In this document: positions 1 through 64,000 of the stretch, in pieces | How positions within the stretch are numbered: the stretch's first letter is position 1 | Layout: each line of letters starts with the position of its first letter | Source: Hypomyces perniciosus | Taxonomy: Eukaryota; Ascomycota; Sordariomycetes; Hypocreales; Hypocreaceae | Assembly (NCBI GenBank): GCA_008477525.1 | Contig: SPDT01000002.1 | Coordinates: 1,178,001 to 1,242,000, forward strand | Reading direction: 5' to 3' | Length of the DNA: 64,000 bases | Notes under the pieces: model-generated | Told to the model about the DNA's origin: nothing | Database searches by the model: none | What the model saw: the letters and a program-made list of their open reading frames with translations, nothing else | Made by a program: the position numbers and the translations under genes

Positions 1-2124
1 AGTCTATAAAGCTTTATATTAAATAATTATTATTTATGAAGGTTAATATAGTTACTAGTAAATATATAAAAAATAATATAATATAGATAAATAATAATTT
101 ACTATTTATAGTATTTGAAATTAATAGTTTATTATTTATAATAATTTATTATATTTATAAAAGTATTAGGTTTATAGGCTATTTTAATATTTTATTATAT
201 TTTTTAATATTATATTATTAAAAAGTTACTTCTTTCTTTACTTTTTAATATTAAAGATTATATCTTTATAAATAAATATATTACTAAAAGTAATTAATAC
301 TTTTTATATTATAAAATAAAAAATAGAATATTTAATTATATAAGATTATTTATATTTTTTTACTTTAAAGGGTTTAATTTATTTTAAAGTAGGGTTTATT
401 AAAAGGTATAGTTACTATTTAGCTTTTTAAACTTACAGTTACTTTTAAATTTAATATAATAGGCCTGCTTTTTAAAGTTATTATAAACTTTTTAATTAAA
501 AGTTGTTTAAATAAATAAATTATTTTTATTTATAGGCTTATTACTTTTATTAATAAAAGCAGTAGCTATTTCTTTAAATACTTTAAAGTAAAAGGCATTA
601 ACCTTTTAAATATTAGTTTTACTAGCTTAAACTATTAATTTATAAAATCTAATAATAAAGGTTTAAAATAATTTATTTACTATATAGTAAATATTAAACT
701 TTTAAATAGTAGATCGCGAAAAGTTAAAAGTTTTATACTATAAATCTAGGAATTTAATAAAATTTTTACTATTTCTTTATTCCTATATTATACAATTATC
801 TTTTTTTATTATAATATAATTGGATACTTTTTATATTAAATTATAAATATTACTATTTAATTAATTATTAATATAAAGGATATATTTATAAAACGTATTA
901 AAATATTTAATATTAATTATAATATTCTATAATATAGTAAAATATTAATTTATATACTTTTATTAATAGGTTTTTATATTTTTATTTTTAATATTAAATT
1001 AATTTTTAAAGTTATTAATTTAATACTTTAAAATATTATTACTTTAGCTTTAATAAATTTCTTAATTATATTATTTAACTTTTAACTTTATATTAAATAA
1101 ACTTCAAGTTTTTAATAATAATAGTATTTTTGAACTCTTTTTATTTTAAGGCTATATTTTCGTTATAGTTTTAATTTTAAAAGTAATTAAAGATAATATT
1201 AAAAAACTGCTTAAATTTTAATTCTTTTAGGCTATAGGGTTAAATTATAATTAATATAATAAGCTTTTAAGATAATATAAATATAAAGCTAATTATAAAA
1301 GTAAGTAATAAATCTTGCTTTTTAATTAAAGTCTTTTTCTATACCTTTTACTTTTACTTTAATATTCTTAAATTAAATATAGGCTAGGGAATTAAATATA
1401 GGCTAAAGAGTTAAGCTAAAGTATATTCTTTACTGCAGGGATATAGGCTTTTAGGCTTAGGGTTTTGCTATAGTTAAAGATTAATGAATTTCCTATAAGA
1501 TATAAGGCTCTTCATAGTATTGCGACTAGGCTATCAGTAACTTCATTAATTTTCTTTTTAGGCAAGGTTAAGGGCTAAAGGTAATAGCGCAGTTATTATA
1601 GGAAGGCATAAACTATTATAATATATAAAACAGCAGGTTAAGGTAATATCTTTATTATACTTTAAATAAGGTAAAAAGCTATAAAAATATAGTAAAAAGG
1701 TATAAGACCAAGTTATTACGTAAGGATACACGTAATACTGATAAGTTATTGGAGGGCAGGTTTAATACTATAACAACCTTTTTACCTAATAGTACCAATT
1801 CGCTATTGCTGCTCTACTAATATTAATAAAAATACAGCTTTAACTACTTTACCTTTATTAAAGTATATTTATATAGCAGTATATATTACTATATAGTTAT
1901 ATTATCTTTAAGAGATTTAAAGTAGGCAAAGCCTTTAATAAATCAAATATATATGTATATTTATAGCTTATAAAACCTTTAATAAATCTATTACTATTTT
2001 CTTTAAAAAAGTCTATTAATAGCTATATATATTTAAAATTTTAATAAACTACTTTTTTATATTTAAAACCCTAATATTTTATAAAATCTTTATAAAAGAC
2101 TATAACTATTAAATAATAAAAAGC
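1..2124. other. RIP-degraded AT-rich DNA, origin not identified
   Basis: The stretch is almost pure A/T with scarce CpA and TpG dinucleotides and no open frame longer than a few dozen codons on either strand. This is the product expected when repeat-induced point mutation has converted C to T on both strands. From about 1380 to 1900 it is a little less degraded. I translated parts of both strands and did not recognise a reverse transcriptase, integrase or transposase, and I did not find a direct or inverted repeat pair that bounds it. It is probably an older transposon than those to its right, but that is inference. Confidence 0.6.
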
Positions 2125-2838
2125 TCCTTATATTAATTATACTTTAACCCTTTAATAGTAATAATAACTCTAGCTGTAATAATAGCAGTAATAACAGCAG
2201 CAGCTTTATTATTATATAATAGTTATTACAGCAGCTATAATAAAGGAGGCTATAAAGGCAGCTATAAAGGTAAAGAAACAGTAGTAGCAGCAGTAAAGCT
2301 GCTATATAAGAATTATTATAAGAGTTATAAATACAGCTAAAAGGTTGGCCCCGGGGCCGATTACCTATATATTGGCTTAACCCTAGTATATAACAGGTCC
2401 CTTTATAGTCAGAGATTAAGAGCTTGCAGCTAGCATTATAGGGGCCTAGAATATCCAGTTAACATTTTAGAGGCTATAGTAGGTTATAGGTTATAAAAAC
2501 TTTTAGCCGATAAAGCTGTATCTCTGCTATAGCAGCAGCGATAGCAGCAGTATTATCCTAGATCAAGGAGATTAAAGAGATTATACCAGCTATACAGCTA
2601 AAAGAATAATCGGCTAAAGGAATATATATAAATAGATAAAATGTATATTAAAGACTTGTTATTTAAAGCAATTTAATAGTGTTGGAATAGCTAGTTATAA
2701 ATGCTATATTATATACTGTAATTAAGTGTTATATAAAGGAGTAAGTTATATATTAAGGGAAATTGCTGGAAGAATTTCGCAGCTATATATAGACTATCTG
2801 TTCCAGTAGCAATTTTTGTCTGTTCCAATAGTATTACT
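2125..2838. mobile_element. Broken copy of inverted-repeat element family F
   Basis: The right end (about 2790-2838) is the reverse complement of a 47-base terminal repeat made of two tandem copies of a motif like TGCTATTGGAACAGATA. It matches, with differences mostly of the RIP type, both ends of the intact element at 22442-23058. Internal stretches also align: compare GACTTGTTATTTAAAG near 2651 with GGACCTGTTACTTAAAG near 22905, and the shared AGCTCCTT near 2130 and 22517. I could not find the left terminal repeat, so the copy appears truncated on the left; 2125 is an estimate. No product can be assigned; fragments of a Gly/Ser/Lys-rich reading frame are visible around 2240-2340. Confidence 0.5.
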
Positions 2839-3185
2839 TATTAATAATAAAGGATAAAAGATTTATACTATTGCAATCTACTGCCGAGAAAATATAGCTA
2901 AAGCTGGAAAAGCTTTAGTTAAAGGGGTATATTAGATAATATGGATTATTGGAAAAAGTCTGATAACGATACTATAAATTAGAATATAAGGAGGGTCTAA
3001 AAGGGTAGAGAAAAAGAACGTATTGCGTTCTTCTAGCACTATAAATTAACTAGCTAGGAAACTATTAGCAATAAAAAAATAGTTCTGAAGATATTAAAAG
3101 AAAAAAAATAAAGCAGGAATTCAGGTGCCATTTAATCCTTATAGAGTGAGATCACTGCTGACTACACGAGCCTTATATACGCAAC
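2839..3185. other. Short unassigned segment left of element E
   Basis: Moderately AT-rich sequence between the broken F copy and the split element E. It becomes nearly normal in composition after 3110, which suggests that 3110-3185 is original host DNA. No gene, RNA or repeat is seen. Confidence 0.4.
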
Positions 3186-3235
3186 AACACTAACTAAAAG
3201 GACTTCGCCTTTTAGTTGGGCCCAAAATCTCTGAG
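3186..3235. mobile_element. Element E, left half (small inverted-repeat element)
   Basis: This is the left end of a small inverted-repeat (MITE-like) element whose other half is 33 kb away at 36291-36503. The visible motif AACTAAAAGG-ACTTCG-CCTTTTAGTT is a hairpin by itself and recurs, inverted, at the far end of the right half. When element D and one CTGAG duplication are removed, the left arm reads on into 36296 and matches the reverse complement of about 36430-36503 over roughly 75 bases. It has little RIP damage compared with its surroundings. No target-site duplication of E itself was found. Confidence 0.75.
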
Positions 3236-3643
3236 TGTTATGACCCGACTATATCGAAGACCAGGTCACAGGGGCATAGGAGAATATTAGTTACACCGAC
3301 CAATCATCAAAAAGTAATTACCGCGCTAAAAATAATTACTTAAACGCTTACTACACTAAAAAGTATAATTATTTATTTAATTACTATACTATTGCAGTAA
3401 TTGCAGTAATATTTACTAAAAGATTAGTAATTATATATAAATTTCCTTCATATAAATATAACTAGCTTATTATTTATTTAATAAAGTTATTTAAATAATT
3501 ATTAATAAATTACATTTACTAAAACTGCTTATTTTATAGAATTATAATTATATTACCCTATTTAATATTTATATTTAACCTCTTTATTAATATAAACCTA
3601 TAAACTTTAGTTTATCCCTTAAAAATTAGCCTAAATTATTATA
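3236..3643 (+). repeat. 5' LTR of element D
   Basis: It begins TGTTATGACCCGAC and aligns over its whole length with 35881-36290. Differences are mostly C/T and G/A transitions, as RIP produces. The terminal CA seen in the right copy is TA here. Confidence 0.9.
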
Positions 3644-6600
3644 TATTAACAACTTTTATTTAAAAGGCCACTAAAAATCTTAAATAATATTGTAAATATA
3701 TCCGCTATAGTATCCTCTTCTAATAACCCTAATACTCTACCTTTTATTCCACCTCCTCGCTAAAGGCAAAATAATAATAAAGATAATAATATAAGTAAAA
3801 GTAAAGATAAAGATAAAGTTAATAAAATAGAATAACTATATATTTATATAGAAAAAGCCTTTTAATATATAAAAGCTAATTATATAAAATAAAAGAAATA
3901 CTATTAATATTTAATTACTAAAAACGCTAAGCTTAATTAAATAATTTACTAACAGTAAATAACTATTATAGACTTATAGAATTAAACGCTGCCTATATTT
4001 AACCTAAACCTTATATTAAACTATAAAGGGAATTAACCTTTAAAGGACTTAAAGGAGTTATTTAAAATATAACCCTTTAAGCACTTTAATAAAAGCACTA
4101 TAGCGCTTTAACTATTTCTGATTTAACTATATAATTATTTTACCTATTTCTTAACCAGCCTTAATATAAAAATTAATAAAGTCCTTTTAGCTGCTAAATA
4201 ACTTAAAGGGAATACCTTAAAGTAATTTAAATTTATTTAAAGGGATTTCTTTAATAATAAAAGTAAAGCTAATAAATAGATATAGCTTATATTCGCTAGC
4301 TATAATTAATTTAAAGAAAAACTAAAAAATATTTTTAATAATATTAATAAAAAATATACTATAAAAAATAAACTTATAAATTTCGTTTTAAAAAAAAGAT
4401 ACTTTAGCTATACTATATACTTTAAAAACTATACTTTTAAAGTTAAATAAAGAAACTCTGCTTTTATGAAATATTTTTATAATAAACTTAAACTGGAAAT
4501 TAAAAAGGAAGCTTATAAATTTTCCTGCAATAAAGGCATTATTAAATTTATTAAAAAATATATAAATATAGATAATTTACTTTATAAACTTTATTTAAAT
4601 ATAAAAAAAGGATAACAGTAATCCAGATAAGTTTATAGGTATTAAAGATATATAAACTAAAGTAAAAAGCAATAAAAATATATCGCTAACTTTAATAATA
4701 AAAGACTTAGTTAAATAGATTTAGACGCTATTTAAAAGGGAAAAGTAAAAGTTATCTATTATAACTATAATAAACTAAAATACTTTTTAAAAGACTGTAA
4801 AGCTTTATAAAAGCTAAGAATTAATAAACCTTAAAAGCTTGCGCTAGAACCTAGATAAAAGGTTAATATAGTTTCGAAAACTATTAATTATATATTATTT
4901 AACTAGACTATATATTATAATAATAACTGCTTTACTTATAAATCTAGTAAAAATAGAAGCGGATAATACCTAAAATAACCTAAAAAGATATTTATAATAA
5001 ACTAAAAGGGATACTAGTTAAGACTTAAATCTTTAACTTTTAAAGGTATTTTTAAAAAAGATAAAGTAAATAAATATTTACTATACTTAAACAGTTTAAT
5101 AGAATAAAACCTAGACTTTAATTATATAGAGATAAATAAAGATAATAGTATCTTAAATAAATAAATAATCGCTATAATTAATTATTAATATTTTACTTAA
5201 ATTACTGCAGGTAATAAAAAACTAACTAGCAGCAGTAACTTTAATAATAAAAATAAAAATAACCCTTTAGAATATAAACTATTACTATATAATACTATAC
5301 TTTTAAAATTAGAAAATATATTACCTATAAACAGTAACCTTAAAGGTAAACTAAATAAATATTACTTAAACTTAATTAAAAAAGTTACTATAAGTATATA
5401 ATAAAATAAAATAAACCTACGCTTATATAGATAGCTCTCTATATAAAACAGAGCTAATAATAAAATAGCTGTTAAAGCTATTCTAGCTACTTTAACTATA
5501 TAAGCAGAGCTTATATATTTCTATATATAAAGAGACTATACTGCAAATAACCCTACTTATAAAAAATACTATACTATATCCTAGGTTATTTATATTATAT
5601 ATAAATATATAGTATACGTTTAAAAGAAAGTAAAATATAATACAGTTTTAATTAAAATTTTATTTTACCCTTTAAAATAAGTATAGGATTATAATGCTTT
5701 TAAAGAATAAATTATAACTATATAATATTAAAACTTTAAAATTATTATTATTAAACTAAATACTAAAACCTTAAAGGAATATTATTAATTATAAAGACTT
5801 AAAGGATATAAGTTTAAAAAATACTATATTTACCGCTAAAAGAAATTAATAAAGTAGTATTTTTACTATAATAAAAGGTTTAAATACAATTAATAATGCT
5901 ACTTAAAGTGCAATAGCCTAAAATATATTATATATAAGCGAAATAAATTATCAAATAAATATTTAAAATAAGCCAATAATACTTTATATTTATTGCTAGA
6001 CTATATATATTATTCAAAAAATATATATATTACCTACCTACAGGAAAAACTTTAAAAATTGTAAATATAAAAGTATATAAAGTATAAACCTACTTTAAAA
6101 GATAAAGAGATTGACTAGATTATAAAGGAACTGCATTAAACTTAGTTTAACTTTATTACCTATAAAGGAACTGCCTATAATAAGAGAAGGTAGCATTTAC
6201 TTTAAGAAACCTTAATTAACTATAAAATTTATATAAAAAGGGAAAAATTAAAAAATAATTAATATTATTTATAAAAGGGCTATAGGGTAATAATTAATAA
6301 ATAATATCTTTTAAAATATTAAATAATAAAAGTAATAATAAAGATTTACTATATTTTGAATTAAAAATAATAGTTAAAGGATATTAGCTATATATATTAA
6401 TAGATAGTAGAGTAATAAGCAATTTTATTGCATTTATAACTGTAAATTATTTACGGTTACCTTAAAAAAAGAAAACTAAACTATATTAACTTTATTAAAT
6501 AGAAAGAGGAGCTTTTATATATAATAATAAATAAATTAAGCAAAAAACTAATTATCTTAAATTTAAAATCATTAAATGCAAAAGAGTAGTTCTTGACAAT

Positions 6601-9600
6601 ATAGTAAATATTAATAAATATAATATTATTCTCGGTTATTTTTAATTAAAATACAATAACCCTAATATTAACTAGGAGAAAGGCTAGCTGTATTAGCGTA
6701 ATAGTAAAGCTCCCTTAGCGATTAAAACTATTAAAAAGGCTTTAACTGTAAGGCAGAAATCCTATATAAAACCCTTAAATATATTAAAGAAAGGAATTAA
6801 AAAAGTTACTTTTAATTTAATTACAGAAATAATCTACCTAAAAATAAAACTTAAATAAAGTAAAAGAAAAAATAAATAAATCTAAAAAATAATTACCTTT
6901 TTATAAAAAACATTTAATAATATTAATAAAATACTTAAAATAAAAAGCCTTAAAAACAGTATTATTACTAAAATAACTGCAGAATATCTTTAAAGAATAC
7001 TAAAAGTATAATAAACTATTTAAAAAAGCACTTAATATAAAACTACAAGAATATAGTTAATAAAACTATATAATTAAGCTTAAAAATAATATAAGTATTA
7101 CTTTCTATAAGATTTATAATCTAAACAAAAAAAAGCTTAAAAGCTTATATAACTATTTAGATAATATACTAGCTAAAAGGTATATCTAACCCTCTTTATT
7201 AAAAGTAGGCTACCCTATTATATTTATATTAAAAAAAGGAGGCAAACTATAGTTAATTATAAATTACCAATAGCTTAATAAAGCTACTATTAAAGACACA
7301 ACTCTACTTCTATTAATTATAGAATTATAAAATAAACTATATAAAAAAAAGTAATTTATAGCGCTAAACCTTAAAGGTACTTATAACCTTATTTAAATTA
7401 AAGAAGGATATAAATAAATAACCGCCTTTTAAACTAAATATAATTTATATAAATACCTAGTTATATATTTCAGTCTCATTAACGCCCTTATGATATTTTA
7501 AAAAATAATTAATAATATATTAAAAGAGGACCTTAACATTTTTTATAGTTATTTACGTAAATAATATCCTAATCTTCTCAGATACCTTTAAAAAATATAA
7601 GTATATATCCATAAAATATTATAAATACTATAAAATACTAAACTATTTATAGAACTAGAAAAATATAAATTCTATATATAGAAAGTTACTTTTTTAAAAT
7701 ATATTATTACCTTTAAAGAAATTTATATAAATCTATTAAAAGTATAAGCAGTAAAAAACTAGCCTATACCTATAACAGTTAAAGAAGTCTAAAACTTTTT
7801 AAAATTTACTAACTACTATTAATAATTTATTAAAAACTATAAAAGTATTGCATAAACTCTCTATAAATTTACTAAAAAGGATTAAAAGTTTCTATAAGCA
7901 TTAAATATATAGGATATATTTAATAAACTTAAATAGTTTATCTTAGAAAAACCTATACTTATTATATTTAACCTATCTAAAAAAATAAAAGTTAAAATAA
8001 ATACTTTTAACTTTACTATAAAAGCTTAATTTAATTAAAAAGATAAAAATAATAAACTATACCCTATTACCTTTTACTTTAAAGAATTATATAGCGCAGA
8101 ATTAAACTACTTAATATATAATAAAGAATTCCTTACTATTATTCTTATATTTAAAAAATAATAACACTACCTATTAAAAAGAATATATAAAGTTAAAGTA
8201 TACATTAACTATAAAAATATTATATATTTCGCAACAGTTTAATAACTTTTTAAAAGATAGATTTATTATATAGAATACCTTTTAAAGTTTAACTATATCC
8301 TAATACACCAGAAAAGATCTAAAAATAAATAAGCAAATATATTTAATAAATAAGCTAATTATAACCAGGGAAAGATTAAGTATACTAAGCAGATTTTAAA
8401 ATAAACCCTTAAAGGATATTACTAATAAATAATACTTGAAGCTATATATAAAGTATCTAGTAATAATACTATACTTTAATGCATTAAAGAGTACTATATT
8501 ACCTAAAATAATAATAAATTCCTAAAAGATATAAAGTTTAATAAAAAACAAATTTAACAATAAAATAAAAAAATCTAAATTTTAAATAAACTCTAGAAAA
8601 ATATAATTATAAAAGTTTATTAATACCTAATATACAAATATAAAAGTATTTATAAAATTTATAAATAAATATAAAGGTACTTTAAGTTTTAAAGGCTTAA
8701 GAAAGTAATATAATACATTATTTCTCGCTATATAACTTATAAAATGGTTAAACCTTTAAAACATAAACTATATAGTAAACTCTAACCCTTACCAGTACTA
8801 AAATAACTATAAAAGTCAATCTTATTAAACTTTATTATGAAACTATTATTATCTATTAAACTAAAAATAAAAATTAAATATAATAGTATTTTAATAATTA
8901 TAGATTAATATATTAAATACTTTTACTTCTTTCTATATAAAAAAGCAATAAATATAAAAACACTAGCTTATATATTTTACAATTTATTACAGTTAACTAT
9001 ATAATTCCAGTTAAAATTATTTCTAACTAAAGATTAACCTTCATATCTAAATTCTAGGAAATATTTATAAATCAATTAAATATAAATTATAAGCTTAATA
9101 CTATATACCACTTATAGATAAATAGTTAAATAGAATATATTAACCAGATTATTAAAGCCTATCTAAAAAGTTATATTAACTTTAACTAAAACAATTAAGT
9201 AAAGAAGCTATTAATTACATAAATATTTTATAATAGCGACATTTTAAAGTTAACTAGACTTAGCCTTATATACACTAACTATAGCTTTATACTAGATATA
9301 TATAAAGCGCTAAAGAAAGGCCTATATATCGATAAAGCATAAATTAAAGTTAAAGATATAAAGCAGTTATATAAAAAAATATAAATATACCTTTACTTTA
9401 TATAAAAAAAAACAAAAAAGTATACTAATAAATATAAATTAAAGTGATTAATTTTTAAAGAGAGAGATATAGTTTACCTATACTGTTATTCACTAAAAGA
9501 AAAAGACTATAAACATTAAAATAATACAACTAAATAATAAATTAAATTTTAAAAACTTAAACCTTACCTAGTTAAAAAGGTTATTTTAGAAATTATTTAT

Positions 9601-9900
9601 AAACTTATACTATTAAACAATATCCAGATCTACCTAGCATTTTATATTTTACTATTTAAAAAAGCATTATAAAATAAATTAAAAAATAAACTAATTATAA
9701 ATTTAATTAAAGTATTACTAGTTAAAAAGAATATAAAGTTAAAGAAATTCAAGCTATAAAAATAAAAGGCAATAAATACTAGTATTTAATAAAGTAAAAA
9801 AACTATAAAAAGGAGTATAACTTTTAGGAACTTAAAGAATACTTTAAGCACTCTTAAACAACTCTATAATAATTCCACTAAAATCTAAGCCTTTTAATAA
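3644..9900 (+). pseudogene. Element D gag-pol remnant
   Basis: Conceptual translation, reading through stops, gives a gypsy gag-pol. A zinc knuckle lies at about 4750-4803 (C-x-Y-x4-K-x4-DC, one Cys lost). The protease active site is near 6400 (LIDS, with Gly mutated). Reverse transcriptase is at about 7130-7720 (GYPIIFILKKGGK, IALNLKGTYNLIRI-like, then the broken catalytic box). RNase H is at about 7990-8340 (ELNYLIYNKEFLTII, then INYKNIIYF). Integrase is at about 8400-9500. A chromodomain-like tail is at about 9740-9870. Dozens of TAA/TAG stops fall where Gln or Trp is expected. No function remains; identification of RT and RNase H is firm, that of gag and the chromodomain is weaker. Confidence 0.85.
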
Positions 9901-10313
9901 AAGGTTTAATAAAGCGTTAAAAGTAAAAGAATCAATACCTTAAAAGTCCTAAACCTCTAAAAGAACTTCCAATTCCTACTGCTCTAGATTTTCTAGTTTA
10001 TCTAAAGATTCTAACCTATATTTAACTATCTCTTTACCTTTAGTCTATAGCTATTATTTCTAATAATAAAAACGCTTTAAATAATCTAAAGCCTTATCGA
10101 TTTCCGCCTAGGCCTTGCAAAGGGCTTTATAATAAAGCAATAAAAGTTCTTCTGCCAATTCTTTAACAAAATCAAAATATCGCAACTTAAAAACAATACT
10201 TAATACTAGGAAACAGTTTTGACTATAATACTAAAAGAAAAGCTTTAGGGAAATATATAAAAGCTTAATATAACCCCTGCACTATTATATAGATAACTAA
10301 TATAAATGCACTT
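9901..10313. other. Element D 3' untranslated part, left of C
   Basis: AT-rich sequence between the chromodomain-like tail of D and the insertion point of C. No open frame and no repeat boundary other than the putative target duplication GCACTT at 10308-10313. Confidence 0.5.
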
Positions 10314-10715
10314 TATTAGGGGTAACTAATATACCTAACGCACCAGTATTTTTCTTATTAACTTACCCGAGAAAGGTTAGCTGTTTATTTAAACAGCTAC
10401 TGGATTAAGAAAGCGCAGGAGTATAAAGATATATAGATAGACTTAGTTTAATAAACAGTAACCTTCTTCCCCTTTTAATATATAACCTTACCTATAAGAA
10501 TATAGCCGCTAAGGTATATAAAGGTAACTATTAGTTGCTTTTAGCTGCTAGCATTATAATTAAATAATCTGCAGTATCTTTTAATTTTTATATTATTTAA
10601 TTGCTGCTTTGTAGTTCTATTAAAAGCGCGGTTCCTGCGCTCGATATTAGTCATTATATATAGGTGCATATATATTATATATATATTTTAAAGCACTAAT
10701 TCCCCTTTAATAAAA
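10314..10715 (+). repeat. 5' LTR of element C
   Basis: Aligns with about 35227-35627 end to end. Shared blocks include ATATATAGATAGA near 10430, AACAGTAACCTT near 10453 and TGTAGTTCT/TATAGTTCT. Differences are nearly all transitions. The right copy is the better preserved, with CGCGGTTCCCGCGC and TGTGTGTTGTGTGTG still visible. Confidence 0.8.
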
Positions 10716-13700
10716 CTAGTAATTGAGATAGGGGGAAATTTTAGGGATTATATTTTAATAAGTAATTACTAAAGGCACTTTTATACTGCTATTAAGACCT
10801 ACCTTTACCTAACTATTGATAAAATTATAGGCTAGCTTTACCCAGTTTCTGTATAAATATAAAATGATTAGCTAAGGGAAATAGCTTAAAACCCTTTCTA
10901 TAACTATTTAATATAGATTAATATAATATTTAACTCTGAAAATGCAGGTTATTTAGTTATAATTTCTAAAAAGATATTAGAATTAGTTAACCTAGGCATA
11001 ATGCATTAAAATATAATAAAAAAGCAGAACTTTAAAAAGCTACTAGTTAATAATAACTGCTAATTAAAAGCTAAGATTTTAGGAAAAATTACTAAAAGAC
11101 CAGTTACCATAGTAAAAGTAAATATATAAGTAAAATAGTTAGTATTATATAACTTAAGCCCTTTTAAACTATTAATATATTATTATAACCTTTATTTTAT
11201 TTATTAGCAGGTAAATTAATTGGTAGAATAGCTATAAAGGGCTAATAAAGGATATATTAATTATTTAATCTTTTAGTATAGAGACTTTATTTTAATTTTG
11301 CTGATATTTTTAGCTAGGTTTTTTTAACTTTAAATAAAAGTATTATTTTTACTGCTTTTACAATCTTTAGTATATAAGCTGTCTTTACTTATATTAAAAA
11401 TATTTAAAGAAGATATAAAAAGGATAATAACTTAATATCTTGCAACTAGTATTAATATAGGAAACTATTCTTAAAAGACTAGCTAACTTCTTTATCTTAA
11501 ATAAATAAACGCAACCTTTTTTTTTATAAAAGAACTCTTTATATTAGCAGAATATATCGCTATAGCTTTATTATTAAAAGAATATATCCCTTTTTTAACT
11601 AAAAGAGGAATACTCTTTTAAAGGCTAGTTATTTAAGTTAAATAATTTTAATCTATAGGAAAAAAGGCATTCTTTTACTAAAAAACTATTTAATTAAGAC
11701 TTTAATAATTTACTTTAACTTAAAGTAAAAAAGTCTAAATTAAACTAATAACCTCTTTTTATTAAAATACTAAATATAACTTTATCTTTAACCCTTTAAC
11801 CTAAAGAATTATTTAATTATACACTTAACTTAATATTAACAATATCTACATCTATTATAATAAAATTTAAAGAAAGGTTAAGCTTTTTAATAAAAAAAGG
11901 GAAATTACTGTTTTAAAAGTTCCTCTTTTTGACTTAAGCCTTTAAAATATTTAAAGTATAAAGCTATTAATAAATATTAACCTTATAAGTAAATTTAATA
12001 GTAAAAATATATCCTAATTTTTAAAAAAACTATAAATACAAAATAAAAGATTAAGGAATCTTAATTAAAGATTAAAGGAGGTACCTAGAATTATTTATAA
12101 AAGTAAAAGAATAAAAGATAGTTTAGATTTTTATTAAAGAAAATATTAACTAGGATAAAATAAAGAAAAAACTTTTGCAATACTATAAGCAATAAGATAA
12201 AGATTAATTAGAATTGTATATAGTATAACTTTAAAACCTTTATTGCTATAAACTTATAGGAATATAGTCTATAATAAATTAATTGCTTTAATATTAATAT
12301 TTTTATTAAAAGTTTAATAAAAGAAATTAAAAGATAGTAATACTATATTCCTATAATATCGTGAAAGTAATACTATTAAACCTACTTTAGCTAATAATAG
12401 CTTTTAAAGGGATTAAAGAAATTAATAATTTTAAGGATTTAGTATATATTAAGGAATAAATACTTTGCTATAATAGAATATTAATAAAGTTTAATATTTA
12501 AAAAGCGTATTTTTAAAAGTTTAATAAAAGACTATTTAAAATTAGGGATTTATTAAATTTATTTAAGTTAAAGTTAAGCTTAAAGATAAAAAAGTAAAAA
12601 AAAGAATAGCCTAAACCTGTAAAGCTAACTATAACTTTGCAGCTTAAAGATTAAATAAATGCTTTATCTGAAAAATTTAATAAACTAGTAATTTAACTGT
12701 TTTAATAAAAGGAAAAGGCAATTAATCTAAGAGAAAGAGAATATTATTATATTACTACTAGTAGCAATAAACCTAAATAAAGACCTTTTACTTTAATAAT
12801 CGCTATTAATAATATTAATATAATAGACCCTTTATATAATAATATATTAAATACCTTTTTTATTCATTATTTAAAGGCAGTTATTAATATTAAATACTAC
12901 TAGTATTATAAAGATAAAGACTATTTTCCCTGGAACTACGCTAAGTTAGCCTATAATAAAGGCTATAGGTTTATAATATATAACCTAACAGTAAGAATAG
13001 CTTAGGTAAGCCTGCGGAAACCCCTAATCCTGCCTTAATTTATTATATTAATTATAACTGTTAAGACTTATATATAAAAAATGCTAGTATTTTAAGTAAA
13101 ATTGTTTAGAGTTTAAAATAAAGATTCCTTAAGTTTATTATTTATAAAAGATAAAACCTAGCTTTTTTAATTAAAAATTAACTATTTATAAAGCTAAACT
13201 CTTTAGTATTATTTATAATAAAATAGTATATAGGGAGATGTTCAAAGTTTAAATACTGTAAAGGTTAAATATAATTCCTGTAAAAGGATTAATAATAAAT
13301 ATTATATACTTTACAGGCAAAGATTAAATAATTGCTAATAAAAGGGATAATATATAAGTAAAAAGGGTTAAAAGTTTTTCTATAAACCTAACTAAAATAG
13401 CCTCTTTAAAGAAACCTTTAGATAAATATAATTAAGCCAGTTTAATTAAAGAATTATTTAATTAAACTTTTTTTATTAACTTTATAATTAGCAGGGGATA
13501 AAAGTATATTTATATAATTAATAAAGTGGATAAGTAAATTAAAAAGGAGCTATTACTGCTTTAAATAGAAAAACTAATCGAGAAAAGGAATGGCATTAGA
13601 CCTTATATTTATAGCCTTAAAGCCTATACTTTTAGGACTGCAGCGCAATAAAGAAAATAAAATTAAAGGGATTAATAATAAAAAAGAACTATTAAGGGTA

Positions 13701-16700
13701 AAGTAAGTTAAACTAATAATTTAAGCAGTAATTTTAGATTATATAATTAAGCTTAAAACTAATACTTTTTTAAATGCTATTTTAAAGTTTATAAATATTT
13801 TAAAAATAGATTTAATTGTAAAATTATAAAAAATTACTAAAATGCAGTTTTATAAAAAAATTAACTTAACTATCTTTAAATCTGCCTTATAGTAAATAAC
13901 CTTTATCTTTATATATAAATACCCTTTTAAAAAAACTATGAAAAAGATTAAATATAATAGCTATATATATAAAACCGATTATATAAGTTATTTAGTTATT
14001 ATAAAACTAACCTTTTAAAGCTATAACTTTATAACCTTTATTAATAAAGGGATTATTAAATAAAGAGTTATTTAATTGTAAAGACTTAAACCTATTAATA
14101 CTTTTAGAAATATACTTTTATAAATTAAAGCAATTAAATATAGCCGTTAACTATAAAGTAAATTAGTTATAGAAGTCTATAACCTGGATTTATATAGTTT
14201 AAATAGGAAACATCCTTTACTATTTATAGGATTTACTGTAAATATAAATATATTTAAAAGAGTTTAATAGTATATTTATTAACGTATTTATAGATTTAAG
14301 GTTAAAGGGAAATATTATCTTTTATTAACTAGCTATAAAATATAATATAATAATATACTTTTATAAAGTAGTTAATACTGCATTTAATAATAGGCAAATA
14401 AATATTTATAGCGAAACTGTTATTTAAGTATATATAGGTAATGCCTAAATAGCAGCTAGATTTTATATTATACTTAATAACGTTTTAATACCTTTTATTC
14501 TCGGGATATTATTTATTTAAGCTATGCAGTTAATATTTAATTATATATTAAAGAATAAGGATTTGTATATAAAATATAAAATAGGGAATATTTAAGTTAT
14601 TACGTTAACTGTTAAAGCTATCTATTAAAAATATAAAATAAAGGCATTATATAATTTAAGGCTAAAATAAATATTAACTTTATATTTAAGTATAAAGTTA
14701 ATAAAGTGGAAGAAAGCTTAGAAAACCTTTACTTTACTTTTAGGGAAAAGGTTTTATATAGATTATTAAAGCGAGCTAAGGAGGATTTAATTTAGCTGCT
14801 ATTAGCTAATAAGTTAAAAGATTAAATAAAAATAATAAAGAAAATAGTAAAAGGAATTTAAAAAAATAAAGGAATAAGAAAAAAGGTTTTTAAAAAAAGT
14901 ATAGAAGTGTAAGCGGATTAAAATTAATATTATATATAAAAAGAAGGGTATAAAAATCTATCTAGTAAATAATGTTTTGTTTAATAGTTTTATTCTTATT
15001 AGGAGTCTTTATTAAAAATAAAAAATGTAGGATAAAGTTAAAGATAATTTAAACTTTAATACCCTTTTCGCTAAATATATTACTTTAAAGTTCTTATTAA
15101 TTAAAGCCGGGTTAAGACTTATATTAGACTATTTAGCCGCAATTTAAAAAACAATAAAAGGGAAATTAATAGAATAAAAACCGCGATCTTAATATAAATC
15201 TTAAAAAATAGGGAAATAGCATTTTCCTAGGACTTTATAAAATATAGAAAGCTAGACTTTAAAATTGCCCTATTATAAACTATTCGTGTAGTAGAGTATA
15301 ATGCTTAGTAGAGCGGCAGTATCTTGATCTTTAAAGGTATAGAGAAGAAAGTAGTTAACTTATTATAAGTATATATTAAGAAAAGTCTTTTAAAGGAAGG
15401 CTATAAGCTATATAGGAACTTGTTTTTTTTAATATAGAAAAAAGATAGCGGCTTTTACTTTATTAATTCTATTACATAGATAAATAAAGTAATTATTAAG
15501 GATGCCTTTATTTTATTAAGTATAGATTAATTTAGCGAAGACCTTGCGGGTTATATAATACTATTATTATTAAACTTTTTCTTAGGCTATAATTAAATCC
15601 CTTTTAATAAGAAAAGTTAAGATATAATTATATTTATAAGCTTTATTGGCCTTTTAAAATACTATACTCTCCTAATAGGCGCTATAAACTTAATAGTGTA
15701 ATTCTAATATATTATTCTTTAAATACTATTTAATCTTATATTTACAGTTTATTAACTATTTTTAAATAATATTATAGTTTAAGATTTAAAGTTTATATAT
15801 AATGGTAAAGAAGTAATATTTAACGTTTAATATTATATTTTAAAGTATCTTTAAAATTTAGATAAAACCTTTATTAATATTAAACTATTAAGATATTTAA
15901 TCTTGGCAGTAAAATTAGTCTTTTATTTAAAATCTATTAAGTTAATAGGGTATTTATATAGAATAAAAATGCATTAATTAGCTATAGGTAAAATTATTAA
16001 AATTAAAGAATAAAAGAACTGTAAGACTATTAATAAAGTTTAATCTTTTTTTAGTTTAATTAGCTACTATAAATGCTAGATTAAACATTTTACGTAAATT
16101 ACTGAGCCTTTAATAACTTTATTAAAAAAAACGCCCTTTAAAGGTAAATTAAAGAATAATAGTAAGCTATAGATAAACTTAAAGAGCTTATCACTTCTGC
16201 CATAATACTAGTAAGATTAAATATAAATAAAGGATATAAGGAAGTAATTTTTATAGTTAATACTAGTATAGTAGGCTAAAGGGGTGTTTTAATATAGATT
16301 ATAAAAGGGAAAAGATAATTAATTTAATATAAAAGTAAATACTAGCTTTTATTAGAAATAAAATATAATACTATAAAAAAGGAATATAAAGCTTTACTTT
16401 AAGCCTTTAAAAGGCTATATATTTATATCTATAGACTTTTATTTATATGAAAAATAGATATTAAAGTAGTTATTAATTAAATAAATAGTAGAATTAATAA
16501 TATTTTTAGTAGATATATAACTTAATAGATTAATTATATCTTTCTTTTTAACTTTACTATTAAATATATCCCTAGGAAAGAAAATATTATAGCGGACATT
16601 TTATTTTAAAAGCCAGTAACTATTATAAATAAAGCTAAAGCTAAAAAAAAAGGACTTAAAAGATTTTATAGATATATATTTGAATACGATTTCGTTTATA

Positions 16701-17006
16701 CTATTAAGGGAAGAGTATAGCGAAGAGTTTTAATAAATCGCGCAGTACCTTTAAATAATATAAAGACTATTTAATCTTTTAGCTATAGACTTTTAGCAAT
16801 TTAGGAATAAAGTAAAAAGTTTATTATAAAAGATAAAAAGTTATAAGCAAAACTTATAAAATACTACTGCTAGCCTATATTTATCTTTAATAGCCTAACT
16901 TTAAAGAAAATAGCTATTTAGCAGTATTATATTAAAATAGGCTATAAAAGCTAGGAAATAACTTTCTAGTTTCTAAAAGAAAACTACTAGTAATTGCAGA
17001 TATAGA
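10716..17006 (+). pseudogene. Element C gag-pol remnant, left part
   Basis: Read through stops, the + strand gives a gypsy polyprotein. A typical fungal reverse transcriptase lies at about 15270-15800, with blocks such as LLKEGYKLYRN, DQFSEDLAGY-like and LIFTVYQLFLNNIIV-like, in which the catalytic DD is NN. RNase H is at about 16240-16640 (YNTIKKEYKALL-AFKR, then FNFTIKYIPRKENIIADI). Upstream, 12000-14500 is probably gag, without recognisable motifs. The frame stops at 17006, where element B interrupts it in or just before the integrase. Stops are overwhelmingly TAG/TAA at Gln positions. Confidence 0.75.
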
Positions 17007-17268
17007 TGTCAGAGACCCTCTTTAAGGCAGATGGATTAGGCAAGGGGCTGCGACCCTAGGGAAAAGTAAAGGAGGTTAAAGAGCAGTTACTTAGAGGAGA
17101 AATAGGTGCAAATAAGCAGGTAATAAGCCAGAAACTAGTAGTTAAGTATAGCAGCAGTAGTTTACTAGTCTCTGAAGTTCTATATCTTTAGGGACTATAG
17201 TTACTTTTATATATACATTCCAGCCTATATAATATTATAAGAGCTCCAGAGCTTCCGGTCTTTTAATA
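17007..17268 (-). repeat. 3' LTR of element B
   Basis: Begins TGTCAGAGACCC and ends TTTTAATA on the + strand. It aligns without gaps that I could see to 24505-24766; the differences are transitions. It contains a distinctive moderately GC-rich stretch (AAGGGGCTGCGACCCTAGGG). Confidence 0.92.
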
Positions 17269-20200
17269 GGCTGCCCCCCTTTTTATAGCATTAACCTTAA
17301 TACTAGCAAGGACCCTATATCTAACCAGCTCTTTTCCGGCTTCTAATACCCTATTACTGTACTAAGCAGTAACTATATCCTATATAAATGCTTCTTTAAG
17401 CCCTAGACTTAAATACTTAAGTATACACTTAATAGCCTAAAAAGTTTCTAACCTTATAGTTTAAAAGTATACTTTTATATAATTAGACTTAAAGGGTAGC
17501 AGAGAAATCCTATAGAATAAGCTAACCTTTCGCTGCTAATATATAAGTAATTTATTTTATTTTTCTTCTTTTAATTTACTACTGTATATAAGTATACTAT
17601 ATATACTTTTACTTTACTTTTCTTTTTACTTATAACTTTAATTCCTATTTACTTTTCTTTTTTCTTTTTTTTTTTCCTTTTTATCTCTCTCTCTCTCTTT
17701 TACCCTCTCTTTCCTTATAGGCGCTTTCTCTATAAATATTCCTTCCTCTTGCTTTTTATTACCAGTTAACCTATTATATAATAGCAGTTCTCTTTTCTTA
17801 ATTTAGCCTATTACTATAAATTCTCTTTTTCCATTTACAATAGACATTGCCACTTTATAAGTTTTCTATAGCTAATTCTTTACTATAACTTCCCATTTAA
17901 TATATTTACAGCCCGGTTTTAGAAAATAACAGCAATCTTACAGTATCTAAAAACCTTAATATAGCGAGCCTGTCTTCGCTTACAGCCAATGCTATTTCAG
18001 TTGCATCTCTATTAAAATACCCTCCCTTTAAGATTACTATACCTTTACTAGTAAAACGCTGCAAAGCCGCTAGCAATTTAATTTAATAAGCATTTTAATA
18101 TAGATATAACTATTAGCTACTGCTAACTTACTATAAACGCCCTGCTTTATACTATTATTATTTTAACCTTTTAATTAAATAAAATGCAAAATTAAAAAAA
18201 AAACCTCCCTAATATTATAATAATAAATATAAGTTTTATATAATTAAAAAGTAAAACTTTCTATATTAATTTATATTATATTAGCTGCTTTTAAGAAATA
18301 CTTTTATTATTTCTTAAATAATAAATTATATAATCTAATTACCTGTTAATTTATTAATACTATTAAAGCATTAGTTTAATATTCCTAAAAGTCCCTTATT
18401 AATAAAGTAAATACTTTAATATTACTTTTTTATTATATAATAGTAGCTAATAAAAACCTAATCTATAATAACACTACTATAAATTTAATGCAAAAAGAAC
18501 CTTATATTAATATAATAAAAGTTAAGCCTAGTTAAAGAGTAAAAAGAGAAAAAGTCTATAGTAAATAAGCAGTATTACTGCTAAAACTTAAAGCGCTTAA
18601 ACCTTTAAGTTACTTTTAATTAAATAAACTCTCTCGCTACTATTACTACTGTTATATATACTTTTATTCTAGTATATATTTCTTTATTTATAAAAGGCAG
18701 TTTTTAGCTAATTACTGTATAATATACTAGTATACTAAAATTCTTATATTTCCTTAAATGTATCCTACTATTATCAAAGATTATAATAAAATACTGTTTA
18801 AAGATAAAGAGAACTAGTTATTATTTAATAGTAGTATTACTGCTTATTTACTGTAAGATATATACTATTATAAGTTTATTTTCTGTTTTTAATTAACTAA
18901 TTAAAACTGCGCAGCACTTTACTCCCTTTAACTTTATAACGCTTAATAGTAATAGCTAATTATTTACTAGTAAATTACTATTTATACTTTTAAATTAATT
19001 TAATATTAGTAAAATTACTTTTCTTTTATTAAATATTATTAATCTTTAAATAGTCTTTTTATTTAATTAAATATAAGCGTTATATCCCTTTATATTTATA
19101 ATTAATAATTTTCTTAACTTTAAATATCTTTTTAGCGCTAAAAGGGTAATCTATTAACTTAAAAGGTTCTCTTTTACAGCTATAATATAGTTTAAGATTT
19201 ATAATATTAAAAATATTATAAATTTTAATAGAAAATAAAAGACGAATTTAATATATTAATCCATTTATTCTAATTTAGCGTTTAATCTAGTAAAGATTAA
19301 TATACTTTTCCGCAAGTTTTTTACTAGGTTGCCAGAGTTTTAGGTATTTTATAGAAAGTAATACCTAATCGCCTATAGCGAATTTCTTTTTAAGTCAGTA
19401 AATATTATACTACTTTTTATATTTTTTTTTAGCTTTATTATAGTATTTATTTAGCTATTTTACAGCTAGCTTAAAGCTTTTCTACCTTTATAATAGTATT
19501 AATATAATATTTATAGTAGGTTAGTCTATTATAACCTAAAGCATTAAGCTTATAGCTAAGCAGTAAAAAAGCTGGTAAATAGCCAGTTATAAAATATTTA
19601 GTATTATTATATATAGATTAAATAAAAGATAATTTTTATAGCTAGTTATCCTATTATTTACTGTAAAAAGAATATAAATAATACTTTAAAGCTTAATTCT
19701 GCTATTTAGTTTAATTATTAATTTAAAAGTAAAAAGTAGTGCTAAGTCGCCGTTTATAAGCAAATAAATAACAGAAACTTTACTAAAATCCAGATTTAAA
19801 TAATCAATCTCTATTAAAGACAATTCCTTATAGTATTCTAAAAATTAGGTAAATATATTTTATAAAAAGGTTAGCGACTCTACTGCTTATAATATATATT
19901 ATTATAGGTATATATAAGGTATATTTTATATATTGATTAACAATAATAAGAATTATATTGTATAGGTGTTTGCCTTTATAGTTTAGGATTTCCAGCAAAT
20001 CTAGAATAAAATCTATAGAAATTTCTTTAAAAGGTCTTTCTAGTATTAGTAATAAAGTAAGTTTACTATAAGGTTAATAAGTTCTCGCCTTTATTATCTA
20101 GCAAATATAATATATAAATATATAGCGTTTAATATTTTACTTTATATTTTGCTAATAATAGGTTAATATAATGCATTTTAAAGTATAATTAACTTTTTAA

Positions 20201-23200
20201 TATTTAATAGTTAAATTATTATAAAGTAATATTAAAATTTTAATATAAAGACCTATTAGTATATAAACTCTACCCTAATAGTAAATTAACTGGTTATCAC
20301 TAATAACTTAATTATTACTATAAGATATATTAACTACTCCCTAGCTTTAAACCTTCTATTAAATAAAGTAATCTTTTTATTAAGCTTATAGGATAATTAA
20401 GTATAAGGATTTTTATAGTTTTAGCAGTAAACTTATAGTAGTCTACTATATAACCTGTAAACTAGCAGTTATAACTTTAACTACTATACTTTACAGGTAG
20501 GCTATCTGCTAAGTAGCATTTAATCTTTATCCTTTAACCTAAGGCAATGCTAGAGTAATACTTTTATTTACAGGTAATCTTATATATTCCTAGTTATTAT
20601 AGTGCGCTGCTATAGATCCTTTTAGTTTATATAAGCTATTGACTTTTATACTATAAAAACGCTATAAAATTATTAATATATAGCTTTACTGCAATTCTTT
20701 AATCTTAATAAGATTATTAAAATTAAGGCGTTAAGATAAAGTATTAGTAGGGTTAAACTTCCCTGGCCTGTATTTAATGCAAAAATAAAATAAAGCTAGC
20801 TAATTAAAAGCCTCTGCCTGCTAGCGTAAAAGCTTTTATTTATCTGCAAAGTAATAATAATTAAGATAGTCTATTATAACCTAAATCTCTATACCTATAT
20901 AAGCTAAATAATATCTTTATATTTAGAAAGCCTTTATAATAGTAAGAAATTTAATATTAAAGGTATAATAATGTAATTCAAAACTATTTAGCTTTTTTAA
21001 TACATATACTACAGGGTGCTAGGCATCTCGCTAGTACTAAGCTAATATTGCCTTAATTGTATAGTTTAATGCGTCTATCTCTATATAAATCAGCGCCTTT
21101 AAGTTATAATATATTAAAATAGGTTTTTTTAAAAATTTTCCTTTAAGCTATTAAAAAGCTTTAAAAGCATTAGGCTTTAGCTGTAAAGAACCTTTTTGCT
21201 TCTTATAAGTAAGATCTGTTAAAGGTGCTGTAATTTTACTGTAATTTTTAATAAAGTAATAATAAAACCCTATAAATTCTAAAAATATAAAGATATTATA
21301 GACGCTTTTAGGTATTAGCTATTTAATAATAGCTTAAACGCGTAACTATTTTATTTTAATTCTATTAAGTATAATAATATATTTAAAAAAAGGTATTAAA
21401 GTAATGTAAAAGATATATTTATTAATATTAATATATAGTTATGCATTTTATAACTTTTTAAGAACCTGGCAAATATACTATATATATTTTGTAAGGGTGC
21501 GGCTATAGATTAGTATATTATTAAAGTATATAATATAAATAAAATTAACTAGATTTTATAGTACATTATTAATATATTGCTGAAAAGTTATAGGGGAATT
21601 TATAAGGCTAAATAGTATTATATTGCACTTAAAGTGTCTGTATTAGCAGCGAAATGCTATCTTCCACCTATCTTTTTTGCAGATAAATATCTAATAATAT
21701 ATATCCTTTAAATCAAGCTTAGTAAAAATTTTAGTATATAAAAGTCTATTAAGAATTTTAGAAATTAATAGTAAAGGAGTATAGTTTTTGCGACTTATTT
21801 TGTTTAGAGTATAGAAATCGATATATATTTGCAGTTTACTGCTTTTCTTTAATATAAAGATTATAAAGGCACCTATAAAACTAATAGACCGCTAAATCTA
21901 TATATTTTATAATGCTTTTTCTAAATATTCGCAGAAAGCTTTTAGCTTTTTAAGTGCTAGGTTATAAATAGGACTTTATAAAGGCATTTTTTTATCTTTT
22001 AATTTAATAGTATACTGTCGATTTGCTAATATATTAGCAGCTTTTTCTGCAGAGAAGATATTAATAAGATAATAATATATAGGAAGTAATTTTAAATATA
22101 AGGCTAACTTATAGTCTTCTAGGGAAATAGCTTTATTTAAATCGGGAGATAGTAAGTCTTTTAAAGCTTTTAGCTTAACTTTTAACTTCTTTTCAGTTAT
22201 TAATATAAAAGCTACTCAGGCTTTTTTAATAGTTTATTATAACTGCTTTTTAAAGGCTATTAAAGTAATAGAATCCCCAGTTAAAGGATAATTCTATCGA
22301 TTATATTTCTATAAAAAGGTAAGATCAGCTTCCTGAAATTAAAGTCTTTTTAGAATAAAGTCTTTTAAGCTATTAGCGATAATGCAATAAAGTAGCTACT
22401 TTTTCTCTACTCTTTAATTATTAATTATCTTTATAAGTATAAGTAATGCTATTTATACAGATAAAAATTGCTATTTATACAGATAGTCTATATGCCACCC
22501 GCGACAATCTCCCTACAGCTCCTTGCATAAAGATAGATATCACAGAACTAATAGTCGTAAGAGTCGCAATAACTATAACAGTCACGGCCAATACAGCAGT
22601 TACAAGGAGAGCGAGGGCGACCACTTATATGCCGACTAGACCCCAGTATCCAGCAAGCCCCTTCACCATTTAAGATAAATGACTCTGCTGGCTTACAGCA
22701 GGCGCTACAGAGCTCTAGATCATCGTCTCAGCGTTTTAGGGGCCGCGGAGGCTCGCAGGTTGCCAAAACATTACAACGACAAGCCGTGCCTCAGCTACAG
22801 CTTTCGCTTAAATTGAAGAGGGGATTAATACAATTACCTATGCTAGCCACAAAGCCGGGAGAATAGTCAGTCTTTATGTGGAGTGGATAGAAGGGTTAAT
22901 AAGGACCTGTTACTTAAAGTAGTAATCGAATATACTGTTATTGACTGTTATATAAAGTATTAAGTTGCAGAGTATAAGGAGCTGTAGGGAGATTGTCGCG
23001 GGTGGCGCATAGACCAACTGTATAAATAGCAATTTTTATCTGTATGAATAGCATTACTTATAAGTATATCTATATAGCTATAAGTCATAGCAGAAATACT
23101 TAGGAAAATAATAGTAAACTTAAAAGCTAATAATAGATTTTTTAATTAATCCTTTTATTATAAAGAGATAATATAAATATCGCTGCCGGGATTAAACAGG

Positions 23201-24504
23201 GCATTTATATATTGCTAGTAGCCACCTAGCTGCATCTTCTCTGGTTATCTTATAGGTAGATCTATATAGCAATTATATTCCTAGGCTCAATAAACTGCAG
23301 GTTTAGTATTTCCGCTAGTAAAGTATAGCTAAATAGGGTTATTATACTTTTTAGTAAAGTAATACTTATTATTATACTTTATGCAATTAAAAGCTTAATA
23401 GGAGGTTTTATAATAAAGACTATTATATTTCCAATAAATTACTAAGCTAAGGAGGTTTCTCTATTCTTTTAAACCTCTAGATACTTTAATTATTGTATTC
23501 TTTAAAATATTAATAGCGTAATCTTAGTGTAATCCCTGTTAACTAGTAGGTCTAGTTTTTTTATATCTTTTTTAAAATTGAGATTCTTATTAAGAGCTAT
23601 TTATATTACCAGTATAGCTATATATAAGAGTTTTAGTAATTATACCAGTATAAATTACCTCCTGCTAGGTTATAGGGATTCTATAGTAAAGTATCTGCTT
23701 ATTTATTGCAGGGGAAAGGCACTATAAGAATATATAAATCTTAAGCTGTAAAGGAGTCGTTTTAGGGAACTTGCTTTTAACAATCTTAAATTAAAAGAGG
23801 AATAACTGAAAATTCTATTTAGCAGCTTGATATAAGTGAAAGATCTGTAAAGTTACTTTATAGCACCTAGTTAAGCTATCGCGATTATTATCTTTAAGCT
23901 ATTAATAAAATTTATCCTAAATAATTAATCTAGCAGATCTGCCTTTCTTTTTAAAATAGTTAACCTATTACTATTAAATATCTCCTTTTAAGCAAAAAGC
24001 AGTATAAGTGATTTTGCAAGCTATTTAAGAAAAGGTATTAAAAGACAATTTAAACTGCCCTTTAATAATAATAAAAAAAGTCTATAATTCTGCCTAAGAC
24101 TTTCCTTTATAATAAAAAGCTTAAATTTACACTTTGCCTTAATTGCCTTTATAAAGTCATTTTAAACTAGCGGTATATAATAAGCTAATTATAGGCAATA
24201 AACCTTTAATCTCTAGGAGTTTAAAAAAGGGTTCTCCCTTTAAAAAAAAGTATGTAAATATTTTCTCTTTAAGTGTATTTACTGCTTATCTTTTAATTAC
24301 TAAATATAAATATTAAATTCTTTTTTTATAAGTAAAGTACTATTTAAAAGGCCTAGTTAATAATTTAAAAAAGTAACTTTATTTAAAGGTCTTTATATTT
24401 AAGATATAGCCTCTTTACTAAAAGTAAGCTAGTTATTTGCCGCTAAAGGCATCTTTAACTTTAATAGTCTTTTTACCTTTACTAGGAATAGTGAGAGACT
24501 AGTA
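17269..24504 (-). pseudogene. Element B gag-pol remnant (interrupted by F)
   Basis: On the minus strand, 21430-21720 translates as a gypsy reverse transcriptase: KLDLKDIYY, then FKCNIILFSLINSPITFQQYI, with the catalytic YLDDILIYS box decayed to YFNNILIYS. RNase H follows at about 20740-21120 (LNSFELHYYTF, then CIKYRPGKFNPTNTLS). Integrase should occupy about 18300-20400 and gag about 23070-24400 by order; I did not find unambiguous motifs for them. Stops fall at former Gln/Trp codons throughout. Element F lies between gag and RT. Confidence 0.8.
22442..23058. mobile_element. Element F: 617-bp inverted-repeat transposon with 10-bp target duplication
   Basis: The ends are inverted repeats of about 80 bp, starting AGTAATGCTATTTATACAG on the left and matching the reverse complement of 22980-23058. 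Each end carries two tandem copies of the same 17-base unit. The 10-base sequence TATAAGTATA sits on both sides (22432-22441 and 23059-23068), a length typical of Mutator-like (MULE) insertions. The inside is much less RIP-damaged than the host element B, and includes a short open stretch at 22446-22673 that runs into the left inverted repeat, so it is probably not a gene. A Gln/Ser/Arg-rich frame around 22640-22850 may be a relic of captured coding DNA. There is no recognisable transposase, so it is presumably non-autonomous. Confidence 0.85.
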
Positions 24505-24766
24505 TATTAGAGACCCTTTTTAAGGCAGATAGATTAGGCAAGGGGCTGCGACTTTAAGGAAAAGTAAAGGAGGTTAAAGAGTAGTTATTTGGAGGAGAAA
24601 TAGGTGCAAATAAACAGGTAATAAGCCAGAAACTAGTAGTTAGGTGTAGCAGCAGTAGTTTACTGGTCTCTGAAGTTCTATATCTTCAGGGACTATAGTT
24701 GCTCTTATATATGCATTCCGGCCTATATAATATCACGAGAGCTCCAGAGCTTCCGGTCTCTTAACA
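24505..24766 (-). repeat. 5' LTR of element B
   Basis: Direct repeat partner of 17007-17268. It begins TATTAGAGACCC (the TG of the partner has become TA) and ends TCTTAACA, preserving the terminal CA that the partner lost. The pair therefore shows RIP acting independently on each copy. Confidence 0.92.
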
Positions 24767-24771
24767 ATAGA

Positions 24772-25940
24772 ATAATATATATAAGGCAGTTATATTATGC
24801 CTTTAATATTAAAGCTTTAATCTATACTGCCTTAAAGAGCTAGTTATTGCAATAAAACTAATTAAGCCTATAAAGAAAGTCTATTTTAATACTTAATATA
24901 TTTTAAGTAACTGTAGATATATTTATCTGTTTAAAGGAAGGTATAATTTTTATAGATAAATAAAAGTAAAATTTATATTTACTTTATTATTAGCAGTAAT
25001 AATAAAGTTTATATTTAAATAAATATATTAATTTAGTATAATAATTTAAGTTATTATAGATAAAGGATTAAAAATAAAAAAATACTTTTAAAGGTATTAA
25101 TTAATTTAAAAGTTAAAATTATTTAGATATTAATATATAACCTTAAAGCTAATACTGCAGTAAAGGTTAGCTATTAAAGTTTAATATTAGTATTAATAAA
25201 AATAGCTAGGCTTAATAAAAAGTAGTTCTGGAATTTAAATAAAGCGATTATAGCTGATAGATATATAGTAAAAAGCTTAATAAAGTACTCTGCATTTTAC
25301 CTATTATTTAACTAGGAACCGATTTTTCCTTTAAAGGTAAAACTATTTATTTAATAGTTAATTAATTAAAATAAAGTCTATATAATAAAAGATTAATTAA
25401 TAGTGTATATCTATATATTAAAAAGAAAAAAGGAAAATATTAAAATAGTTTAGGAAAAAGTTACTGTATTTCGCTAAATATTAGTTAAAAGAATAGATAT
25501 TAATAATTAAGATTTACTGTAAAAAGCAATTAAAATACTCCTTTTTAGCGACTTTATTTAACTTTATAATATAAAGCGCTAAAAGGACTTTTTAAAAGAT
25601 ATAAAGTTAAAGATATATTAGCTAGGCCTATTTAAAATTAAGTTTTAAGTAAGTGTAATAAAAGTATATAAACTGAAAATATTAAATAAGGTCTTGTTTA
25701 AAAAAACTTATTTAGGCGAATATTTAAAGAAGTTTATAAAAGATAAATTTGGCTAGTAGGTAGTTAAAGATAATAAAGAGACTTTTATAGATAGGGACTT
25801 AAAGGCAAATAAAGATTTACTTAAAGATAAAGTAGTTAATAAAGTAATAATTAAGGTTATTAATAATTAAAAATTTAAAAAGCTTTATAGCGACTTTTTA
25901 GCTATTAAAGGAATATATAGTTAATAAAATTAAATAGTTT
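24772..25940 (+). pseudogene. Element C integrase remnant, right of B
   Basis: The pol frame of C resumes here after the B insertion. Translated through stops, it resembles the central and C-terminal part of a fungal gypsy integrase: a block like VIIDKGLKIKK (second catalytic Asp region), a block like SAFYLLFN-EPIFPL-VKLF, and then a block like KENIKIV-EKV-VFR. The match ends near 25900 with an acidic tail. This continuity across B confirms that B inserted into C. Confidence 0.7.
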
Positions 25941-27914
25941 AGCTAAGAATTAAGGTATATACTTATAAGTTAAAGGAAGAAAAGATATTTTAATTAAAAT
26001 ATAATCTTTTATAATACTTTAAGGTAACTATTCCTAGAATAAACTAGATAAATTAAGACAATTACCTTTATATAAAAGATATATAGGCAAAGATAAGCGG
26101 CAATGTTTTTAAAAATAACTGCTAGGTATTATTTTTAAAGGGCAAAAGATAGCTATTAATTAAAGTTTATTGCTTTACTTATAAAAAAGTATAATTTAAG
26201 TATACTATAAAGAAAAAAGCTGCGAGATTAAATAATTTATTAATTATATTTCTTTATTAACTATTTACTTTTTAATAGCAGAAATTAAACTAAACTTTTC
26301 AACCTACTAAATTGCCTAACTTTCTGCCTTTTATTTCTTTTAAAATAGGGAAAGTCCTTTATAAAATAAAGGGCTATTAAGGGATTAAAATAGCTGGAGA
26401 CTATTAGCCTAATAAAAGTAAATATTTAATTTTTTTTAAGGAAAGTAATAGCTATATTTTGGTTACTTTATTAAAGCTAGTAATTAAAAAGATATTGCTA
26501 AATATAAAAAAAGGCCTTAAACTAAAGGCAATTTAAATAGTTCTTTTATTAGAAATTTAGGATAAAGATATAGGTATAAACAGGAAATAAGATATATTCT
26601 TTAGCAGCTGTAATAGTAATAGATTAAGTTTAAAGGCACCTTTAGCAGAACTAAGGATTATACTGTCTATAGAATAATATAAATAAAGCTTTAATATACT
26701 TTATCTACTTAAAAAGAGTATAAAAGAACTACCTATAAATATATAAAAATTTTGCTGGGATATAGATAGGCTTAAAGAGCTTTCCTTTAATAGTGTATAT
26801 AATATTTTAAAAGTATAACTAAAAGCCTTTAAAAGTATAGCGCTAAAAGTATTCTTTAAAGGTATAACCTTTTATAAATAATAAAAGAAATAAAGATAGT
26901 ATAAAGGAAGGGGAGAAAGTAATCTTTAAATAGATTAGTAAGTTTACCTGACTAATATTAATACTGCCTATAATTTAAATAGTAAAATACTTTTAAATTT
27001 AGATAAAGTTAGAATAAAGACGCTAATTAAATAATACTTATTTATTAAAGCTTTATTTAAAGTAAATAGCTAAGTAAAGAAATATAGCTAGGTTTAACTT
27101 TTTTAAGATAAAGAAATCTCGCTAAAGGTTTTTTCCTTTATAATAGGTATATCTATAAAGTTAGCTATATTAGGCAATTAATAATAGGCTTTTTTAATAA
27201 GATTTTTTATAATTAAATAATAATTAAAAAAAGATTAAAAGGAAAAGAAAAAAGGGAAAGAGAAAGGAAAATAAAAGTAAATAAGTTATAGAGGCTACTT
27301 TAAAGGAGTAGTAATTTATATATAATAAAGAAACTACTTTATATACTAAACTATATACCTGCACCTATAAAAAGATAAATATAATATTATACTTTACCTC
27401 TTTTTTTCTTTTTCTTTATTTAAATATAATCTTATCTCACTATAACTAAAATATTGCCTTTACTTTAAATCTTATTCTAGAATTATTTAATTATATTTTT
27501 TTTCTTTTTCTACTATAATACTTTATTTAAAAAAAAACCTTTACCCTTTTACTTTATTTTTCTAGTTTATAAAAGATAGGCTAAAAACTTTACTTTTTTA
27601 TTATATTAGCTAAATATCCTTAAACTGCACTAGGAACCTTTTTAAGTTAAATAAATAAAACTTTACTGTTAGTTTTATTATAAATTAATATAGCTATTAA
27701 CTATTATAAATCTACCTTTAATTTAATTAATATATTATTAACTATTTATGATTACTTTAAGCTATATTTACTATAAGAATTTTATGCTAATATTTGACTT
27801 TAAGGTAAATAAATAATGCTTTTATATTAAAAATATCTATAACTTTTTATATAACTTTTCCTATAAAAGATAGGCGTTAAACTTTACTTTAAAGGCAATA
27901 CTTTATATAGTAAT
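25941..27914 (+). pseudogene. Element C, unidentified coding-like stretch downstream of integrase
   Basis: Read on the + strand through stops at Gln-type positions, 25950-27300 has the look of a decayed coding region (long runs without frame change, for example around 26290-26700), but no known domain was recognised. It lies after the integrase and before the copia insertion. It could be an extra open reading frame of C, a remnant of another insertion, or untranslated leader. The rest up to 27914 is featureless AT-rich DNA. Confidence 0.35.
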
Positions 27915-28494
27915 TATTAAAAAGGAGGGCTAAAAAGCAAGGATTTCTGTGTAATTAGGTAACCTTCCTATTCTGGCTAGACCCGGAATTAGGCCCGACG
28001 CTAGGACCGAGTTCCGGAGGAACTTCGGTGTAAGTCAGGAAATTTCTGTTATCCTTAACGATAACAATTAAGCTAGGATCGGCTACCCCGCCTACCCTAG
28101 ACTCAATACAATGGGCATAATGGCCATTGTGAAAAATCTGACCAAAATGGTTTCCCGTTTATATGGCTGTGAGTCGATTTGACCGATTTTATATACAAAT
28201 GAATTTTGCGGAAAATAAGAATGCGGCCATAAACCCAATTCTGCCACCGCACACCTATTATTAGGTCGGAGGACTATTATAGAAGACAAAGCTATTGTTT
28301 ATACAATCACTTCTACACCAGCCGCACATCACTAGATATTCTATAGCTTTCTAGCTATTAGTTTAGTTACGATTCAATTGTTTATCTATTGTTAACCCAA
28401 CTAGACTCTCAGTCATTTCCTTATTGCTGCGTTGTGTGCAGCTTCCTAAAAGCTACATATAAATGAGGTTCAGTATAACCTTGTTATTTTAATA
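27915..28494 (+). repeat. 5' LTR of element A
   Basis: Direct repeat of 33918-34497. In the first 215 bases that I compared, about ten differences occur and all are A/G or C/T transitions, so RIP rather than ordinary divergence explains them. A 65-codon open stretch on the minus strand occurs in both LTRs and is not a gene. Confidence 0.93.
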
Positions 28495-28529
28495 GGTTAT
28501 AAGCCCGGGAGAGTTTTCCTTGGGTCTCT

Positions 28530-31500
28530 ATTAGTGGATTTTTCTAGTGGTTACAGCACTTCCCTTAGCGCTACTATAGCACTTATAGCGGGTTTTTACA
28601 GTGCTTATCCTAATATTTATAGCACTTCCCCTAGCGCTACTACAGCACTTATAGCGGGTTTTTATAGTGCTTATCCTAGTGCTTATATCAGCATTCTTGG
28701 ATTTTGGCTACCAGAAGCTATTCCTAGGCTTTTACTGCAAATACTGTTACAGTTATAGTAGTACTGCTACTATTTTCACTATTTTTAGTGATTTATATAT
28801 ACTATATAGTATATTCCCTATTTTAATAGGATATAGGTCTGATAGCAGTATAAGTCAACCTATCAGGGCTCCTAGTAGCCTTATTTCCTTAATTAATGAT
28901 AATAGCTCTCCCTAGCAGCAAAGGTATCTATTTATTCAAGTGCAGAATATAAAACAAGAGCTTCAGGCACAGAAGGCTTTTACTAAAACAGTCAAGGCAC
29001 AGTTAAAGGGTCAGAATAACACTATAACTCAGTTATCTAATACTCTAACTAGCCTAGCTGCTGCTATATTAGGGCTTTAATAACAGGCTACTAGTCCAAT
29101 ACAAGTTGATCCTATAGCCTTTATTTTAGTGCCGATATAAGCTCTTACTCCTATTCCTATACCAATCCAGGTTCCATTTTCATCTATTCCTTAACCCCAG
29201 AATACTATTTCTACTCTAAATAATAGTTTTATTAAAGAGGTATTAAAAAAGGTCTATAGCTTTCCAGAAAGTTATAAGCTAGTAGGTCCTGATAATTTTA
29301 ATTAATAGAAACAGTCCCTAAATATTATACTAAAGGCTATAGATTACTATACTTTTATAGAAAATCCTATAATTGCCGATTCCCTATCTAACTTAGAATA
29401 GGCCCTATTACTTATACTAATTAGGGATAGTTTAACAGCTATTCCTGCTGTATCTATTACTTGGATTCAAAGCCTAAAAGAAGCATTTTTGGCATTAAAG
29501 AGATAATATAGTTATTTTAATACTCTGTAAAGAGACTCCCTTTATAGGGAATTTCATTTATTAAATTACAGTAATTATAAAGGATCTTTAACTGAATTTA
29601 ATACTACTTTTAATAGCTTATTAGCTAAGCTAGCGATTTTAAAGGTTAATATTAATATACTAGACCAAGTAAATCAATATTTAAATTCCCTAGAAAAGAC
29701 TTTTCCTTAATAGGCTAAGAGAATTAAAGGAACTATTAGATCTAGTAAAGCTATTAGGCAATCTACTAAAGGTTTTAATATTCAGTTCCTTATAGCAGAT
29801 ATATTAGAAAAGACTAGGAATCTATCTTTTACTGCATATAAAGTTAACAAGGCCTTAGGCCCTTTTAAGTCCCTTAAAGATCAAAGGCCAGCTTCTAATT
29901 CCAATAAAAGGAAAGGAAATTAAAAGAATCAAGGAAATTACAAGAATCAGAAAAACCAGAAGCAAACTACAGAGGATACTGCTTTTGCTAGTATATATCA
30001 TCTAGCTATTAGGGAGTATAGCGCAAAAGAGCTATCAGAAGAGTCTTTTACTAAATCTATTAGTAGTTCAGATAGTAATCGAGATCTTCTATATACCCTA
30101 AACGCTAAAAAAGGCAAAAAGCCTTTTAAGCCTTTTAAATCTTCTAAAAAACCTAAATCCCTTAAACTTCCTATTCAGGATAGTCTATTATATAATACTG
30201 GATCTATAGTTTATATAATTAACTCTAAGAAATAGTTTATAGACTATAGATTTAATAAAAAGGACCTAGGTATTATCTATACTGGCGGGGGCCTTGTTAC
30301 CTTTAAGGGAATAGGTATAGCTACTTTTAATATCTTTAATAAAGATAATAACTATGAAGAGATAAAATTGCTAAATACCCTTTATTGCCTACAGCTAGAT
30401 ATAAACCTTATAAGTGGTTTAAGGCATTATTAAGCTAAAGGATATATACAGTATAATACTCTTTTTACAAAAACTATACAGCCAATAAAGCTATTAAATC
30501 CCTTAAAATATAGTTTTTTCCTTACAATTAAAGGATATACTATACCATACAGCTATATAAATAGCTATAAAGCTTATAGTTTTATATAGGTTTAAATTCC
30601 TGCTATTAGTAAAGAAAAGGCTTAGGAATATATTGCTATTCTAGAAGCAACAGCTTCGAAAAAACAACCAACTAGATCTAGTCCTAGGCTTATAAAGAAG
30701 AATAATCCTAAGGGAAAGGATCTCTTTAAACTCCCTGAAACCCTAGGCCAAGTAGAGGAAAAGGGGCCTTGTATACCCCTATTGCCTAAGGAAATAGAGG
30801 GGAATAAGCCTATAGAGGATACCTTTATAGAGGAAAGGCCCTATATGCCTAGGGAATCCTCTATTACTGAAAATCTAGAAGTTATTAAGCTATCTAAACT
30901 AAAGGGAGATACTATTATTAATAGTAATTTTAGCCATAAACTGCTAAAGCTAGCCCTTTTATAGTATAAAAGACTAGGTTATATTAACTTAAGTCTATTA
31001 AAGAAAACTGCTAAAATAACTATTAGAATTCCTAACTTTAATTCTATTAAAGAGACTGAATTCCACTGCCTTGCATATAATAAGGGAAAAGCTATTAGGA
31101 GGCTTTATTTAAAGCTAATTCCTGATCCACTAGCCTCTCTAAATTATTTAAAAGCTAATACTTTCTCTATAAAGCCAGTGCTTTATAATAAGGCCCCTAT
31201 TAATCTTGTAATTATCGATAGAAAATTAAAATATAGGCGGCTATTCCTTTTAAGAGATTAAAGTGGACCTACCCTTCTAGCTACTATATAAGGCTTTATA
31301 AATAGCCTAAAAACGCAGTATAACCAGTATCCTAAGGAATTCCATTATAATAGTGGAAAGGAAATTAATTAGGAACTTTAGACCTGGTTCTTTTCTTTAA
31401 GAATTACATTTTCCTATAGCAGCCTTTATATTTACAAACAGAATAGTTTAATAGAACGCTCTATTAAGGTTTTATTAGATAGGCTTCAGGCTATTATTAT

Positions 31501-33740
31501 AGCGGCTAACTTGCTACTATATCTCTAGAATTTTATTATAACTGCAGTTCTTAAATTAATTAACTATATAGCTATTACTAATAGGGACTCTACCCTTTAT
31601 TAAGAATTATATAAAGACCTAGACTTTAATAAGGATTATAAGCTTAATCTGCGAAGATATAGGATTATTGGCTTTTATTATAAGGTATTTATCCCGCAAA
31701 AATAAAGGGCTAAAGGCTATAAATTAGCCCTTAAGACTGAAACTAAGAGACTGCTAGCAGTTATAGGTAATAATACTTATCTTATCTATATTCCAATTAG
31801 ATATACAGTCTTTAAATCGTTAATTATAAAGCTATATAAAGATAAGATTCTTAAGCTTTAAATCCTAGAGCCTACTATAGGTTAAGATAATAAGGAATTA
31901 AAGGGAGAAATAGAGCTAGATTTATTAGATCAAATAATTCCTAGCTTTCAGGATATTAATCCCTTACTCCCTGACCCTATTCTAAAGGGAGTACCTACTA
32001 CTATTCCCCCTATTCCTATACTAGTTATACAAGACTCTACTGTTATAGAGGATCCAATGGATATAGATATATCCTACTTTCTCTATAATAGTATTAGAAA
32101 GCTAGCCTTTCCAGCTACTGCAGCACAAGACCCTTAAACGCTCAAGCAAGTACTTTATAGTCCTGATAAAACTAAATAGCTAACAGCAATTTATAGCGAA
32201 TTTAACCAGCTAGTCGAACAATACACCTTTACTTTTATTAAGTGTAATAGTATTCCTAAAGGCAGGAATCTTATTACTAGTCGATTAGTATTAAAGACTA
32301 AAAAAGACCAGAATAATAAAATAGTTAAATTTAAAGCTAGGCTAGTTGCTAGGGGCTTCCAACAACTAGAAGGAATAGATTTCAACTAAACATTCGCCTT
32401 AATAGCTGTTCCTTCTACCTGGCGGTTTCTATTAGCCCTAGCCATTATCTATAACTAAGAAATCGAATAAATTAACTTTATTAATATATTCCTTAACAGG
32501 ATACTTAAAGAAACTATCTTCCTTAACTTCCCTAAACGATTTAAAGACTATACCAGTCAAGCTTCCTTTAAGATTAAGTCTACTCTTAGAAAGCTGGGTT
32601 ATAACCCTAATATAGATTAGGTTATTCGGTTACAGAAAACTCTTTATAGCCTAAAACAGTCCCCCAGAGAATAGCAACAGGCTTTATAAGCCTTAGGAAA
32701 TAAACTAGGATATAATCCTTTAATTTCTGACTCTACTATTCTCTATAATCCAAATAACGGTATTTTTATTATTACTTATATAGATAACTGTCTTCTTATT
32801 AGACTAGATAAAGAAGCTATAGCCCAGCTAAAGCTAGCTTTTAATAAAGTTTATACTATAGAAGATAAAGGCCCTGCCTTTTTCTTTTTAGGGGTTTAGA
32901 TAGTCAGGGATAGAAAAAGAGGCCTTTTTTAGCTTTCCTAGAAACAGTATATTACTGAAGCTATAGAGTTTTTTAACTTTCAAAACTCTAAGCCTATTTA
33001 ATTACCCCTGCAGCCCTTTATTTTAGCTAATAAGACTATAACTAAACTAGATAAAGCTAATATTAAGCTTTTTCAAGCTATTATTGGTACTATTATCTAC
33101 TTAACAATTTATACTTAAATAGATACCAGCTTTCTAGTCTAGTAGCTAGCTAGACAATTTTAAGGCCTTTATAAAAAGTATTTAAATGCAGCCCGTAACC
33201 TATTACAGTATTTAAATAATACCTAGGATCTAGCTATTCAATATATTAAAAAATCTAGTCCTATACCTATTGGTTATTGCGATAGTAATTTTACTGGGGA
33301 TAAAGAATTAAGCAAATCGACTTATAGCTATATTATTATAGTTACTAATAGGCCAATTAGCTGGAAATCAAAAAGGGGCTTAACTATCTATCTTTCTACG
33401 CTAGAAGCAGAGTTTATAGCTCTTATAAAAGCTACCAGGGAGATTCAGTGGCTTATTGGCCTATATAAAGAGGTAGATCGACCAATTAGACAGCTAATCT
33501 CTCTACTTAACGACAATAAAGGTGCTATTTCTACCTCAAATAACCCTACCCTTTATAATTGAATAAAATATACTCTATTGCAGTTTAATTATATTAAGGA
33601 ACAGGTTAAAAATAGCGTTATTATAGTCAGCTATCTGGAAACCAGTAAAATAGTTGCTGACAGGCTTACTAAGCCTCTTCCAGGTCTAAAATTAAAGAAT
33701 TTTATAAATCTCCTTAATCTCAAAATTTTACCTAAAGTAT
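28530..33740 (+). pseudogene. Element A gag-pol remnant
   Basis: The frame, read through stops, runs as follows. Gag lies at about 28530-30100. A protease site, LLYNTGS, is at about 30187. A GAG-pre-integrase block (YKRLGYINLSLLKK) is near 30967. The integrase core is at about 31200-31900. Reverse transcriptase is at about 32190-33000, with ARLVARGFQQLEGIDF and YIDNCLLI in place of the usual YVDD box. Copia RNase H is at about 33260-33720, with WKSKRGLTIYLSTLEAEFIAL and the terminal ADRLTKPLPG. Stops interrupt it at many Gln positions, for example just after IDFN. The copia assignment is secure. Confidence 0.9.
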
Positions 33741-33917
33741 ATACTTAAAGTTCTTACCCTTCTTATAGCTATTAGCTATTTTTTAGCTATTAGCTATCTT
33801 TATTATTTTTAGCTATATTAGCTATCCTTTTTATTTTTTATATTCTAGTTACTTTCCTATATCTAGATCCTATATCTACTTTAAAGTTATATAGGATAGT
33901 ATCTATTCCAGAGGGAG

Positions 33918-34497
33918 TGTTAAAAAGGAGGGCTAAAAAGCAAGGATTTCTGTGTAATTGGGTAACCTTCCTATTCTGGCTAGACCCGGAATTAGGCCTG
34001 ACGCTAGGACCGAGTTCCAGAGGAACTTCAGTATAAGTCAGGAAATTTCTGTTATCCTCAACGATAACAATTGAGCTAGGATCGGCTACCCCGCCTACCC
34101 TAGACTCAATACAATAGGCATAATGGCCATTGTGAAAAATCTGACCAAAATGGTTTCCCGTTTATATAGCCGTGAGTCGATTTGACCGATTTTACATATA
34201 AATGAATTTTGCGGAAAATAGGAATACGGCCACAAACCCAATTCTGCCACCACACACCTATTATTAGGTCGGAGGACTATTATAAAAGACAAAGCTATTG
34301 TTTATACAATCACTTCTACACCAGCCGCATATCACTAGATATTCTATAGCTTTCTAGCTATTAGTTCAGTTACAATTCAATTGTTCATCTATTATTAACC
34401 CAACTAGACTCTCAGTCGTTTCCTCATTGCTGCGTTGTATGCAGCTTCCTAGAAGCTATACATAAATGAGGTTCAGTATAACCTTGTTATTTTAACA
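33918..34497 (+). repeat. 3' LTR of element A
   Basis: Starts TGTTAAAAAGGAGGGC directly after the polypurine tract and ends TTTTAACA. Partner of 27915-28494; same length. Confidence 0.93.
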
Positions 34498-34502
34498 ATA
34501 AT

Positions 34503-35226
34503 ACTATAATTTATAAGACCTTTATTAATTATATTAGCCATTGCTAATAATACTGAAACTTTAAATGTAGAGTTAGTTTCCTTTAATGAAAGTAATAGCT
34601 TTTTTAATATATTAAAGGACAATTAAGACTTAAAGGATAAAAGAGTTTTAAAAGTTACTATTAAATTTAACCGGCAAGCAATTAAAGATAATAAAAAGGC
34701 TTTTTTAAAACTAGGCGAAAGAGGGCAAGCTATAATAGTAGCCTTTATAGTAGTAATAAAGAAAACTGCACTTTAGTATTCCTAGGTCCAATAAATTATA
34801 GCTTTAGATATATATTATAGCTTAACTTTATTTAGGCTAATAGATAAATTGGCTTAAGATAATATTTAAGAATAAGTTTATGCATTTATATAAATAATAA
34901 AATAATTAATATAAAATAAATAGATAGTAGTTTAGAATACCTAGTAATAAAGAGATTAATAAAAAGGGATTATTTAATTATAATAATTTTAATAAAAAGG
35001 GAATAATTTAATATAGATTAGATAGGGAGGAATTAGTAATATAAATAGCAGTAGTTTTGCTTTTAATTTTCTTTCTTTTTTTCTTTTAATAATACTTTTT
35101 CCGCTATTTTTCTATATTGTTTACATTTTCCTTAAATATTATTATATTAATATTAAAGGGATTAATAAGAAAAGTGTTTTATTAAGATTTGCTACTTTTA
35201 TTTATAAATATTTATAAAAAGGGTTT
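34503..35226 (+). pseudogene. Element C, second unidentified coding-like stretch
   Basis: After the copia insertion, element C continues. From about 34505 to 34930 the + strand reads as a protein-like frame (blocks NTETLNVELVSFNES and LKLGERGQAIIVAFIVVI) interrupted only at Gln/Trp-type codons. I do not recognise it. It lies just before the right LTR of C, so it may be the end of an extra gene carried by C. The last 250 bases are non-coding and end in a purine-rich run before the LTR. Confidence 0.35.
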
Positions 35227-35627
35227 TATTAAAGGTAACTAATATATTTAATACACTAGTATTCTTTTTATTAATTTACTTAAAAAAGGTTGACTGTTTA
35301 TTTAAGCAGCTATTAAATTAAAAAAACATAAGAGTATAAAGATATATAGATAGATTTAGTTTAATAAACAGTAACCTTTTCCCTTTTTAATATATAACCT
35401 TACCTGTAAAAATATAGCTGTTAAGGCGTATAAAGGTAACTGTTAGTTGCTTTTAGCTGCTAGTATTATAATTAAATAATCTGCAGTATCTTTTAGTCCT
35501 TATATTATTTAATTGCTGCTTTATAGTTCTGTCAGGAGCGCGGTTCCCGCGCTTAATACTAGTCGTTATATGTGGGCGTATGTGTGTTGTGTGTGTATTT
35601 TAAAGCGCCAATTCCCCCTCGACAAAG
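35227..35627 (+). repeat. 3' LTR of element C
   Basis: Direct repeat partner of 10314-10715. It is less mutated than the left copy, with several CpG and TpG steps preserved near 35540-35600. Confidence 0.8.
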
Positions 35628-35880
35628 CACTTACTATATTTCAAAAAGCAATCGCTTATATAACACTTTAGGCCGCGAGAAAGATAATAAGAATAAAGTA
35701 TAATATTAAAGCTGTTAATATTAATTAAGTCTACAAGTTTATAATAATAAAAAGTTAATTTAATATAAATAGGCTATAAATTATTAAATATAATAAATAG
35801 TTAAGAAAAAGGATATTATATATAAAAAAAGGGAAGGGATTAAATAGGTTTTAAAGATAAAATTAATAAAAGGGGGATAT

Positions 35881-36290
35881 TGTATTACAACCCGACTATA
35901 TTAAAGACTAGGTTATAGGGGTATAGGAGAATATCGGTTATACTGACTAATTATTAAAAAGTAATTACTGCGCTAAAAGTAATCACTTAAACGCTTACTA
36001 TATTAAGAAGTATAATTACTTACTTAATCACTATACTATTACAGTAATCGCAGCAATATTTACTAAAAGATTAGTAATTATATATAGATTTCTTTTATAT
36101 ATATATGACTGGCTTGTTATTTATTTAGTAGAGTTATTTAAATAGTTGTTAATAAATTGCATTTACTAGAACCGCCTGTTCTACAGAATTGTGACTATAT
36201 TACCCTGCTTAGTATTTATCCTTAACCTCTCTGTTAACATAAACCCACGAACCTCGGGTTATCCCTTGAGAATCAGCCCGGATCGTCACA
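35881..36290 (+). repeat. 3' LTR of element D
   Basis: Partner of 3236-3643. It ends GATCGTCACA, followed directly by the duplicated CTGAG. Its last 100 bases are close to normal base composition, so RIP damage fades towards the edge of the island. Confidence 0.9.
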
Positions 36291-36503
36291 CTGAGCCACC
36301 TCAGTACCCGAGCCACTCATATAAAGTGGGTGGTCGGCTAATTACATTTTCGATTTTTGCGAACATTATCGATTTAGATTTTTGACCTACGCACTAACAA
36401 CTCCCTATAGGGAGCCCCATATAAACCTGTTCCTGGCCCGGGTATTGGGGTGGGTCAGAGATTTTAGGCCCAACTAAAAGGCGAAGTCCTTTTAGTTGGT
36501 GTT
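36291..36503. mobile_element. Element E, right half
   Basis: Continuation of 3186-3235. It starts at the duplicated CTGAG and ends at the terminal arm with the AACTAAAAGGCGAAGTCCTT hairpin. Joined to the left half, it makes a roughly 260-bp element with about 75-bp inverted arms and no coding capacity. It marks the right edge of the transposon island. Confidence 0.75.
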
Positions 36504-36755
36504 CACGAAGTACCATACCAACGGGTACTATATATATATAAGAGTCAGAAAATGCAAATAAAAGCCGCCTTAAACTGCGTTCAAGGGGATAGAATGCCGT
36601 TTTGCCGCCCCATTCCCTTTGTTGCAGATAATACTAATTAGGAGAGACTTTTAAGTCTGACTGTTATGCTCCATAGCTGGGTCTGACACTTTTGATCCAC
36701 TTCGGTAAGGGAAAACATGAGGGATTGATAATAAACAAAGGGACGTGCTTTCCTG

Positions 36756-36977
36756 GTGTCCAATATTTGCTCCAACAATGCCGAAAATCCGAGAACCGTA
36801 CTAGAAGATGGGGAATTCCAAATGCCAGACTTGATATTCTTTATGGTATTACCGAAAATCAGGTTCAACGGAGATTGCTTGACCCGGAATGTCTGGACGA
36901 AACCCTGGACAGGAGAGAAGAAGAAGGCCGTCATGATCTGGATCTACGGCGGTTCCATTATCTCAGGTAGGCTATAG
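36756..36977 (+). pseudogene. Type-B carboxylesterase fragment
   Basis: A 73-codon open frame without an ATG contains the carboxylesterase (COesterase) signatures GDCLTRNVWTKPWTGEKKK and VMIWIYGGS, which correspond to the EDCLxLNVWTP block and the oxyanion-hole region of a family usually over 500 residues. Neither the catalytic Ser elbow (GESAG) nor a start is present nearby, and one Gly of the usual YGGGF is replaced (GGSI). The frame ends near a GTAGGC that could once have been a splice donor. It is therefore a relic of an esterase gene, cut or decayed beside the transposon island. Confidence 0.6.
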
Positions 36978-37141
36978 TTAGGTTGCGTGACCTTGGAATT
37001 CAGGTTGATTGGTCTGACCACCTAAGCAGGACTTCGTGCTCTTCCGGCTTAAAATAGTCAATTTTCTGCTGACTAAGCGGATGTAGTTTTGGTAACTATC
37101 AAGTAAGCCTCCCAAACTAAGAATTTGCATTGATATTTAGC

Positions 37142-37391
37142 CTACTTTAGACTCTGAGGCGTGCTCCATTTCGCGGTTGCCAACTTACTATCTTTGAGTT
37201 CCCCGGCGATCCACTCGGTAGTCGGAAGCTGGGTCTTCCCACCCCATTCATAGTAAGATTGCACCGGTCTTAACTCAAGGGTTACATCAATGTAGTGGAA
37301 CATTTCAAAGTCCATGATAGGTCCATCTTCCGTGTCTGTCTGTTATTTGAAATTCTTGACTGTATTCTCAGCAAGTGCTTACATGTGTCAT
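37142..37391 (-). CDS. Possible small two-exon gene, 68 residues, unknown function
   Basis: On the minus strand, ATG ACA CAT (37383-37391) is followed by a candidate 43-bp intron (37340-37382: GTAAGC donor, CTGAG-like branch site, AACAG acceptor). An in-frame exon (37142-37339) then ends in TAG. The joined product would be 68 residues, hydrophilic, with blocks DFEMFHYIDVTLELRPVQ and YYEWGGKTQLPTTEWIAG, without signal peptide or membrane segment. I do not recognise it. The intron is at the short limit for fungi. It could equally be a surviving fragment of a longer gene broken when the transposons arrived. Confidence 0.3.
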
Positions 37392-37508
37392 CAATTTAGC
37401 ACTGTCATAGACTGACTATACTCGTATTATTATTTTATCGGACCTTTTTGCGGAGAGAAGAGAGTCGAGAACTGCCATAGGAAGGTTAGAGACAAAAGAC
37501 GTGGGTCA

Positions 37509-37928
37509 GTTCGCAACTGGCAGCACCCCTGCTGTACAGTATTAAATTATTAGCTTCTGTACGGTATTTTTCTTGCGATACAGGGCTAAATCTCTATTAT
37601 CAGTACTTCATAAAACGATCATCTTTCTCGCGAATTAAGAACATCCTAAAGGATAAAGCTGACTGTATAAAGTAATTACCTGGAAAAATACCTATAGTAG
37701 CAGTAAATAGTAATGGCGGCGGCAATAGCAATTGGAAAGATAATATTGAGCCTAAGCCTTAGGGATTTAAAATGTCTGCGAAGGGGGCACAGCTACAGCG
37801 AGCTCTATAGGGGAATATGCCTTGTTATAGCGGGTTATAGCAGGCTTAGTTGACTTTTATTGGTAAGGAAGTCTTGATCGGGAAGATTAACTATTATACT
37901 GTGTGACAGGGGCGCTGCCAGTTGCGGA
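37509..37928. mobile_element. Small inverted-repeat element with a RIP-broken frame
   Basis: CGCAACTGGCAGCACCCCTG at the left end is the near-exact inverse of CAGGGGCGCTGCCAGTTGCG at 37909-37928, and the similarity continues inward for about 20 more bases (ACAGTAT). Inside, a frame at about 37770-37925 is interrupted by TAG three times and by TGA once, each explainable as Gln or Trp lost by C-to-T or G-to-A change. The protein relic is Gln-rich and not recognised. No target duplication was found, so the family is undetermined. Confidence 0.55.
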
Positions 37929-39255
37929 CCTCAATCTTCGTACAAATAGTAATCAATAAATAAGTGCGTTAACGTCGCGTAGCGTGTTTAGTCAGCTCTT
38001 ATTACATATAATGAGGACCGGACCCATTTTAATAATTCTTGTTATTTGATGGTTAAAGGGGCAGTCAGATAGTACTACTAGTAGTAGTACGGAGTAGCAA
38101 TCGGTTTCTTAAATCTGCGACTACTAATATCCATGGTAACAATTACTAGGTACGAAGTAGCAACATCTGGGTTGTTCCTAGGCAGATGAATTGTAAGAAC
38201 TCTTCGGGCCTTGCTATTTTTTCTAGAGCCAATTACTTGCGAATAGCTTTCAAGAAACCTTCTATTGAATCCATTTGAGCAGATAAACCTTCTATATCAA
38301 TTGTACACCCTTGACTGCTTTATCATATCAACAGTTATGGCGGATATGACACCTTATAGCCCTAGACTTATTCTCAAGAAAACCATGTTGAACTTTGTCC
38401 CCCCCACACTGTAAATTACCCACTAAAAGAAAATCCGGCTCATCATAGGGACTCGGCGTAAGAACTATAATACTTAGCTACCATATTTGGCCCCTGTTCA
38501 TGACCCGAAATACCAGATTACGGCCCGTGTACGAGTATTCTACAGAGTATTATATAGTAGTATACATGATTCCGTTATCCTCATCTTACTGGTATCCTTA
38601 TTATTAGGATACAAGGAGGGTGATGGTGAGCATCGTCACCATCATATACCTACTTTACTGTATATATCCGCATACTTGGTTGTATATCTCCATATTTTTA
38701 GACACATATTCCTAGACATGAGGTTAACCTTTAGTTCTTATGTTCCATTTTGGCACTTTAAGCTTGGAACAAGGTACGATCTAAATCTCTGGTGATATTT
38801 TAGCGTGCAAATTTATCAGAGGACTTATTTGCCCCTCCTAGCCCACAAAGGAAGGAAAAAACTAGAATTACCTCGTCTAGATTAATGATGATAGATCGTT
38901 AGGTTGCGGCTGGTAGACCCGTAAGGATAAGGGAAACTGCTAATTGGTGGACATTTGTAGAGAAGCAGTAAGCTTACAGAGGTCAAGTCGCTATACTACT
39001 CCAAACCTTCCCTCCATAACAGACTATCGTTTTGCCACATGCTTGCTAGAATTAGGCAATGCTACTACTAGTAGAGTAGCCTTTTGGAATCTGTTGTTAG
39101 TTCTTACAGGGCATCCATGAATCTTGGCAAGGTCCTAGTATTCTGTTAGGATATTGAAGTATAAAGAGTGTGGTGTCTTCCACCAGAGAGTATCCTCCAA
39201 CTTCAGCATCTCTAACAATAATCTCCTTTCGTTCATTCCAAGTCTGTTCAACAAT
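37929..39255. other. Intergenic, no gene supported
   Basis: The composition is nearly normal. A palindrome-like run of ACTACTAGTAGTAGT lies near 38080, and TACGGAGTA/TACGAAGTA motifs occur near 38090 and 38150. A 102-codon open frame (38487-38795) shows no protein-like features. The last 100 bases are the presumed promoter and leader of the gene at 39256. Confidence 0.5.
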
Positions 39256-40284
39256 ATGCATTGGAAAACTTTCATCGCCCTGGCGGTCTCCGTTTTACCC
39301 ACCGCCAACGCCGGTATGAGATATGGATGTTGGTCAGATGTTGGCGTCAAGTTCCACCACGACTGCGTGGTAGCTCTCACCACACTCGTTCAAGAGAGAG
39401 CCATCATCGACCATGGTGACTTCGTCCACATCCCGAGTGGCCCAGTATTGAATAAGTGGGGAAATTGCCGTGCCGAACTCCATTCACCAGGATTTACAGT
39501 GGCAGCGAGAAACGTGCTTGATTCCTTCAACCAAATTGCCTCCCGTTGCCAACGTGGGTGGTTCCAGTGGGACAATATCCTAGATGGCAATATTCAGGGC
39601 CATGCTGGATGGAAGCGGGATGAGCAAGACAACACTACGACGATTTCTTCGGATTTAGATTTTACAAAAGACAGCGTTCTGGTGTGGGAGGATCTCACCA
39701 CCATACCAGAAGTGTTTCCTCTTCCTAAAGAGTCCGACTCCGCGAATGGCACGACCAAGGCGGGAGACAATGACAAAAGGCAACACGCTCGCGATCTGAC
39801 AACTCGCGATAACCCTTTTGGGGCCTTGATCGCGACACGTTTTATCTCCGGCGGCTACTCATGGAAATTATATCGAGGCACCGGATTTACTCAGGCTGGT
39901 CAAAACCCGGCCAGCTATGTTATCACATTGGGCTTTCTCGGGGTAATCCACCGCTTGTTGGAGGACGGTATATCGAATTTTGGCAGACAAATACTCAGAG
40001 ACGGCATTTCCCAGCCCACTGGTTCAACGGTTGATGCCATTGCAATTGCTACGCAGCTTAATACCGGCTTATTCATACACTGGCATGCCCTCTTCACCAC
40101 CGGCAACGCCCCCGGCGGTGATGCGAAGGGCGCGATAGGTAGTTTGATGGCGGATGCCCTCCAAGACATGGCCAACAAGGGGTTTGCTGGAGCCGTGTAC
40201 CATCTTTATAACGAGAATAGCGAGGTCATAATGTCGTGGATTATGAACGGTGTTACGGGAACGCTCACTGCACTGCCCTCCTAG
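39256..40284 (+). CDS. Secreted four-cysteine protein with Kex2-type sites, unknown function
   Basis: A single exon of 342 residues. The frame is open from 39154, but I place the start at the ATG at 39256 because it opens a classic signal peptide (MHWKTFIALAVSVLPTANAG). The N-terminal domain (about residues 20-120) holds four Cys in the arrangement C-x11-DC-x2-AL ... GNC ... C, loosely like Hce2/Ecp2-type effector domains; this is a weak resemblance. Two dibasic sites, GWKR and NDKR, bracket an acidic linker (about residues 121-180), suggesting cutting by the Golgi protease Kex2. The C-terminal domain (about 180-342) is Gly- and Ala-rich with amphipathic segments and no Cys. It is the first intact gene beside the transposon island. 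No enzyme motif was seen. A role as an exported effector is a guess. Confidence 0.7.
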   Translation: MHWKTFIALAVSVLPTANAGMRYGCWSDVGVKFHHDCVVALTTLVQERAIIDHGDFVHIPSGPVLNKWGNCRAELHSPGFTVAARNVLDSFNQIASRCQRGWFQWDNILDGNIQGHAGWKRDEQDNTTTISSDLDFTKDSVLVWEDLTTIPEVFPLPKESDSANGTTKAGDNDKRQHARDLTTRDNPFGALIATRFISGGYSWKLYRGTGFTQAGQNPASYVITLGFLGVIHRLLEDGISNFGRQILRDGISQPTGSTVDAIAIATQLNTGLFIHWHALFTTGNAPGGDAKGAIGSLMADALQDMANKGFAGAVYHLYNENSEVIMSWIMNGVTGTLTALPS

Positions 40285-41944
40285 TTGGTTAGCTTGAAGC
40301 CTGGTTGGAATGTTGGCATCAACTCAGTCGAAATTCGGTGGGATTCTGTTGAATGTTAACTGTCGATATGATCCTGGATATCTTTTTCTTCTTTCATATG
40401 TCTTCAATATATACATTTATATACTTCTATTACGATTAGAGATGCTTTGTGAAACTCCAACCCCTCTGCCTTGTAACCCAACTGTTGACCACAAGCTCGT
40501 CTTCAGCAACTGCACTGGGGCCAGCCAGGGAACCTGACATAGCAATACCTGTATTTTGGTGTATTTCCGAACATGGTTCTCTCCTCTTAACAAAGCCTCC
40601 GAGGTTGAAGTTAGTTGACATGGATCACTGCAAAGGCAGATCCCATAGGGCCAGGGGCCGTCATAGGAGGTAGGAGTCGGGTTAAACATCTTAGCAGATG
40701 CTTCAGGCTGGTTTGATTTGAGTGGTTTATTGAGGAAAACAGGTCAGTAGAATTTTGGGTGCTGTTTTTGGGCCTGTTAGTTTCCTTCAGGAATGCATTA
40801 AACGAGCCAAACGTAGTTATGTAAGTATGGTAGCAGTTAGGTCTGGCAAGTAGCTGGGGGTAATACGCATAAAACCACCGAACGTGTGATGTGCGATCTG
40901 AAACCAAACGGCCAGACAGAGGTAACCCCTTGAGGTGCCACAGAATTGTCTAAGATGAACGCGGAGTCGACACAGTCGCAGGAGATGCTGCTGATCCTCG
41001 GACACAGAGACGCAGAAGGCTTCTGCCACACGAGGCCGAGGGAACCGCGTCATTACGGAGTATCTTGATGCCGTGCATACTCCCCCTTGTCTTGGGTAGT
41101 ATTATTACGGAGTACCAGTACGATACGAAGTATTAGTTTCCGATCATCTCTTCCCGCGGGACAAGCAAACACGATTGAGAGGCTGGCTGGACGATGATCT
41201 GCCGAAATATGGAGACAGTGGCTGTTTCTGCGTTGTTTCGCAGGTGGCGTCATCCAAAATCGAACCTGTTTAGCCTCTTGATTCGCCCAGACTCGCCTCG
41301 CCTGCGCCTGGGCTCCTGATCGTGATATGCAAGGGGAGGAGCAGCAGTGTACGGAATCAATTTCCCCATTGTTTCTGATCCTCGGGTGAAAGGTAAGAAA
41401 ACTTGTTTGCGTGTGCAGTATCCGCAGTTTGTGACAAGGCTAGCTGCGGCCTGTCCTTATACCTACTAGCAGTACTCCGTACTCGAAGTACTATACTTCG
41501 TACTTCGTAGTGACTACGGAGTACTATAACATGTTCGCGCCAAACAGCCACCGAACTTACAGTGCACGACTTAGCGTGCGGTTGCCAGCCTCTCCCCGCT
41601 AAAAATACACTGTACGTAGATACTTCGTTCTACTCGTAGCGTTGTCTGTGTCTGTTGCCTCACCACCTGGAACCATTCAGACGGCAGAAAAGATACGTAC
41701 CGTACCGTCTGCCTCCTCTTCCCCCCCACCTGCAAGCCACTCGCATGAACTCCATTCATTGTCAACATCACCATCCAATCCGTCCCGTCTCTTCGATATT
41801 GTTTGGCGCCAGCCATCAATTTTCATCTCCAACCACTTTTTTCGTTTCTTTTTCCTCATAGCAAGCGGATGCTGGCAGCTGGAAGGACCTGCAATAGACG
41901 CAGCAGCACTTGATTCCCCCTCAGAAGCTACCACGGCTTCTGAT
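40285..41944. other. Intergenic region upstream of rac1
   Basis: No gene supported. Several open stretches of 60-100 codons occur on both strands but overlap one another and show no motif or coherent splice pattern. The region is rich in TACTCCGTA and TACTTCGTA motifs and their complements, with a cluster at 41466-41525. Confidence 0.5.
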
Positions 41945-42601
41945 CCTTCGCCCTCAGGTTTCTCCTCTTTTCTTTTCTCCTCTCCTCTCCTCTGCTTCGT
42001 ATCTCTCCCTCTCTCTTCCGCCCATCTTTCCATCTCGATCTCCCTCTGTTCTTGCCCGCCCGCCTCGTGCTTGTGCGAGCTTCTGATTCGCCCCGGTTCT
42101 GTGCGTCGAAACGCGCTGCAGGCTTGGAGCTCCCCCCTCCAAACGCCTCCGCCATCCATTGGAGCGCCTCTCCCCACTCGCCACAGCACAGCGGCACTAG
42201 CAGAGAGCCAGACTGGACCACAATCGACAGGGTACGTTCTGTGCTTGGGCCCTTTGCAGCTTCACCTCCTGCGGCTGGACCCCATTCCGCTGTGTCAACT
42301 TGCTTCTGACGTTCATGCAGCCTTGAAACTCTCTCCAGACCTGCCATCACCATCGCCGCCCTCATCCACCACTATCGCCATCACTCTGCTGCCACTTTAT
42401 CTCCCCCATTCTCTACTTCATACCCCTCCCTATCTGCAATCCCCTTTTGGCCTCTGCCTAACGCGAATCCGTTGTCGAACCCAACAATAACCCGCCAGAA
42501 AAAAGACCGAGCCATCGAATCGACCCCCCCCTCCACCGCATCGTACCATACCGCTCCCTCGAACAAGACACTAAACAGACGCGGGCTCTCGTGCAGCAGA
42601 T
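41945..42601 (+). promoter_or_regulatory. CT-rich promoter/leader of rac1
   Basis: Long pyrimidine runs (TTTCTCCTCTTTTCTTTTCTCC and similar near 41960-42050) precede the rac1 start by 550-650 bases. CT-rich blocks of this kind are common near transcription starts of housekeeping genes in filamentous fungi. The long open frame seen here (41642-42490) is a by-product of the low-complexity sequence. The transcription start cannot be placed from sequence alone. Confidence 0.4.
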
Positions 42602-43530
<929 letters not shown>

Positions 43531-44360
43531 GGCTTTTCTTGACATGACTTTTGTTTCATATTTGAGTGTCTCGGACAGTGAGGGTATATTCCTTCTAGAT
43601 CTCACGAAGACTCACGATTTTGTGTGGCCGGCTACGATGCTGGCCCCAAGGGCAGCAGGCGCCACGGCTCCTTTCCACGGCCGTATTTCGAGAACTTAGA
43701 CCTATTTGGCGATTAATTGAAGGAGGGAACGAACCAGGGCTCTGGGAATATTAATGAAAGTGGTTCTGTCCTCTCTGTTCTGAGATTCCTCCATTTTCTT
43801 CTTCCTGGCCCTACTGAAATTTTGGTGTGCTGTAACGAGTTGAGGGGGGATGTCTTGACATGTCTTGACGGGGTGCAAGCCTGATGCTGTTCTGATGGCC
43901 CTAGAAGTGTGGAGAAGATTCTGTTGCTTCAAGGCGTCTGGCAAATCGATGTTTTTAGTTGCTTCTGTCGTTTCCTATGAAGCTTATGATGGACTTGTTT
44001 TTTTTTAAGTCTTATAGAGGGTACACCAACGTCTATGGATATGCATGCTGCTTAAGTCGGCATTTGGCTGAACTGAACTGATTTGGTTTGCACGAATTTA
44101 CGAAGCTGTCGTAGACGAGATCAAAGTGCCATCCAATTCCTTGGGGGTATCTTTCTTCTCCTGCGTTGATCTAGCCAAACATGGGCAGCCTCCTGTTCTT
44201 CACGCTTCTGGCATGCCCCTTTTCCCCTGACAGTCGATTATACATTGAGAACCATGATCGTGATTATGCAACGCCCTTCTTTCCTTCACCACACATACGG
44301 AAACGAAACCAGTGGAATTTGAGGTCAACAAGAAATCAATGGAAACAAAAGGTGGATGGA
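43531..44360. other. Intergenic between convergent rac1 and NOP6-like gene
   Basis: 3' flanks of two convergent genes. No protein-like frame and no obvious RNA gene. Poly-T at 43999-44006 could belong to the rac1 3' end. Confidence 0.5.
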
Positions 44361-45487
44361 TTACTGGCCCAGACCGGGGAGTCTGGCCAAGCGGCTGGGA
44401 TGTATGTCCATTTTGGCCTCCTTGGCTTGACCGGCGCCGTTGGACCGGTTTTCCTCCTTGATGGCGTTTTCCTTTTCGATGCGCTTGGCGCGGTTTTCGT
44501 CGAGTTTCTTGTTCTTTTCCATGATTTTGTTTTGACGGTTCTGGTTCTTGCCGCCTCCGCCGGCACTATAAGACATGAGATGTTAGCAATCGCCAGCTTT
44601 ACACACACTCTATATATATATATATATACGAGTTCTGGAGAAGATAGAGAAGAGGGGGGGGGGGTAGAAGAGAGGGAAACGTACGTCAACTCAACGTTAA
44701 TCTTCCTTTCAGCCGAAATACCGTCGTTGAACGTTGAGTGGTGGAATTTGTCCAGGCATGTGCGCTGATGCTGTGACGAGGCGAATTCCACAAAGGCAAT
44801 GCCACGGCAGGCCTTGGGGTTTTCCTTCTTGGTGAGGCATCGCACGGCAATGGGCTTGAGGGAGACGAAGTGGGCGGAGATGGACGCTGCGGTGGCGCTG
44901 TAGGGGAGGTTGCCGACGAAGACGATGTTGCGGCCGGGCTTTTGGGCGGAGGAGGCGTCGAGGTCGATGGCGTCTTCGCCGGGGAGGTCGGTATTGCTGT
45001 TATCCTCGGAGGTTTCTTTGGAGTTTGTGGTGGTGGAGGTGGAGGAGTTGGCGGCTTTGCTGGCCTGTTTGAGGGCCTTCTTTTCCTTTTTCTTTTCGCG
45101 GCGCTCGAGTTTCTGGGATTCCTTGTCGTCGGCTCCGCCAATGACGTCCTTCTGCTCGTCTTTCTTGGTCTCCTTCTTCTCCTTCTTGTCGTCCTTCTTC
45201 TTCTTAGACTCAGTCTCGGGCTCGGCCTCGTCGACGTCCATGTCTTGCTCGGGCAGATCCTGGAGGTTCTTCCTCTTGTCCTTCTTTTCCTTTCTGGTCT
45301 CCTTCTTATCCTTCTTCTTATCCTTCTTGTCCTTCTTGGACTTCTTCACCTCCGTGCTAGGTTCCGCATCGTCATCGCTGCGCTTACGCTTCTTTGCGGG
45401 CTGTTCCTCAGACACCGAGGCGGCGACGGGTTTGTCGTCTGTGACCGGGGCCGTAGCGGCGGCGTCTCTTGCGCGCTTGGACTTCAT
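44361..45487 (-). CDS. NOP6: Nop6-like nucleolar RNA-binding protein
   Basis: Two exons on the minus strand, 44685-45487 and 44361-44565, giving 335 residues. Nop6 is an RRM protein that assists early 40S ribosome assembly in the nucleolus. The N-terminal half is a Lys/Glu-rich low-complexity domain (about residues 25-150, many KKDKK and KKEKK runs) typical of nucleolar proteins. An RRM follows (about 185-270) with RNP2 NIVFVGNLPY and RNP1 CRGIAFVEFA. The tail ends IHPSRLARLPGLGQ, a conserved terminal motif in fungal Nop6. The start is the first ATG of the long frame that fits the family; an upstream in-frame extension exists but looks like 5' untranslated sequence. The 119-bp intron carries a TA microsatellite and a G run. 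Confidence 0.85.
44611..44664. repeat. Intronic TA microsatellite and G11 run
   Basis: Within the intron of the NOP6-like gene: nine TA units (44611-44628) and an uninterrupted run of eleven G (44654-44664). Both are likely length-variable. Confidence 0.8.
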
Positions 45488-47214
45488 GGCTCTGAGAGGA
45501 AAGAAAAAAGAATTGAGGCGTTCAATTGGGTGTTGCGAGATATCGAGAGCCTCTGCAACTTTTTTTTTGTTTGGAGGACCAGAAAAAATCCACAGGGTGC
45601 TGTCCTCAGCAGAGTTTGCCGAAGGATTTTTGGTGGGGGCCTGCCTGTCAGCTCCATGGCGGGCGCTATTATCGCAGGTGCCCCACGTACCTGTAGGGAT
45701 GGAGTTTGGGAGCGAGTCCACTATTGTGGCCTGTACTACTATGTATATATCTGCAACGTAACAGCGCTATTCTTGTGTATGGAGTATAGGATTGTGAGTG
45801 GATGGAGTGGAGGATTCTGATTGCCCGAGGAAATGGGTCAGAATCCTTTGAAAGCCGGTTTTATGGTTAAAACAAAGCTTATACGAGCATAGTTGTTCGT
45901 ATGTTGCGAAGGATCGGCTAGGCCTATACCTCTTGGGCTACCTATCTAGGTAGTACTAGTATATATTACAGAGTTGTATCTGTATATTATTGGGCCCTGT
46001 TGACTTACACTACCTACTGGAGTCGTCCACGTTGACCTGTACGAAGTGCTCCGTGCAGGTTTGTGTTATTCTTGCTTACTACTACTAACTTGTATCATAT
46101 TGATGATGATGATGCCATTGAGCAGCTTATCTGATGGCCCCATTGGCATCCATACTGTTCAGTAATCGCACAGTCATCTGTCTTCCATACTTCGCACAGA
46201 GCATCAGCAAGCGGCTTAAGCCATCACACAAGCCATGCCGCCACGATAAACTCTTCTCAGCTGTCCAGAATTCTTCTCGTTACTACTTGCAACCTACAAG
46301 ATCGACGCTCTATCCCGTTCACAATTCTTCTGCTCATGCGAGCAAAGTCTCTTCAACCTCTCTCCAACCTGTTATCTCGAGCAACATCTCGACTCCACGC
46401 AATAGGCCCCCGCAACGTACAAGGATGCTATATAAAAATGTGGAAGGCCCCCAAAGTGTCTGATAAGGCTTCAATCCCCAGTGGCTTGCGCTCGTGCTAG
46501 TAACAACGAATAAAAAGTTTAAATGAAGTGGAGGACGGCGGCGCCACGTGCTGAGTTTGTTTTACTCGCCTCGTATGGGGTGTGATGAACTGACTCTATC
46601 ACCTCTATCACAAGATACGATAAATAGTACGAAGTAGTATGTGATACTAAATACGCTGGAGGTGGTTTATGTGGTTGCTCTACGCAGTACGAAGTAGAAG
46701 TTTTGAGGACCTTTTGCTGAAACAACCGTTTCTTTTTTTTACCCGTCTTCCTAACTTTTAATTCTATTGGGGGGGGATGCGACGGCATATCATGTGCGCG
46801 AAAACACCCCTGAAAACGCCAAGAATAAATAGTAACCTTAGCTTGAAATCCAAATGCCGGATCTAGATCCCCATCTGGAGTGGAGCGAGTACCGAATGGA
46901 AGGATCCCTTACGAAGAGATACGAAGAGATGATTGGCGGTTAACTCTAGACTCTGGGGACGGAATCCTTCTACTACGACTACTAATGGTTAGAAACCCTC
47001 TCGTAATAAGATTGGTTGGCTGGTTGACTAGTAGGAGCGGATGGCGCGCGCCGCCTTTGTCTGAGACCGTCTCTTCACGAGTGCATACGAGTAAGGTGAA
47101 TAACAAGTAGATAAATAGACGGCCAGGACCTCCCACCATCTTCCCTCGTCAGCTCCAGACACTGCCTATTCTCACATTCACTTGACTGCGCAACGACAAC
47201 ACACATCGCACGCA
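45488..47214. other. Divergent intergenic region between NOP6-like and MFS genes
   Basis: This 1.7-kb stretch holds the promoters of two divergent genes. A 109-codon open frame at 46134-46463 (+) is Ser/Arg-rich, has no motif and ends just before low-complexity sequence; I do not count it as a gene. TACGAAGTA-type motifs occur near 46039, 46628 and 46687. Shorter frames on the minus strand are not supported. Confidence 0.45.
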
Positions 47215-49246
47215 ATGGAGTCAAGTCGTCCTCCTTCTGAGATGGCAGAGGGCGAGCGCATCCAGAGTGCTGTCAAAGGAGCTGATGTTGAGACACAACC
47301 CATTGGCATTGTCAACACAGCCGAAAAGGGTTGTGATTCAACTACGAGCATTTCGTGCTTTGGCGATGTCGACGAGAAAAAGGTCTTGCTCAAGGTATGC
47401 CTTCTCAATCGCTCAATAAGACGGCGAAGAAGACGACTCCTCTCACTTGCGGGTACAGCTAGACTTAGACTGACCTCTGCGTAGATGGACATCCGTCTTA
47501 TCCCCATGCTCTCACTCCTCTACCTTCTCTCATTCCTCGACAGTAAGTCAATCCCAATCCCGCATAAATACAATACAATACATCTCTAACTCAACTCCAG
47601 GGGGCAACATCGGCAACGCCAAGATTGAAGGCCTCCAAGAAGACCTCCACATGACGTCCAACCAGTACAACTGGTGTCTCACAGCCTTCTTCTTCACCTA
47701 CGCCCTCTTCGAAGTCCCTAGCAACATGCTTCTCAAGAGACTCCGTCCCAGTCGCTGGCTGCCCATCATCATGATCAGCTGGGGCACCGTCATGACGCTC
47801 ATGGGTCTCGTGCAAAACTACCACGGGCTTCTCATCGGGAGAATCTTTCTGGGGTTGACAGAAGCCGGCTTGTTTCCCGGCGTATCCGTAAGACTCTCTC
47901 TCTCTCTCTCTCTCTTATATGTCACCTACATATTCTCATGTAGTTCTATACTAACACTGAGAATTGTAGTACTACCTAACCATGTGGTACTGCCGCCACG
48001 AACTCCAACTCCGCCAAGCCCTCTTCTTCTCCGCCGCCTCCGTCGCCGGCGCCTTTAGTGGCCTCCTCGCCTTTGGCATCTCCAGAATGAACGGTATCGG
48101 CGGCCTCGCCGGCTGGCGCTGGATCTTCATCCTTGAAGGCATAGCCACCGTGCTCGTCGCCATCATGGCCTTCTTCCTGCTCTATGACTTCCCCGAAACC
48201 GCCAGCTTCCTCACCGAGGATGAGCGCGCCTTTGTCATCCACCGCCTCAAATACCAGGGCCAGGTCAAAACTGGCGAGGACGGCGAGCAGCTTCACATCG
48301 CCCAGGCAGATGATTTTGACTGGAAGTATGTCATGCAAGCCATCACCGACTGGCAAATCTGGATCAGCATCTTCGTCATCTGGGGTGTAAGTCTCTCCTC
48401 TCCCTCCCTCACTTCTCCCTTTTCATCCCTCACTGCTACTCCTTAGCACACTCCAAACTGACGCATCAGCAGTTCGCATGCCCCCTCTACGGCATCAGCC
48501 TCTTCCTCCCCTCCATCATCAAAAACCTCAACTACCCAGCCAGCACGGCTCAGCTCTTGACCATTCCCATCTACATCACCGCCGCCATCCTTTCCGTCAT
48601 CAGCGCCTACTTTTCCGACAAGGTCAAAAAGCGCAGCCCGTTTACCATCACCTACCTGTGCATCATGGTCGCTGGCTTCGCCATGTAAGTCCCGGAACTC
48701 CCATCCACACACACACACCACACGCACATGTATATATATGTGTGTGAAACAATATGCTAATCTGACACTTCTCATACAGGTGCATGTCCTCATCTGACCC
48801 CAAAGTCGTTTACGCCGGCGTCTTCATCGCCGCATGCGCTCTTTTCCCAGCTTTTCCCGGCATCATTGTCTGGCTCTCCAACAACCTCTCGGGGAGCTAC
48901 AAGCGCGGTGTTGGCATGGCGATTCAGATAGGTGCTGGAAACCTCGGTGGTGTAAGTCCCGTGTCAAGTTCCTGTGCTGTGTTGTGTCCTTTCAGCTGAC
49001 CTCCCCCAGGCCATGGCATCCAACTTCTATCGCGAGGCCGACAAACCTCTTTATATCTTGGGCCACGCCCTAGAACTGGGCTTCATTTGCACTGCCATCC
49101 TCGCCTCTTTTGTCTTAATCTTATACTACCACACTGCAAACAAGAAACGCCAGCGGGCACTGGCCAATGGTGCTGCTTTCGGTGTCACAACTCAAGAGTT
49201 GTCTGCACTAGGAGACAAGGCTGTTACATTCCGGTACATGTTCTGA
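47215..49246 (+). CDS. MFS transporter, anion:cation symporter (Dal5-like) family
   Basis: Seven exons: 47215-47394, 47485-47542, 47601-47887, 47970-48386, 48473-48684, 48780-48951 and 49010-49246, giving 520 residues. The protein is a 12-segment plasma-membrane permease of the family that includes allantoate, nicotinate, pantothenate and biotin carriers; the substrate cannot be told. Signatures visible are MDIRLIPMLSLLYLLSFLDR-GN near residue 61, the family motif GRIFLGLTEAGLFPG, GGLAGWRWIFILEG, and AYFSDKVKKRSPF in the central loop region. The N-terminus (1-60) is polar and cytosolic. All introns have GT and AG borders and preserve frame. Intron 3 contains a CT run. It stands alone, with no pathway partner beside it. 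Confidence 0.93.
47893..47916. repeat. CT dinucleotide run in an MFS intron
   Basis: About twelve CT units directly after the splice donor of intron 3; likely length-variable. Confidence 0.8.
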
Positions 49247-49495
49247 TCTGGGTTGTGTTAAAAAGTACCATGTTTGAGACTTGAATACAGAGAAGAATGT
49301 CATAACTTAAATCTTTATTACTGCCAGCTAATATGGCCTACCTGCCTGCCATGAGTCCAAGTCCTACAGATAAAGTCTGACAATCGTGCTAATAATGGCC
49401 GCACCCTTGCGATATCTCTACCATAAACGACACAAATAACACGGCGGTTACACATATGTGACTCTCAATTCCTTTCCCAACTGCCCTTGGTTGGA

Positions 49496-51662
49496 TCACC
49501 TCACCAGCAGGCCACTAATCATGAGCATGATACAAAGAAATGGGAGCTTGGGCGTGAAGACTCGTATCCTGGAGCCACCGCTAGTCAATACGGTCTCTGG
49601 GGAGTTGATTAGTTCCATTGCAGTGCTTTCAGATAGAACAAATGTGGTCATGGTTGGACTGGAAGAGATGAATTTCCCACTCGCTGACGAGTCACTCGAC
49701 TTGGCAACATTGTCGTCCGTGGCAACAGCCGAATCCAGAACCCAACCATTCATGATATCTGTGTGAAATCCCAAGCTTTGAGTCTTTGTACCAGAATGAG
49801 CGCTATCAATCAATTCCTCGGGTATCATTGTGGCCATTGGAGCCGTCTCCCAGACAGTCATGGTCGTCTCGGTGCCATCATCCACAGGGCGGATGATTCT
49901 CACCATCATAATATAATTTGACTCCTCGTTAGGTCCAGATCCGCGCAACGCATCGGGTTTCTCTGCATTAAATGTAGCATCGGACCCCGAGGAGGGGACG
50001 ATCATTGGACGGTGTGCTGTGACAAAGGTTTGTTTTGCCGTCTCACTCAGACATGAAGTAGATGGTGGGCCATCTTCTCCCTTGGGATTCTCCGTTGACG
50101 AAGTACAGCTGGTGGTAGCAGCGGGCCATAGAGTCACGTCTGTGGGTTTGATCATATCTGGTCCGCCCTGGTGCGTTTGTAATATTGAGTTATCAGGGCC
50201 ATAAGGTCGTGGCACAGCAGGTAGGTGCGTATTGCCTGAATCCGGAGTTGCATATACGGGTGGAGGGCTGTAGGCTGGCGCTTGCGATGTTGACTCAGGC
50301 TGTTCGCACGTTGTGCTCGTTGCAACGGGAAGAATGGTTGGAGGAGATGGGGGAGAAGGAGGGGGTGGCGGCGATGGCTGAGTGATGCTTGTCGGGTCTC
50401 CGTCTTGGGAAGAGCGGACCGGTGTCTCACCCACATCAGAATCAGAACATGTGCTTGATGGCAGGGCAGCTGTGAGGGGATCCGGAGGTGGAGAGCTGGG
50501 GTCAGGGGCAACAATTGTCGGTGCCGCTGATTCTCCATTGTCAGGCGTCGGACTGTGGGCTTCGACAAACGTGCTGGATGAAGCGGGCAAGCCAGGATCG
50601 GACTTGGAATCCACAGGATCAGCCCCATTGGTCTGTCCGCATGAAGTCCCACAAGGAGGAGTTGCGGCTGGCGGATCCTGGCTGTTGGGGGCCTGCGATG
50701 TCACAGCAGGTGCCACTGTAGGTGTCACTATAGGTGGAGTTGTCACAACGTGATCACTCTGTCCATTGCCCGGGTCTGTCGTCTGGAATGGGGATGATGA
50801 GGGCGATGGGGGCGATGGGGGCGATGGAGGCAGCCCATTATTTGGGTCCTGCCCGGAAGGGGGGTCACTTGGGGCTGCAGAGTCCGATGAGCAAGGAACT
50901 GACGGGTCAACTATTGTCGGTTCTGGCGGCTGCCTGTCCGATGAAGCTGGGCTAGGGCTTGGAGCCGAGCCATCACTACCACCAGGGCCATTTCCATTCG
51001 ACCCATTGCCATTCCCATCGCTGGGACCAGGGGCCGGCGTTGTGGCCAATGGTGGTGGTGGAGCGGGAAGTGAAAGAGTGACTATGCCATCCGATCCGGC
51101 GTTACAATCCAATGCAACAGAAAAGCCAAAATTCATAGACACAGCTCCCGTGTTCTTATCGGTAGACGGGATGGGTGGACCATATACAACGGGGCCTATA
51201 CCCGGAGGAGGAGGGGGAATGAATTGATGTTTTGCAACTTTGATGTGTTGGACTTCGACAGGATGCAAAGGGCCAACGCTGGCGCCCAGATCAGAGCACG
51301 CTGTGACGATGTAGGCAACGGCTGGACCGTAAGTATCACTTGGACATGAGGCGATCAAGCACTGAAAGAGAGTCTGTCGGCACCCACGTTAGTTTGCTCG
51401 TGTACAAAGTACGGAGTAGTTCTGAACTGACATTCTGCTTGGCCTTGTCCTCACAAATGTCTCGCAAGTCGGCCGTGCCGCTGTTGTCTCTAACACTGGC
51501 AGCACACCCGATGGCACATCCTTCTAGATCTTATTAGTAGCAGTCACTTGTGCAAGCATCCATGTCAGAGCACTAACCGGGTGCTGCAGGGGTGCGGGGA
51601 TTGGCTCGGCCGATGGCAAAACTGGGAGCCGCCAGGGCTGCAACAGTGAAGCTGGTTCTCAT
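49496..51662 (-). CDS. CFEM-like GPI-anchored cell-surface protein
   Basis: Three exons on the minus strand: 51578-51662, 51432-51523 and 49496-51373, giving 684 residues. It has a signal peptide (about 1-17), then a small Cys domain with Cys at 31, 35, 52, 64, 69 and 85. The C-x3-C ... C ... C-x4-C-x15-C spacing is that of the CFEM domain (haem or iron capture, host interaction, cell wall), but a typical CFEM has eight Cys; the pair expected between residues 36 and 58 is reduced to one. A long Pro/Ser/Thr-rich stalk follows (about 110-470) with PPSPPSP tandem units, then a less repetitive region. A hydrophobic C-terminus after a Ser/Gly/Arg stretch (RVFTPKLPFLCIMLMISGLL) reads as a GPI-attachment signal. 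Its 3' end lies 249 bases from the convergent transporter. Confidence 0.8.
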
Positions 51663-52116
51663 CTCGGGCACGTGGTAACGAAGTGAAGAATCGTGAAAAT
51701 GGTTTGTCGCAATTAACGATAGTCACCAAAATGTGACGATGGGTGAGGATCCAAAAAAGCGAGAGATGAGCTCCAAAAAGTAGTGGTTGTGTGATTGAGG
51801 TTGAACGATGGATGATGATGGAGAAGACGAGAGAAAAGAGTTCAGTTATTTACATGTGTACAGACCAGATGATACAGACTGCTGCCGGGAAAGAATCATA
51901 CCTTCCATGCTTCGTCATGACATTTTGGGGAGTCAAGAGTACAAATCATTAACAAACGGAGATCAACGCAGTTTCCTCGCTGGTGTATTGTTCCTTCTTC
52001 CCATATGCGTATAAACGTGTCTTTGATACCTGTTTGAAGAGAAATGGCTTTAGTGACCTTGATGAAAACAAGAATGGACCAGGCACACGGATGTTCTGAG
52101 AAAGAAGTAGCTGTTA
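51663..52116. other. Short intergenic region between CFEM-like gene and CMS1
   Basis: Promoter of the CFEM-like gene and 3' flank of CMS1. A 68-codon open frame (51808-52014) starts in a GATGATGATGGAGAAGACGA repeat and is not supported. Confidence 0.45.
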
Positions 52117-53077
52117 TTAGTAGAACAGCAACGCCAATGGCTTTTTCTCGTCCGCATATCTCTCCGTGAACTCCTTCCTTGCGAGGAAGCGCGCAAGAGG
52201 CATTGCAGTTTCCTTCATATCCATGACACCTCTTTTCTTTTGGTCAATGTGCGATGCATCAACAACAACGCGCTGCAGCTTCTCCAAGGACAGTGCTCCT
52301 ACATCATGATTAGCTCTGGGACGGCTTGGTTGGTAGAATTATGTCGCTTACCGTTGTCAATGAGCTCCATAAGGCGTGCTGGCGTTCCGACACCAATGCC
52401 AGTCTTCTTGCCCTTGAGCAAGGCAACCTGCTCCTCGACTTTCATGTGCTTTGCGAACTGAGAAAAGGTGAGCATTCAAGTCAACCACCAACCGAAAGAG
52501 CCAGGACTGACCAATTTGGCGACAATGTTGTCTTTGCCAGAAAACTTCCGTACCGATCTAAATATGATTAGCAAGGGCTCATTTGTGAACGGTAATGACC
52601 GCTAGTACCTTGTGATATCTGCAGCTCTCAGCCCAGCACCTGCAACAATAATTGTGTGAGGTGCACCATTCTTCTTTGGCGTCCTCTTCAACTCTTCAGG
52701 ATATTCCGAGAACTTTTCCAGAAAATCAGGGAGTTTCTCCAGATTCCTCGTCTCCTGCCATGACGTCGTATCTTTGATCGAGTTTGCTACATGCATGTCA
52801 GCCAAAATAAGTTGAGGCCTGAGAGAGATGCCCATAGCCACAGCCTCCTACCTGATATCGTCAAATCAGACAGCTCAACGGGACTGAGATCGGTTCCGAA
52901 TCTGTTTAATTTCTGTACCAGATGGTCCGCAAGCAGTTGGCTGTCCATCTTGGAGAACAGCGTGTTGAGGCCAAGCTCGGTGTCAAGGTTCTCATCGTCA
53001 GCGTGCTTCGCCTTTCTCTTTTTGCTCCTCTTGGTTGAAGGCGCGTCTTCTGCCGCGCGCTTCTTTGAGTTTGACAT
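52117..53077 (-). CDS. CMS1: Cms1-like 90S pre-ribosome subunit
   Basis: Five exons on the minus strand: 52852-53077, 52609-52786, 52512-52557, 52352-52457 and 52117-52298, giving 245 residues. Cms1 is a component of the U3-containing 90S pre-ribosome, resembling part of a DEAD-box helicase fold but without ATPase motifs. The N-terminus is basic (KKRAAE, KRSKKRKAKH), as in nucleolar proteins. The core has HTIIVAGAGLRAADITR, VGTPARLMELI (helicase TPGR-like), VVVDASHIDQKKRGVMDMKE and a terminal ALLFY. DASHIDQKKRG is characteristic of this family. Every intron is GT-AG and frame-preserving. With the NOP6-like gene, it is the second ribosome-assembly gene in the window, though they are 7 kb apart. 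Confidence 0.9.
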
Positions 53078-53994
53078 GCTGTCAAATACTCTCGATTGCC
53101 TTGTGCGATACTATCGCGAGTGGAATCGTAGGCTAAGTGCATATATCTTGGCGTGTTTGGATGGCAGTTTATTAAGGTGAGAATTTTGCAGAGCTACACA
53201 GTGTCGGTGTCTGCATTTTTCTAGCAGTGTGACAGATTGTCGCACTGTGCCTCACCGAGACAAACAACATGGGTCTATCGGATTAACGATAAGGTAGGCT
53301 TCAACTTGAAGTGATGATATGGCAAAAATCGTGTTATCATAAATCCTATGGAAGACATGAACGGCTACATAATAATTGATTATTTACGAATGAGGTCACC
53401 GATTGACTTGAAACACAACATCCCGAGAATCGCCCGGGTTTGATGTAGAAAACACACATACAACAAGTCGGCTCCGAGCTTGTGGAGAAACAATACGATC
53501 GACCAGCGGGGCTGTTTAATTTTCCTCTTGTCTGTCAAATTCCAAAGCCGGTTAGGAGATGCATGAGGCCGGCAGACAAGTCTCGAGATATTGGTGAATC
53601 TCTTCACGGTCCGCAAATCGGCGACATCATGATACAAGTTGTCGGCCAACCATATGCCGTGCTATTGGGAATGATGGCGAATCACAAGACGCCCAATTAT
53701 AATGGCAACATATTTTTATTCAGAATTATTCGGAGTTATTCTATAGGTCAGAAAACGAACAGGCGTTTCCCAGATGGACTCTTGATATATATATAACCTA
53801 TCACATTCTTCAGGGATGCAAGTGGCGAAGCACCTAACCATGACAAGTTAAATCCGAAGCTACTCGGCGCATTCGGCGATGGGATCATATAAATCTCCGG
53901 CATATCACTTATACAAGAAACTTACTAACGTTCAATTCTGCAATTGAAATGCTCAATTCATTAATATCCAACTCACGGGTAATCTGAGTCAAAA
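53078..53994. other. Divergent promoter region between CMS1 and MFS gene
   Basis: About 0.9 kb with two presumed promoters. Open frames on both strands near 53380-53800 overlap and show no motif. No RNA gene seen. Confidence 0.45.
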
Positions 53995-55590
53995 ATGGCG
54001 GACCTTCACCCCTCCACGAGGCCCAACGTCCTCTTCCGCTTCCTCTCTGAACTAGGCCTCGTCTCGCTCTACCGCACCACCCACGACGTCAAACTCCTCT
54101 GTCTCCAGCGTTTCGTGCGATTATTCGCCTATGGCGCCTCCACCCTGGTCTTAGTTGCGTATCTCCAGGCATTGGGCATCTCAAGGACGAGAATCGGCTT
54201 GTTTATGACGTTGACGCTGGTGGGCGATGTGTGCATCAGCTTTGTTCTGACGCTGGTGGCAGATGGCCTCGGCAGGAAAGCGATTCTCGCCATGGGCGCG
54301 TTGTTAATGGCTGGGAGTGGAGTGGTGTTTTCGACGTGTGAGAATTATTGGGTTTTGCTTGCGGCTGCGATATTTGGTGTTATAAGCCCAAGGTATGCCC
54401 GCGTTTCGACTCGCCTGTGGTAAGCATATAGCTAACTTGGGTATGCAGCGGGAATGAGATTGGTCCCTTTAGGGCTATTGAAGAGAGTGTAGTCGCTCAC
54501 CTCACAGAACCAGCCTCCAGGAGTGACATCTACGCTTGGTACAGTCTCCTAGGCACCGCAGGAACGGCCTTTGGTCTCATTGTCTGCGGTTGGGTAGTCC
54601 AATACCTGTCCAAGGATCTGCACTGGGAGCTCATCAACGCATATCGCCTGATCTTTGTCGGATACGCGGTTTTCGGCCTCGTCAAGTTTGCACTCGCTCT
54701 TATGCTGACCGAGGCTGTCGAGGCTGAAAAGACAGCTCCCAAGAAGACCATCAACGGGAATGGAAATACTGCTGCGACGGAGACGGCTCCTCTCTTGGCT
54801 GACCGAAACAGCACGGTAGAGAGTGAGCCGCAGACGAAGAGCCGCCTTCGGTCGATTCTTCCTGATATTAGCAGGGAAGGTTATGCGATCATGACAAGTT
54901 TGTGTCTGTTCTTCGCCCTGGATTCTTTTGCTTCAGGATTGGCTTCTCTGTACGTCCTCATTTGAATATCCCGTTAATAACATGTCCAACTAACACGTGT
55001 CAAGGTCCTGGATGACATACTTCTTCCGCTGGCGCTACGGCATTGAAGAAGGCCGTCTTGGCTCTGTCTTCTTCACCGCGAGCATCATCTCCGCCGCATC
55101 CATGCTCGTCGCCTCCTCCCTAGCCAAGCGCTTCGGCAACATCAAGGTAAACCCCCCTCCTCCCCAGTATATTAACCAACATACTAACATGATGGAATAG
55201 ACCATGGTGTTCACACATCTCCCCTCCGCTGTCTTTCTTGCCCTCATCCCTGTCTTCCCAGACGTCCGCCTCTCCCTGCTCTTCCTCTTCCTGCGTGCCT
55301 CCACACAAAGCATGGACGTCGCCCCTCGATCGGCCTTCCTCGCTGCCGTGATAAAGCCCAATGAGCGCACTGCCATCATGGGCCTCATCAATGTTGTCAA
55401 GACCACGGCGCAGAGCTTAGGTCCACTTATCACGGGGGTGCTTTCGGACCATGGGCTGTTCTGGGTGGCGTTGGTGTGTGCGGGAAGTCTGAAGGCGAGC
55501 TATGACTTGGGCTTGCTTTTCGTGTTCAAGAATCATGAGAGGCATGCTGAAGAGGCTGCGAGGAGAGGGGTTGATGAAGAAAATGCATAG
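53995..55590 (+). CDS. MFS transporter, substrate unknown
   Basis: Four exons: 53995-54392, 54449-54949, 55005-55146 and 55201-55590, giving 476 residues. It is a major-facilitator membrane protein. Hydrophobic segments are visible throughout. The loop 2-3 motif is ADGLGRKAILAMGALLMAGS (general D-x2-GR). A conserved-looking block GNEIGPFRAIEESVVAHLT lies after segment 4. A polar central loop (about residues 235-290, with TAPKKTINGNGN) divides two halves, and the second half has FLRASTQSMDVAPRSAFLAA. This pattern is common to an uncharacterised fungal MFS group distinct from the drug and sugar families; the nearest known substrate class cannot be named. Splice sites are clean. The tail ends with a charged stretch (EEAARRGVDEENA). 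Confidence 0.88.
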
Positions 55591-55948
55591 GAGATGATGG
55601 TGTGACCCATCAGGCAGTATGTTCAGTTGTGGATAATAGGGTTTGTTAGATGGGCGATAAAAAGAATATTCCAGACAGGCTTTGTAGCAAACACACTTTG
55701 TTGTATCCTATAGCTAGCTATTTATTTTCATGATGAATTCATGGATCATATATAGCCATATCATTAATATGACGTGAAGTCATGTCTGAGCAATATTTGG
55801 TAAACCCCCAATTCCATCTACAAAAGAAAATACTTGTTATAAACGAGCGATTTGTCACAGGAAAAACCCAACCATCAACAGCGTGACATATCAACGCTTT
55901 CACTTACCTTTTGTTCTTCCAGCGGGCATCACTTGGTCTCATTCGCAG
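55591..55948. other. Intergenic between convergent MFS and cryptochrome genes
   Basis: AT-rich 3' flanks of both genes; no gene or RNA seen. Confidence 0.5.
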
Positions 55949-58397
55949 TCAAATTGACATTCGTCTCGCTCTCCGTGCCAGTCCCAGAGTCGATTCAGTG
56001 TCAGATTCATTGTCACTCTCGACGTCGGTCCAGGTGGCAGTAGTGTAGGCCCAGGAGTCAGCTCCAATGTAGGTCCCAATGTAGGTGTAGGTACCAGTGT
56101 CGGTTCCATTGTCGGTCTCAGTGTTGGTCTCAGTGTAGGTCCCGGCTTCGGCCTCCTCCAGATGAATTCCATCCTGATACACAAACTCCAGCGCTCTTGG
56201 ATTAAGAGAGGGGCATGTGATAGTGACTTGAGTAGAGCCCGATGATCCCGGTCCACTCCCGGAGGAAGAGTCCCCTCTCCAGTCGTGGACGCCGTTTGGT
56301 CCATTCACACCAGCCAGGCGTAGATGGAGTCCAGTGAGTCCACTGGCTATTTGCCCGGTCGGGCTTCTGCGAACGGGGCCGTGTACGCTTGGCGGTTCCG
56401 GATTCGGAACCGGGAGAGACTGTGGAACCACATATGGCCAATATGGACTAAATTGGCGATTCTCGCGGCAGAACTCGTGATTCGAGTCCAAAAGTCCACG
56501 GGGGGCCTTGGGGGCCCCATCCAAGTCGGGATCGTCTCTGTCATTCTTACGACCACCACCACCAACCCACCCTTGGGGGCGCGATCGGGGCGGCCCAGAA
56601 GGTTTTTCGATTGTGTACTCAATTTTCTTCAATGGGGCCGTTACCATGATGTTATCAGTTAGATTGTGGCGCTCCAAATCTATCCGGCTCGTAGTCCAGA
56701 CCTGGAAAACGTTTTCCAGTCGTTCGAGTGGCATGACCTCGGGGACCCAGGTGCGAACATATCTTCCCTCCCCATCGTACTCGAAAGCTTGGTTGACAGG
56801 GTTGTAGACTCGCTCTTGTCTTCGCGGATCGGATCCAATGCCAGCGAGGTATTGCCAGTTTACCCAGTTGGACGCAACGTCATAGTCAACGAGCTGCATC
56901 TGGAACCACTCAGCACCATAGCGCCAGTCGATCTTAAGCATCTTGGCTATGAAGGTGGCGACGTTTTGTCGCCCGCGAGTGGACAAGTACCCAGTGTGGA
57001 AAAGCTCACGCAGGTTGGCATCGATAAGTCCTATGCCTGTTCTGCCTTCAAAAATCCTCCTTATCATATTCCCAACTTGCCGTGGAGAAGGATCCTGGTC
57101 GTACTGAGCAGCATGCCTAATGGATGTCATCCATTTGAGTCCCTCGACCGGTCGAAAGCCGTCCCGATGGAAAAGCTTGGAGCCATACTTTTTGGCGCAA
57201 AGTCGGGTGTAGTCTCGCCAGAGGAGCTGATAGCGAATCGACGCCGTTCCCTCGTTCTCCCCATTTCCGTACCCATGGACTTGTGCGTATGCAGTCTCCG
57301 TGCCGTCTTCGAATTTCAAAAGCTCGCCATGGATTTGTCGTGCTGTGATGCATCCCTGAGCCAGATAGGCGGAAAGCTTTGAGCTAAAGTCTGGCCCCAA
57401 AAGTCTGTCTTGAGTCTCATGGTACGAATTCACAGCTCCTGTCTTGATGATATGCTGGAGCCGTGCGTGACCACGGGTTTCACCTCCTCGAAAGGAAAAG
57501 CAGTGGGCATTGACTGCGGCCGTTGGGAAAGTAGGTGGAGTGGCAAGCATACCCTTCAATGGTTTTGTCAGCCGTGAGATGAGCTCATCGAGCGTGTCAA
57601 CCATCACGTAGGGGTGGCTTTGGCATGGTATAACCGAGCCAGGTGGCATAGGGGGTAAGGAGGATTTTCCTGGCCGAGGTAGCATCGGTCGAGGCTTTTC
57701 ACGGAGAACCTCCAACGACTTGTGGTACGTGGTAAAGACATCTGGGAGGCTGGAAATGTCCTGCATAAAACTAGTGTCACGACTATTAATTATGGTTAGC
57801 AGGCTGGCGGTCATTGAATACTGGTCACACTTACTCGTCGACGAGGTATTTCTCGTCCGACCACATCCTGAACTCTGCCTCGTAGTGGGCACAGACTTGA
57901 GAGAGGGCCTTCTGTTCCTTCTTCTCCTCGTAGGATGACTCCTCAATCGTCCACACAGTAGTAACTCTGAGGCCGTTGGTTTTGACATTGTTGATACTCC
58001 GGATGAGATGGCCCAGGACCGATGAGGGAGATCCAACGCGTAGAATGAGGCCGCTGTCTATTGCTTCCAAGTTTTCTTTCAGATCCCAGATGGATTGTGC
58101 AATGAACTCGGCGCGATGGGGACCACATTTCCAGTACCTGCCGACTCTGGACCGGGCTTCACTAAATGGAGATGTCTCGCCTTCCATCAGAAAGCCCGAG
58201 ATCTCGATCTGGCCGCATGGGAAAATATAGACGGGCAACAAGTGGGTAAAGCCATGCTTCGGGGTGGTGGCCAGATAATGGAGAATGGGGTTATCGGCGA
58301 CTCTGAGATCGTGTCTCATGAGATAGATGAGAACTTTACCACGCCGCCTGGCCGCATGGCCTGGAGGAGGCAATTTCGATGCTCGCTTAGGTGACAT
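55949..58397 (-). CDS. DASH-type cryptochrome/photolyase
   Basis: Two exons on the minus strand: 57835-58397 and 55949-57782, giving 798 residues. Cry-DASH proteins bind FAD and a folate antenna, sense blue light and repair cyclobutane dimers in single-stranded DNA. The photolyase N-terminal domain opens VLIYLMRHDLRVADNPILHY. FAD-binding blocks follow: RGGETRGHARLQ, SSKLSAYLAQGCITARQIH, QLLWRDYTRLCAKKYG, LIDANLRELFHTGYLSTRGRQNVA, DWRYGAEWFQMQLVDYDVASNWVNWQ and AGIGSDPR. The intron acceptor chosen (AATAG before TCGTGAC) keeps DD-RDTSFMQDISSLPDVF in frame. A 250-residue C-terminal extension contains a Gly/Arg-rich PQGWVGGGGRKN stretch and a Thr-rich repeat (TETNTETDNGTDTGTYTYIG) near residues 735-775, which makes it longer than most fungal members. 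Confidence 0.94.
56041..56145. repeat. Degenerate minisatellite in cryptochrome tail
   Basis: About a dozen 6- to 12-base units of the type GTAGGT/GTCGGTCTCA on the + strand, coding on the minus strand for alternating Thr and small polar residues. Unit number probably varies between strains. Confidence 0.7.
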
Positions 58398-61300
58398 CTA
58401 CCCTCTGACAGGCAGGGATGAAAGGCGGGTTGGTATAAAGGGGAATGGTTCAAGAACGACGAGAGGTGTGGCGTGGTATTCAGCGTTTGTCTGTCTCAGA
58501 TAATCGTCCACGAAGGCTGATGAGGAGACGAACTAGCGAGCCGAACCATCAGAGGAGCCAGGCAGGGGAGCAGACTAAATAGGCGAGTTGATCAACGAGG
58601 GGACTGACGCAAGAGAACATCGAAGCGACAGTTATGGGTCAACCGACGGCATGTTGATTCAGGCTGCGGTTGATCATTCCCGTTGAGGAAGATGTTGGCT
58701 CTCGAGCAAACAATGCCGCATGTCCGTGATGTTGCATGTTCCGCCGAGACGATAGACGCGATGACTCTTCCGACTAGGCAGGCCGGAGAAGCCGTCTGCA
58801 GCTCGCCAACGCTTCTTGTCACCAACACAACCCGACAGCGATGCAAGAGGGTGTCTGAGCCGTGATAGGGACGCAGAGGCGCGTATGTATAACGGTGGAG
58901 ATGAGAGGAGCCGTCCACATCAGCTAATGGATGGCTGCATCCACTCGTATCCCGGACGGGAAGATATTGATTTCAACTGAGCGTGAGTCGAGGAGGGTGA
59001 CAGGTCACAGCTGGATGGAGAGCCAAGCTGGCAGGATACATCCTCAGGCGTCGAGGCCCAGAAGACCATGCTTTTAATGATTGTTTTGTCTTCTTGGATT
59101 CCTCTGCCGTTTCCAGCGCAAAGCGCCGCGGGCTGTGGCAGGCAAGGCGATTCGAAAGTTCCCTCCATGGTCCTTGAGATCGAGAATGTTGGTGGAGAGG
59201 TGAAAATGTGACTTGCTGCGCTATCTCACGGATTCTCACCCTGGACCCCACGAACAGGGGTTGGGGTTGGCATTGGCGGCATTGGCCGACAGGGGCTCTC
59301 GTAGCGGGCCGTTGTATATTCAAGAAGATATCACCAACAGGAATGATGGGCATGAGGACAACGGCGGCGAGAAGGCCTCGTGTTCCACCTGGTCTGAGTG
59401 CAATGAGCTCATACGACTGAGACCTGCGTTGTTTGCTTGAACTCAGCCTTCTGGCAGTTCTACGAGTACGAGTTCTCTATCATTGCCGGCATAAGTTTGT
59501 GCACAAGTTAACCCGCTTTTCTCCACCCAGATCGCTGCCATATGATCAGTTCCCCTGTTCGTCATACATATGTCTCATGCAGCAGTAGCATGTACATAGT
59601 AATGCACCATGCATGCTTCGTACGCACCCTCAACTCACCCAGACAAATGCAGTCTCATTCGGTTTGGGGGTTGTTGGTCGACATCACGAACGTCTCCAAG
59701 GCTTCCCTTCCCCTCTTCCCTCTTCCCTCTTCCCTCTTTCCCATGCATGATGCATGTGTCTCTCTCGACAGGCTGTCACAGCTATCGACATACCTGTCGT
59801 ATAGAGCACTCCATAGTTACAGAGTACTGCCAGAACAAATGGTTGATGCTTCTCACGCAGTACCAGATTCAGGCAATCACTTCGAATCGTAAATTGACAT
59901 CGATCTCCATAGTGCCCGCCACAACCGCACCGATCCGCTAACATCTTGATTTGCCTCATGGCTACTCCGTACAAACCCATTCTGTAGCCTACGACTAGGT
60001 GCATATGTATGCAGGGGCCACTCACACCACTATCTACGGTACCAATAGTTGGCTTGTTGGACTGGACCCAACGCAGCTCATATTTACGTACGAAGTATTG
60101 TTGGTTCTTCAAAGGGCGCTTCGTTGATTGGACTCGTAGCCGTTTTTCTGGCCTCAGCAAGCGGGCGCTTATTCGAGCATATCAACTCGTCACCATGAAA
60201 GTCATCACAGCCGTATCCAAACATAGAAATATCTCATATCGAAGCGGTGTTTGCAAAATTACATCTTCCGTTGAGCCCGTCCAACAAACAAGAAAATATC
60301 GCACAGTACTTACTCCCCATATGCCTGCAGCCTCCATGTCACCTTTTGGACTCTCCGATCCTGGTACGAGGGGCAGAAAAGAATGCATTCTACTGGCAGT
60401 GTCGAGTGCTTAGGTGTGTAACACAGCATCTAACCGACCCCGAACCAGGTCAACATCTGATCAATGACTGAATGCCAGCTATCATCCAAGCCCGCCAGGG
60501 AATGTACATCCGTTGGCTGTTTTCTTTCTTTCTTTTTGCTTATTCCTTGCCCAAGTCATCGGCGAACCCCGTGTTTGTCATTGCTTGACACCTGTTTTCA
60601 GTCACATTAGTCTGGAGATGAGCCTGTCGTCTTCCGAAGATGCAACAGTCCCAACGTCCGAATTGTGCGTTCCATCAGCTTCTACGGAAGGATTGCAATC
60701 TAAAACGAGCAAATTATTGATGCCAACTCCCGAGAATCACACCGACTTGCTGCTCGTCTCCCGCCTTACACCCATCTCCTAGCAGCGGCTATCAGCATCG
60801 CATTCGGTGAGTTTTTTCGCATCCATGCATGAATGCTCACATGCACATATCCAACGTGTTCCCGTTTCTTAAATTTGCCTTGACACGGCTGAGAATGGGT
60901 GAGCCAGGTGTCAGCCAACACAGAGACTGCCGGATCCCGCCAAGTTGCCGACCACATCAGACGTCGGGCTTCCGAGACAACATACAAACAGGATTCCGTT
61001 ACTCTCGCTTGTAAGCTCATATGATGAGGCCAAGGACTTCGTACTGATACAAGACATATAGCAACCACGGAAACAGATTGTTTGCAAGCCACGCTGCTGC
61101 CTAGAGTGTTGCAGTGGCATAAATCTGTTCCGTCTCAACAATGTCTTTTCATTAATGCAACACACTCCGTTGACTCCATCACCAGTTACACAGGCAACGC
61201 CGAGCGGGTACAGCTCGCATTTACGCCGATCCAATATGGGCGAAATGTTGGCCGATTTCCAAAGTGGATGCCCTCGGGTCGAGCTGTAGTTCCAATCAAC

Positions 61301-62572
61301 ACCTATGGACATACCGGAGTTGACACCACAAGAGTAGCAAGTACATACAATCAAGTGTCAAGTCAACTCGTTGATGTGGTATCGACAGGTTGTGCGGTGC
61401 CCTCATCTGTAAGTCTGGCTGCCTGTCCATTCGCGGTACATGGGCCTGCTCAATCATAGAGAGGGACCAAGTAACGATTCACTGTTTAGCTGTGCCTCAC
61501 GAGACTCGGTATGAGTAAGTAGACGTTGACGAGGCTAGTGGCATGACTCGATGGAGAGGGCTGTTTCCACGGACTATGAGGATGAAGTTCACTGATGCTC
61601 TCCTCAGACACATTGCTCTCTACACTCTCCCTGCAGTACTTGCAGGTTTGCAGTCGATGTAAGTAAGTGCTGTGACCTGTCCGTTGGTCAGTGAGTGGCG
61701 GATCAGTCTAGCTCTGGAAGTCGAGATTCCGTGTTATTCCAAATCTATTTGCACAAAAAATATCGACAAATAGGAGCTGGAGCCGGATCAGCACTAATAA
61801 ATATCGCATAATCCATAGTTGAGGTGTGCGTGGTGAATGATGATTCCTGCTGTGAGACATCCATTGACGCATCTTGGCGACTCGGTGAGATGGCCAAGGT
61901 GTTTGCCGTCTTGGTTTCTTGCAGCAGCACTTGGGAAGTTGTCAGATTTTCTTTTGCTCAACGTATTTTTAGGGTATTCACACGTAAGATAGGTAGGATA
62001 AGCTTATGAAGCTTCCAATCAAGCATGTTGTAGGCAGCACGAGTGTCGTAGAATCACCCCAGTCATCTTATAGGTGGCCTGTAGGGCAGAAATCGTTCAC
62101 AGAGCAGTGAGCACCAGGTCTCACACATCGGGGCATCCGTCCCGCCTGCTGTGGGGGCGGGATATGATGACACGCAAGAGTGATAAATGACCACCCCAAA
62201 ATAATGTTTGCATCGTGAAGATGTTTCTCTTATGTATATACATGACGGCGATGATGATCAGTACCTACCTACCTATATAAGGATCGCAGGCCGTGTCCGG
62301 CAGGCTTCGGCAGAGAACGGCCTCCGATGCTCCGGCTCCGGCGTTTAGACAGCCGAGAGCTCCTACACCGGCTCGGCTTTAGGGGGATTAACCGAGGATA
62401 GCGCGACGGCATGCAGCGGCTCAAGAGACAGGATAGTTGGAAAATCAACAGTACGAGGCGCTGAAGAGCTGGACATTCACCTTTCTTCTCCCCTTCATCG
62501 CCGCAAAAACGCCTTTGAGGGTGTCAATTGTGCCTGTCCAAGCACGCCGTTTGCTCCTCGTTGTCTCCAATC
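58398..62572. other. 4.2-kb divergent intergenic region between cryptochrome and PrpD-type gene
   Basis: No gene is supported. About twenty open frames of 60-160 codons overlap one another on both strands. None has a domain motif or splice pattern that survives, including 59684-60160 (-), 60911-61354 (-) and 61082-61459 (+). A TCCCTCT run lies at 59703-59742. CCTACCTACC and a GC-rich patch with repeated CTCCGG/CCGG (62290-62410) lie in the presumed promoter of the downstream gene. The length is unusual in this otherwise compact part; a long non-coding RNA or extended promoter is possible but not shown. Confidence 0.5.
59703..59742. repeat. TCCCTCT low-complexity run
   Basis: Five units of CCCTCTT/CCTCTTC in a row on the + strand. 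Confidence 0.8.
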
Positions 62573-64000
62573 ATGTCTGCCGTCTGCCGAAGCCTGCGGA
62601 CAGCGTCCAGACTGCGCGTCCAATCGCGTGTTGCTGTCCCAGTTGGGGGTGCTTGCTCGGCCTCTATCGGAGCCGGTCGCTTTGCTACCTCTGCTCTTAT
62701 TTCTACTCCTTCGCGCAGCAACTTTTCGACCTCCGTGTCCAGACTTTCCAACGCACCCGCCATGGCGACCTCAGCGAGAGAATACGACCCTGAAATCAAG
62801 GATATTGCCGACTATGTCGCCAATAAGACCATTGACTCGGAACTAGCTGTAAGCATCACCTGTTCTGTTCTCTGGCTTGCAACAGCCCCTCACTTCGAAC
62901 CCCTCCATCTTTCTTATATGCAACACAAACACCCATATCAACACAACATGCTGACCACAAGTCTTTTCGTCTATAGTTCGACACGGCTCGATGGATCCTC
63001 CTCGATACCTTGGGCTGCGGTCTTGAGGGCCTGCGGTTCAAGGAGTGCGCCAAGCTGCTTGGTCCCATTGTCCCCGGCACAGTCGTCCCCAATGGCACCA
63101 AGGTTCCTGGCACCCCCTTCGTGCTGGATCCCGTCAATGGCGCTTTCAACATTGGTGCTATGATCCGATGGCTCGACTTCAACGACTGCTGGCTGGCTGC
63201 TGAGTGGGGTCACCCCTCTGACAACTTGGGCGCCATTCTGGCTGTCGCTGACTGGGTAAACCGCACCAACAAGGCCGGCGGCAACCTCGCTGGAGGCAAG
63301 ATCTTCACCATCCAAGATGTTCTCGAGGCTATGATCAAGGCCCACGAGATCCAGGGCTGCCTGGCTCTGCTGAACTCGTACAACAAGGTCGGTCTTGACC
63401 ATGTTGTCCTGGTCAAGGTCGCCAGTACCGCTGTCGTCTCCAAGATGCTGGGCCTCAGCGAGAAGCAGATTGCCGACGCTGTGACCCAGGCTTGGGTTGA
63501 CGGCCAGAGCCTGCGAACCTACCGCCACAGCCCCAACACCATGTCCCGCAAGTCGTGGGCTGCCGGTGATGCTTGCCAGCGCGCCGTCAACCTGGCTCTC
63601 AAGGTCATGAAGGGCGAGACTGGTGTCCCTACGGTTCTGTCTGCTCCTACCTGGGGCTTCTACGATGTCCTGTTCAAGGGCAAGAAGTTTGAGTTCCAGC
63701 GTCCTTATGGCAGCTACGTCATGGAGAACGTTCTCTTCAAGGTCTCCTACCCTGGTATGTTTATTCTCTAGTCCTTTTGAATTCGTGAAGCAGAAGACTG
63801 ACGAGAGTAATAGCCGAGTTCCACTCCCAGACCGCCGTTGAGGCCTCTGAGAAGATCCACCACCAGCTCAAGGCCCTGGGCAAGTCCGCCGCCGATATCA
63901 AGGCCATCACCTGCCGAACCCACGAGGCCTGCATCCGCATCATCGACAAGCAGTTCAAGCCCATGGACAACTTCGCCGACCGTGACCACTGCATCCAGTA
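62573..64000 (+). CDS. 2-methylcitrate dehydratase (PrpD/MmgE family), mitochondrial, 5' part
   Basis: Exons 62573-62848, 62977-63754 and 63814 to beyond 64000; the 3' end is outside the window. It dehydrates 2-methylcitrate to 2-methyl-cis-aconitate in the methylcitrate cycle, which removes toxic propionyl-CoA in mitochondria. The first 60 residues are Arg/Ser/Ala-rich without acids ([28 protein letters not shown]), a clear mitochondrial presequence. PrpD motifs follow: [19 protein letters not shown], a block starting [41 protein letters not shown] and [15 protein letters not shown] chose the ATG at 62573; an in-frame ATG 45 bases upstream would give a less typical start. A GC-rich patch with repeated CCGG lies 160-280 bases upstream. 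No other methylcitrate-cycle gene is in the window. Confidence 0.95.

What the first reader, a model, noticed from the sequence alone, without database searches (positions are those of the whole stretch)
3186..36503. Six-element nested transposon stack that can be read completely
Direct repeats and target duplications order the insertions: E split by D (CTGAG), D by C (GCACTT), C by B (ATAGA) and by A (GTAAT/ATAAT), and B by F (TATAAGTATA). Protein continuity agrees: the C integrase resumes right after B. Four nested levels in 33 kb, with intact duplications despite heavy mutation, gives a relative clock for each family.
Basis: seen in the sequence. Interest (0 to 1): 0.75.

Follow-up and report, generated by a model that had tools for sequence, protein, structure and literature searches.

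The report
RIP-mutated nested transposon stack in fungus
Six mobile DNA elements lie nested inside one another in an AT-rich part of a fungal chromosome; the order of these six insertions can be checked against the genome and holds, but the outer edge and one junction are damaged and the order is not a clock for the element families.

Summary
The nesting is real: E > D > C > {B, A} and B > F. Joined-flank queries found uninterrupted paralogues for four of five junctions (E/D 13 places, D/C 30, C/B 40, B/F 40). The fifth, A in C, failed (0 of 40 rows cross by more than 18 bases): four other C copies examined carry about 1.12 kb there that this copy lacks. A is a real insertion with a 5-bp duplication, but its site also suffered a deletion. 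Corrections: C's duplication is 4 bp (GCAC); E reaches 36525 on the right, but about 22 bp of its left end are missing and it has no readable duplication. So the stack cannot be read "completely". D and B are Ty3/gypsy, C gypsy-like, A Ty1/copia; E and F are short inverted-repeat elements. The "heavy mutation" is RIP-like: 190 transitions to 3 transversions between LTR pairs, so LTR divergence is not a time clock. Elsewhere the order is reversed: on contig C10 a D sits inside an A with duplication TATAG. The stack orders these copies, not the families. Similar nested clusters are described in fungi (PMC4522978, PMC6218096).

The parts
3186..3235 (+). E, left fragment of a short inverted-repeat element; outer ~22 bp of its terminal repeat missing; last 5 bases CTGAG are the D duplication
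36296..36525 (+). E, right part with complete terminal inverted repeat ending ACGGG, followed by TA (36526-36527)
3231..3235 (.). D target duplication CTGAG, left copy
36291..36295 (.). D target duplication CTGAG, right copy
3236..3640 (+). D 5' LTR
3641..10311 (+). D internal, Ty3/gypsy; RVT_1 maps to about 7220-7710 from 9 other D copies (a tenth at 6995-7456)
35631..35882 (+). D internal, right end
35883..36290 (+). D 3' LTR
10308..10311 (.). C target duplication GCAC, left copy
35627..35630 (.). C target duplication GCAC, right copy
10312..10714 (+). C 5' LTR (TTTGTC...GACAAA type)
10715..17006 (+). C internal, part 1; RNase H piece 16166-16618 (RT_RNaseH_2, E 2.6e-06, just below Pfam's cut-off), then an integrase-like frame up to B
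24772..27914 (+). C internal, part 2, where the interrupted frame resumes
34503..35224 (+). C internal, part 3; about 1.12 kb between part 2 and part 3, present in four other C copies, are missing
35225..35626 (+). C 3' LTR
17002..17006 (.). B target duplication ATAGA, left copy
24767..24771 (.). B target duplication ATAGA, right copy
17007..24766 (-). B, Ty3/gypsy on the - strand (LTRs 17007-17268 and 24505-24766; RVT_1 at about 21376-21854 by mapping from 8 other copies), interrupted by F
22432..22441 (.). F target duplication TATAAGTATA, left copy
22442..23058 (+). F, 617-bp element with ~83-bp terminal inverted repeats; 8 other copies match over 1-617 at 91-98%
23059..23068 (.). F target duplication TATAAGTATA, right copy
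27910..27914 (.). A target duplication GTAAT, left copy
27915..34497 (+). A, Ty1/copia (LTRs 27915-28494 and 33918-34497; RVT_2 at 32249-33013 with 10 stops)
34498..34502 (.). A target duplication ATAAT (GTAAT in 13 of 14 other C copies read), right copy

Best explanation
This is one block of an AT-rich, transposon-filled compartment of a filamentous ascomycete (probably Sordariomycetes, Hypocreales-like) in which retrotransposons land in one another. Shown: D (gypsy) inserted into E, C (12-kb gypsy-like) into D, B (gypsy, opposite strand) into an integrase-like frame of C, A (copia) into the 3' part of C, and F (short inverted-repeat element) into B. Shown: the LTR pairs of the long elements differ almost only by C-to-T/G-to-A changes, as RIP makes them. 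Inferred: short E and F were mostly spared, as their GC suggests. Inferred: A entered C at the right-hand GTAAT, and the 1.1 kb to its left was later lost between short repeats (GTA(A/G)T at both ends), which leaves the pentamers on both sides of A. Inferred: E's left end was lost in a separate rearrangement. The order holds for these copies only.
For: Empty-site paralogues across the junctions: E/D 13 places covering query 7-205 or more at 81-95% identity, D/C 30 of 35 rows, C/B 40 of 41 rows, B/F 40 of 40 rows. C LTR3 lies 4955-5036 bp after the B site in 9 of the 11 C copies with an LTR3 at 3.9-5.1 kb, against 3,863 bp in the window without A (arithmetic). A's 5-bp duplication is seen at 4 of 5 single LTRs. 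C has 4-bp duplications GTAA, CTAG and TTAT in 3 of 5 other copies read at both ends. One D copy and two B copies compared piecewise show no insertion hidden in the window's D or B. LTR pairs: D 70 ts/3 tv of 405, C 66/0 of 400, B 24/0 of 262, A 30/0 of 580. RIP composite index 0.73-1.17 in A-D, -0.62 in the gene part. Frame continuity across B. Pfam: C RNase H in copy L133 E 2.3e-12, A RVT_2 110.9 bits, RVT_1 in B and D copies.
Against: The A/C joined flank has no contiguous match (0 of 40 rows), so A was not a plain insertion. E has no readable duplication and its left flank is not the expected one. No RT hit maps to 40 C sites (81 of 150 RVT_1 and 82 of 107 RVT_2 rows were mapped), and rve gave 26 hits, 19 of them in one intact family. 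Expected C, D and B ends were not found at every copy probed: C 5' LTR 3 of 4, C 3' LTR 3 of 4, D 5' LTR side 1 of 4, B left LTR 2 of 4. Two C copies read at both ends have no matching 4-bp duplication. The RIP index is weak evidence: an un-RIPed gypsy RT piece scores TpA/ApT 1.33 and substrate 0.71, close to A, and E scores 0.53; the case for RIP rests on the transitions and low GC. Reads were not examined.
Confidence: 0.9

Rival explanations
1. The A gap arose from two A insertions about 1.1 kb apart in C that recombined with each other, deleting the C segment between them, so the flanking pentamers are from two different insertions.
For: Both A ends are complete up to their termini and the deletion is flush with A; single A LTRs with 5-bp duplications show that LTR recombination happens; the native left site is mostly GTAGT or ATAGT, the right GTAAT, i.e. 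not identical.
Against: It needs two insertions at near-identical pentamers; a random 4-of-5 match has probability 0.047. The window's left pentamer GTAAT equals the native right site without extra changes (though 2 of 14 native left sites also read GTAAT).
Confidence: 0.25
2. The nesting order dates the families: E oldest, then D, C, B, with A and F youngest.
For: In this stack LTR identity rises from D (0.82) and C (0.835) to B (0.908) and A (0.948).
Against: D sits inside A in 7 of 28 D loci and inside B in 2; on contig C10 an A whose left end abuts B interior contains a D with duplication TATAG; the LTR differences are nearly all RIP-type transitions.
Confidence: 0.04
3. The stack is an assembly or recombination artefact joining unrelated LTRs.
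For: None found; reads were not available.
Against: Matching duplications at D, C, B and F (A: 4 of 5 bases), paralogous empty sites at four of five junctions, internal parts collinear with other copies.
Confidence: 0.03

Closest known systems
Nested TE clusters with verified target duplications in Mycosphaerella graminicola (PMC4522978; abstract sentences and passages seen)
   Same: Stacks of LTR elements with RIP-like mutation, bounded by target duplications; 78 clusters of 7.5-63 kb, one of 47 kb with TGGAA and a drop in GC.
   Different: Other host and families; there the base elements of the table with verified duplications are LTR elements, here the outermost is a truncated short inverted-repeat element.
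Nested repeats in AT-rich blocks of Epichloe festucae (PMC6218096; passages seen)
   Same: AT-rich blocks made of repeats interrupted by other repeats, long ones RIP-inactivated, short MITEs only weakly affected.
   Different: Host not shown to be the same; families not compared.
crapaud LTR retrotransposon and RIP in Podospora anserina (PMC10787394; passages seen)
   Same: LTR retrotransposon family with heavily RIPped copies; notes that LTR dating relies on neutral evolution.
   Different: Different family; concerns LTR subfamily evolution, not one stack.

Membership tests
LTR retrotransposon, Ty3/gypsy (B, D) | LTR pair with short target duplication | tested here: met
LTR retrotransposon, Ty3/gypsy (B, D) | RVT_1-type reverse transcriptase | tested here: met
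   10 RVT_1 hits at 27 D sites (9 at one offset) and 8 at 40 B sites at one offset; hits are in other copies, none listed in the window's own B or D
Ty3/gypsy (B) | integrase downstream of reverse transcriptase | tested here: inconclusive
   an integrase-like frame at 19831-20073 (-) was read by eye; Pfam gave no hit to it; B was not mapped against the rve list
Ty3/gypsy (C) | RNase H then integrase on the same strand | tested here: inconclusive
   RNase H met in L133 (E 2.3e-12), below cut-off in the window; integrase-like frame read by eye and continuous across B but no Pfam hit to the zinc-finger piece
Ty3/gypsy (C) | LTR ends TG...CA (recalled as usual) | tested here: not met
   ends are TTTGTC...GACAAA with 4-bp duplication; hence 'gypsy-like'
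Ty1/copia (A) | RVT_2 reverse transcriptase between LTRs with 5-bp duplication | tested here: met
RIP | C-to-T transitions dominate in repeats, CpA favoured | tested here: met
   190 ts vs 3 tv in four LTR pairs; CpA is the commonest mutated context in D, B and A, tied with CpT in C
Tc1/mariner-type MITE (E) | terminal inverted repeats with TA duplication | tested here: inconclusive
   8 of 16 printed relatives show both CCCGTT.../...CGGG ends next to TA; the window copy lacks the left end; no transposase was sought
Mutator-like or other DNA transposon (F) | 9-11 bp duplication (recalled) | tested here: inconclusive
   10-bp duplication read in this copy only; no transposase was sought

The most novel reading that the evidence does not exclude
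RIP load of single insertions works as a rank clock for individual copies, independent of family, and RIP has stopped acting in this lineage: D copies lodged in A keep more GC (mean 0.234, n 7) than other D copies (0.163, n 15; p 0.005, a comparison chosen after seeing the loci), and an un-RIPed gypsy family has 19 places with open frames, 11 of 12 fetched RT pieces being identical DNA.
Probability: 0.3. Interest if true: 0.4.

Novelty: new member of a known kind. Interest (0 to 1): 0.22.

Why it matters
It is a clean worked example of how to test a nested stack: empty-site paralogues confirm four junctions and expose a deletion at the fifth that the duplication alone would hide. It also warns against reading LTR divergence or a single stack as a family clock where RIP acts.

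Tried and rejected
Six-base duplication for C (GCACTT): rejected, 3 of 5 other C copies read at both ends show 4 bp, and the LTR ends are TTTGTC...GACAAA; three more probed copies gave no 5' LTR (L121, L125, L129). C copies without the 1.1 kb as the ancestral form: 0 of 40 rows contiguous; the shorter C14 copy keeps the right-hand site, read by eye, so its loss lies elsewhere. Insertions hidden in the window's D or B: not found; the C7 D copy differs by an A LTR inserted in it plus about 70 bp, and the B copies by indels of 60, about 170 and about 420 bp. The view that C lacks reverse transcriptase functions, raised by no RT hit at 40 C sites: dropped after the RNase H hit. Pfam on ten short stop-free pieces gave nothing above cut-off. 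A promoter scan of 200 bases was of no use. tRNA and tandem repeat scans added nothing. One paper search returned a single paper, on grapevine.

Selections made: the lists typed hold 81 of 150 RVT_1 rows, 82 of 107 RVT_2 rows and 27 of the 30 spanning D sites. The E/D count leaves out two full-range matches at 69-70% identity and one partial match (query 1-88). The GC comparison used 22 of 28 D loci (six with shorter D pieces dropped). Reverse nesting was read from 28 D loci (L038-L058, L060, L062-L067) plus L002; of the 7 D-in-A loci, L060's junction was not printed and has 11 unmatched bases, and L042's D end reads 4 bases short. On C10 the right-hand A/B junction was not fetched.

Full report
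Setting. The window lies at G000:C5:1178001-1242000 of a 44.0-Mb genome in 23 contigs. Bases 1-36,000 are AT-rich (2-kb GC 17-34%), the rest is 41-56% GC with long open frames. The named ones among the 120 listed relatives of a cryptochrome DASH frame in the gene part are, as far as I recognise the genera, Sordariomycetes, the best ones hypocrealean, at no more than 58% identity, so the host is probably a Sordariomycete; I did not identify it.

Boundaries. Self-comparison gives LTR pairs for A, B, C and D and inverted repeats for E and F. Reading the ends gives D 3236-36290 with CTGAG, B 17007-24766 with ATAGA, A 27915-34497 with GTAAT/ATAAT, and F 22442-23058 with TATAAGTATA. Other C copies show LTR ends TTTGTC and GACAAA, with 4-bp duplications GTAA, CTAG and TTAT in three of five copies read at both ends; the other two showed none. 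C is therefore 10312-35626 with GCAC, not GCACTT.

Order. I joined short flanks at each junction, keeping one duplication, and searched the genome. Uninterrupted matches: E/D 13 places covering query 7-205 or more at 81-95% identity, out of 92 rows that are otherwise arm matches or partial (two full-range matches at 69-70% not counted); D/C 30 of 35 rows (two others are the window's own halves); C/B 40 of 41; B/F 40 of 40. Probing the expected ends of other copies found the C 5' LTR in 3 of 4 and the 3' LTR in 3 of 4, the D 3' LTR in 4 of 4 but D sequence at the 5' side in 1 of 4, and the B right LTR in 4 of 4 and left LTR in 2 of 4; several misses are places where another element lies. Piecewise comparison with one D and two B copies shows no insertion hidden in the window's D or B. 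C's frame before B continues after B as in uninterrupted copy L133.

The A site. The C/A join gave no contiguous match: none of 40 rows crosses the junction by more than 18 bases, and left and right flanks match separately. Four C copies have about 1.12 kb between them, and 9 of 11 C copies with a nearby LTR3 have the matching spacing. Native left sites read ATAGT (6), GTAGT (4), GTAAT (2), ATAAT (1) or ATACT (1) in 14 copies; native right sites read GTAAT in 13 of 14 and ATAAT in one. Single A LTRs elsewhere have 5-bp duplications in 4 of 5 copies. The simplest account is A entering the right-hand GTAAT, then loss of the 1.1 kb between short repeats; two recombined A insertions remain possible.

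The outer edge. Of 16 relatives of E printed, 10 begin TACCCGTT and 8 show both CCCGTT and CGGG ends next to TA. The window copy has this on the right (to 36525) and lacks about 22 bp on the left, where the flank is different. No duplication can be read for E.

What the elements are. A: RVT_2 at window 32249-33013, 110.9 bits with 10 stops, hence Ty1/copia. D and B: RVT_1 in 10 hits at 27 D sites (9 at one offset) and 8 hits at 40 B sites at one offset, B on the opposite strand. C: RNase H by Pfam in L133 (E 2.3e-12); in the window 2.6e-06 but just below the curated cut-off. The integrase reading of C rests on my reading of frames, not on a profile hit.

Mutation. LTR pairs differ by 70, 66, 24 and 30 transitions and 3, 0, 0 and 0 transversions in D, C, B and A. 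RIP composite indices are 0.73-1.17 in A-D, 0.53 in E, 0.23 in F and -0.62 in the gene part. The index alone is weak: an un-RIPed gypsy piece of this genome has TpA/ApT 1.33 and substrate index 0.71. LTR divergence here counts RIP-type changes, not time.

No family clock. In 28 D loci, D lies in A in 7 and in B in 2. On contig C10 both ends of one D are in A, with TATAG on both sides, and the left end of that A abuts B interior. In the window the order is D, then C, then A. The families were active over overlapping periods. D copies lodged in A keep more GC than other D copies (0.234 vs 0.163; 7 vs 15; p 0.005), which fits RIP load tracking single insertions, with wide scatter; the comparison was chosen after the loci were seen.

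Known context. Nested, RIP-affected clusters with verified duplications are described in Mycosphaerella graminicola (PMC4522978, passages) and nested AT-rich blocks in Epichloe (PMC6218096, passages). The finding is a good example of a known kind.

Noticed in passing
G000, e.g. C3:1077056-1077541 and 18 more places: A gypsy-type family with 19 places bearing open frames without stops (1254 aa in 18, 1147 in one); 11 of 12 fetched RT pieces are identical DNA, one differs by a single C/T. It shows almost no RIP differences, unlike the stack.
   Followed up: partly
window 2711-2857: A fragment related to F (71-82% identity) lies in the left flank outside E.
   Followed up: no
L004 1485-2083: In another B copy a single A LTR (duplication TATTT) sits a few bases from the position where F entered B in the window.
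   Followed up: no
window 3186-3234 and 36455-36503: E's terminal repeats contain an internal palindrome AACTAAAAGG...CCTTTTAGTT.
   Followed up: no
window 35883-36290 against 3236-3640: D's two LTRs are unequally mutated: 51 of 70 transitions carry A/T in the left LTR, 19 in the right.
   Followed up: no
L098: A C copy appears to be inserted in an A LTR (about 16 bases unmatched between them), another possible reverse nesting.
   Followed up: no
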